This document shows positions 1 to 39,991 of a stretch of 39,991 bases of DNA, piece after piece. The stretch covers positions 1 through 39,991 of IMG/VR virus record IMGVR_UViG_3300042197_001545; one strand, 5' to 3'. The notes under the pieces are model-generated. The model made no database searches and had not been told where the DNA came from. It worked only from the letters and a program-made list of their open reading frames with translations. Source of the DNA: a virus. The position numbers and the translations under genes were made by a program. Within the stretch, counting starts at the first letter, position 1; each line of letters starts with the position of its first letter.

Positions 1-951
1 TCAGATATTCTTTCTGAAATTCAGCAATATGTTATTTACATCGAATCTTTCTTCAGTATGGGGATTACGGACTCAAGTTCAGTCATACTAAGAGAAATTC
101 AGATTGAAAATGAAACGAGCGTAAGTTCGAATCTTCTTTCAGAAAAAGAATACACAATTATTCTCCCTCCAATTGCACAAGATATTTCAATTGGAGGGCA
201 AGTATTTCAAGAATTTGAAGTTGAAGTCACACTTTCTGGAGATTCAATTCCATCTATTGAAATGCAAATTCTCAGTTCAGAGAATACCAGTGAAATTATT
301 CAGTACATTGTATCATTCGCTGAAGCATTTCCAGCATACGGTATTAAATACGGCGATCTTAAAATTCGTGGTCGAGGCGTTTACGATGAAGACTGGACAC
401 TCATACCAATCTCTGCGCTTGCAAACACTCGCTTTGATGAATACTATCAAACATTTACTTCAACTCAACTACCAATTACAGTCATAAGAAGTACAGAGAG
501 TGAAGTAATTACATCAATTGAAATTTCAATATTTAATGTTGAAATGGAAATTGAACTTGATATGTCCGCAACAGTTATAGAACTCCCCGTTTCGTATTTG
601 ATTGAATCATTTAATACGTTTGGCAACACAACAATTGAGTCACAAACGAATAAATATCAAGAAATTCAAGGAACAGTTTCGTCAAGTTCTGGTTCGCAGT
701 ACAAAGATTTGCTTCTATCAGACTTTGCTGGAGTTACTGTAGGTTCAGTTGGAAGTTCAACTTTCCTCACTTCTTTACCATTAGTTACTGGTAATGGAAC
801 TGTTTTCTTGTCGGACTACTTGGTAAGCGATGTTTTTGTTGCAAATAATGAATACTTTACTGTCACAAATCTATTCAGTAACACATCTTTGGTAATTGAT
901 CGACCACCAGCATCCACATTTACGGATGTTGTTGCATATAAGATAGTTTAA
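1..951 (+). CDS. C-terminal part of an unrecognised virion protein (5' truncated)
   Basis: The reading frame is open from base 1, so the gene starts upstream of the window. The ATG at 58 has no ribosome site and is probably an internal Met. The visible 316 residues are beta-rich, Thr/Ser/Ile-rich and acidic, without a recognised catalytic motif, signal peptide or membrane segment. The last ~93 residues (670-948) look like a small beta module that recurs in the giant tail protein and in the tail sheath. The position directly before gp8 and its late promoter suggests a baseplate or tail component, perhaps the end of a large wedge protein, but I do not recognise the family. Confidence is high for a coding region and low for function. 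Confidence 0.75.
   Translation, partial: SDILSEIQQYVIYIESFFSMGITDSSSVILREIQIENETSVSSNLLSEKEYTIILPPIAQDISIGGQVFQEFEVEVTLSGDSIPSIEMQILSSENTSEIIQYIVSFAEAFPAYGIKYGDLKIRGRGVYDEDWTLIPISALANTRFDEYYQTFTSTQLPITVIRSTESEVITSIEISIFNVEMEIELDMSATVIELPVSYLIESFNTFGNTTIESQTNKYQEIQGTVSSSSGSQYKDLLLSDFAGVTVGSVGSSTFLTSLPLVTGNGTVFLSDYLVSDVFVANNEYFTVTNLFSNTSLVIDRPPASTFTDVVAYKIV
670..948 (+). repeat. Beta module, divergent copy (C-terminus of first gene)
   Basis: This segment begins GTV, has a Ser-rich turn, then a 'v...lv...eyftVtnl..nTsLviD' pattern like the modules at 4321, 7675, 8182 and 17045. Similarity is by eye and weak, so this is the least certain of the five copies. Confidence 0.35.
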
Positions 952-963
952 TTAGAATTTTTT

Positions 964-971
964 TATAAATA
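964..971 (+). promoter_or_regulatory. T4-type late promoter TATAAATA
   Basis: This is an exact TATAAATA, the T4 late -10 box recognised by gp55-RNA polymerase. It lies 31 bases before the gp8 start and is followed by an AGGAGA ribosome site. Confidence 0.85.
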
Positions 972-1002
972 AAAGAAACCAAACAGATTTAGGAGAAACT
1001 TC

Positions 1003-2301
1003 ATGGGGTCAATCGTAACAAGCAAATTCAGAATTCACAATGCGGAGCAATTTGTTGAAGCATTTAGTGAGGCTGCCAATTCTATCATTTATTTGACAAT
1101 TGGAAAAAATACTGCATTTCCAAACGATAACAGTCCACCAACTCCAGTCAATTCTACGGCTAATGTCGAGTACACTCCATGGAGAGACATGTACGCGGCT
1201 AAAAGAGTAAACTCTGCGGACGTTACTCATGCCGTTCCAAGATATGATTGGGTATCTGGCACAGTATATGATCAGTATGATGATCAAGACACAAATTTAC
1301 TAGATGACGATTTTTATGTCATGACAGATGATTACAATGTGTACAAATGTTTGTTTAATAATAATGGTGGAGCATCAACAACAAAACCATCAGGAATATC
1401 AAACAATCCATTTCAAACTGCCGACTCTTATATTTGGCAGTACATGTACACAATTTCAACTGCAAACGCACTTAAATTTTTGACAAACGACTATTTTCCT
1501 GTTCAGACTTTGGCTTCTGATGATGGTTCTACACAGTGGGACGTTCAAACCGCAGCCGTTGATGGTTCTATCGATGTAATTCTTGTAACGAATGCTGGAT
1601 CAGGATATTTTAGCGGAAATACTACAGTTACAATTACTGGAGATGGAATAGGAGCAACTGCAAACGTAACAACTTCGTCCGAACCAGGAACAATTACTAG
1701 AATTACAGTTACAAACCCAGGGTCTGGTTATACAACTGCAACAGTTGCAATTTCTGGGGATGGTGCTTCAGCAAATGGAAGAGCAGTTATTTCTCCAAAA
1801 GGCGGTCATGGTGCAGATGCTATCGAAGAACTTGGTGGAAAGTATGTAATGCTTAATGTTCGCTTAGACGGAAATGAGTCAAACACACACAGTACTGCAA
1901 ATGAATTCAGACAAGTCACACTTGTTCGTGATCCTTATGAGTATGGGACATCTACAAGAGCATTATCTTCAGTGTATCGTCAGACATTTAGATATACAAT
2001 AGGTTCTCCATCAGACAATTACACTCTTGATGAAACTGTATCCGATGGAGCAAATACTGCAAAAGTTGTTGAGTGGGACGATGTAAACAATTATCTTTTT
2101 GTTACACTTCCATTAAATCAAACATTTGCAAATGCCGCAACATTAACTGGAGCAAGTTCTAGCGCAACAGGAACTATTGTTGCCATTGCAAATTCAGGTC
2201 TACAGCCATACTCTGGTGAATTGCTCTACGTTGAGAACCGCGTTCCAATCGCAAGAGCAGCCGATCAAATTGAGGATGTAAAACTAATCGTTCAATTCTA
2301 A
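1003..2301 (+). CDS. gp8: Baseplate wedge subunit gp8
   Basis: Structural protein of the contractile-tail baseplate wedge. The N-terminus contains IVTSKFR, as in T4 gp8. The C-terminus keeps the T4 gp8 pattern: EFRQVTLVRDP, then GELLYVENRVPIARAADQIE ending in a short hydrophobic strand. At 432 residues it is about 100 longer than T4 gp8 (334). The extra length is mainly a middle insertion with two GSGY-containing repeats (1585-1788) and a Thr/Ala-rich beta region near residues 345-400. The start has an AGGAGA ribosome site and its own late promoter at 964. The downstream gene begins 12 bases after the stop. Assignment rests on conserved N- and C-terminal motifs. Confidence 0.85.
   Translation: MGSIVTSKFRIHNAEQFVEAFSEAANSIIYLTIGKNTAFPNDNSPPTPVNSTANVEYTPWRDMYAAKRVNSADVTHAVPRYDWVSGTVYDQYDDQDTNLLDDDFYVMTDDYNVYKCLFNNNGGASTTKPSGISNNPFQTADSYIWQYMYTISTANALKFLTNDYFPVQTLASDDGSTQWDVQTAAVDGSIDVILVTNAGSGYFSGNTTVTITGDGIGATANVTTSSEPGTITRITVTNPGSGYTTATVAISGDGASANGRAVISPKGGHGADAIEELGGKYVMLNVRLDGNESNTHSTANEFRQVTLVRDPYEYGTSTRALSSVYRQTFRYTIGSPSDNYTLDETVSDGANTAKVVEWDDVNNYLFVTLPLNQTFANAATLTGASSSATGTIVAIANSGLQPYSGELLYVENRVPIARAADQIEDVKLIVQF
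1585..1788 (+). repeat. Two-copy GSGY beta repeat inside gp8
   Basis: Two ~28-residue repeats, at 1585-1668 and 1708-1788. Both start VTN(A/P)GSGY and continue TV.I(T/S)GDG..A.. The unit is absent from T4 gp8 and looks like a surface-exposed insertion in the wedge protein. Confidence 0.7.
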
Positions 2302-2313
2302 GAGTTTTAATAC

Positions 2314-5300
2314 ATGGCAAATACAAATCCTGGTGGTGTTGATCTCAACATCAGTCCATACTTTGATGATTATGATGAAGATAAAAAGTTTGTAAGAGTT
2401 CTCTACGTTCCTGGACGTGCAGTTCAGGCTAGAGAACTTACACAAGCACAATCACTTCAGCAAGACCAAATTCGAAGATTCGCAGAATACTTCTTTAAAC
2501 CTGGAGCAATTATTGAGGGTTGTGAGCAGTTTGTTGATCTAAGTATGAATTATGTTAAACTTCAAAGCACATATGATGGCTCTGAAGTTGATGTTGATGA
2601 TTTTGAAGATCAGATTGTATTTGGTGCAAATACAGGCTTAAAAGCATTTTGTGGAATTGTGAGTGATGTTGATGGAACTGATCCAAAATCACTTTTTATT
2701 AATTATCTATCTTCTGGATCAATTGTTCTTACAGTAAACAATGCTTCATCAACTCTGACACCAGGAAATACAATTACGTTTTCAACTGGAAATACTGCAA
2801 CCATTGAAGCATCGTACATTGATCCAATTTCTTCTATAAACAAAATTCTTGTTTCAAATGCAATAGGAACACTTACAACAACAACGGCAAACACTGTTTC
2901 AAATACAGGGACCGTTGTTACTGTTCTCGTATCTAACGTTTCTGATAAAAGAGCAAATACAACGTTTGATAATTCAGAAACAATTTTTACCGCAAATGTT
3001 GATACAAGAGCATACGCATTATCAGCAAGTACTAGAGCGACATCAACCATTGTTAATCAAGGTCTTGCTACAGAGAAAACATATACAAAAGGATCTAAAG
3101 TTACCGTTAAAGAAGGGATTCTTTACATAGCAGATCATTTTGTTAAGCATTCAACACAAACACTTATTCTTGACAAGTACACAAATGAACCTTCTTATGT
3201 TGTAGGTATAGTTCCATCAAAATCTTTTGTTGATTACATTGAAGACGGCTCACTTGTTGACAATGCACAAGGTACACCAAACTTTCAAGCACCTGGAGCA
3301 GATCGATTTAAAATTGACACTGTTCTTACAAAAGTTGGTCTTGGAGAAACAACTGACGAAACAGAATTTAATACACTTCTAGAAATTGAAGATGGAGTTA
3401 TAAGAAAAAGAAAATATGCAACCCCAGAAAACAAACTAGAAGAAGTTCTTGCGAAAAGAACATTTGAAGAATCTGGGAACTATGTTATTTCAGATCCTAA
3501 AGTAATTGTTCGTGAGCATCTTACTATTGATTCTAATGGAGGAAGATATTCTGCCGCTGAAGGCGGAAACACACAATTGCTTCTTCTTCAAGTTGATCCA
3601 TTTACTGCATATGTTTCAGGCATTCGAAATGAAACTTTGGTTGATGCTTTAATCCCTATTGACAAAGGATTGACAACTGAATTTGATGAGCAAGTTAGTT
3701 TTGAAACAAACTATCAGCAATATGTAACAGTCAATGAACTTGTTGGATCTTGGGATTTTATGGAAGGCACGAAAGTAGACCTCTATAATACACCACAACA
3801 AACAATTACAAATGACGGATATTCATCTCTCGCTTCTCCAGTAGGAACAAAAGTTGGTGAAGCAAGAGTTCGTGCGATTGAATACAATAGTGGGGTGCAA
3901 GGCACTGCGTCAGCAACATATAGACTATACTTGTATGAAATTGTAATGACTTCTGGAACATTCTCTCAAGTTCGATCAATCTATGATTCAGCTACAGTTA
4001 AAAGATACGCTGATATTGTTCTTGATGCAAATGGAAATGCAAAACTTGAAAGTCCATCTTTCAATACGCTAGTTTTTAAACTCCCATATGAAGCAATTCA
4101 AACTATTCGTGATGATCAGGGAAACATTGAAACTCAATTTAGATTCAAAAAAACATACGGTAGAGATACGACAATTACGTTCAACTCTGGAATTGCTACA
4201 TTTTCTACCGCAACAAATGAACAGTTTGCTGGTTCAATTGGGTTTTTAAATGACACACAAAAGAATGAAAACTTTATGGTCGTTGTTACAAACAGTGGAG
4301 CAAATGCAGAAACAACAACTTTATCTGGAACAGTTACTATTTCTTCTGCGTGTACTGCCGTTGTTGGAACATCAACGTCATTTAACTCCGAATTAAATGT
4401 TGGTGATATCATTAAAGTTAATGGTGAAGAGATTCAAATTGCATCAATCACAAATGATACTAATCTAGTTCTTGCTTCAGCACATAGCGCAGGAGCAGTT
4501 GCAAACACATACACAAAGATTTTGCCTGCTGGAATGCCACTTTCTCTTACTTCAAACGGTGGAGATGGATCTAAAAGAACAGTAGAACTTCTTTCATTAG
4601 GGACAGTTCGTATTGATGTTAAAGAAGACGCAACATTCACTGCCGAAATCATTGCTACGACAGATCGCACAAATGCAAGAGAAAAAAGAAAGACGCTTGT
4701 TTTTCAAGCAACCGCAAACGTCAATCCAAGCACACACCCGAATGGGCTTGCTGGACCTTTTGCATTGGGGTATGGTGATATCTATCGACTTCATGCAGTT
4801 TATCAATCCGCAAATTTTTCAACGCCAGCAACAACAAGCGATACAAATGTAACTTCAAATTATACACTTAACAATGGTCAACGTGATTATGCATATGAAT
4901 ACGGCACAGTTACACCAAAAACTGGAGTAACACCAACTGGAAGACTTCTTGTTGTCTTTGATCATTTCACACATGATACCACACAAGGTGTTGGATATTG
5001 CTCAGTTGATTCATATCCAGTAAATGATACAACAGTCGCAAATACAACAATTACAACCGCTCAAATTCCAACTTTTGTAAGTGAGTCAAGTGGTGAAAGA
5101 TTTAGTCTTCGTGATTGTGTTGACTTTAGACCAATCAAAACTGCAAACACAGCACTGAATCCTATCGATGTTGGAACATATCAAATCCCTACGGGTGGTC
5201 TTCGATTCCCTAAACCAAATTCATCATTTATTGCCGATCTAATTTATTACAAAGGCAGAGTTTCAAGAATCTATGTAAACAGCCGTGGTTCTTTTGGAAT

Positions 5301-8300
5301 CAATGAAGGTATTCCTACAACTTCAGAAAATTTAAGATCAAAGTTTTCTTCAAAAGTTCCAGAAACACTTGAACTTGCCGAGATCACAATTCCACCATAT
5401 CCTTCTTTACCAGAAGATGTAATTATCAAGATTCTAAAGAATCGTAGATTCACAATGAAAGATATTGGGAAACTTAATGATCGTGTAGAAAAATTAGAAT
5501 ATTTCACTGCACTCAGCTATCTAGAAAAAGAATCTACTAATAAAATAATTACTGATGCAGACGGAATAGAGAGATTTAAAAACGGAATTCTTGTTGATCC
5601 ATTTACTGGGTATTCCGTTGCTCGACCAGACAGTGATGTTGGTTATGCGGCATCAATTGATGAAACAAACAAATATGTTACCGCACAACAGTCTCATGCA
5701 GAGCATCGATTTGAGTATATTAGAGGAGGTGTCACATCATCAACACAATGGAACACTGGTGGAAAAATTACTCTTCCATATACTAATGAAGCGCCTGCTA
5801 ATTTAAGACAAGTTTTTGCATCTCGACAGTTAAGACTTACAGAAGAGTTGAATTTCTTTTTCACAGGGAAAATGAACATCACTCCTCCTGTCGATACATT
5901 CCCAGAAATAACATATGAGAAAAGTAAAGAAATTGTTTATGATGATACTGGTGATGCAGACAACTGGAAAGCATTACAACAAGCATGGAACTCTGAAGTT
6001 TCTCCACTTACAAAACGATTTATTGGTGAAGAAGAAAGAGGAAATCTTACAGGAAATGAATTCCAAAGTGGGACTGCTGGTGGTCAAAGAATCTTTAGTC
6101 GAAATAGAGAAATCATTCAACAGACGGCTCTAACAATCATTCAAGGTTCACAATCAACAACAGACGCACCAAAATCATCTGTTTCAGGAAATAGACTTGT
6201 AAGCGCAACGGCTGCGCTCAAGATGAGACAAAGAGATTTTGTCATTTCAGTAAGAGGAATGAAAAGAAATACAAGAGTGTATGCATTCTTTAATGGAGAA
6301 AGTGTAACTGCAAATTGTAGACAAATTACTCTTGCTTCTGGAATTACGCCAGAAATTCTTGAAAATGAAAATATGAATGAGAATGATTTTCTACTTCAAG
6401 ACCCAGATTCGAGTGGGACAAATGATTTTACAGTCATTAAAGATGGCAGCACAGATGAATTCTATACTGATGACAAAGGGCAAATCAATCTTATATTCAG
6501 AGTGCCATCAGGAAGATTTTATACAGGTCAAAGAGAATTTAAACTTACAGATAGTTCTACAAACAATGCTGATTTAGAACTTACTTCAGCAAGACAATTT
6601 ATTTTCTCAACTGGTGTAAGTGCAACAGAGAGTGCAATTACAATTAATTCTCGACCATATGATATATCTTTCGTTGGATCAAATACAGTTCGACCACCAC
6701 AATATGAAGTTGTTCGAACAGTAACAGAAGAAGTTCGAAGAGAAGCCATACCTCCTCCACCACGTGCTCCAGATCGGGGATGGGGAGATGACCCAGTATC
6801 ACAAAGTTTCAGTGTTGATCAAAATACTTACCCATACGGATTCTATGTAACAAAGATCGATCTGTTCTTTAAAACAAAATCAAAATCCAAAAATGGGGTT
6901 AACGTATTTTTGCGTGAAATATCTAACGGGTACCCTTCATCATCCATTATTGGACTAAATGAAGAAGCCTTTGTAGAAGGTGATAACATTATTGCTTCAG
7001 ATGATAACAATGGAGCATTTTTACCAACCACATTTACATTTAAAAACCCAATTTATCTTGCTAGTGGGAATGAATACTGTTTTGTGGTTCAACCCGTAAA
7101 CAACGATCCAGATATAGCACTCTGGGTTGCTGAACTTGGGGCAACAGACCTAGTTGATCCAACCCAGAGCAAACGAATTGAATCAAGTGTTATGACAACC
7201 AGTGGTGTTGTCTTTACATCATCGAACAATCGTACATGGTCAGCAAGACAAAATCTTGATGTTAAGTTTCAAATGCACATTGCAAATTTTGGAACTACAA
7301 GCAAAGAAGCATATTTTAGAAATGTGAACATTACAACTCCATTCTACTATGACAGATTTTTGGTAAATTTTCAAGAACAACAGATTAGTGGAACAAGCAT
7401 CAACTATGAAGTTAAAACAATGAACGATGCATTTGTTGTTGATGAATCTTTTACACAAGTCAAAAATAGAAGAGAGTTTGTTCCTTCAGTTCGTAAGTAT
7501 TATGCAAATACTGCACAAGAGTCTGCTCAATCTCCTCCTGTAAAATCGGTGCAGATTAAAGCAACACTCTCAACAGTTAATCCGTATATTACTCCCTACA
7601 TCGATGCCGCACAACCTCTCAGTGCAATGTATAGTCGAAATGTAATCAACAATTCAGTAAGTACAGATGTTGCCGGCACAGTTACATTTACACCAGCAAA
7701 TAACATTGTTGTTGGTTTAAGTACAAATTTTGCATCTGATCTGAATGAAGGTGAGTACGTTCTTTTAGGTTCTGAATATAGAAAAATCAAAGAAATTGCA
7801 AACGCAGTTTATATGACTGTTGAAAATAATTTGACAACTTCAAATGCCGTAAATCAAACAATTACAATTAAAAATGAAGAGCATCCTGTTGGACCATACA
7901 CATCACAATCACGATACATTACAAGAATTGTCACGCTCAATGATGGATTTGAAGCATCTGATCTTGCTGTTTATTTAAAAGTTAATCGTCCACCAGGGAC
8001 AAACATTCGTGTGTATGGTAAGTTTTTAAATGAAGTTGACACTGATCCATTTGATGATAAGTTCTACACACTTCTTTCGCTTGAAGGAAATGAATCTTTC
8101 TCTCTAAATGACAATAATTATAGCGAAGAGAAGTATGTTATTCCTGCCGCGCAAAAGACTGGTGGTGAAATTCTTTTAAATGGAACAATTCAAGTCTTCA
8201 GTGCAAACAATGTTGTTCTTGGGACTGCAACAAGATTTATTGAAGAATTAAAAATTGGAAACATAATTGGAATTGGTACTGCAAGAACAGAAAAAGTTGT

Positions 8301-8526
8301 TTCCACAATTGCAAACAATACATTTTTAACTGTAGACACTGCTTCTGGATCTCCAGCATCAGGACAAACTTTCTTTAAGATTTTAAATAATGAGTTTACT
8401 TATGTGACTCCAGACAGTCGAACCTTTAGTGGATTTAAACAGTTTGCAATAAAAATCGTATTCTTGTCTTCTTCACCACACCTTTCACCAAAAGTGAAAG
8501 AATTAAGAGCGATAGCACTAGCATGA
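2314..8526 (+). CDS. Giant tail/baseplate structural protein, DUF4815 family
   Basis: A 2070-residue virion protein, the largest in the window. The N-terminus (NISPYFDDYDEDKKFVRVLY, then PGRAVQARELTQAQ) and the central stretch around residues 930-1120 (FSLRDCVDFRP; RFTMKDIGKLNDRVEKLEYF; GIERFKNGILVDPF) are typical of DUF4815 phage structural proteins, which are usually annotated as tail-fibre or baseplate associated in marine T4-like phages. Three copies of a ~65-residue beta module occur near residues 670-737, 1788-1853 and 1957-2024. A Pro-rich, Arg-rich linker (PPPPRAPDRG) lies near residue 1485. No catalytic motif is seen. It follows gp8 by 12 bases without its own late promoter, so the two are probably cotranscribed. 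The family's exact position in the virion is not known to me. Confidence 0.8.
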   Translation: MANTNPGGVDLNISPYFDDYDEDKKFVRVLYVPGRAVQARELTQAQSLQQDQIRRFAEYFFKPGAIIEGCEQFVDLSMNYVKLQSTYDGSEVDVDDFEDQIVFGANTGLKAFCGIVSDVDGTDPKSLFINYLSSGSIVLTVNNASSTLTPGNTITFSTGNTATIEASYIDPISSINKILVSNAIGTLTTTTANTVSNTGTVVTVLVSNVSDKRANTTFDNSETIFTANVDTRAYALSASTRATSTIVNQGLATEKTYTKGSKVTVKEGILYIADHFVKHSTQTLILDKYTNEPSYVVGIVPSKSFVDYIEDGSLVDNAQGTPNFQAPGADRFKIDTVLTKVGLGETTDETEFNTLLEIEDGVIRKRKYATPENKLEEVLAKRTFEESGNYVISDPKVIVREHLTIDSNGGRYSAAEGGNTQLLLLQVDPFTAYVSGIRNETLVDALIPIDKGLTTEFDEQVSFETNYQQYVTVNELVGSWDFMEGTKVDLYNTPQQTITNDGYSSLASPVGTKVGEARVRAIEYNSGVQGTASATYRLYLYEIVMTSGTFSQVRSIYDSATVKRYADIVLDANGNAKLESPSFNTLVFKLPYEAIQTIRDDQGNIETQFRFKKTYGRDTTITFNSGIATFSTATNEQFAGSIGFLNDTQKNENFMVVVTNSGANAETTTLSGTVTISSACTAVVGTSTSFNSELNVGDIIKVNGEEIQIASITNDTNLVLASAHSAGAVANTYTKILPAGMPLSLTSNGGDGSKRTVELLSLGTVRIDVKEDATFTAEIIATTDRTNAREKRKTLVFQATANVNPSTHPNGLAGPFALGYGDIYRLHAVYQSANFSTPATTSDTNVTSNYTLNNGQRDYAYEYGTVTPKTGVTPTGRLLVVFDHFTHDTTQGVGYCSVDSYPVNDTTVANTTITTAQIPTFVSESSGERFSLRDCVDFRPIKTANTALNPIDVGTYQIPTGGLRFPKPNSSFIADLIYYKGRVSRIYVNSRGSFGINEGIPTTSENLRSKFSSKVPETLELAEITIPPYPSLPEDVIIKILKNRRFTMKDIGKLNDRVEKLEYFTALSYLEKESTNKIITDADGIERFKNGILVDPFTGYSVARPDSDVGYAASIDETNKYVTAQQSHAEHRFEYIRGGVTSSTQWNTGGKITLPYTNEAPANLRQVFASRQLRLTEELNFFFTGKMNITPPVDTFPEITYEKSKEIVYDDTGDADNWKALQQAWNSEVSPLTKRFIGEEERGNLTGNEFQSGTAGGQRIFSRNREIIQQTALTIIQGSQSTTDAPKSSVSGNRLVSATAALKMRQRDFVISVRGMKRNTRVYAFFNGESVTANCRQITLASGITPEILENENMNENDFLLQDPDSSGTNDFTVIKDGSTDEFYTDDKGQINLIFRVPSGRFYTGQREFKLTDSSTNNADLELTSARQFIFSTGVSATESAITINSRPYDISFVGSNTVRPPQYEVVRTVTEEVRREAIPPPPRAPDRGWGDDPVSQSFSVDQNTYPYGFYVTKIDLFFKTKSKSKNGVNVFLREISNGYPSSSIIGLNEEAFVEGDNIIASDDNNGAFLPTTFTFKNPIYLASGNEYCFVVQPVNNDPDIALWVAELGATDLVDPTQSKRIESSVMTTSGVVFTSSNNRTWSARQNLDVKFQMHIANFGTTSKEAYFRNVNITTPFYYDRFLVNFQEQQISGTSINYEVKTMNDAFVVDESFTQVKNRREFVPSVRKYYANTAQESAQSPPVKSVQIKATLSTVNPYITPYIDAAQPLSAMYSRNVINNSVSTDVAGTVTFTPANNIVVGLSTNFASDLNEGEYVLLGSEYRKIKEIANAVYMTVENNLTTSNAVNQTITIKNEEHPVGPYTSQSRYITRIVTLNDGFEASDLAVYLKVNRPPGTNIRVYGKFLNEVDTDPFDDKFYTLLSLEGNESFSLNDNNYSEEKYVIPAAQKTGGEILLNGTIQVFSANNVVLGTATRFIEELKIGNIIGIGTARTEKVVSTIANNTFLTVDTASGSPASGQTFFKILNNEFTYVTPDSRTFSGFKQFAIKIVFLSSSPHLSPKVKELRAIALA
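4321..4524 (+). repeat. Beta module copy 1 (giant tail protein)
   Basis: Encodes GTV...vvGTsTsFnseLnvGDiIkvngeeiqIASiTNdTnLvLaSAH. It is the closest of the tail-protein copies to the one inserted in the tail sheath (17045-17242). Confidence 0.7.
7675..7872 (+). repeat. Beta module copy 2 (giant tail protein)
   Basis: Encodes GTVtFtpanniVvGlsTnFasdLneGeyvllgseyrkIkeIan..ymTV, the same order of conserved positions as the 4321 and 8182 copies. Confidence 0.65.
8182..8385 (+). repeat. Beta module copy 3 (giant tail protein)
   Basis: Encodes GTIqvfsannvVlGTaTrFieeLkiGniIgig...kVvsIanNTfLTVdtasg, ending FFKIL, compared with YTKIL in copy 1. Confidence 0.65.
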
Positions 8527-8771
8527 TGGCGCATAAATTAAAAGTTGAAGATCCAATTTTAGGATTTACTGAGAGAGATTCAGACTCTAAAGCCATATTA
8601 AATACAGACATGAACTCTCTTCTTAAATATAAAATTCAGAAGAGAAAATTTTCTGAAATAAATAAAAGTACTACAGAAATTTCAAACATTAAGACTGAAG
8701 TTGAAGAAATTAAAAATGATCTTTCTGAGATAAAAAAACTTCTGTTTGAAATCACGCAGAAATCTCAATGA
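8523..8771 (+). CDS. Small acidic/basic coiled-coil protein, function unknown
   Basis: An 82-residue protein whose start overlaps the preceding stop in an ATGA junction, so it is probably translationally coupled to the giant tail protein. A second ATG follows at 8526. The second half (residues ~45-80) has hydrophobic I/V/L residues at heptad spacing with Glu/Lys between them, which predicts a coiled coil. No signal peptide or cysteine is present. The position suggests a small tail-assembly partner or oligomerisation protein. I do not recognise a family. Confidence 0.6.
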   Translation: MMAHKLKVEDPILGFTERDSDSKAILNTDMNSLLKYKIQKRKFSEINKSTTEISNIKTEVEEIKNDLSEIKKLLFEITQKSQ

Positions 8772-8774
8772 GAT

Positions 8775-8782
8775 TATAAATA
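8775..8782 (+). promoter_or_regulatory. T4-type late promoter TATAAATA
   Basis: Exact late -10 box, 30 bases before the 8812 start codon. Confidence 0.8.
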
Positions 8783-8811
8783 GTTAAAATCAATTATAAG
8801 TAGGAAAACTC

Positions 8812-9726
8812 ATGCCCATAAATCAAGTATTACTTTCAAATACCTTCAATGAATTTAGAGAGACATTTAACAATGCCGCTAATACAGTTAATTCATTGCA
8901 AGCTGGTACTGGGAACTCAAACGTTAATTTTCTTACAGTTTCTGGTGGTGTTTCTTCAAATCTAATTCCTTCTGCAAATGTCACATATGATCTTGGAACT
9001 TCAAGTTTACGTTGGAACGATTTATATTTAAGTGGTACAACAATTTTTCTTGGTGCAGGTGAGATTAAAGTTGAAAACGATGAAGTTCGTTTTCTTGTTA
9101 ATGGAACACAAGTTTTAACTGCAAACGTAAGTGGTGAATCTGTTACAGATGTCATTACTGCAAACAATATCACGATCAATGAAGACCTTTTAGTTTCTGG
9201 AAATCTTACTGTTAATGGCACAGAAACAATATTAAATACGCAAACTCTTGTCGTTGAAGACAAAAATATTGTTATTGCAAACACTGCATCTCCAACAGAT
9301 ATTCTTGCAGATGGTGGTGGTATTACACTCAAGGGCAACACAGATAAGACACTTAATTGGGTTGATGCCACAGATTCTTGGACATCTTCAGAAAATTTCA
9401 ATCTATTAACTGGTAAAACATACAAGATAAATGCAACAGATGTTTTAACTGCAACAGGACTTGGTACAGGTATTTTATCTTCAAGTCTTACATCAGTTGG
9501 TACAATTGGGGCAGGTATTTGGCAAGGAACAATTGTTGGTTCTACTTATGGTGGAACTGGTGTAAACAATGGTGCAAACACACTTACAATGCAGGGTAAC
9601 GTAACATTTTCAGGGCTAAATAGTGTAACACTCGTTTCTACTGGAGCAACAAACGTGACTCTTCCAACAAGTGGGTCAATTGCAAGTACAGGTAAAGCAA
9701 TTGCAATGGCAATTGTATTTGGTTAA
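8812..9726 (+). CDS. Putative tail fibre / virion appendage protein
   Basis: A 304-residue protein with an AGGAAA ribosome site and its own late promoter. Residues ~57-85 carry a motif common in phage fibres and appendages (YDLGTSSLRWNDLYLSGTTI). It is followed by repeated beta segments (ITINEDLLVSGNLTVNGTET, then LVVEDKNIVIAN) and a Gly/Thr-rich C-terminus (GTIVGSTYGGTGVNNGANTL). This pattern fits a trimeric beta-helical fibre shaft. There is no signal peptide and no catalytic residues. T4-like phages of aquatic bacteria encode many such fibres in this region. The receptor and exact location are unknown. Confidence 0.65.
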   Translation: MPINQVLLSNTFNEFRETFNNAANTVNSLQAGTGNSNVNFLTVSGGVSSNLIPSANVTYDLGTSSLRWNDLYLSGTTIFLGAGEIKVENDEVRFLVNGTQVLTANVSGESVTDVITANNITINEDLLVSGNLTVNGTETILNTQTLVVEDKNIVIANTASPTDILADGGGITLKGNTDKTLNWVDATDSWTSSENFNLLTGKTYKINATDVLTATGLGTGILSSSLTSVGTIGAGIWQGTIVGSTYGGTGVNNGANTLTMQGNVTFSGLNSVTLVSTGATNVTLPTSGSIASTGKAIAMAIVFG

Positions 9727-9734
9727 TTTTTTTA

Positions 9735-9742
9735 TATAAATA
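9735..9742 (+). promoter_or_regulatory. T4-type late promoter TATAAATA
   Basis: Exact box after a T-rich stretch, 30 bases before the start at 9772. Confidence 0.8.
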
Positions 9743-9771
9743 AGTCAAAAGAAATTTAAAAGGAAATTTAA

Positions 9772-10152
9772 ATGGCAGACTTAAACATAGTCAACGTAGC
9801 AGACATTAAAGGCAGAACTCTTTCTGCAAATTTGACAAATAGCACGGCAAACGTAGTTGTAAATACTTTTGGACAAAGCAAAGTGTTTAAAGTAAACAAT
9901 GTATTGTTTGCAAACAGATCAGCTAATACTTGTAGCATATATCTTAATTTTGCAGATTATTCAACAAATGGAAATACTTTTCCTTTAATTTTTAATCTTG
10001 ACGTACCAACAAAATCTACAGTAGAAGCCCTTTCTAAACCTCTTTATCTTGAAGAGGGTGATCGACTTATGAGTTTTCTACTCTCTCCTGCTGGAGGTAG
10101 CATAGATAGTGGCAATGTAGTCATTACAGTAAGTTATGAGGAGCTTTCATAA
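9772..10152 (+). CDS. Small beta-rich virion protein, function unknown
   Basis: A 126-residue protein with an AAGGAA ribosome site and its own late promoter. It is predicted all-beta with many Asn, Thr and Val residues. The tail end (KPLYLEEGDRLMSFLLSPAG, then VVITVSYEE) resembles small structural proteins that are widespread near fibre genes in tailed phages. The gene overlaps the next by one base (TAATG), so the two are likely made together. It could be a fibre-attachment or decoration protein. No established function is recognised. Confidence 0.55.
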   Translation: MADLNIVNVADIKGRTLSANLTNSTANVVVNTFGQSKVFKVNNVLFANRSANTCSIYLNFADYSTNGNTFPLIFNLDVPTKSTVEALSKPLYLEEGDRLMSFLLSPAGGSIDSGNVVITVSYEELS

Positions 10153-11240
10153 TGTCAATTATAAGTCAAAATTGTTCTAGTCTTTGGAACATTCGAGAAA
10201 TCTATAGACAAACTTCTGGAGCATGTTACTCTTCTGGCGGTTACAACATTGAACTATTGTTAATTGGCGGAGGTGGTCCTGGTGCTGGGTGGGGCCAAAT
10301 GGGCGGCGGCGGTGGCGCGGGCGGACTTGTTTACACAAACAATTTATTTATTCGATCTGGATGCACTTATCCAATTACAATTGGTGCTGGAGGCGCCCAT
10401 AATGCCCAGAATACCAATAATAATGGAGCAAATTCTTGTTTTTGTTATGTGACAGGTGGCCCTCCATCTGGAGTAAACATTATTGCTCTTGGTGGTGGAG
10501 GTGCAGGTGATGGTTTAGGTTTACCACAAGTTTTTTATGGAGCAAATCAAGGAGGATCTGGAGGTGGTGAGGGTCGCCTTGTAACAAATTGTACTGGCCC
10601 AAGTCCTTTAGTCCCATGTGTCGTTATTAATCCATGCTCTTGCCCAAGACCAGCAGTTGGTCTTCAACCAAACCCAGTATACTGGTCTTCAATTAGTGGA
10701 ATTGTTGGGTGTGGTCGAAATGGTGGTTGTGGATTCCCATGCAATACCGCAAGTCCACCCAACAATGCGTTTAATTTTTGGGGTGGTGGTGGAGGTGGTG
10801 CAAGTGGTGTTGGTCAAAATGGTGGACCACCATCTGGCGCACAACCATATGGTGCCACAGGAAATGGTGGTGCTGGTTTGACGTTCTCTATTTCTGGCGG
10901 ACCAGTAGGTTATGCTGGAGGTGGGGCTGCGGGACAGGAACAATTATTTAACCCAACACAACTTTGTGGACTAGCATGTTGTGGCGGAGGCGGAACTGGT
11001 ACAGGACCACCAGGTGGTAACCCAGGAAATTTCGCAGGAGAGGCAGGCACCGCAAATCGTGGTGGAGGGGGGGCGGGCGGGCAGGCCTATGGTGGCGGCC
11101 GCCCAGGCGGTTCTGGTGTTGCAGTTATTCGATACAATGGTGTTCAGAGAGCAGTAGGAGGGAATTCTATAACGACTTGCTTAACTCCAATAATTCAAAC
11201 AAGTCATTTGTTTACTGGTTCTGGTTGTTTTATTGCTTAA
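10152..11240 (+). CDS. Glycine- and cysteine-rich putative tail adhesin
   Basis: A 362-residue protein made largely of Gly-rich segments (GGGGPGAGWGQMGGGGGAGG; NFWGGGGGGASGVGQNGG; GGGGAGGQAYGGGRPGGSG). Such repeats are known in phage adhesins, for example the polyglycine helices of T-even gp38. The opening YNIELLLIGGGGPGAG matches the 'Gly-rich domain' type seen in many phage fibres. It also contains 17 cysteines, including CFC, PCSCP, CGRNGGCGFPC and CGLACC, which is remarkable for a phage fibre. Local base composition is strongly G-rich compared with its AT-rich neighbours. A GAGGAG ribosome site lies in the end of the preceding gene. Binding to the cell surface is inferred from composition and context. 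Confidence 0.6.
   Translation: MSIISQNCSSLWNIREIYRQTSGACYSSGGYNIELLLIGGGGPGAGWGQMGGGGGAGGLVYTNNLFIRSGCTYPITIGAGGAHNAQNTNNNGANSCFCYVTGGPPSGVNIIALGGGGAGDGLGLPQVFYGANQGGSGGGEGRLVTNCTGPSPLVPCVVINPCSCPRPAVGLQPNPVYWSSISGIVGCGRNGGCGFPCNTASPPNNAFNFWGGGGGGASGVGQNGGPPSGAQPYGATGNGGAGLTFSISGGPVGYAGGGAAGQEQLFNPTQLCGLACCGGGGTGTGPPGGNPGNFAGEAGTANRGGGGAGGQAYGGGRPGGSGVAVIRYNGVQRAVGGNSITTCLTPIIQTSHLFTGSGCFIA
11067..11081 (+). other. G-quadruplex-type motif in the coding strand
   Basis: Seven G, then C, three G, C, three G. This satisfies four runs of three G with one-base loops, in an otherwise AT-rich genome. It may only reflect Gly codons. Confidence 0.5.
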
Positions 11241-11258
11241 TTTTAACGGATAGGTAAA

Positions 11259-11672
11259 ATGGCACATTTCGCAAAAATAGGATTAAACAATGAAGTGATA
11301 GAAGTTGTTGTTATTGACACAAGAGATACAATGAATGCCGCAGGAATTGAAGATGAAAATATTGGAATTAATTTTTTAAGAAATTTAACTGGTCACACTA
11401 CATGGTTAAAGTGTTCTTTTAATACATACGCAAATACACATTCTGAAGGTAAAACACCCTTTCGTAAGAATTTTCCAGGACCAGGATATACATACAATGC
11501 GGAGATTGATGGATTTGTTCCACAAAAACCCATAGATAAAATGGAATATATTTTAAATACAGAAACTGGTCGATGGGATTTTGCTGACCCAGAAGTTCAT
11601 AATTTTTATTATGACGAAAATGGAATTCTTAAACTAGAAAATATTGGTAAATTGCTACCAGGTTACGAATAA
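11259..11672 (+). CDS. Small phage protein of the 'MAHFAKI' type, function unknown
   Basis: A 137-residue protein. The N-terminus MAHFAKIG followed by a short I/V-rich strand, then TGHTTWLKCSFNTYANTHSE and a conserved aromatic stretch (PGPGYTYNAEIDGFVPQKP), matches a family commonly found downstream of tail-fibre genes in T4-like phages of aquatic bacteria. No catalytic motif, signal peptide or membrane helix is seen. It lies between the adhesin and a putative tail-assembly protein, with a short ribosome site (ATAGG). Probably a tail-fibre-associated or virion protein; this role is inferred from context only. Confidence 0.55.
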   Translation: MAHFAKIGLNNEVIEVVVIDTRDTMNAAGIEDENIGINFLRNLTGHTTWLKCSFNTYANTHSEGKTPFRKNFPGPGYTYNAEIDGFVPQKPIDKMEYILNTETGRWDFADPEVHNFYYDENGILKLENIGKLLPGYE

Positions 11673-11691
11673 AAAAGAAGGAGACAATTAA

Positions 11692-12081
11692 ATGGTAATG
11701 AAAGTTGAAGAATTGCTTGTTACATTTGCTGGTAAAGATTCGATGGATTGGGGAATAGATACTGCACTTAAATCTATTGGACCAAATGCAAAATATACAA
11801 TTGGAGGTGGTGGTAAAATATTTCAATGGGAATGCCCAGACGGGACACCATGTCCCACATGGGAAGAAGTTCAAGCAGAATGTGATCGACATGAAAAAAT
11901 TTCAAACTATTATAAGTACGCATATGATCGATCAAAAGAATTTCCACAAGGATTTAAACAACTAGACATGTTATGGGATGATATTGATTCTGGCAAACCA
12001 CTCAAAGAAGGTAAGTGGTACAATACAATCAAAGAGATCAAAGAGAAATATCCGAAACCAGAAGGACCAGCACCAGAGTAA
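11692..12081 (+). CDS. Putative tail-fibre assembly / chaperone-like protein
   Basis: A 129-residue protein with a strong AAGGAG ribosome site. The C-terminal half (ISNYYKYAYDRSKEFPQGFK, then QLDMLWDDID and a WY..IK.IKEKYPKP ending) is the pattern of small proteins that accompany tail fibres in many phages (XkdW-like or fibre-assembly type). The central PDGTPCPTWEEVQAE segment is also typical. It is the last gene of the tail-periphery block and is followed directly by a strong terminator. A role in fibre assembly is suggested by family resemblance and position. Confidence 0.55.
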   Translation: MVMKVEELLVTFAGKDSMDWGIDTALKSIGPNAKYTIGGGGKIFQWECPDGTPCPTWEEVQAECDRHEKISNYYKYAYDRSKEFPQGFKQLDMLWDDIDSGKPLKEGKWYNTIKEIKEKYPKPEGPAPE

Positions 12082-12086
12082 AATAC

Positions 12087-12113
12087 AAACCCAGATTCTT
12101 TCTGGGTTTTTTC
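12087..12113 (+). terminator. Rho-independent terminator after the tail-periphery block
   Basis: A 9-bp perfect stem (AAACCCAGA / TCTGGGTTT) with a 5-base loop, followed by a T run. It starts 6 bases after the stop at 12081. Confidence 0.9.
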
Positions 12114-12126
12114 TTTTCTTCTTTAT

Positions 12127-12134
12127 TATAAATA
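12127..12134 (+). promoter_or_regulatory. T4-type late promoter TATAAATA
   Basis: Exact box just past the terminator. It restarts late transcription for gp13 to gp17, with the start codon 24 bases downstream. Confidence 0.85.
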
Positions 12135-12157
12135 GAGAATAAAAGAGGAGATGCTGA

Positions 12158-12907
12158 ATGTCCGTTCACAAGCCAGCAACAAGAGAAGAATTCAAGCAGT
12201 TTTGTCTGAGAAGACTTGGCGCACCAGTCATTGAAATCAACGTAGACGATCTTCAAGTAGAAGATTGTATTGAAGTCGCACTTCAGACTTACTACGACTA
12301 TCACTTTGACGGCACTGAAAAAGTCTTTCTTGCACGACAAATCACAGAAGAAGATCGTCAAAACAAGTATCTAATCATACCAGAAGAAATTATTGGCATT
12401 GTCAATATTTTTGACGTTGGTACAAGTTTTGGCACAAACAATCTTTTCAATCTACGCTATCAAATCGCATTGAATGATCTATACTCATTCACAACTGGAC
12501 CATTTGCCCCATACTACATGGCACTTCAAAACGTAGCACTTGCACAAGAACTCTTTATTGGGAAGCAAGCACTTCGCTACAATCGTCACATCAACAAACT
12601 TCACATTGACATGAACTGGACAGAAAAAGTCAACATTGGTGAATACATCGTCATTGAAGCGTATGCAATTGTGGACCCAGATGAGTACCCAGATGTCTGG
12701 AATGATCGTTGGCTTCAGAGATATACAATTGCACATATTAAGCGCCAGTGGGGGAATAATCTTAAAAAGTTTGAGGGCATACAAATGCCAGGTGGTGTCA
12801 CATTCAATGGTCAACAGATTTACAGTGAAGCAGTAGAAGAAATTGAAAAAATGGATGAAGAACTTATTAATGCATATTCTCTACCAGTTTCAGACATGAT
12901 TGGTTAA
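12158..12907 (+). CDS. gp13: Neck protein gp13
   Basis: Head-completion and neck protein that connects the portal to the tail. The 249-residue sequence matches the T4-like cyanophage gp13 pattern: KPATREEFKQFCLRRLGAPV at the N-terminus, IEVALQTYYDYHFDG, and the C-terminal DVWNDRWLQRYTIAHIKRQW with GN(N)LKKFEG(I)QMPGG. It is shorter than T4 gp13 (309). It has a GAGGAGA ribosome site and is the first gene after a terminator and late promoter. It is followed 3 bases later by gp14, as in T4. Assignment is supported by both family pattern and gene order. Confidence 0.9.
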   Translation: MSVHKPATREEFKQFCLRRLGAPVIEINVDDLQVEDCIEVALQTYYDYHFDGTEKVFLARQITEEDRQNKYLIIPEEIIGIVNIFDVGTSFGTNNLFNLRYQIALNDLYSFTTGPFAPYYMALQNVALAQELFIGKQALRYNRHINKLHIDMNWTEKVNIGEYIVIEAYAIVDPDEYPDVWNDRWLQRYTIAHIKRQWGNNLKKFEGIQMPGGVTFNGQQIYSEAVEEIEKMDEELINAYSLPVSDMIG

Positions 12908-12910
12908 TGA

Positions 12911-13756
12911 ATGGCACGCAATCGCTACTTTAATCAATACAGTACTGCTTCAGAACAAAATCTCAATGAGAGTTTGATCATTGAAGCAATGAAGATATAT
13001 GGCATACAAGCCTATTATCTTCCACGAACTCATGTGAATCTTGATCGACTGTACGGAGAAGACGCATCTGTTTACTATGACGATGCAATTGAAATTGAAA
13101 TGTATATTAAAACATTTGATGGATTTGGTGGACAACTTGATTTTATCTCAAAGTTTGGTCTTCAAGTTGATGAACAAATTACATTTTCAGTTGCACAAAA
13201 ACGATTTGGACAAGCACTCAAGCCTTGTCTATTGACTGAGTATTCATACAATCTTTTAACTGAAGAGGGAGATGAACTTCTTTTTCAAAATGAAGAATTG
13301 TCTGCGTTCGACAATCGTGCAATTGCAGACTATGACTACTCTGGAATCTATCGTCCAAGAGAAGGTGATCTCATCTGGTTGCCAATGGTACAATCAATGT
13401 ACGAAATTAAATTCTGTGAAGACAATGAGTATTTCTTTCAACTTGGAAAAGTCTATACCTACGAACTTCGATGTGATCGCTTTGAATATCAGTCTGAGAA
13501 AATTGATACAGATGTTACAGAAATTGATACGATTGAAGACACATACAGTCTTGCAACAAATGTTCTTGATGAACTTCTACTTGAAGATGATGACAAATTG
13601 CTTCTTGAAGATGAAAACACAGTGGTTCTTGAAGGCGATGTTATTCTTGCGAGAGCAAATACAGCAGACAATGACTTTATTCGATCAGAGATTGACGATG
13701 ACGATGTGGTTGATTTCTCTGAAAGCAATCCGTTCGCACTTACAAGGGTTTACTAA
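12911..13756 (+). CDS. gp14: Neck protein gp14
   Basis: Neck protein that works with gp13 to complete the head for tail attachment. At 281 residues it is near the T4 size (256). The start ARNRYFNQYSTASEQNLNES and the pattern of KIYGIQAYYLPRTHVNLDRL, then YGEDA, are typical of T4-like gp14. The middle contains the conserved RPREGDLIWLPM and FCEDNEYFFQLGKVYTYELR strands. Residues ~225-250 are a Leu/Glu/Asp-rich low-complexity tract (LLLEDDDKLLLEDENTVVLE). The gene sits between gp13 and gp15 in the usual order. Confidence 0.9.
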   Translation: MARNRYFNQYSTASEQNLNESLIIEAMKIYGIQAYYLPRTHVNLDRLYGEDASVYYDDAIEIEMYIKTFDGFGGQLDFISKFGLQVDEQITFSVAQKRFGQALKPCLLTEYSYNLLTEEGDELLFQNEELSAFDNRAIADYDYSGIYRPREGDLIWLPMVQSMYEIKFCEDNEYFFQLGKVYTYELRCDRFEYQSEKIDTDVTEIDTIEDTYSLATNVLDELLLEDDDKLLLEDENTVVLEGDVILARANTADNDFIRSEIDDDDVVDFSESNPFALTRVY

Positions 13757-13758
13757 TT

Positions 13759-14502
13759 ATGATGTTCGGTCACGATTATTATCACGGTACACTTAGACGC
13801 TACATCATTATGTTCGGCAATCTCTTCAATGAGATTCAAGTGGACCGCTACGACACAGATGGAGTAACTTCCATTCAGTCTGTTCTCGTTCCAATTGAAT
13901 ATGGTCCAAAGCAAAAAGCAATTCGTAGAGTAACCGCAGATCCAGCAATTACAAGAGAACAATTTTCAACTCAATTGCCAAGACTTGGATTTGAAATGTC
14001 TTCGCTTGCTTATTCGCCAGGGAGAAAATTAAACTCAGCACATCGATTCACAAGAGGTGTGAATACTGGAGGAACAGACTTTCAGTTTACCTATGCTCCT
14101 GTACCTTATGATATTAATTTCTCACTCTATGCGTTAGTAAAAAGTGCGGAAGATGGCACACAAATTGCAGAGCAAATCATACCATTCTTTACGCCAGACT
14201 GGACAGTTACAATGAGATTGATTCCTGAACTTGGAATTAATCTTGACATTCCAATTGAAATGACAAGTGTTTCTTTTGAAGATAATTATGAGGGCGACTT
14301 TGACACACGCAGATTTGTCACATGGCAATTTGATTTTACAGTCAAAGGTTATCTCTTTGGACCAATGCAAAAATACAAGTACATCGATACTGCAAATATC
14401 TCTTCAAGTACAATCGAAGGCTTTACAGTTTCTTTCCAAGACTTTGCTGGCAACTCTGCATTTCAAGTGACTGAAACAATTACGGAAACGCAAACCCCAT
14501 GA
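13759..14502 (+). CDS. gp15: Tail sheath stabiliser and completion protein gp15
   Basis: Caps the top of the tail tube and sheath so that the tail can join the head. The sequence begins MMFGHDYYHGTLRRYIIMFG and continues LFNEIQVDRYD, VLVPIEYGPKQKAIRR and PRLGFEMSSLAYSPGRKLNS, all conserved in T4-like gp15. Length is 247 against 272 in T4. A double ATG (13759 or 13762) makes the exact start uncertain by one residue. The end overlaps gp16 by four bases (ATGA). Confidence 0.92.
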   Translation: MMFGHDYYHGTLRRYIIMFGNLFNEIQVDRYDTDGVTSIQSVLVPIEYGPKQKAIRRVTADPAITREQFSTQLPRLGFEMSSLAYSPGRKLNSAHRFTRGVNTGGTDFQFTYAPVPYDINFSLYALVKSAEDGTQIAEQIIPFFTPDWTVTMRLIPELGINLDIPIEMTSVSFEDNYEGDFDTRRFVTWQFDFTVKGYLFGPMQKYKYIDTANISSSTIEGFTVSFQDFAGNSAFQVTETITETQTP

Positions 14503-14900
14503 AAAAGACCGTGAACGAAAAACTCAATGACATTCTTGACATTGAACCAACTTCAGTTACTGAGGTTGTGCCAAAACCTGTTGCAACTGTACCTGCTGAG
14601 GTTACAGACGATGACTATGAGTACGCACGAAACAATCTCAAAGGTCTCATTGAAAATGGCAAAGAAGTCATGCAAAACATTATGTTCGTTGCAAAAGAAA
14701 GCGAATCTCCAAGATCGTATGAAGTTGTTGGTCAACTGATTAAGACACTCGCAGAGACAAACAAAGACTTACTTGAACTTGCAAAGAAGTCAAAAGAACT
14801 TCGATCAGATAAAGAAGAAAAGTCTGGAGACACAAACATCACAAATGCACTTTTCGTAGGAAGCACGACGGAACTTCAAAAATTGTTGACTAAAAAGTAA
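14499..14900 (+). CDS. gp16: Small terminase subunit gp16
   Basis: DNA-recognition subunit of the packaging motor, which stimulates the gp17 ATPase. The 133-residue sequence is mostly helical, with YEYARNNLKGLIENGKEVMQ and YEVVGQLIKTLAETNKDLLE forming the central coiled-coil region found in T4-like gp16. An acidic, Pro-containing N-terminal arm precedes it. T4 gp16 is 164 residues. It overlaps gp15 by four bases and is followed by gp17 two bases after its stop. Confidence 0.9.
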   Translation: MKKTVNEKLNDILDIEPTSVTEVVPKPVATVPAEVTDDDYEYARNNLKGLIENGKEVMQNIMFVAKESESPRSYEVVGQLIKTLAETNKDLLELAKKSKELRSDKEEKSGDTNITNALFVGSTTELQKLLTKK

Positions 14901-14902
14901 TC

Positions 14903-16531
14903 ATGCGAACAAAAAAGTATCTTGGAAACGCTCAATTAAAAGCGGCTGGAGTTGCACTTCAGTTTACAAAAGAACAAGTAGAAGAATATTTAAAGTGTTC
15001 TTCAGATCCAATTTACTTCATTGAAACATACTGCAAAATCGTGACACTTGATCATGGTCTACAACCTTTCAAGTTATACGAATGTCAGAAGAACAAAGTC
15101 AATGTAATACACACCAATCGCAAAGTCATACTGATGGAGGGGCGTCAGCAGGGCAAGACTACCACATCTGCGGCGTATATTCTTTGGTATACACTGTTCC
15201 AAGGGAGCAAGACAGTTGCAATTCTTGCAAACAAAGCGTCAGCCGCAAGAGAAGTTCTTTATCGTTATCAGTTGATGTACGAGAATCTACCTCTGTGGTT
15301 GCAACAGGGTGTGACAGTTTGGAACAAAGGTGACATTGAATTAGAAAACGGTTCAATCGTATTTACTTCTGCGACAAGTCGTGCAGGTATTCGTGGTAAG
15401 TCAGTCAATCTATTATATGTTGACGAGACATCAATTATACCAAACAATCTTGCAGAAGAATTCTTTACGTCAGTCTATCCTACAATTTCTGCTGGTGAAA
15501 CAACAAAAATTCTACTCTCTTCTACGCCTCTTGGGTACAATCATTTCTGGAAGTTTTGGAATGATGCAGAAAACGGACGCAATGGGTTCGTGCCTCTGTT
15601 CATACCTTATTGGGAAATTCCTGGGCGTGACGCAAAATGGGCTGAAGGGCAACGCAGACTTCTTGGAGAAATTAAATTCAATCAAGAGGTTCTTTGTAAA
15701 TTTTTGGGTTCATCAGCTACACTCATTGCAGCCGATGTGATTGGAAACATGTCGCCGAAAGCGCCAATTTACAGCAAAGATGGACTAGACATCTACGAAA
15801 AAGTGCAAAAAGATCATTCTTATGTTCTTGTCGCAGACACCGCAAAAGGTGTAGGTGGTGACTACTCAGCATTCAGCATCATTGACACTACTCAGATGCC
15901 ATATTTGCTTGTTGGAAAATATAGAGACAATCAAATTAGTCCATTGCTTTATCCATCAGTCATTTATAAAATTGCAAAAGAATACAATAATGCATATGTG
16001 CTGATTGAAATCAATAGTTCAGAGCAAGTTGCAGAGATTCTTTACAGTGAATACGAGTACGAAAATATCGTATTTGTAAATCGTATGACAAATGGACAGA
16101 TTGTTTCTGGTGGATTTGGTGGTGGTAAAACTCAGCTTGGTGTAATTACAGATAAGAAAATTAAACGAATTGGATGTTCAAATCTCAAGTCTTTAGTTGA
16201 GGAGCAAAAACTTCTTGTTCACGATGCAGACATCATTTCAGAAATCTCAACATTCATTGAAAAAAGAGGGTCGTATAGCGCAGATGAAGGTTATCACGAT
16301 GATCTTGTCATGACTCTGGTTCTCTTTTCTTGGTTATCTACAAATCCATACTTTAAAGAACTCACAAATATAAATATACGAAAAGAATTGTATGAAAAGC
16401 GCATTGAATTGATTGAAAACGAAATTACTCCTTTTGGCATTATAGATGATGGACAAGAAGAGAATACTTTTGTGGATGCATCGGGTCAAGTCTGGACACA
16501 GGATGAAAAATACAAAAGCGATTTTTTATAA
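14903..16531 (+). CDS. gp17: Large terminase subunit gp17
   Basis: ATPase and nuclease that drives DNA into the prohead and cuts it at headful. Walker A is GRQQGKTT (residues 80-87), Walker B is LLYVDETS (D174, E175), and the coupling motif is SST (206-208). The C-terminal RNase H-like nuclease has VADTAKGVGGDYSAF with D312, then LIEIN with E369 and GYHDDLVM with D466/D467, matching the acidic triad of T4 gp17. Length is 542 against 610 in T4. The late promoter for the sheath gene overlaps the stop codon. Confidence 0.95.
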   Translation: MRTKKYLGNAQLKAAGVALQFTKEQVEEYLKCSSDPIYFIETYCKIVTLDHGLQPFKLYECQKNKVNVIHTNRKVILMEGRQQGKTTTSAAYILWYTLFQGSKTVAILANKASAAREVLYRYQLMYENLPLWLQQGVTVWNKGDIELENGSIVFTSATSRAGIRGKSVNLLYVDETSIIPNNLAEEFFTSVYPTISAGETTKILLSSTPLGYNHFWKFWNDAENGRNGFVPLFIPYWEIPGRDAKWAEGQRRLLGEIKFNQEVLCKFLGSSATLIAADVIGNMSPKAPIYSKDGLDIYEKVQKDHSYVLVADTAKGVGGDYSAFSIIDTTQMPYLLVGKYRDNQISPLLYPSVIYKIAKEYNNAYVLIEINSSEQVAEILYSEYEYENIVFVNRMTNGQIVSGGFGGGKTQLGVITDKKIKRIGCSNLKSLVEEQKLLVHDADIISEISTFIEKRGSYSADEGYHDDLVMTLVLFSWLSTNPYFKELTNINIRKELYEKRIELIENEITPFGIIDDGQEENTFVDASGQVWTQDEKYKSDFL

Positions 16532-16534
16532 ATA
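16527..16534 (+). promoter_or_regulatory. T4-type late promoter TATAAATA
   Basis: Exact box that overlaps the gp17 stop codon. The gp18 start lies 49 bases past it, behind an AAGGAGA ribosome site. Confidence 0.8.
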
Positions 16535-16582
16535 AATTGAAATTCTAGTAACAAACATCATTATAAAAACAAGGAGAAATCA

Positions 16583-18472
16583 ATGGCTATTAGTCTAATC
16601 TCACCAGGAATCAAAGTAACAGAACAAGACCTTGTTGCATCTCAGCAAGCAATTACTTCTACTACTGGTGCTTTTTCTGGTCAATTTCGTTGGGGACCAA
16701 TTGAAGATCCAGTTTTAGTAACTGGTGAAAGCGATCTTGTCGAAAAATTTGGAGCCCCAGATACAAACACTGCGGTTGACTTTCTTTCGGCTGCAAACTT
16801 TCTAAATTATTCTGCACCATTATTTGTCATTCGTGTAGCGAACACTGCACTCAATTCAACTGCGGAAGCAACAACAGGTTCTGGAACTCCTGGTACAGGT
16901 CTACTGATCAAGAATGATCTAGTCTACGAAGGCACATCTTCATTTAACGTTGGTCCATGGATGGCAAAATTTGCAGGCGCACTTGGAAACTCAATTCGTG
17001 TTTCTACATGCCCAAGCTCATCTGCATTTCAATCAACACTTACAGGAACATGGACTGTAGCCGTAGGAAATACAACAGTCACATCAGCAAATGGAGCCGC
17101 AAACACAGAAGTTCAAGTTGGCGATCTTCTTGTTCTTGATGGACGCACAATCAAAGTTGCTTCAGTTACAGATGCAAATACAATTGTTCTTTCTTCAGCA
17201 CATGTAACTGGTGCTACGGCTGCTACCGCAGTACGCCGTTGGGAATTTTTCCCTGAATTCAATGCTGCCCCAGGAACATCTACAGATGGAGAAGCCAAAG
17301 GCGCAGTTGGAGATGAAATGCACATTGTCGTTGTAGATCGTCTTGGAACAATTACAGGTGTTGTTGGGTCAGTTCTTGAAAAATTTGAACTTGTTTCAAA
17401 AGGTTCGGATGCAAGAGGCGAAAATGGTGGAACAAACTACTATCGTAATCTAATTAATGATCGTTCACAATACATTCGTTGGACTGCACACGATTCTGCT
17501 GGCACAAATTGGGGAACATCACTTTTAAACACTACATACACCGCAGTAAATTTACCTAAACCATATAATCTTGCTGGTGGGGCTGATGGTAGCGCACTTT
17601 CAGATGGTGATCGTACAACTGGATATCTATTGTTTGCAAACAAAAATGATATTCCTACATCTCTAATTATTTCTGGTCAAGCAACATCAACAACTGTAAA
17701 TCGTATAATCAATGACGTTGTTGAAATAAGAAAAGATTCAATCGTTGTTGCTTCCCCTCCAAGAACAGCAGTTGTCAACAATGCTGGTTCTGAAGTCACT
17801 TCAATCAATGCTTTTGCAAACGCTGTTACAAGATCAACATATGCGTTTCTAGATTCTGGTTGGAAGTATCAGTACGACAAGTACAATGATACATACGTTT
17901 ATGTTCCTCTTAATGCTGACATGGCTGGACTAATGGCAAGAAACGATTTCAATCGTGACCCATGGATTTCTCCAGCAGGATTCATCAATGGACAAATTTC
18001 AAATCTTGTTCGTCTTGCATTTAATCCAAATCAAGCAGACCGTGATACACTTTACAAGAATTCTGTTAACCCAGTTATCACACAGCCTGGAAAAGGAACA
18101 GTTCTTTTTGGCGACAAGACATTTACAACAAAAAACACATCTACAAATCGTATAAATGTTCGCAGACTCTTCATTGAACTTCAAAGAACAATTTCTGATG
18201 CCGCCGACAATGTTCTCTTTGAAAGAAACGATGCAACAACAAGAGAAAACTTTGTAAATCTAATTACTCCATATCTTCGTACTGTTGAAGCAAGAAGAGG
18301 AATTAGTGCATTCCGAGTTGTTTGTGACGGAACAAACAATCCTGAAACTGTTGTCAATGCAAATGAGTTTGTTTGCGATATCTTTGTACAACCAGTTCGC
18401 TCTGTCAACTTTATTCAACTCAACTTTGTATCGGTTTCTGGAACTGCAACATTTACTGAAATTGCCGGCTAA
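16583..18472 (+). CDS. gp18: Contractile tail sheath protein gp18
   Basis: Forms the contractile outer tail. N-terminal SLISPGIKVTEQDL and GAFSGQFRWGPIEDPVLV, and C-terminal PYLRTVEARRGISAFRVVCD with NNPETVVNANEFVCDIFVQP, are conserved in T4-like sheath proteins. Length is 629 (T4 659). Residues ~155-220 hold an inserted beta module closely similar to modules in the giant tail protein at 2314-8526. That region corresponds to the surface-exposed, variable part of sheath proteins. An AAGGAGA ribosome site and its own late promoter fit high expression. Confidence 0.95.
   Translation: MAISLISPGIKVTEQDLVASQQAITSTTGAFSGQFRWGPIEDPVLVTGESDLVEKFGAPDTNTAVDFLSAANFLNYSAPLFVIRVANTALNSTAEATTGSGTPGTGLLIKNDLVYEGTSSFNVGPWMAKFAGALGNSIRVSTCPSSSAFQSTLTGTWTVAVGNTTVTSANGAANTEVQVGDLLVLDGRTIKVASVTDANTIVLSSAHVTGATAATAVRRWEFFPEFNAAPGTSTDGEAKGAVGDEMHIVVVDRLGTITGVVGSVLEKFELVSKGSDARGENGGTNYYRNLINDRSQYIRWTAHDSAGTNWGTSLLNTTYTAVNLPKPYNLAGGADGSALSDGDRTTGYLLFANKNDIPTSLIISGQATSTTVNRIINDVVEIRKDSIVVASPPRTAVVNNAGSEVTSINAFANAVTRSTYAFLDSGWKYQYDKYNDTYVYVPLNADMAGLMARNDFNRDPWISPAGFINGQISNLVRLAFNPNQADRDTLYKNSVNPVITQPGKGTVLFGDKTFTTKNTSTNRINVRRLFIELQRTISDAADNVLFERNDATTRENFVNLITPYLRTVEARRGISAFRVVCDGTNNPETVVNANEFVCDIFVQPVRSVNFIQLNFVSVSGTATFTEIAG
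17045..17242 (+). repeat. Beta module inserted in the tail sheath
   Basis: Encodes GTWtvavgnTtvtsang...VGDlLvldgrtIkVASvTDanTivLsSAHvtGAtAaTavrrW. The I-x-(V/I)AS-(V/I)-T-(D/N) core and following SAH..GA.A.T match the copy at 4321-4524. Confidence 0.7.
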
Positions 18473-18499
18473 ATAGTTATAACGACTAAGGAGAAATAA

Positions 18500-19078
18500 A
18501 TGGCAATTACAAAAATTAGCGAACTAAAATCAGCGATTGCGGTTGGTGCAAGATCAAATCTGTTTGAAGTTACAATTACTGGTCAGGTAGATGAATCTTT
18601 CAAATATCTTTGCAAAGGAGCGCAATTGCCTGGTTCAACACTTGGTTTAATTGACGTTCCTTTCATGGCTGGGAGAAGATACAAACTAGCTGGTGATCGT
18701 ACTTTTGTTGAGTGGACAACAACAGTTTTGAATGATCAAAATTTTAAAATTCGTAAATCACTTGAAGACCTTCAAAGAGAGTATGGTGCAACGAATTATA
18801 ATTCAGACACTTCAAAAACAAAAACTGGGTCTGCTACTACTGAATTGAGTACGATTACAGTAAAACAGTACGATCAAGTTGGAAATGTAAAATATACTTA
18901 TAAACTATTTAACGCATGGCCATCAGAAATTAGTACAATTGATCTTGCTTATGATTCCGTAGATACGATTGAAGAATTTACATGCACATGGTCGTATGAT
19001 TACTTTACATTTGGAAATGATACTCAATCTAATTCGAGTGGTGCCTCAAGTGTTGCAGACTCAGATCCTAATGAATAA
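18500..19078 (+). CDS. gp19: Tail tube protein gp19 (copy A)
   Basis: Inner tail tube subunit. The 192-residue sequence has the gp19 pattern: ARSNLFEVTITG, FLCKGAQ-like YLCKGAQLPGSTLGLIDVPF, then AGDRTFVEWTTTVLNDQNF and a C-terminal IDLAYDSVDTIEEFTCTWSY strand. It has a TAAGGAGA ribosome site and follows the sheath gene as in T4. It is clearly paralogous to the next gene, with which it shares GDRT(F/Y).EWT.TVLND and the PS-I-L-YD-(D/T)-I-EFT end. The Ser/Asp-rich C-terminal tail (after residue ~175) is longer than in T4 gp19 (163). Which copy forms the main tube cannot be decided from sequence. Confidence 0.88.
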   Translation: MAITKISELKSAIAVGARSNLFEVTITGQVDESFKYLCKGAQLPGSTLGLIDVPFMAGRRYKLAGDRTFVEWTTTVLNDQNFKIRKSLEDLQREYGATNYNSDTSKTKTGSATTELSTITVKQYDQVGNVKYTYKLFNAWPSEISTIDLAYDSVDTIEEFTCTWSYDYFTFGNDTQSNSSGASSVADSDPNE

Positions 19079-19087
19079 GGAACAAAA

Positions 19088-19708
19088 ATGGCAAACGAAT
19101 TTTTTAATATAAATACTTTTAGATCAAATTTAAATTCTGGGTCTAGAGCAAACTTATTTAAATGTAGTATTACTGGGTTACCAAGTCAAGTTAATGATCC
19201 GCAAAAACTTTTGTCTACTGGCGGAAACTTTTCATTTCTTTGTCGTTCCGCAGCCATTCCTGCATACTCACTTGGAATTATTGAAGTTCCATTTCGTGGG
19301 AGAAGAATAAAGATTCCTGGTGATCGTACATATGCAGAATGGACAGTTACAGTACTAAATGATGAACAACAAGGAATGAGACAAGTATTTGATAACTGGT
19401 TGAAGTTTATTAATGATCCAGACGGGACTAAAAAAATAAGAGAAGCAACTGGAGATAATTATCGTTGCACGGTTGTGATTGATCATCTAAAAGGTGATGG
19501 GAAAATAAGTAGAAAGTATCAACTTGTAGACGCTTTTCCAACTGATGTTTCTCCAATTGATCTTTCTTATGACACTACAGATGCAATTCAAGAATTCACA
19601 GTGACATTTCAGTATCATTTTGTTGAAGAAAGTGGATTAGGAACTGATTCTAGTGATGCGGCAATCTCCACATCTTCAGTTACAACTTCAGTTACAACAA
19701 CACCATAA
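19088..19708 (+). CDS. Tail tube protein gp19 paralogue (copy B)
   Basis: A 206-residue second tube-fold protein directly after copy A, with an AAGGA ribosome site and no separate promoter. Shared features include SRANLFKCSITGLP, FLCRSAAIPAYSLGIIEVPF, GDRTYAEWTVTVLNDEQQ and the closing IDLSYDTTDAIQEFTVTFQY. A 15-20 residue insertion near residue 25 and a Thr/Ser-rich C-terminal tail distinguish it. It may be a minor tube component, a tube initiator or terminator, or a second major subunit. The hairpin terminator at 19760 ends the sheath-tube transcript. Confidence 0.82.
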   Translation: MANEFFNINTFRSNLNSGSRANLFKCSITGLPSQVNDPQKLLSTGGNFSFLCRSAAIPAYSLGIIEVPFRGRRIKIPGDRTYAEWTVTVLNDEQQGMRQVFDNWLKFINDPDGTKKIREATGDNYRCTVVIDHLKGDGKISRKYQLVDAFPTDVSPIDLSYDTTDAIQEFTVTFQYHFVEESGLGTDSSDAAISTSSVTTSVTTTP

Positions 19709-19725
19709 CTTGAGCAATTGTTTGT

Positions 19726-19733
19726 AATAAATA
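19726..19733 (+). promoter_or_regulatory. Near-consensus late promoter AATAAATA
   Basis: Matches TATAAATA at 7 of 8 positions. It lies between the tube genes and the portal gene, where a late promoter is expected, but upstream of a hairpin terminator. Confidence 0.5.
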
Positions 19734-19759
19734 ACTGCGTAATAGTTAAACACGCACAC

Positions 19760-19790
19760 AATGGGAGCTATTACGCTCCCATTTTATTTT
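19760..19790 (+). terminator. Rho-independent terminator before the portal gene
   Basis: A 9-bp stem (AATGGGAGC / GCTCCCATT) with a 6-base loop, followed by TTTATTTT. Confidence 0.85.
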
Positions 19791-19803
19791 AGAAAGATAA
19801 ACC

Positions 19804-21487
19804 ATGGCACTCAAATTATTTGGTTATAAGATTGGTAAAGATGAGGAAGATGAAAAACAAAAAGAGAATGTACAATCTTTTGTTGCCCCTCCAAATGAAG
19901 ATGGTTCTGTAGCAGTAGTTGGCGGTGGTGTCTATGGCATCTATACCGATTTGGAAGGTGTCATACGCAATGACGCACAATTAATTCAGAGATATCGTGA
20001 CATGGCACTTCAGCCAGAATGCGATGCAGCCATAGAAGATATTGTCAATGAGACTCTTGTATTTACCGAAGGTGACTACCCAGTTCAAATTATTTTAGAT
20101 AAACTTGAACAGCCAGAGTCAATTAAGAAAAAAGTTCGTGAAGAATTTGAGCATGTAATGAAACTTCTTGACTTCAACAATCAAGGGTATGATATATTTC
20201 GTAGATGGTATGTTGACGGCAAACTCTACTATCACATGATGATTGACATCAAGCAGCCAAAGCAAGGTATCAAAGAGGTTCGCTACATTGATCCAAGAAA
20301 GATTCGTAAAGTTCGTGAGAACAAAAAGTCTAAACCAATTCTTCAAGCTGGAGCGCAGAATCAAGTCAATGCACCACAAAAACCAAATGAGTATTTTCTT
20401 TTCTCTGAAAAAGGTTTCAACAATGATGCAAATCAAGGTGTAAAGATTGCGCCAGATGCAATTTGCTATGTGCATTCTGGATTGACTGACAAAGACGGTA
20501 AAGTAATTGTTTCTTATCTACACAAAGCAATTCGTCCACTCAATCAATTGCGTATGCTTGAAGATGCAACAGTGATCTATCGCATTTCAAGAGCGCCAGA
20601 ACGTAGAATATTTTACATTGATGTTGGTAATTTGCCAAAAATGAAAGCAGAACAATATCTGCGTGAGATCATGCAGAAGTATAAGAACAAACTTGTCTAT
20701 GATGCACAGACTGGTGAGATTCGTGATGATCGCCGTTTTCAGACAATGCTTGAAGATTTTTGGTTGCCACGAAGAGAAGGTGGTAAAGGAACAGAAATCA
20801 CAACACTTCCAGCAGGACAAAATCTTGGTGAGATTGAAGATGTTGTCTACTTTCAAAAGAAATTATACAAATCATTAAACGTTCCAATTTCACGCTTAGA
20901 TACTGAAAATGGATTCTCACTTGGTCGTGCATCTGAAATCACAAGAGATGAATTAAAGTTTACTAAATTCATTCGCAGATTGCGTCTAAGATTTTCACAT
21001 TTGTTTGATCGTCTGTTAGAGACACAATTGCTACTCAAAGGGATTTGTACAAAATCAGAATGGCAACAAATGAAAGAAGAAATTTCTTATGACTTTGTTT
21101 CAGACACACATTTTTCTGAAATGAAAGAAGCAGAAGTTCTCAAAGAAAGACTTGGAATTCTTGGAGACATTGATGGTTATGTTGGCAAATACTTTTCTGA
21201 AGCATGGGTTCGTAAGCATGTTCTACGTCAGACTGAAGATGATATAGAAGAAATCAATAAAGAAATTGAAGAAGAAAAAGAAAGCGAAGATGGTGAAGAG
21301 AATGAAGAACCTATGCAACCAATGCCGCAACAAGCTCCAGCATTGCCTACTGCACAAGCACCAATTCCAGTTGTAGTTCAGAATCAAAAAGAAGAAATTG
21401 AACCTCGCATTGTTGATGATACAGATCAAAAAGAATTGGCTAAATCAATGACAAAGTTTTTTGATACTTTAGTTGAAGAGGCAAGAG

Positions 21488-21510
<23 letters not shown>
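19804..21510 (+). CDS. gp20: Portal protein gp20
   Basis: Dodecameric portal at the head vertex through which DNA is packaged. Conserved T4-like portal stretches are present: YRDMALQPECDAAIEDIVNE, EVRYIDPRKIRKVRE, HSGLTDKDGKVIVSYLHKAI followed by RPLNQLRMLEDATVIYRISR and APERRIFYIDVGNLPK, then VYFQKKLYKSLNVPISRL. Length is 568 (T4 524). The extra length is an acidic, Gln/Pro-rich C-terminal tail (residues ~490-545). The C-terminal coding end overlaps the next gene's start. Transcription probably comes from the box at 19726 or by read-through. Confidence 0.95.
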
Positions 21511-22921
<1,411 letters not shown>

Positions 22922-22948
22922 ATAAAGAAAAAATTAGGAGTCTTTTCA

Positions 22949-23350
22949 ATGGCAAATCAACTTTACTCAAAAGCAAAAGAAGCGTTTTTAAATGCAGACA
23001 TTGATATGGCAGACAATACCATCGTCATTGCACTTATTGACACTGGCGAGTATTCTTTTAGCGCATCTCATCAATTTCGTAGCGACATACCAAATAATGC
23101 AGTGATTGCAACTGCCACACTTGGGAATAAGACAACTGCAAACGGCGTCTTTGATGCTGACGATGCGACATTTACTTCTGTCACTGGTGCAAATTGCGAA
23201 GCATTGATTCTTTTTCAAGATAGCGGAAACACATCAACATCAAGACTCATTGCATTCATTGATTCTGCAACAGGTTTGCCAATTCTACCTAACGGTGGTG
23301 ACATTACTGTAGCATTCTCTAGCGGATCAAATCGCATTTTCTCTCTGTAA
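22949..23350 (+). CDS. Small virion protein of a widespread phage family
   Basis: A 133-residue protein. The opening NQLYSKAKEAFLNADIDMAD with TIVIALIDTGEYSFSASHQF and SDIP is a pattern found in many tailed phages, usually annotated as a hypothetical or structural protein. The C-terminus has FIDSATGLPILPNGGDITV followed by a short FSSGSNRIFSL strand, which suggests a jelly-roll or beta-sandwich. It has an AGGAG ribosome site and its own late promoter. There is no catalytic motif. Probably a minor head or neck decoration protein, inferred from location between portal and prohead genes. Confidence 0.6.
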   Translation: MANQLYSKAKEAFLNADIDMADNTIVIALIDTGEYSFSASHQFRSDIPNNAVIATATLGNKTTANGVFDADDATFTSVTGANCEALILFQDSGNTSTSRLIAFIDSATGLPILPNGGDITVAFSSGSNRIFSL

Positions 23351-23372
23351 AATAGAGTAGAAAAATAAAATT

Positions 23373-24176
23373 ATGAACCAAGTGATTCAACTTGATGGCG
23401 TTCTGAGTAGTGTTCAGAATGATGAAGTTCAAGTATATTCTTCAAATACTTTTCTTCAACTATCAGATCAGTTTGACTATGCCATTGACCCAACTGTTTT
23501 TGTTGAATCCCCAGAAGTTATATTCATTGTTAGACCAACTGAAATTGAAAGCACACTTGCGTTTGGTCTAACACAATTTAATCAAACAATTTTTGCAGAG
23601 TCAGTACAATCTACAGTAGCATTTGGAGATGATAAAACACTCTCAATGCAGATTGTCTACTCAAACGCAATTGATAGTACAGTCGCATTTGACAATCCAA
23701 AATTAAACTTCAAAGTATTTGCAAATTCTGCACTGACAGAAAATAATTTTGGAACGTCACAACTCAACACAACAATTTTTGCAAATGCGATTAATCCAAG
23801 TGCATTGTTTGGCAATTTACAGACAAACATGCAGATTGACGATGTGCCATTTCCATCAATTGAATCTACTCTTGTTATACCAAACCCAGTACTTGTAAGT
23901 AAAATTGGACCACTTTCAATTGCGCCAACTGCAAGTTTTGGTGTCGCATCGTTCATTGATAACATTCACAGAATTCTTATCTTTAAAGATGACAACATTT
24001 CAAAAATTGGCGAAAACGATGCAGCCGTCATTGCTGGAGGAATTCGTTTGAACCCAGCAAGCGTAGCGTCAGAAACGGCATCGGCAGGGAATGCTACTCT
24101 ACCAGAAGCACCAGTAGGATTTCTATCAGTTAACATAGAAGGCGTTGACTATAAAATACCATATTACAATAGTTAA
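23373..24176 (+). CDS. Repeat-containing putative virion protein
   Basis: A 267-residue protein with seven copies of a 20-22 residue unit (residues ~58-190) of the form I-x-S-T-x-A-F-G followed by a polar turn and a hydrophobic strand such as LNxxIFA. The regular spacing predicts a beta-helix or beta-solenoid. The last ~70 residues (RILIFKDDNISKIG, then AAVIAGGIRLNPASV and VGFLSVNIEGVDYKIPYYNS) resemble ends shared by other phage structural proteins. The ribosome site is weak. It is likely cotranscribed with the preceding small virion gene. The repeat family is not recognised; fibre or head decoration is the most likely role. Confidence 0.6.
   Translation: MNQVIQLDGVLSSVQNDEVQVYSSNTFLQLSDQFDYAIDPTVFVESPEVIFIVRPTEIESTLAFGLTQFNQTIFAESVQSTVAFGDDKTLSMQIVYSNAIDSTVAFDNPKLNFKVFANSALTENNFGTSQLNTTIFANAINPSALFGNLQTNMQIDDVPFPSIESTLVIPNPVLVSKIGPLSIAPTASFGVASFIDNIHRILIFKDDNISKIGENDAAVIAGGIRLNPASVASETASAGNATLPEAPVGFLSVNIEGVDYKIPYYNS
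23544..23942 (+). repeat. Seven-copy ~21-residue beta repeat
   Basis: Repeat starts fall near residues 58, 78, 100, 119, 140, 163 and 183, with the consensus I-x-S-T-x-A-F-G. Copies 4 and 6 are the most divergent. Confidence 0.7.
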
Positions 24177-24188
24177 AAACGCATATTG

Positions 24189-24196
24189 TATAAATA
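24189..24196 (+). promoter_or_regulatory. T4-type late promoter TATAAATA
   Basis: Exact box, 19 bases before the prohead core gene at 24215. It likely serves the 24215-26427 group. Confidence 0.85.
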
Positions 24197-24214
24197 AAGA
24201 AAAAAGGAGTCATT

Positions 24215-24430
24215 ATGGAAAACATTCAACAAGCAGTTTTGAGTGCAATGGAAGCAAAACCACTAGATTTTAAAGCACACATTGAGAAAGAAATCAATGA
24301 TCGTGTCTATTCTAGAATGCAAGCAAGAAAACAAGAACTTGCTCAAAATATTTTAAATCGTTCTGAAGATTCACAAGAAGAAGAATCTGAAGAAGAAATA
24401 CAACCAGAGGAAGCCGATGAAAACCTTTAA
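24215..24430 (+). CDS. Prohead core protein, gp67-like
   Basis: A 71-residue, highly charged protein with a helical N-terminal two-thirds (AMEAKPLDFKAHIEKEINDR, then VYSRMQARKQELAQ) and an acidic tail of Glu-rich residues. Size, composition and position between portal and protease genes match T4 gp67, the 80-residue acidic core protein of the prohead scaffold. It has a strong AAGGAG ribosome site. The end overlaps the next gene by 14 bases. Identity rests on context and composition because the family is short and variable. Confidence 0.65.
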   Translation: MENIQQAVLSAMEAKPLDFKAHIEKEINDRVYSRMQARKQELAQNILNRSEDSQEEESEEEIQPEEADENL

Positions 24431-25256
24431 GTCATTTATAAAAGAAGCAGGACCAAACGCTAAACCAAAAGCAAAAGGTGAAGCAGATTTTGTGGATGCT
24501 CACAAAGTAGAAATTACTGATCCGACAGATCAAGCTACCGATGGTTCTGCTAAAGTTATAACTAAACCAGTTTCTGGAAAGCGTAAAGCAGATCGTCTTG
24601 ACAACAAGCAAGCAATGGGTGAAGATACAGGTCAAGCAGATGCCCGTAAAACAACACCATCAAGCAAAGAAGCACAACAAAAAGTTTTCGATAAACACAA
24701 AGAGCGCATGAAACAATTGGCAAAAGAAGAAGTAGAAATTACAGAAGGTTATGAAAAAGTTGTTCTTGACTTTTTAAAAAAACGTAATGTTGATGCTTAC
24801 TTCAGAAGTGGTAAACTCGTAATTGATAAAAAAGACATGGCAGCCGCAAAGAAGGCTCTTGCTAAACCAGTTGGATTCAATGCAAAAGATTTAGAAATTG
24901 TTACTGAAGAAGTGCAACCAAAAACATATCGTGAGATGATGCGTGAAGCAAACTTCTCAAAGAAGCAAACAACAATGGCACACACAATTGGTAAAGAATT
25001 TGAAAAGAAGGGTGTCGGAGACGAGACTAAGGGTGGACCATATGCAGTTGCATCCGCAATGGTAAGAGACAAGCCAGAGGCTGCTAAGAAAGCATATGCT
25101 ACCATTCAATCTAAAATGAAAGAAGAAGCAGACGCAGAACTTCTTTTCAAACTCTATGATGATCTAAATGAAGAAAATCAAGAATTCTTCATGCAACAAT
25201 TAGAAGAAGATGCAGAAGCACTTTTGCTCTTTGCACAAAATTTAATGGAAGAATAA
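24417..25256 (+). CDS. Putative prohead core / encapsidated internal protein with capsid-targeting N-terminus
   Basis: A 279-residue Lys/Glu-rich protein. The first ten residues, MKTFKSFIKE, match in length and register the T4 internal-protein capsid-targeting sequence MKTYQEFIAE, which the gp21 protease cuts after (L/I)-x-E; here that is I8-K9-E10. A further possible site is ITE at 108-110. The middle (GKEFEKKGVGDETKGGPYAV, then ASAMVRDKPEAAKKAY) is a segment I associate with virion proteins of large phages. The C-terminus is acidic and helical. Position between gp67-like and gp21 genes supports a core role. Likely packaged and processed during head maturation; this is inferred. Confidence 0.65.
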   Translation: MKTFKSFIKEAGPNAKPKAKGEADFVDAHKVEITDPTDQATDGSAKVITKPVSGKRKADRLDNKQAMGEDTGQADARKTTPSSKEAQQKVFDKHKERMKQLAKEEVEITEGYEKVVLDFLKKRNVDAYFRSGKLVIDKKDMAAAKKALAKPVGFNAKDLEIVTEEVQPKTYREMMREANFSKKQTTMAHTIGKEFEKKGVGDETKGGPYAVASAMVRDKPEAAKKAYATIQSKMKEEADAELLFKLYDDLNEENQEFFMQQLEEDAEALLLFAQNLMEE

Positions 25257-25259
25257 ACA

Positions 25260-25502
25260 ATGATCATTAAGCCTTTAGGGGAAATCATTGCAGTTACGAC
25301 TGCAAACTCTGTAGCAAATTCTAATTTGGTTAGAATACATACCACAACGGCAACAACAGTTACAGTTGCAAATTCTACTGGAAGTACGCTTGGTTCTTTT
25401 TCAATGCCAGCAAACACTGTAGAAATTGTTGAGAAAGCGACATTAGATACAATTGCATGTAGTTCTTCTGCAAACTGCACACCAGTCGCATTCAAACACT
25501 AA
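25260..25502 (+). CDS. Small beta-rich structural protein, function unknown
   Basis: An 80-residue protein with alternating Thr/Val/Ala strands (TTTATTVTVANSTGSTLGSF) and PANTVEIVEKATLDTIACSS. It belongs to a small type common in tailed phages near head genes and loosely resembles the 9772 product in composition. It starts 3 bases after the preceding stop. There is no signal peptide, and no motif beyond two Cys near the C-terminus (ACSSSANC). It may decorate the capsid; no firm evidence. Confidence 0.55.
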   Translation: MIIKPLGEIIAVTTANSVANSNLVRIHTTTATTVTVANSTGSTLGSFSMPANTVEIVEKATLDTIACSSSANCTPVAFKH

Positions 25503-25504
25503 AC

Positions 25505-25780
25505 ATGATTGGTTTCAAAGAGTTTATTGAACTTGATGAACAATCTTGGAAAAGAGTTAATCGTGTTCGTGGTGGAAAAGTACAAAGAAGAAAAATGGTT
25601 TCTCAGAGACCTGGTTACAGAATGCAAGCAGGTAAATTGGTTCGCATGTCGGCTGCTGAAAAACGCAAACGCCATCTTTCACAAATGAAGGCTGCAAGAA
25701 AGCGCAGACCAATGTTATCAAGAATTTTAAGAAAAAGAAAACTGTCACTACGAAGAAGATTAACCGCGGGGATCAAATGA
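25505..25780 (+). CDS. Very basic prohead/virion protein with targeting-like N-terminus
   Basis: A 91-residue protein in which about a third of residues are Arg or Lys, concentrated after residue 16 (KRVNRVRGGKVQRRK; EKRKRHLSQMKAARKRR; SRILRKRKLSLRRR). The N-terminus MIGFKEFIELDEQ is acidic/hydrophobic and resembles the capsid-targeting peptides of T4-like internal proteins. An (L/I)-x-E site, L10-D11-E12, would separate it from the basic body. Strong basicity suggests a DNA-binding internal protein or a core partner for the acidic scaffold proteins. It ends in an ATGA overlap with the protease gene. It occupies the gp68 position of T4, but I cannot show homology. Confidence 0.6.
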   Translation: MIGFKEFIELDEQSWKRVNRVRGGKVQRRKMVSQRPGYRMQAGKLVRMSAAEKRKRHLSQMKAARKRRPMLSRILRKRKLSLRRRLTAGIK

Positions 25781-26427
25781 AACTTATCACAGAAATCAAT
25801 GAACAAATCAATGTAATTACCGAAGACGTTGAAACAGGCGGAAAGAATTTTTACATTGAAGGCATTTTCATGCAAGCCGAACAGAAAAATCGTAATGGAA
25901 GAGTATACCCATTAAAGGTTCTGCAAAAAGAAGCAGATCGTTACATTGCAGAGTATGTAAATCGTAATCGTGCTTACGGAGAACTAGGACATCCAGATGG
26001 TCCAACAATCAATCTAGAACGTGTTTCACACATGATCAAAGAACTAAAGCAGTCTGGAAATGACTTTGTTGGAAAAGCAAAGATCATAGACACACCATAT
26101 GGAAACATTGTAAAGAATTTAATCATTGAAGGTGCTGGTGTTGGTGTTTCTACAAGAGGCATGGGATCGCTTGAAGAACAATCAGATGGAACAAAATTAG
26201 TTAAAGATGACTTCTATCTTGCAACCGCAGCCGACATTGTTGCTGATCCATCTGCACCAGACGCATTTGTGCGTGGAATAATGGAATCAAAAGAGTGGGT
26301 TTGGGAAAACGGAATCATCAAAGAAGTTCAGATCAAAGAATACAAGAAAACAATTCAAAAGTCTTCAAAGAAGAATCTTGAAGAAAATATGATTAAAACT
26401 TTCCAACACTTTCTTTCTAAACTATAA
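25777..26427 (+). CDS. gp21: Prohead core protease gp21
   Basis: Serine protease that removes the scaffold and trims head proteins at (L/I)-x-E sites. The 216-residue sequence has FYIEGIFMQAEQKNRNGRVY, then AYGELGHPDGPTINLERVSH containing the likely catalytic His72, VGVSTRGMGSLEEQ with Ser125, and TAADIVADPSAPDAF with Asp153, in the same order as the T4 gp21 triad. Length is close to T4 gp21 (212). The start overlaps the preceding stop in an ATGA. Substrates visible in this window include gp22, gp23 and the two putative internal proteins. Confidence 0.93.
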   Translation: MKLITEINEQINVITEDVETGGKNFYIEGIFMQAEQKNRNGRVYPLKVLQKEADRYIAEYVNRNRAYGELGHPDGPTINLERVSHMIKELKQSGNDFVGKAKIIDTPYGNIVKNLIIEGAGVGVSTRGMGSLEEQSDGTKLVKDDFYLATAADIVADPSAPDAFVRGIMESKEWVWENGIIKEVQIKEYKKTIQKSSKKNLEENMIKTFQHFLSKL

Positions 26428-26432
26428 TTTTT

Positions 26433-26440
26433 TATAAATA
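26433..26440 (+). promoter_or_regulatory. T4-type late promoter TATAAATA
   Basis: Exact box, 36 bases before the gp22 start; gp22 has an AAAGGAGA ribosome site. Confidence 0.85.
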
Positions 26441-26475
26441 AAGAAAGCAATTTAAATACCGTAAAGGAGAGAATT

Positions 26476-27402
26476 ATGGCTAAAGCACCTCAAAAAGATC
26501 AAAAAGAAGTTAATGATCTAGAAGAAGAAAAAAAGAAGCATAAAATGATGGCAGAAAAAGATGATGAAGATGAGGACGAAGATGAGGACGAAGATGATGA
26601 TGAAGATGAGGATGAAGAAGAAAATGGCAAAAAAATGAAAATGAAAGAAGGAAAGTACAAAAAAATGAAAGAAGACATTGATGCAGACATCAATGCAATC
26701 TTTTCTGGCGAAGAACTTTCTGAAGAATTCAAATCAAACGCAAAAGCAATTTTTGAAGCAGCCGTTCTTGCTAAAGTATCCGCACAAGTAAAAACTCTTG
26801 AAGAAGAGTATCAACAAAAACTTGAAGAGCAAGTTTCAGAAATTACAGAAAACATTGTATCCAAAGTTGACGAGTATCTTGAGTATGTTGTCAACGAGTG
26901 GACAGAAGAACACCAGCTTGCAATTGACTCAGGCATTCGTTCTGAAATTGCAGAAGACTTCATGGTCGGTCTAAAGAATCTCTTCACAGAGCATTACATT
27001 AATGTTCCAGAAGACAAAGTAGACATCATTGAAGAATTGGCTGCAAAAGTAGACGAACTTGAATCTGAATTGGATAAAACAATTACAGAAAATGCAAATC
27101 TAAGCAATGAAATCAATGACTACAAGAAGACAGTTATTCTTGACGAAGTTTCAGAAGGTCTAACAGAAGTTCAGTTTGCCAAACTTCAATCTCTTGCAGA
27201 AAACATTGAATTCATTTCTGAAGAAGATTATAAAGAAAAAGTTACTCTTACAAAGAAAAAGTACTTTGAAGAGTCTAAGAAAGAAGAAACAGTAGTTTCA
27301 AAGAATGATCAGTTTGGACCTGATGAGTCTCAATTGGATGAGCAGTTCTCACCAATTATGGATCACTACGTTAAAAATCTTTCAATGATTATTAGAAAAT
27401 AA
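26476..27402 (+). CDS. gp22: Major prohead scaffold protein gp22
   Basis: Scaffold around which the capsid is built; degraded by gp21 in T4. The 308-residue sequence is almost entirely helical and charged. Residues 29-49 form an Asp/Glu run followed by a Lys/Met-rich basic patch (KKMKMKEGKYKKMK). The rest is coiled coil (KTLEEEYQQKLEEQVSEITE; ELAAKVDELESELDKTITEN). The C-terminus (DHYVKNLSMIIRK) resembles gp22 ends in T4-like cyanophages. T4 gp22 is 269 residues. Order 21-22-23 is the T4 order. Confidence 0.9.
   Translation: MAKAPQKDQKEVNDLEEEKKKHKMMAEKDDEDEDEDEDEDDDEDEDEEENGKKMKMKEGKYKKMKEDIDADINAIFSGEELSEEFKSNAKAIFEAAVLAKVSAQVKTLEEEYQQKLEEQVSEITENIVSKVDEYLEYVVNEWTEEHQLAIDSGIRSEIAEDFMVGLKNLFTEHYINVPEDKVDIIEELAAKVDELESELDKTITENANLSNEINDYKKTVILDEVSEGLTEVQFAKLQSLAENIEFISEEDYKEKVTLTKKKYFEESKKEETVVSKNDQFGPDESQLDEQFSPIMDHYVKNLSMIIRK
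26560..26622 (+). repeat. Acidic-codon low-complexity tract in gp22
   Basis: Repeated GAT/GAG/GAC/GAA codons giving about 21 consecutive Asp/Glu residues. The tract is prone to length change. Confidence 0.85.
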
Positions 27403-27408
27403 CTTTTT

Positions 27409-27416
27409 TATAAATA
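27409..27416 (+). promoter_or_regulatory. T4-type late promoter TATAAATA
   Basis: Exact box, 31 bases before the major capsid gene. Confidence 0.88.
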
Positions 27417-27446
27417 AATCAAAATAATACCTCAAAGGAGAAAACT

Positions 27447-28784
27447 ATGAATGTTCAACATTTAGTTAAAAAATGGGCACCAGTCCTTGATCACCCTGAA
27501 CTTGGAGCAATTAAGGATACACATAAAAGAGCAGTTGTTGCACAACTTCTTGAGAACCAAGAGTTCTCATGCCGTGAGAATTCTTCTGGCGGATATCAGG
27601 CACCAACATCTCTTCTAACAGAAGCCGCACCAACAAACAACTTTGGAGCTTCTTCTTCAGTAGCAGGCGATGGCGCAATCGACATTTATGATCCAGTGCT
27701 GATTAGCCTGGTTCGCCGTTCAATGCCAAATCTTATTGCTTATGATATTTGCGGCGTTCAGCCAATGACAGGTCCAACAGGGCTTATCTTTGCAATGCGT
27801 TCACGCTACACATCACAAAGCGGTTCAGAAGCACTCTTCGGCGAAGCAAATACTGCATTTCCAAATACTGCACAAGGCCAAACAGGTGCAACACCAGTTG
27901 CGGCTGACGTTGCTAACAACTACACAGTTGGTACAGGTCTAACAACTGCAGAAGCAGAAGCACTTGGTGACGGTGTTGGTCAAGCATTCCAAGAAATGGC
28001 ATTCAGCATTGAGAAAGTTTCTGTTGTTGCTCGTAGCCGTGCGCTAAAAGCAGAATACACAATGGAACTTGCACAAGACCTTAAAGCAGTTCACGGTCTT
28101 GACGCTGAACAAGAACTTGCAAACATTCTCTCTACAGAGATTCTTGCTGAAATCAATCGTGAAGTTGTTCGTCAAATCAATCGTACCGCTACATCAGGCG
28201 CACAAGAGAATGTGGCAGTTTCTGGCACATTCAACCTTGATGTTGATGCAAACGGTCGTTGGTCAGTTGAGAAGTTCAAAGGTTTAATGTTCCAACTTGA
28301 GCGTGAGTCTAATGCAATTGCAAAAGCAACACGCCGCGGTAAAGGTAACATTATGCTTTGCTCTTCTGATGTTGCTTCAGCACTTCAGATGGCAGGTGTT
28401 CTTGATTACACACCAGCACTTACAAACAATCTACAAGTTGATGACACAGGCAATACATTTGCTGGTGTTCTTAACGGTCGTATTCGTGTTTACATTGATC
28501 CATATTTTGCCGCTTCTTCAGGCGTTCACTACGCTACAATTGGCTACAAGGGAACTTCAGCATTTGACGCAGGTCTTTTCTACTGCCCATATGTTCCACT
28601 TCAAATGGTTCGTGCAGTTGGACAAGATACATTCCAACCAAAAATTGGCTTCAAGACACGTTACGGAATGGTTGCTAACCCATTTGCTTACACTGCAAAT
28701 GCTTCTCTTACAGCACCACTTGGTGACATTCAGATTGGTAATAACGTTTACTATCGTAAGATCGCTATTTCAAATCTCATGTAA
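27447..28784 (+). CDS. gp23: Major capsid protein gp23
   Basis: Main shell protein. The 445-residue sequence has a 59-residue N-terminal propeptide that ends in SLLTE, an (L/I)-x-E gp21 cleavage site, before AAPTNNFGASSS. The shell core includes YDPVLISLVRRSMPNLIAYD, ICGVQPMTGPTGLIFAMRSR, EMAFSIEKVSVVARSRALKA with EYTMELAQDLKAVHGLDAE, and a C-terminal KIGFKTRYGMVANPFAYT, all conserved in gp23. Own late promoter and AAAGGAGA ribosome site fit very high expression. Codons appear slightly richer in C and G than its neighbours, which is common for gp23. A strong terminator follows. Confidence 0.97.
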   Translation: MNVQHLVKKWAPVLDHPELGAIKDTHKRAVVAQLLENQEFSCRENSSGGYQAPTSLLTEAAPTNNFGASSSVAGDGAIDIYDPVLISLVRRSMPNLIAYDICGVQPMTGPTGLIFAMRSRYTSQSGSEALFGEANTAFPNTAQGQTGATPVAADVANNYTVGTGLTTAEAEALGDGVGQAFQEMAFSIEKVSVVARSRALKAEYTMELAQDLKAVHGLDAEQELANILSTEILAEINREVVRQINRTATSGAQENVAVSGTFNLDVDANGRWSVEKFKGLMFQLERESNAIAKATRRGKGNIMLCSSDVASALQMAGVLDYTPALTNNLQVDDTGNTFAGVLNGRIRVYIDPYFAASSGVHYATIGYKGTSAFDAGLFYCPYVPLQMVRAVGQDTFQPKIGFKTRYGMVANPFAYTANASLTAPLGDIQIGNNVYYRKIAISNLM

Positions 28785-28810
28785 GATTGAGCCGACACAG
28801 ATCGGACTTG

Positions 28811-28839
28811 AAAGAGGACACTTCGGTGTCCTCTTTTTT
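28811..28839 (+). terminator. Rho-independent terminator with UUCG tetraloop after gp23
   Basis: An 11-bp perfect stem (AAAGAGGACAC / GTGTCCTCTTT) closed by TTCG, followed by a T run. C(UUCG)G loops are unusually stable. Confidence 0.95.
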
Positions 28840-28845
28840 ATGGTG

Positions 28846-28853
28846 CATAAATA
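28846..28853 (+). promoter_or_regulatory. Near-consensus late promoter CATAAATA
   Basis: 7 of 8 match to TATAAATA, just past the gp23 terminator and 28 bases before the next start. Confidence 0.6.
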
Positions 28854-28881
28854 GATCATAAGACGCTTTAAGGATACATAT

Positions 28882-29400
28882 ATGACAACATTACAGACAG
28901 ACCCAGTCAACAAGAGTTTTCTTTCAAACAATAAATTTGAATTCTCTTTAGATAGAATTCCAAATTTTACATTTCTTGTTCAAAGTATCAATCTTCCATC
29001 AATCACATTGCAGTCAACACAAGTCAATTCCCCATTTACTGCATTGAAAGTACCAGGGAACATTATTGTATTCAATACAATGACAGTTACGTTTATGCTT
29101 GATGAAGACTTGAGATCGTGGTATGAAATCTATGATTGGATTACAAATCTTGGCAATCCAACTGGCTTTGACAAAAGAGGCAGACTTACTGGGGAACCAG
29201 GGTCAAACACAGACATCTATTCTGATGGGACTCTGCTGATCAAAACGAACTCAAACAATCCAAATTGGAAAGTTACCTTCACTGACATGTATCCAACAGA
29301 CATTGGAGAGATCCAGTTTTCTGCTACCGAATCTCAAGAGTTTCTCACATCCTCAGTTTCTTTTGACTATACATACTATGAGTTTGCAAAAGTAACTTGA
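28882..29400 (+). CDS. Tail-tube-fold protein, probable tail completion protein (gp3-like)
   Basis: A 172-residue protein with an AAGGA ribosome site. It has the tail-tube type pattern: NKFEFSLDRIPNFTFLVQSI, INLPSITLQSTQVNSPF, VPGNIIVFNTMTVTFMLDED and a central WYEIYDWITNLGNPTGF, ending in SVSFDYTYYEF. The order gp23 - this gene - uvsY matches T4-like cyanophages, in which the gene after 23 is annotated gp3 (tail tube terminator and sheath stabiliser). T4 gp3 is 176 residues. Family assignment is by pattern and synteny. A gp54-like tube initiator is the main alternative. Confidence 0.65.
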   Translation: MTTLQTDPVNKSFLSNNKFEFSLDRIPNFTFLVQSINLPSITLQSTQVNSPFTALKVPGNIIVFNTMTVTFMLDEDLRSWYEIYDWITNLGNPTGFDKRGRLTGEPGSNTDIYSDGTLLIKTNSNNPNWKVTFTDMYPTDIGEIQFSATESQEFLTSSVSFDYTYYEFAKVT

Positions 29401-29412
29401 TTGTGTTATAAT
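29384..29412 (+). promoter_or_regulatory. Sigma70-type promoter upstream of uvsY
   Basis: TTGCAA, a 17-base spacer and perfect TATAAT, overlapping the end of the tube-fold gene. It would give early or middle transcription of uvsY, uvsW and following genes. No late box lies here. Confidence 0.7.
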
Positions 29413-29441
29413 GATACAAAATGATATCGTGAGGATGGAAC

Positions 29442-29879
29442 ATGACTTTAGATCAACTAATGGAAGAGTGGCGCAAAGATTCGTCATTGGATTCAACTGA
29501 ACTTGGTAAAGAATCTTTGAGAATTCCAGAACTGCATAGCAAGTATCTTAAAATTTATTTTGAGGAACGAAGAAAGCACAAAGCACTTCAGTTTCAGTCA
29601 AAAGATTTATTTTTGAAAAAGTATGAATACTACAATGGTCGTATGTCGCAAGAAGAATTAGATGCTGAGAACTGGGAACCATTTCAAAAGCGTCTAATGA
29701 AAAATGAAATTGATATGTATCTTGAATCAGACAAAGACATTATAGCGAATAACATTCGCATTGTCAATCAACAAGAGAAATTAGATTTTCTTCAAGAAGT
29801 AATCAAGAACGTCAATCAAAGAAACTATCAGATATCCAACGCAATCAATTGGTCTAAATTTACGAATGGTATCCAATAA
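29442..29879 (+). CDS. uvsY: Recombination mediator UvsY
   Basis: Helps load UvsX recombinase onto SSB-coated single-stranded DNA. The 145-residue sequence shows the T4-like UvsY pattern: LMEEWRKDSSLDSTELGKES with LRIPELHSKYLKIYFEER, then LQFQSKDLFLKKYEYYNGRM and the C-terminal IVNQQEKLDFLQEVIKNVNQ helix. T4 UvsY is 137 residues. It has a GAGGA ribosome site and a perfect -10 box 30 bases upstream. The end overlaps uvsW by 14 bases. Confidence 0.93.
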   Translation: MTLDQLMEEWRKDSSLDSTELGKESLRIPELHSKYLKIYFEERRKHKALQFQSKDLFLKKYEYYNGRMSQEELDAENWEPFQKRLMKNEIDMYLESDKDIIANNIRIVNQQEKLDFLQEVIKNVNQRNYQISNAINWSKFTNGIQ

Positions 29880-31317
29880 ATTATTTGTTCACAAAATAAA
29901 TGAAGTATATCTGAGATGCGAATGCGACTCTGGCATTGCTATGGAACTCAGTGAGTACTTTACGTTTTTTGTGCCAGGGTATAAATTTATGCCTGCTTTC
30001 AAAAATAAAATTTTTGATGGTAAGATTCGTCTATTCAATCGTCAGAGCAATACACTTTACATTGGGCTTCTTGCATATCTACAATCATTCTGCCATGAGC
30101 GAGACTATGAACTAGAAATTTCAAAAGAACTTTCAACTACTGAGAATTTCTCGTTAGTTGAAGCAAAAGAATTTGCAGATACACTTGGTTTTCCATTTGA
30201 AGCGAGAGATTATCAAATACAAGCATTCACACATTGCGTAAGAAACAATCGTGCATTGCTACTTTCTCCAACTGCATCGGGTAAATCACTCATCATTTAT
30301 TTGTTGACAAGATGGTACAATGTAAAGACACTTATCATTGTTCCTACAATATCTCTTGTTGCACAATTGCAAAAAGATTTCAAAGACTATGGATTTGATA
30401 GCGATAAATATGTACATCAAATTATGGCTGGTGCTGATAAACACACGAAATCACAAATTGTGATTTCAACTTGGCAATCAATTTACAAGATGCCAAAGAA
30501 TTGGTTTGATCAGTTTGATTTAGTAATTGGTGATGAAGCACATTTGTTTAAAGCAAAGTCTCTGACATCTATACTGACAAGCCTGACTGATTGTAAGTAC
30601 AGATTTGGACTTACAGGAACACTTGATGGAACACAGACACACAAGTTAGTGCTTGAAGGGTTGTTTGGTACAGTTAAAAAGATTGTAACAACAAAAGAAT
30701 TGATGGAGTCAAATCAGCTTGCAAATTTAAAAATTAAAGCATTGATTCTCAAACACAGTGATGTAATTTGTTTTCAAAATAAAAATTTAAAGTATCAAGA
30801 TGAGATCAAATATTTAATTGGATGTACTTCAAGAAATAGATTCATTCGGAACTTAGCGGTAAGTCTGAAAGGGAATACACTTTTACTTTATCAATTTGTT
30901 GACAAACATGGGAAAGTCCTGTATGATATGCTTGAGAACGAAGAACGTCCTGTCTTCTTTATTCATGGTGGTGTTGATGTGGATGATCGTGAGAACGTCA
31001 GAAGAATTACCGAAGAAGAAAATAATGCCATCATCGTTGCATCGTATGGCACCTTTAGTACAGGAATTAACATTCGTAATCTTCACAATATTATTTTTGC
31101 TTCTCCTTCTAAATCCAAAATTCGTACTCTTCAATCTATTGGGCGTGGTTTAAGAATAGGAAGCAATAAAGAATCTGCAACATTGTTTGATATAGCAGAT
31201 GATATGTCGTATAAGAGTAGAAAGAATTTTACGTTAGATCATTTTATGGAGCGTATGAAAATATATAACGATGAGAAGTTTGAGTATAAAATTTATACAA
31301 TCAATTTAAAGGAATAA
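29866..31317 (+). CDS. uvsW: RNA-DNA and recombination helicase UvsW
   Basis: Superfamily 2 helicase that branch-migrates recombination intermediates, unwinds R-loops and shuts off origin replication in T4. An N-terminal ~100-residue domain (VPGYKFMPAFKNKIFDGKIR) is followed by the helicase core: Q-like RDYQIQAF (114-121), Walker A SPTASGKS (134-141), DEAH box at 223-226, STW at 201-203, LTGTLDG, and motif VI SIGRGLRIG near residue 425. Length is 483, close to T4. The start ATG lies inside the end of uvsY, suggesting coupling. Confidence 0.95.
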   Translation: MVSNKLFVHKINEVYLRCECDSGIAMELSEYFTFFVPGYKFMPAFKNKIFDGKIRLFNRQSNTLYIGLLAYLQSFCHERDYELEISKELSTTENFSLVEAKEFADTLGFPFEARDYQIQAFTHCVRNNRALLLSPTASGKSLIIYLLTRWYNVKTLIIVPTISLVAQLQKDFKDYGFDSDKYVHQIMAGADKHTKSQIVISTWQSIYKMPKNWFDQFDLVIGDEAHLFKAKSLTSILTSLTDCKYRFGLTGTLDGTQTHKLVLEGLFGTVKKIVTTKELMESNQLANLKIKALILKHSDVICFQNKNLKYQDEIKYLIGCTSRNRFIRNLAVSLKGNTLLLYQFVDKHGKVLYDMLENEERPVFFIHGGVDVDDRENVRRITEEENNAIIVASYGTFSTGINIRNLHNIIFASPSKSKIRTLQSIGRGLRIGSNKESATLFDIADDMSYKSRKNFTLDHFMERMKIYNDEKFEYKIYTINLKE

Positions 31318-31319
31318 AT

Positions 31320-31712
31320 ATGCATTGTAAAGTACTTAAACTTGCAACAGGAGAAACCATCATTGGTTCAGTTGAAACTGAAGGTGCTACTTATGTTGAT
31401 GTTCATCGTCCAATTAAAATTCTAATTGCTCCTAGAGGAGAAGAAACATTTAATGTGGTTATGATCAAGTGGGACCCTACAGTTGATTTCAATTTGCCTG
31501 TAAGAGTGTTTAAGTCTTCAATTGTATCTGTTGCAGAGCCAGCAAATGAGTTTAGAAAGTCGTACTTGGAAATCTATGAAGATTATGATCAAAAGACTTC
31601 TTCAAAGAATAAAGAAGAAGATTTAGAATTGAATACTGTGGATGATCTATCAGCAGAACTTGAGAAGTTAGTTTCAATGATGAAAAATTCTTCAAATACT
31701 ACTTATCATTGA
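31320..31712 (+). CDS. Conserved phage protein with possible Sm-like N-terminal fold, function unknown
   Basis: A 130-residue protein with an AAGGAA ribosome site three bases after uvsW. Residues 1-80 are beta-rich (VLKLATGETIIGSVETEG; VDVHRPIKILIAPRG; NVVMIKWDPTVDFNLPVRVF), a pattern like small Sm/Hfq-type barrels, found between uvsW and 55 in T4-like phages of aquatic bacteria. The C-terminus is acidic and helical. No catalytic residues are seen. The Sm-like suggestion is from strand pattern only. Location suggests a role linked to recombination or late transcription. Confidence 0.55.
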   Translation: MHCKVLKLATGETIIGSVETEGATYVDVHRPIKILIAPRGEETFNVVMIKWDPTVDFNLPVRVFKSSIVSVAEPANEFRKSYLEIYEDYDQKTSSKNKEEDLELNTVDDLSAELEKLVSMMKNSSNTTYH

Positions 31713-31775
31713 TCATCTCTCACACAGTCATTCTACATTGTTGTCAAGCGTTTGTCAATTCAAAGTGAGGTAAAT

Positions 31776-32378
31776 ATGAGCAATTCAAAAAATAAACATT
31801 ATGTGGACAATACAAAATTTTTGGAAGAGATGAAGTCATTTCGGCTTGCAGTGCTTGAAGCCAAAGAGATGAACAAAGAGCGTCCAAGAGTGCCAAACTA
31901 CATTGGCGATTGTCTCTTCAAGATTGCAACACATCTAGCACGAAAGCCTAATTTTTCCAATTATACATTCAAAGAAGATATGGTATCTGATGGTGTGGAA
32001 AATTGCCTTCTCTACATTGACAACTTTGATCCAGACAAATCGCAGAATCCATTTGCGTATTTCACACAGATCATCTACTATGCTTTTCTTCGGCGCATTC
32101 AAAAAGAAAAGAAGCATTTATACATCAAGTACAAGAGCATGGAAAACGAAGTCATCAACTCACTCATTGAAAACAATGGGGAAGAATTTGTCATGACACA
32201 TTTGAATGGAGCAATGCATGACTCTTACAGTGAAGAATTCATTCGTGACTTCATTGAGACTTTTGAAGACAACAAAAAGAATCGGATTGTCAAAACAAAA
32301 AAGATTAAGAAGTCCAAAAACAATTTAGAAACATTTATGGAGAGTGATGATGCAGACACCCATGCCAGTTCAGCTTGA
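31776..32378 (+). CDS. gp55: Late-transcription sigma factor gp55
   Basis: Sigma subunit that directs host RNA polymerase to TATAAATA late promoters. The frame is open back to a TTG at 31752, but ATG 31776 has a GTGAGG ribosome site 5 bases upstream. The 200-residue product contains the region 2-like stretch FKEDMVSDGVENCLLYIDNF with DPDKSQNPFAYFTQIIYYAF and LRRIQKEKKHLYIKYK, which is highly typical of gp55. T4 gp55 is 185 residues. The C-terminal tail is Lys-rich, then acidic. It overlaps the next small gene. The nine exact late boxes in this window are its expected targets. Confidence 0.92.
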   Translation: MSNSKNKHYVDNTKFLEEMKSFRLAVLEAKEMNKERPRVPNYIGDCLFKIATHLARKPNFSNYTFKEDMVSDGVENCLLYIDNFDPDKSQNPFAYFTQIIYYAFLRRIQKEKKHLYIKYKSMENEVINSLIENNGEEFVMTHLNGAMHDSYSEEFIRDFIETFEDNKKNRIVKTKKIKKSKNNLETFMESDDADTHASSA

Positions 32379-32514
32379 ACATTGGATTCAAATTGTAAAC
32401 AATCGTAAGTCGCCATATGATTTACGTCAGAATGCTATCTTGCATTTGAAAAACATTCGTGATACAATTGATAAATCTTTAAAAACTACTTACGACAAAA
32501 ATACAAAACGATGA
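32350..32514 (+). CDS. Small 54-residue protein between gp55 and gp47
   Basis: A short gene starting inside the gp55 end. ATG 32350 has GGAGAG five bases upstream (an adjacent ATG at 32347 is too close to it). It ends in an ATGA overlap with gp47, so it would be coupled to both neighbours and fills the only gap in this tight gene string. The product (HWIQIVNNRKSPYDLRQNAI, then LHLKNIRDTID) is helical and basic. No known domain is recognised. Coding confidence comes from the ribosome site, stop-start overlaps and absence of other content. Confidence 0.6.
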   Translation: MQTPMPVQLEHWIQIVNNRKSPYDLRQNAILHLKNIRDTIDKSLKTTYDKNTKR

Positions 32515-33581
32515 GAATTTGTTTACTTGGCGACACACACTTTGGTATTCGTGGAGACTCAAAAGTTTTCCATGAGTACTACGAAAAATTTTACTCTGAG
32601 ACATTCTTTCCAATCTTAGAGGAAAAAGGTGTACGCACAATCATTCAACTTGGCGATCTTTTTGATCGGCGTAAGTATGTAAACTTCTTTACACTGACTG
32701 AAAGTAGAAGATACTTCTTTGATCAGTGTGCAAAGAGAGGGATCACACTTCATGCATTGATTGGAAATCATGATATCTTTTGGCGTGAAAGTCTTGATGT
32801 GAATTCCCCAGACTTATTGCTCAAAGACTATAACAACATTCATCTTTGGTCAAAGCCAGGTACGTTAGAGATTGATGGGATTAAATTTGATATGATTCCA
32901 TGGATATGCAAAGAGAATGAACAAGAAGTCTTTGAATTCATAAAGAACTCTTCTTCTCCAATTTGTCTTGGTCACTTTGAACTTGCTGGATTTCCTCTCA
33001 TGCGTGGAGTAGAATCTCATGATGGAATTGACTGTAAGTTTTTGTCCAGTTATAATCATGTCTACAGTGGTCACTTTCATACACGGTCGCAGAATGACAA
33101 TGTAACTTACATTGGAACTCCATACGAACTCTTCTGGTCTGACTACAAAGATCCAAAAGTATTTGGTATCATAGACACAGAGAATTTAAAGATTGACTAT
33201 GTACAGAATCCACATCGCATGTTTTACAAGATCAATTATGATGATGCAAAACTAATGATGGAAGACATTCTAGCAATTCCATATGAGAAGTATACAAATG
33301 CTTATGTGAAAGTGGTTGTACTGAACAAGCAGAACCCATATCTGTTTGATCGCATGTTGGATGGATTGTACAAAATAAATCCTGTTGATGTAACAATTGT
33401 TGAAGACTTTACGGTTGCGGAAGAAACAACGGAAGAAATTGTTGATCAGGCTCAAGACACAATAACGATTCTATCTAATTACATTGACAGTCAGACACTA
33501 AATATTTCAGACACGAATCGCTTAAAAACTTTGATGCGTGAACTTTATGTAGAATCACTATCTCGGGAGAAAATAGAATGA
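32511..33581 (+). CDS. gp47: Recombination endonuclease subunit gp47 (Mre11/SbcD-like)
   Basis: Metallo-phosphoesterase nuclease that pairs with gp46 to process DNA ends for recombination. Motifs appear in order: GDTHFG (D8, H10), QLGDLFDRRK (D49), ALIGNHDIFW (N86, H87, D88), and SGHFHTRS in the third quarter. Length is 356 against 339 in T4. The C-terminal part (residues ~230-356) is acidic and helical and likely contacts gp46. Starts overlap at both ends (ATGA with the small gene before and with the oxygenase after). Confidence 0.95.
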   Translation: MRICLLGDTHFGIRGDSKVFHEYYEKFYSETFFPILEEKGVRTIIQLGDLFDRRKYVNFFTLTESRRYFFDQCAKRGITLHALIGNHDIFWRESLDVNSPDLLLKDYNNIHLWSKPGTLEIDGIKFDMIPWICKENEQEVFEFIKNSSSPICLGHFELAGFPLMRGVESHDGIDCKFLSSYNHVYSGHFHTRSQNDNVTYIGTPYELFWSDYKDPKVFGIIDTENLKIDYVQNPHRMFYKINYDDAKLMMEDILAIPYEKYTNAYVKVVVLNKQNPYLFDRMLDGLYKINPVDVTIVEDFTVAEETTEEIVDQAQDTITILSNYIDSQTLNISDTNRLKTLMRELYVESLSREKIE

Positions 33582-34210
33582 ACTATAAAAATATAACTAA
33601 TAATACGAGAGAAAGAAGATTTATAACTTATCCGTTTTGTTATTGGGACAATGCATTTTCTTCTGAAGAAATAGATAGAATGTGCAATCATGTAATTTAT
33701 GACATTGATAATATTCAAGATGGTACTGTCTTTAGTCAAAGAGAATCTCAATCCGCTCAAGGTAGAAAATCTAAAGTAAATTTTTTTTATAAGAACGAAA
33801 ATACAGAATGGTTTTTCAACAAGTTAAATTATTACATTAATGAATTAAACAATAATTATTACAATTTTGATATTAATGGATATGATGCAATTCAATATAC
33901 AGAGTATCACTCTTCAGTGTTAGGAAAATATGACTGGCATATGGACACTTTTATATCTGATCAAATTCCAGAAAATGAAATTGATACGAGAAAACTTTCT
34001 GCAATTGTTTTGGCTAGTGAACCTGGAAAAGATTTTACTGGTGGTGATTTTCAATTAAATATTGGGTCAGAACAAAATCCAGCATCTATTCTAATGCATA
34101 AAGGAAAATTAATTATATTTCCCTCATTTTTAATTCATAGAGTAACACCAGTAACTCAAGGAATTAGAAAATCTTTTGTTGTGTGGGTAACTGGTCCTAA
34201 ATTTAGATAA
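33578..34210 (+). CDS. 2-oxoglutarate/Fe(II) oxygenase (prolyl-hydroxylase-like)
   Basis: Non-haem iron oxygenase of the P4H/PKHD type. The HxD pair is H121 and D123 in GKYDWHMDTF, the distal His is H187 in FPSFLIHRVTPV, and the 2-oxoglutarate-binding Arg is R197 in GIRKSFVVW. GGDFQLNIG before the distal His is also typical. Length is 210, a single catalytic domain. It lies between genes 47 and 46 and overlaps gp47 by four bases, as seen in some cyanophage-like genomes. Substrate unknown: protein residue or nucleic acid base are both possible. It has more A/T-rich codons than its neighbours, which may indicate independent acquisition. Confidence 0.85.
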   Translation: MNYKNITNNTRERRFITYPFCYWDNAFSSEEIDRMCNHVIYDIDNIQDGTVFSQRESQSAQGRKSKVNFFYKNENTEWFFNKLNYYINELNNNYYNFDINGYDAIQYTEYHSSVLGKYDWHMDTFISDQIPENEIDTRKLSAIVLASEPGKDFTGGDFQLNIGSEQNPASILMHKGKLIIFPSFLIHRVTPVTQGIRKSFVVWVTGPKFR

Positions 34211-34216
34211 TTTTTT

Positions 34217-35929
34217 ATGATTATATTTCGTAAGTTGCGATGGAAAAATTTTCTTTCCACAGGAAATTCTTTTACTGAAATTTCACTTGATCAAAACAAC
34301 ACAACACTTGTGATCGGGTCAAATGGATCAGGCAAATCTACAATGCTTGATGCTTTGTGCTTTGTGCTTTTTGGGAAAGCATTTCGTAACATTAACAAAC
34401 CGCAATTAATCAATACTATCAACAGTAGAGATTGTATTGTTGAAATTGAATTTGATACAGGTAACAAAAAATATAAACTTATTCGTGGATTAAAACCAAA
34501 CATCTTTGAAATTTATTGTGATGGTAATCTTGTTCAACAAGACGCTGCCGTTCGTGACTATCAAGAACATCTAGAAAAATTTATACTTAAACTTAACTAC
34601 AAGTCATTTACACAAATTGTAGTTCTTGGCTCTGCATCGTTTACTCCATTCATGCAATTGTCTGCATCTGATCGCCGTGCAATCATTGAAGACTTGTTGG
34701 ACATTGAAATCTTTTCTCGCATGAATGTTGTTCTTAAAGAAAAATATTCAATTCTTAAAGATGACTACACAAACACAAAGTATGAATACGATATAAAGAA
34801 AGAAAAAATTCAATATCAAATTCAATTCATTGATTCGTTGAAGAAAGACACTGACGCAAAGATTGAAGCACAGAAATTAGAGATTGCAAATTGCGAGATT
34901 TCATATGCAAAAAGCAACACAAAATGTAATCTTTTGCATACGGAAATTTCTACACTCCGAGAAAAAGTTGCAGACAAAGATAAAATCAAAAACAAATTAA
35001 TTAAGTATGACGGCATTCGTACTTCATTGAAAAAGACGTTGACTAAGGTTGAAACTGATTTAGAATTTTATCATGATAACTCTGACTGCCCAACATGCAA
35101 GCAAGCCATTGGCGATGAGTTCAAAACACACATTACTGATGAACGCAATAAAAAGAAAAGCGAAGTTGAAACTGCGCTTGATCAGTTAGAAAATGAATAC
35201 AAAAAACTTCTTGAAAAAACAGTAGAGATCAAAACACTTTTGGTTGAGATTGATGAAAAGAATTCTCTATTGACTACTGAACAGAGCGAAATGCTTGTAT
35301 GCCAAAGACAGATCACTACTCTCAAAGCAGAAATTGATCGTCTGTCTGGTAAGCATGAAAATGTTGAAGCAGAAGAATCAAAATTGAAAACACTGAATGA
35401 TGAATTGAAAGAGTTGGAAAAAACAATGAAGTCTATTTCGGAAGAGAAACTTTACTTTGAAACTGCTGGTACATTGCTGAAAGATACTGGTATCAAGACA
35501 AAGATCGTGAAGCAATACATTCCAGTCATCAACAAGTTGGTAAACAAGTATTTGGCATCTCTTGACTTTTTTGTGAATTTTACTCTTGACGAATCGTTCA
35601 AAGAAAGTATAAAATCTAGACATCGGGATGACTTTACTTACGCATCGTTTTCGGAAGGTGAAAAGCAAAGAATTGATATGGCATTGATGTTGACTTGGCG
35701 TGCAGTATCCAAGTTGAAGAATTCTTCCAATACCAATCTACTCATACTTGATGAAATCTTTGACTCATCATTGGATGCAAATGGCACTGAAGAATTGATG
35801 AAGATACTAAATATGCTTGAGGGAGCAAATCTGTTTGTCATATCTCACAAAGGTGATGTGCTACAAGATAAGTTTTCTCATGTGATACGTTTTGAGAAAG
35901 TGAATAATTTTTCTAGGATAGCAAAATGA
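34217..35929 (+). CDS. gp46: Recombination endonuclease subunit gp46 (Rad50/SbcC-like)
   Basis: ABC-type ATPase partner of gp47. Walker A is GSNGSGKST (34-42). Long coiled-coil arms (residues ~170-420) meet at a zinc hook CPTC (C291, C294). The signature FSEGEKQRIDMALMLTWR and Walker B LLILDEIFDSSLD near residues 510-525 complete the ATPase head. An H-loop-like VISHKGD follows. Length 570 is close to T4 gp46 (560). A weak ribosome site follows the oxygenase gene by 6 bases. The end overlaps the deformylase gene by four bases. Confidence 0.96.
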   Translation: MIIFRKLRWKNFLSTGNSFTEISLDQNNTTLVIGSNGSGKSTMLDALCFVLFGKAFRNINKPQLINTINSRDCIVEIEFDTGNKKYKLIRGLKPNIFEIYCDGNLVQQDAAVRDYQEHLEKFILKLNYKSFTQIVVLGSASFTPFMQLSASDRRAIIEDLLDIEIFSRMNVVLKEKYSILKDDYTNTKYEYDIKKEKIQYQIQFIDSLKKDTDAKIEAQKLEIANCEISYAKSNTKCNLLHTEISTLREKVADKDKIKNKLIKYDGIRTSLKKTLTKVETDLEFYHDNSDCPTCKQAIGDEFKTHITDERNKKKSEVETALDQLENEYKKLLEKTVEIKTLLVEIDEKNSLLTTEQSEMLVCQRQITTLKAEIDRLSGKHENVEAEESKLKTLNDELKELEKTMKSISEEKLYFETAGTLLKDTGIKTKIVKQYIPVINKLVNKYLASLDFFVNFTLDESFKESIKSRHRDDFTYASFSEGEKQRIDMALMLTWRAVSKLKNSSNTNLLILDEIFDSSLDANGTEELMKILNMLEGANLFVISHKGDVLQDKFSHVIRFEKVNNFSRIAK

Positions 35930-36435
35930 TTGAAATGAAATTGATATCAGAAACTTCTCCTATTCTTCTACAGAAATGTGAAGAGTTTGACTTCAACAAT
36001 CCTCCATACAATCCAAAAGAATTTGCAGACAGTCTTTACGAAACAATGGTAAAGAATGATGGGATTGGTCTATCCGCAAATCAAGTTGGACATTCGTATA
36101 GAGTTTTTGCAATGAGAAGTGACCCTGCTCTTGTTTTGTTCAATCCAAGAATCGTTGATACTTCTGAAAAAATGATTAGTATGAAAGAAGGTTGTCTGAG
36201 TTTTCCTCTATTATTTTTAAACGTAAAGAGACCCGACTATGTTCGTATACGTTTTCAAGATCATACTGGAGAAACAAGAACAGAAATGTTTATTGGTATG
36301 ACTGCTAGAGTATGTTTACATGAATACGATCATCTTGAAGGTCAAGTCTTTACTTCTAAAGCATCCTCTTTTGAATCTCAAAGAGCATTGAGAAAGAGAA
36401 TGATATTACAAAGAAAAGTTAGGAGAGCGGCATGA
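35926..36435 (+). CDS. def: Peptide deformylase
   Basis: Metalloenzyme that removes formyl from the N-terminal Met of new proteins. All three family motifs are present: GIGLSANQVG (46-55), EGCLSFP with metal ligand C90, and HEYDH (132-136) with metal ligands H132 and H136 and catalytic E133. Length is 169. Phage-encoded deformylases are known in cyanophages and are thought to help maturation of host photosystem proteins or fast phage translation. Here it is embedded in a tight gene string after gp46 with four-base overlaps on both sides, so it is phage DNA. Host target unknown. Confidence 0.95.
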   Translation: MIEMKLISETSPILLQKCEEFDFNNPPYNPKEFADSLYETMVKNDGIGLSANQVGHSYRVFAMRSDPALVLFNPRIVDTSEKMISMKEGCLSFPLLFLNVKRPDYVRIRFQDHTGETRTEMFIGMTARVCLHEYDHLEGQVFTSKASSFESQRALRKRMILQRKVRRAA

Positions 36436-36677
36436 GCAATGAAGATCAAAAAGTAAAGCATTCAAAGAGAATTCAACAAAAGAAAAACTATGTTCGCAAG
36501 CAAGTTGGAATTGCAAAAGCGCATCATATGGAAGTAGAAAATCCACATATGTTTGCGAAACATGCCGCAATGGATTGTGGTATTTCTGAATGCCCAATAT
36601 GCTCTAATCCAAGAAAACTCTACAAAGAAAAAACAATCCAAGAACAACGATTTGAGCAGAAAGAACTTATAGAATGA
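36432..36677 (+). CDS. Small putative zinc-binding protein, function unknown
   Basis: An 81-residue basic protein. A helical N-terminus (KRIQQKKNYVRKQVGIAKAH) is followed by HMFAKHAAMDCGISECPICS then NPRKL, with C49, C54, C57 and nearby His residues that could bind one metal ion. This MDCG..eCp.CsNPRKl ending is one I associate with a family in T4-like aquatic phages and some bacteria. It overlaps neighbours by four bases at both ends. It could bind nucleic acid; function is not known. Confidence 0.65.
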   Translation: MSNEDQKVKHSKRIQQKKNYVRKQVGIAKAHHMEVENPHMFAKHAAMDCGISECPICSNPRKLYKEKTIQEQRFEQKELIE

Positions 36678-37138
36678 AAGAAAAATACATCGGCACTTAC
36701 ATGAAAGTTGCTCGTCTATTTGCTGAACACAGTAGCGCAAAAAGAAAGAAAGTTGGTGCGGTCATTGTAAAAGATGATCGCATCATCTCTATTGGGTACA
36801 ATGGTATGCCAGCAGGTTGGAACAATGATTGTGAGGACTTAGTTGTCTATAGAAAAGAAATAGAACCTGGTATTTTTAATATGGAACACACTCACGAATG
36901 GAAAACTAAACCTGAAGTTCTTCATGCAGAATCAAATGCCATTGCTAAACTTGCACGATCTACAGAAAGTGGAGAAGGCGCAACAATGTTTATCACATGC
37001 GCTCCATGCATTGAGTGTGCAAAGTTGATCTATCAGTCTGGCATCAAAGAGGTTTTTTATGATGAAGAATATCGTTCAGATGAAGGAGTAAAATTCCTAA
37101 ATAAATGTAAAGATATGATTGTCTGGAAAAATCCATGA
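36674..37138 (+). CDS. cd: Deoxycytidylate deaminase
   Basis: Converts dCMP to dUMP, feeding thymidylate synthesis. The zinc motif is HAESNAIAK (H84, E86) with CAPCIECAK (C112, C115). The N-terminal YMKVARLFAEHSSAKRKKVG and GYNGMPAGWNNDCED are typical of phage dCMP deaminases. Length is 154 (T4 Cd 193). It overlaps the upstream and downstream genes by four bases. Together with the DNA-modification genes just downstream it indicates phage control of cytosine nucleotides, though it does not itself make a modified base. Confidence 0.93.
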   Translation: MKEKYIGTYMKVARLFAEHSSAKRKKVGAVIVKDDRIISIGYNGMPAGWNNDCEDLVVYRKEIEPGIFNMEHTHEWKTKPEVLHAESNAIAKLARSTESGEGATMFITCAPCIECAKLIYQSGIKEVFYDEEYRSDEGVKFLNKCKDMIVWKNP

Positions 37139-37242
37139 TATTTAAATTTATGTTATGGAGTGTTTTATTCTTCATATCATTTTTCATGTTGATGTTGTTC
37201 ATCGTTATTTTTGGAATACTATTTGGAGTTTTGTTTGGGTGA
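37135..37242 (+). CDS. 35-residue single-helix membrane peptide
   Basis: A very short gene whose ATG overlaps the dCMP deaminase stop (ATGA) and whose stop overlaps a GTG start of the next gene (GTGA). The product is nearly all Phe, Leu, Ile, Met and Val with one Lys near the start, a single transmembrane helix ending in G-L-F-G-type small residues. T4-like phages encode many small membrane peptides that affect host physiology or lysis; no family is recognised. The competing frame starting at ATG 37155 is judged a chance extension of the next gene. Confidence 0.6.
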   Translation: MIFKFMLWSVLFFISFFMLMLFIVIFGILFGVLFG

Positions 37243-38054
37243 TAGATAAATTAATTGAAAAGTCTATAAAAGAAAAATCAAAAGATGAAGAAGTTGCGGT
37301 TCTACTCTCTGGTGGTGTAGATAGCATTTCTGTCGCTTTTGCCGCACATCGTCTTGGAAAAAAAATTACTGGATATACTTTTCATTTAAAGAATCGTCCA
37401 TCATACGATTCAATGAAAGCAGTAGAGATATGCAAAATTATGGGTTGGAACTATGTTGACACTGAAGTACCAACAGACAATCTCAGACAAGACTTTCTTA
37501 CATTAATCAATGAAATTAAATGTGTAAAGAAAACTCAGTTTGAATGTTGCTTTCCATTTCTCTATGTTTATCCAAACATGAAAGAGACAGAAGTATTGAC
37601 TGGACTTGGCGCAGATGGTTACTATGGCGTAAGCAAGAAAGCGTGTATGCATTACAAAACACCAAAATCTAAGTTTGATGAATATCGTAATGATCACTAT
37701 CTACCACACAATCTTGGTGGTAAGATGTGGCAGACAAGAGTAGCAGAAAAGTTTGGAAAGAAATATCTTACACCTTATGTGCATGATGATATACGAGACT
37801 TCTTCTATCAGTTTGATTGGTTTGAAGTCAACAAACCTTTTCAGAAGCATCATGTAGTTAATGCGTTTCCAGAATTTAAAATAATTGGTAAAGTTAACAA
37901 GCATACCAATTTACAATTGTGTGCTGGTATTGATGTGGCATTTGAATCTCTCTTTAATGATCCAATCATCAACTTCCGCAATCGTAAAAGAATGATGGAC
38001 ATCTGCCGTGATTGGCAACAAAGTCGCTTGACTTTTGAAGAAGAAACTGTATAA
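37239..38054 (+). CDS. Asparagine-synthetase-like ATP-pyrophosphatase (synthetase domain only)
   Basis: A PP-loop enzyme that should adenylate a carboxyl group (or similar) using ATP. The PP-loop is SGGVDS (residues 24-29 from GTG 37239). TGLGADGYYG (121-130) corresponds to the G-x-G-x-DE region of AsnB-type synthetase domains, and R167...KYLTPYVHDD with KPFQKHHVV follows the AsnB order. There is no N-terminal glutaminase domain with Cys at position 2, so ammonia or another amine would have to be supplied directly. I choose GTG 37239 because it overlaps the membrane-peptide stop in GTGA; an ATG at 37155 is the alternative, giving 299 residues. Product 271 residues. Adjacent genes suggest a nucleic-acid substrate; this is inference. 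Confidence 0.75.
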   Translation: MIDKLIEKSIKEKSKDEEVAVLLSGGVDSISVAFAAHRLGKKITGYTFHLKNRPSYDSMKAVEICKIMGWNYVDTEVPTDNLRQDFLTLINEIKCVKKTQFECCFPFLYVYPNMKETEVLTGLGADGYYGVSKKACMHYKTPKSKFDEYRNDHYLPHNLGGKMWQTRVAEKFGKKYLTPYVHDDIRDFFYQFDWFEVNKPFQKHHVVNAFPEFKIIGKVNKHTNLQLCAGIDVAFESLFNDPIINFRNRKRMMDICRDWQQSRLTFEEETV

Positions 38055-38056
38055 TA
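38028..38056 (+). promoter_or_regulatory. Sigma70-type promoter before the methyltransferase
   Basis: TTGACT, 17-base spacer, perfect TATAAT. The -10 box ends 6 bases before the ATG at 38063, so a transcript would start at or next to the start codon and be leaderless. Confidence 0.75.
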
Positions 38057-38062
38057 AACACT

Positions 38063-39304
38063 ATGACAAAATACGATCACTATACTGTTGACGATGTAAA
38101 AAAATCATCGGCTAGAAAACTTTTTACTGTAGTCAGCACATTTGCTGGTGGTGGTGGCAGTTCAACTGGCTACCGCATTGCTGGAGGCAAAGTTATTGCA
38201 ATCAACGAATTCGTTGAAGAAGCAATTAAGACTTACTCTACAAACTTCCCAGATACAAAAATTATTCCAGGCGATATCAAAAAATTGACTGGTAAAGATT
38301 TTTTAAAAGTTGCAAATCTAAAGCCAAAAGAACTTGACATACTTGATGGTTCGCCACCATGCTCTGCATTCTCACTTGCTGGTAAGCGTGAAAAGAATTG
38401 GAAAGGCGCAACAAAGCATGTAACAGAATCTTACTTTGATTTTGATACAGGAGAAGTCATTGCATCTTTCGAGACAATCGTGAAGAGTGGTGTGAAGTTT
38501 TACTCTGATGATCAAGTGGTAGAAGCAATTGAAGACTTGTTTTTAGAATACATTCGTATTGCAAAAGAGATACAACCAAAGATCATCATTGCAGAAAATG
38601 TAAAAGGAATCACAATCGGTGAAGCACAAAAGAAACTCATTGAGTTTCAAAATGAATTTGAAAAGATTGAGCCTGGGTATGTAGTCACACATCATGTATT
38701 AAATGCGGCAGACTATGGTGTTCCTCAAGCAAGAGAGAGATTGTTTTTTGTATGCATTCGGCAAGATGTTGCAGATGTAGTTGGAATTAATTTTCTCAAT
38801 GCATCATCAATGACAAAGCCTCCAGCAATTACACCAAATCACATTGGTATCAAAGATGCGATTGATCATGTGCAGAATGACCCAAACGAAGAGCAAGAGT
38901 TGCTTGACTTTGTTCAAGGTTCATTTCAGAAAAAGTTTATTGAACTTCTTCCATTCAACCCAAGCAAACACACAAAGCCTTCTGATAAACAGTTTCGTTC
39001 ACAGAATCCAAAAGGGTCATGCTTCAATATGATTCGCCCAGCGCCACATCTACCATCTCCAACTCTGACACAAGCTGGTCAACAGAAAGGTGTAAGTGGT
39101 GTGTTTCACTACGCAAAGAATCGTAAACTAACAATTAAAGAATTAAAAATACTCATGAGTATGCCAGATGATTACATACTGACTGGTACATTTGATCAAC
39201 AGGCAGAAAGACTTGGTCGTATGGTTGCCCCAAAAATGATGGCAGCACTTGCATCAAATGTTTATCACAAAATTTTGAAACCTTATAAGGAATCTACAAA
39301 ATGA
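38063..39304 (+). CDS. DNA cytosine-C5 methyltransferase family enzyme, candidate carboxymethyltransferase
   Basis: All core C5-methyltransferase motifs are present. Motif I is TFAGGGGSSTGYRIAG, motif IV is GSPPCSAFS with catalytic C100, motif VI is ENV (178-180), and motif VIII is QARER (222-226). A target-recognition region lies at ~230-352, and R354 starts the motif IX segment RKLTIKELK. In motif X the normal G-N-(S/A)-V is G385-R386-M387-V388, so the conserved Asn is Arg. The C100-E178 spacing is 78 residues, about 40 more than in M.HhaI, because of an insertion (~112-155). Length is 413. There is no ribosome site; a sigma70-like promoter abuts the ATG. The end overlaps the CmoA-like gene by four bases. 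With the Asn-to-Arg change and that neighbour, transfer of a carboxymethyl group to cytosine is proposed. Confidence 0.88.
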   Translation: MTKYDHYTVDDVKKSSARKLFTVVSTFAGGGGSSTGYRIAGGKVIAINEFVEEAIKTYSTNFPDTKIIPGDIKKLTGKDFLKVANLKPKELDILDGSPPCSAFSLAGKREKNWKGATKHVTESYFDFDTGEVIASFETIVKSGVKFYSDDQVVEAIEDLFLEYIRIAKEIQPKIIIAENVKGITIGEAQKKLIEFQNEFEKIEPGYVVTHHVLNAADYGVPQARERLFFVCIRQDVADVVGINFLNASSMTKPPAITPNHIGIKDAIDHVQNDPNEEQELLDFVQGSFQKKFIELLPFNPSKHTKPSDKQFRSQNPKGSCFNMIRPAPHLPSPTLTQAGQQKGVSGVFHYAKNRKLTIKELKILMSMPDDYILTGTFDQQAERLGRMVAPKMMAALASNVYHKILKPYKESTK

Positions 39305-39978
39305 AATTTACTTTTGCACAAAGAGAAGAAGGATTTGACAATCACATTGAACATTCAATTCGTGGTTACACAAATCTTTGGAATGACATTCTTAAATATT
39401 CTGAATACTTTGTTGAAGATGATTCTTCAGTCATTGATGTCGGGTGTTCAACAGGTAAGTTAATGAAAGCAATGATTGAACAAAACACATTTGCACCTCG
39501 TGCAAAATACTTTGGTGTAGAGATTGAAGAAGACTTCTTTGCTGGCTTTGATGAAGATGAAAAGAATTATCAAAATCTAAAATACTTTCGTGGTAATGTG
39601 CTTGACTTTGATTTTAAGAATGCAACACTGATTACATCAATTTTCACTCTTCAGTTTATTCCAGAACACATGCGCCGTGATGTAGTGAAAAAAATTTACA
39701 ATGGTCTACGCTATGGTGGTGCGTTTATTTTTGCAGAGAAAACTGTTTCAGAAAACCCACGCATTCAAGAAATTCGCACTTTCACTTACTATGACTACAA
39801 GCGAGAGCATTTTACTTCAGATGACATTCTGGACAAAGAGCGTCAGTTGCGTCATATGATGAAGTTGAGTACTCGCCAAGAACTCATGAGCATGTGTGCA
39901 TGTGCTGGATTTAGTTTTAGTAGAATTGATTCATTCTGGCAGAATCATGGGTTCACAGGATTTATTGCAATTAAATAG
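39301..39978 (+). CDS. cmoA: CmoA homologue, putative carboxy-SAM synthase
   Basis: CmoA makes carboxy-S-adenosyl-methionine from SAM and prephenate. The 225-residue product aligns along its length with E. coli CmoA (247): FTFAQREEGFDNHIEHSIRG with YTNL against [20 protein letters not shown] with GYSN, then VIDVGCSTG (SAM site, 44-52), IFTLQFIPE, KIYNGLRYGGAFIFAEK, and the C-terminal CAGFSFSRIDSFWQNHGFTG with FIAIK against [20 protein letters not shown] with ALK. K-E-R181 lies near the position of E. coli Arg199, which contacts the Cx-SAM carboxylate. In bacteria CmoA partners with CmoB for tRNA; no CmoB is seen here. The four-base overlap with the DNA methyltransferase suggests Cx-SAM is meant for DNA. 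Confidence 0.85.
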   Translation: MKFTFAQREEGFDNHIEHSIRGYTNLWNDILKYSEYFVEDDSSVIDVGCSTGKLMKAMIEQNTFAPRAKYFGVEIEEDFFAGFDEDEKNYQNLKYFRGNVLDFDFKNATLITSIFTLQFIPEHMRRDVVKKIYNGLRYGGAFIFAEKTVSENPRIQEIRTFTYYDYKREHFTSDDILDKERQLRHMMKLSTRQELMSMCACAGFSFSRIDSFWQNHGFTGFIAIK

Positions 39979-39986
39979 GAAATATC

Positions 39987-39991
39987 ATGTT
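39987..39991 (+). CDS. Start of the next gene (truncated by window end)
   Basis: An ATG at 39987 with AGGA eight bases upstream follows the CmoA-like stop by 8 bases. Only five bases are visible, so the product is unknown. It may belong to the same modification cluster. Confidence 0.45.

Follow-up and report, generated by a model that had tools for sequence, protein, structure and literature searches.

A small, predicted all-beta domain shared by the baseplate wedge, DUF4815 and tail sheath proteins of a contractile-tail phage

Background

The Ig-like domains of phages are found in several classes of virion protein (Fraser et al. 2006, as reviewed in PMC9022992). In the contractile tail of T4, domain I of the sheath protein gp18 is a protruding six-stranded barrel with a helix, which binds the baseplate and holds the retracted fibres, and the fragment comprising domains I and II is solvent-exposed (PMC3004832). 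A barrel of the distal tail protein (Dit) of T5, a weak fold neighbour of the domain described here (Z 6.1), has been proposed, but only proposed, to bind carbohydrate (PMC10038345). As for tail fibres, their N-terminal end in general attaches the fibre to the tail (PMC10684548, PMC13243795).

The window analysed here, that is, the whole stretch of 39,991 bases from an IMG/VR virus record, belongs by its gene content to a T4-like contractile-tail phage. It encodes gp8 (phrog_438), a DUF4815 protein of 2070 residues, a sheath (phrog_23), two tube proteins and a T4-type portal. Five segments in the virion proteins of this phage are homologous and represent a single domain, about 64 residues long; their relationships, predicted fold, inheritance and possible function are considered below.

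Genome context and carrier proteins

The module copies and their carrier genes are located as follows:

1..951, + strand: 3' part of a gp7-like baseplate wedge gene, an ORF open at its 5' end and cut by the left contig end
751..942, + strand: module copy F, at the very C-terminal end of the gp7-like wedge protein (i-E 2e-17 with the converged profile)
2314..8526, + strand: giant DUF4815 baseplate protein with three module copies (PF16075 at 2.1e-42; phrog_358)
4327..4518, + strand: module copy G1, in the giant protein (i-E 6e-21; AlphaFold2 pLDDT 97.4)
7675..7857, + strand: module copy G2, in the giant protein (i-E 3e-18)
8182..8379, + strand: module copy G3, in the giant protein (i-E 9e-17)
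16583..18472, + strand: tail sheath (gp18 family) with one module in domain II (PF04984, PF17482 and PF22671; phrog_23)
17045..17236, + strand: module copy S, in the sheath (i-E 7e-14; pLDDT about 95 in the sheath model)

A match at 7.4e-26 links the giant protein to the DUF4815 protein in the baseplate entries of phi812, and the sheath model superposes on the sheath of the Klebsiella phage KP1-variant with a Z of 41.8. The first ORF comprises 316 residues and runs off the left contig end. Relatives of full length show a match to the baseplate wedge subunit family phrog_17744 and a weak one to T4-type gp7; the protein found at this place in related loci is mostly about 840-1960 residues long and is usually followed by gp8. 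Judged from these relatives, the first gene is the truncated 3' end of a longer, gp7-like wedge gene. As the carriers are thus a gp7-like wedge protein, a phi812-type DUF4815 protein and a sheath, all five copies of the window reside in proteins of the contractile tail.

Several other features were observed in the vicinity of these genes. Between the sheath and the portal lie two adjacent tail-tube genes (18500-19078 and 19088-19708), whose products are 35% identical (1.9e-38) and both belong to phrog_45; the order sheath, first tube, second tube, portal was seen again in 33 fetched loci, and the clade therefore seems to retain two tube proteins. A short predicted coiled-coil protein, a virion structural protein of phrog_473 (8523-8771), overlaps the end of the giant gene, and a further neighbour among the tail genes (10152-11240) encodes a protein rich in glycine, with long runs of GGGG, that may be part of a fibre or an adhesin. 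In phiM12 (locus L010), three hypothetical genes annotated on the minus strand (6492-7964, 8526-9659 and 10173-11078) lie wholly within the DUF4815 gene and are probably spurious.

Five homologous copies of one domain

When the comparison was confined to the window and G1 was used as query, S was found at 1.1e-9, G3 at 1.4e-6 and G2 at 4e-5, but F only at an i-E of 0.0044; four copies were thus secure on the evidence of the window alone, and the fifth needed its relatives. The sheath, giant and first-gene proteins were used to fetch loci, to which annotated phages were added, and the ORFs of these loci served for iteration of an HMM that was seeded with G1, G2, G3 and S only, F being left out. 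At convergence the family numbered 345 copies, spread over 231 ORFs of the loci fetched: 198 were in DUF4815 proteins, 65 in sheaths, four in the neck protein gp13 and two in gp8, and the remaining 76 came from relatives of the first gene and from other ORFs, almost all of them in the gp7 position. Four first-gene relatives had already been found in the first round, when the profile was still without any such member. In addition, the module ended no more than 10 residues from the C-terminus in 66 of the 76 gp7-position copies.

The initial annotation had reported four clear copies of the module and a weaker one at 670-948. The fifth copy is in fact delimited by positions 751-942, with 670-750 lying outside the module, and within these limits it is now as secure as the others. 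The common core proposed at that time, VGD-I...I.(V/I)AS(V/I)T(D/N)..T.VL, describes G1 and S well, whereas G2, G3 and F deviate from it.

The composition of the module is biased (T 16%, S 11%, V 11%, H 0.7%, W 0.1%), and such a bias can inflate scores, so that a chance or compositional likeness of Thr/Ser/Val-rich beta segments without common ancestry had to be weighed. Against the converged profile, the best decoys reached an i-E of only 0.63 (reversed ORFs) and 0.13 (shuffled ORFs, which preserve composition), compared with 7e-14 to 6e-21 for the copies of the window. Profile-profile comparison of every pair of copy classes gave probabilities of 97.9-99.6% over 62-64 columns, values that are somewhat favoured by the column frame which the class alignments share; 93 other 66-residue segments from the same giant and sheath alignments did not exceed 18% (over 12 columns; median 0.44%). 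With an independent alignment, the sheath modules matched the giant-protein modules at 99.3%, and column-shuffled decoys remained below 1%. The same strand register also appears in independently built models (see below). We consider a chance likeness extremely improbable, and the explanation by merely similar beta-rich stretches was dropped, as shuffles and segments of the same proteins both fail to reproduce the similarity. The proposal that the five segments share one module is thereby borne out.

Predicted fold and residue conservation

AlphaFold2 models were built from disjoint alignments, one of 47 sheaths for the whole sheath and one of 63 giant-protein modules for G1 alone. The pLDDT was 86 for the sheath overall, about 95 within its module and 97.4 for G1. 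In module numbering, the strands of the G1 model comprise residues 2-5, 9-15, 28-31, 34-41, 46-53, 57-60 and 62-64, and those of the S model residues 2-5, 9-15, 28-31, 34-43, 46-53, 57-60 and 62-65, with a helical turn at 19-22 in both. S and G1, the two copies that were folded, are thus predicted to share one fold with identical strand order and register, in line with the common fold that the initial annotation anticipated. The predicted module is small and all-beta, with seven short strands and a single helical turn.

Conservation within the module falls on glycines, core hydrophobic residues and an end residue that is invariably K or R, and no stretch of the module is conserved strongly enough to retrieve loci by itself. 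In the sheath, no other main part is as poorly conserved as the module. Within the giant protein, G1 ranks among the three most variable stretches; the conservation of G2 and G3 is average.

Distribution in other phages and databases

Many tailed phages carry the module in their tail fibres, sheath, baseplate or neck. Among solved proteins, the sequence profile matched residues 7-71 of the F2-pyocin side fibre (25ve) at 1.2e-5 and residues 4-69 of a distal tail protein gp20 at 1.7e-5. It also matched several tail-fibre families of PHROG (phrog_1980, 2712 and 28473), the first of which was found by 15 of 25 members, at best with 7.7e-11. Further carriers are the ENT39118 tail fibre, with the module at the N-terminus, the Rtp tail fibre (about residues 12-70, i-E 0.0017), a structural protein of Pelagibacter phage HTVC115P and a 1413-residue ORF of S-TIM5. 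Ochrobactrum phage OC, a cultured relative, bears the module in its sheath as well as in its DUF4815 protein. No profile match to the module was obtained in the T4 tail proteins or in the lambda tail-gene region examined, which does not speak against its presence there.

Fold comparison gave a similar picture. In BFVD, the matches with E below 1e-3 included tail fibres, a baseplate wedge subunit and a tail tip protein, with the S-TIM5 sheath lower down. The fold neighbours in the PDB were domains of tailspikes, tail tubes and tail tips and the T5 Dit; unrelated barrels, for example the N-terminal domain of F1-ATPase, were among them too, and nearly all of these neighbours had a middling Z. A tblastn search of the phage collection with the consensus and the modules of two relatives returned no matches, though the copy of the window did match; low-complexity masking is the probable cause, and the counts from this search were left out of account.

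No curated Pfam or NCBIfam model matched the module above its cut-off, the best values (E 0.0014-0.0015) being to unrelated families, and neither the domain by name nor the DUF4815 architecture was found described in open-licence papers. With a profile for this family, for which the libraries searched offer no curated model, parts of many hypothetical virion proteins could be annotated, and the family could serve as a marker for domain shuffling among virion genes.

Inheritance and movement of the copies

Identity between a copy of the window and the copies that occupy its position in other phages is 57-72%, whereas between copies of this genome it is only 17-38%. Four classes, S, F, G2 and G3, form nearly pure clades in the tree, with local supports of 0.94-0.99; the S class groups best with G1, with a weak support of 23% in 60 resamplings with FastTree. 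The three module positions of the giant protein are constant among close relatives, and G1 is kept even in distant DUF4815 proteins. Nearly all of the sheaths examined have sequence at the module site, and where the HMM detected no module there, profile comparison with the giant-protein modules gave 94-96% for metagenomic groups and 68.5%, over 28 columns, for isolates. As the copies cluster by protein position and not by genome, those of the window are old and were inherited in place, and a recent movement within this genome is not supported.

The suggestion that the module moved between unrelated virion proteins stands nonetheless on an evolutionary scale, given the many types of phage protein that carry it and the insertions found in gp13 and in a giant protein. 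Compared with the gp13 of the window, that of locus L071 contains a clean module insertion between aligned flanks that are 35% and 81% identical. A gp13 with an inserted module was observed in L071 (4915-5880), L063 (4915-5880) and L077 (1975-2931); the L071 and L077 copies are not close in the tree, so that two insertions may be represented. Likewise, one module more than in the relatives L123 and L096 is present in the giant protein of L131, where the flanks are 73% and 66% identical to L123. This fourth module, at residue 990 of the DUF4815 protein of L131 and L134 (9986-16423 in both), is nearest to G1 copies in the tree and is possibly an internal duplication. On these comparisons of sequence, the family has spread repeatedly between virion proteins over evolution, and the domain is an old building block, put to use again and again, rather than a recent jumper within this genome.

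The sheath module and T4 gp18 domain I

The sheath was compared with T4 gp18 by a profile alignment with the module removed, which replaced a plain MAFFT alignment that had misplaced the module region. Removal of the module columns raised the score of the match from 629.8 to 637.5, and the sheath stretch AKFAGALGNSIRV then aligned on ALYPGELGDKIEI of T4 gp18. Independently of the module, domain I of T4 gp18 (residues 98-188) is mostly gap against the sheath of the window, at about residues 86-154 of the latter. This gap precedes the YPGxLG motif and module S follows it; the alignment thus does not place module S and domain I at the same point of domain II.

The module resembles T4 domain I as a beta-barrel with a helix carried by domain II of the sheath, outward-facing in T4 (PMC3004832), but differs from it in its insertion point (about T4 residue 248, where gp18 itself carries no module, compared with 98-188) and is without a sequence match to it. 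A sheath that lacks domain I but bears another barrel on domain II provides a basis for proposing a similar role, and comparison of such sheaths makes the role of an outward sheath domain testable. The exposed position claimed for the module by the initial annotation is supported only indirectly, by the insertion of copy S in a domain equivalent to gp18 domain II (PMC3004832) and by the high variability of S and G1.

A contact or adaptor barrel as the proposed function

With our confidence evenly divided, we rank first the reading that the module is a barrel for protein-protein contact, or an adaptor, within the virion. This ranking follows from its occurrence in tail and baseplate proteins and at fibre N-termini, together with the lack of a conserved surface resembling a sugar site. 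A self-contained accessory barrel of this kind, tolerated at loops and termini, would provide its carrier with an additional surface for contacts. In the F2-pyocin side fibre, ENT39118 and Rtp, the module lies at the N-terminal end of the fibre, and by analogy with general fibre architecture a module placed there may anchor its carrier to the tail. The copies in the wedge, giant and sheath proteins would brace or dock fibres and neighbouring parts of the baseplate, and the sheath copy might fill the role of the missing gp18 domain I. A bolder version, in which the wedge, DUF4815, sheath and fibre copies form a common plug or adaptor of the tail by recognising each other or a partner in common, with one interchangeable domain coupling fibres, baseplate and sheath, and with the sheath copy replacing domain I where fibres are held retracted or contraction begins, is speculative and in our judgement quite improbable.

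The variation seen in S and G1 is also what a module free of contact constraint, or one adapting to hosts, would show. Two other readings were weighed. The module could be a tolerated spacer, a fast-folding, inert domain that spreads by harmless insertion into loops or at termini and has no specific partner. The clean loop insertions, the restriction of conservation to core and turn positions and the variation of module positions between phages in gp7-like, gp8 and gp13 proteins all agree with such a spacer, but in DUF4815 proteins and sheaths it has long been kept at fixed places, and this, like the invariant K or R at its end, argues for some constraint; we rank this explanation second and hold it to be doubtful. 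Ranked third, and in our opinion unlikely, is the binding of host glycans raised by the initial annotation; in this reading exposed barrels, each binding weakly, would aid adsorption through their many copies per virion. The exposed part of the sheath in which the module is inserted (PMC3004832), the fast variation of S and G1 and the carbohydrate binding proposed for OB and Ig-like decorations of siphophage tails (PMC10038345, PMC9022992) would suit this function. We found no positive evidence for it: with tryptophan at 0.1% (and histidine at 0.7%) and only core positions conserved, no shared sugar site is visible, nor is any surface cluster of aromatic or polar residues conserved across the family. 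Moreover, the variability of G2 and G3 does not exceed that of the remaining giant protein, and the fibre copies lie away from the receptor-binding end. The contact or adaptor reading remains the one that we prefer.

Comparison with known systems

Relatives by sequence profile are the N-terminal domains of side fibres, as in F2-pyocin (25ve) and phrog_1980, 2712 and 28473. In these fibres the domain begins the protein; in the baseplate and sheath proteins of the window it lies internally, at the C-terminus or as an insertion, and one protein may hold as many as three copies. The OB-type decoration of the T5 distal tail protein pb9 (Dit; Z 6.1) and the insert of lambda gpJ (Z 6.8) are similar small barrels that decorate a tail protein, with an rmsd of 2.2-2.3 over 62-63 residues. 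These Z values are middling, too low to tell relatives from common arrangements, and the profile search of solved structures returned no significant sequence match to either protein. The sharing of fragments among phage fibres, spikes and baseplates (PMC10684548) appears to be the same general phenomenon; in the available part of that survey the module was not found named, and the paper does not mention the tail sheath.

A parallel in behaviour is offered by the phage Ig-like domains, which are likewise small, promiscuous beta domains inserted in or appended to several classes of virion protein (PMC9022992). The module differs from them in sequence, as none of the Ig-like Pfam families Big_1, Big_2, I-set and FN3 was matched by 25 members up to E 0.1. 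No Ig-like domain was among the PDB fold neighbours listed, which does not speak against an Ig fold. The module adds to the promiscuous phage domains a small, so far unnamed member, by sequence not Ig-like, that is common to fibres, baseplate, sheath and neck.
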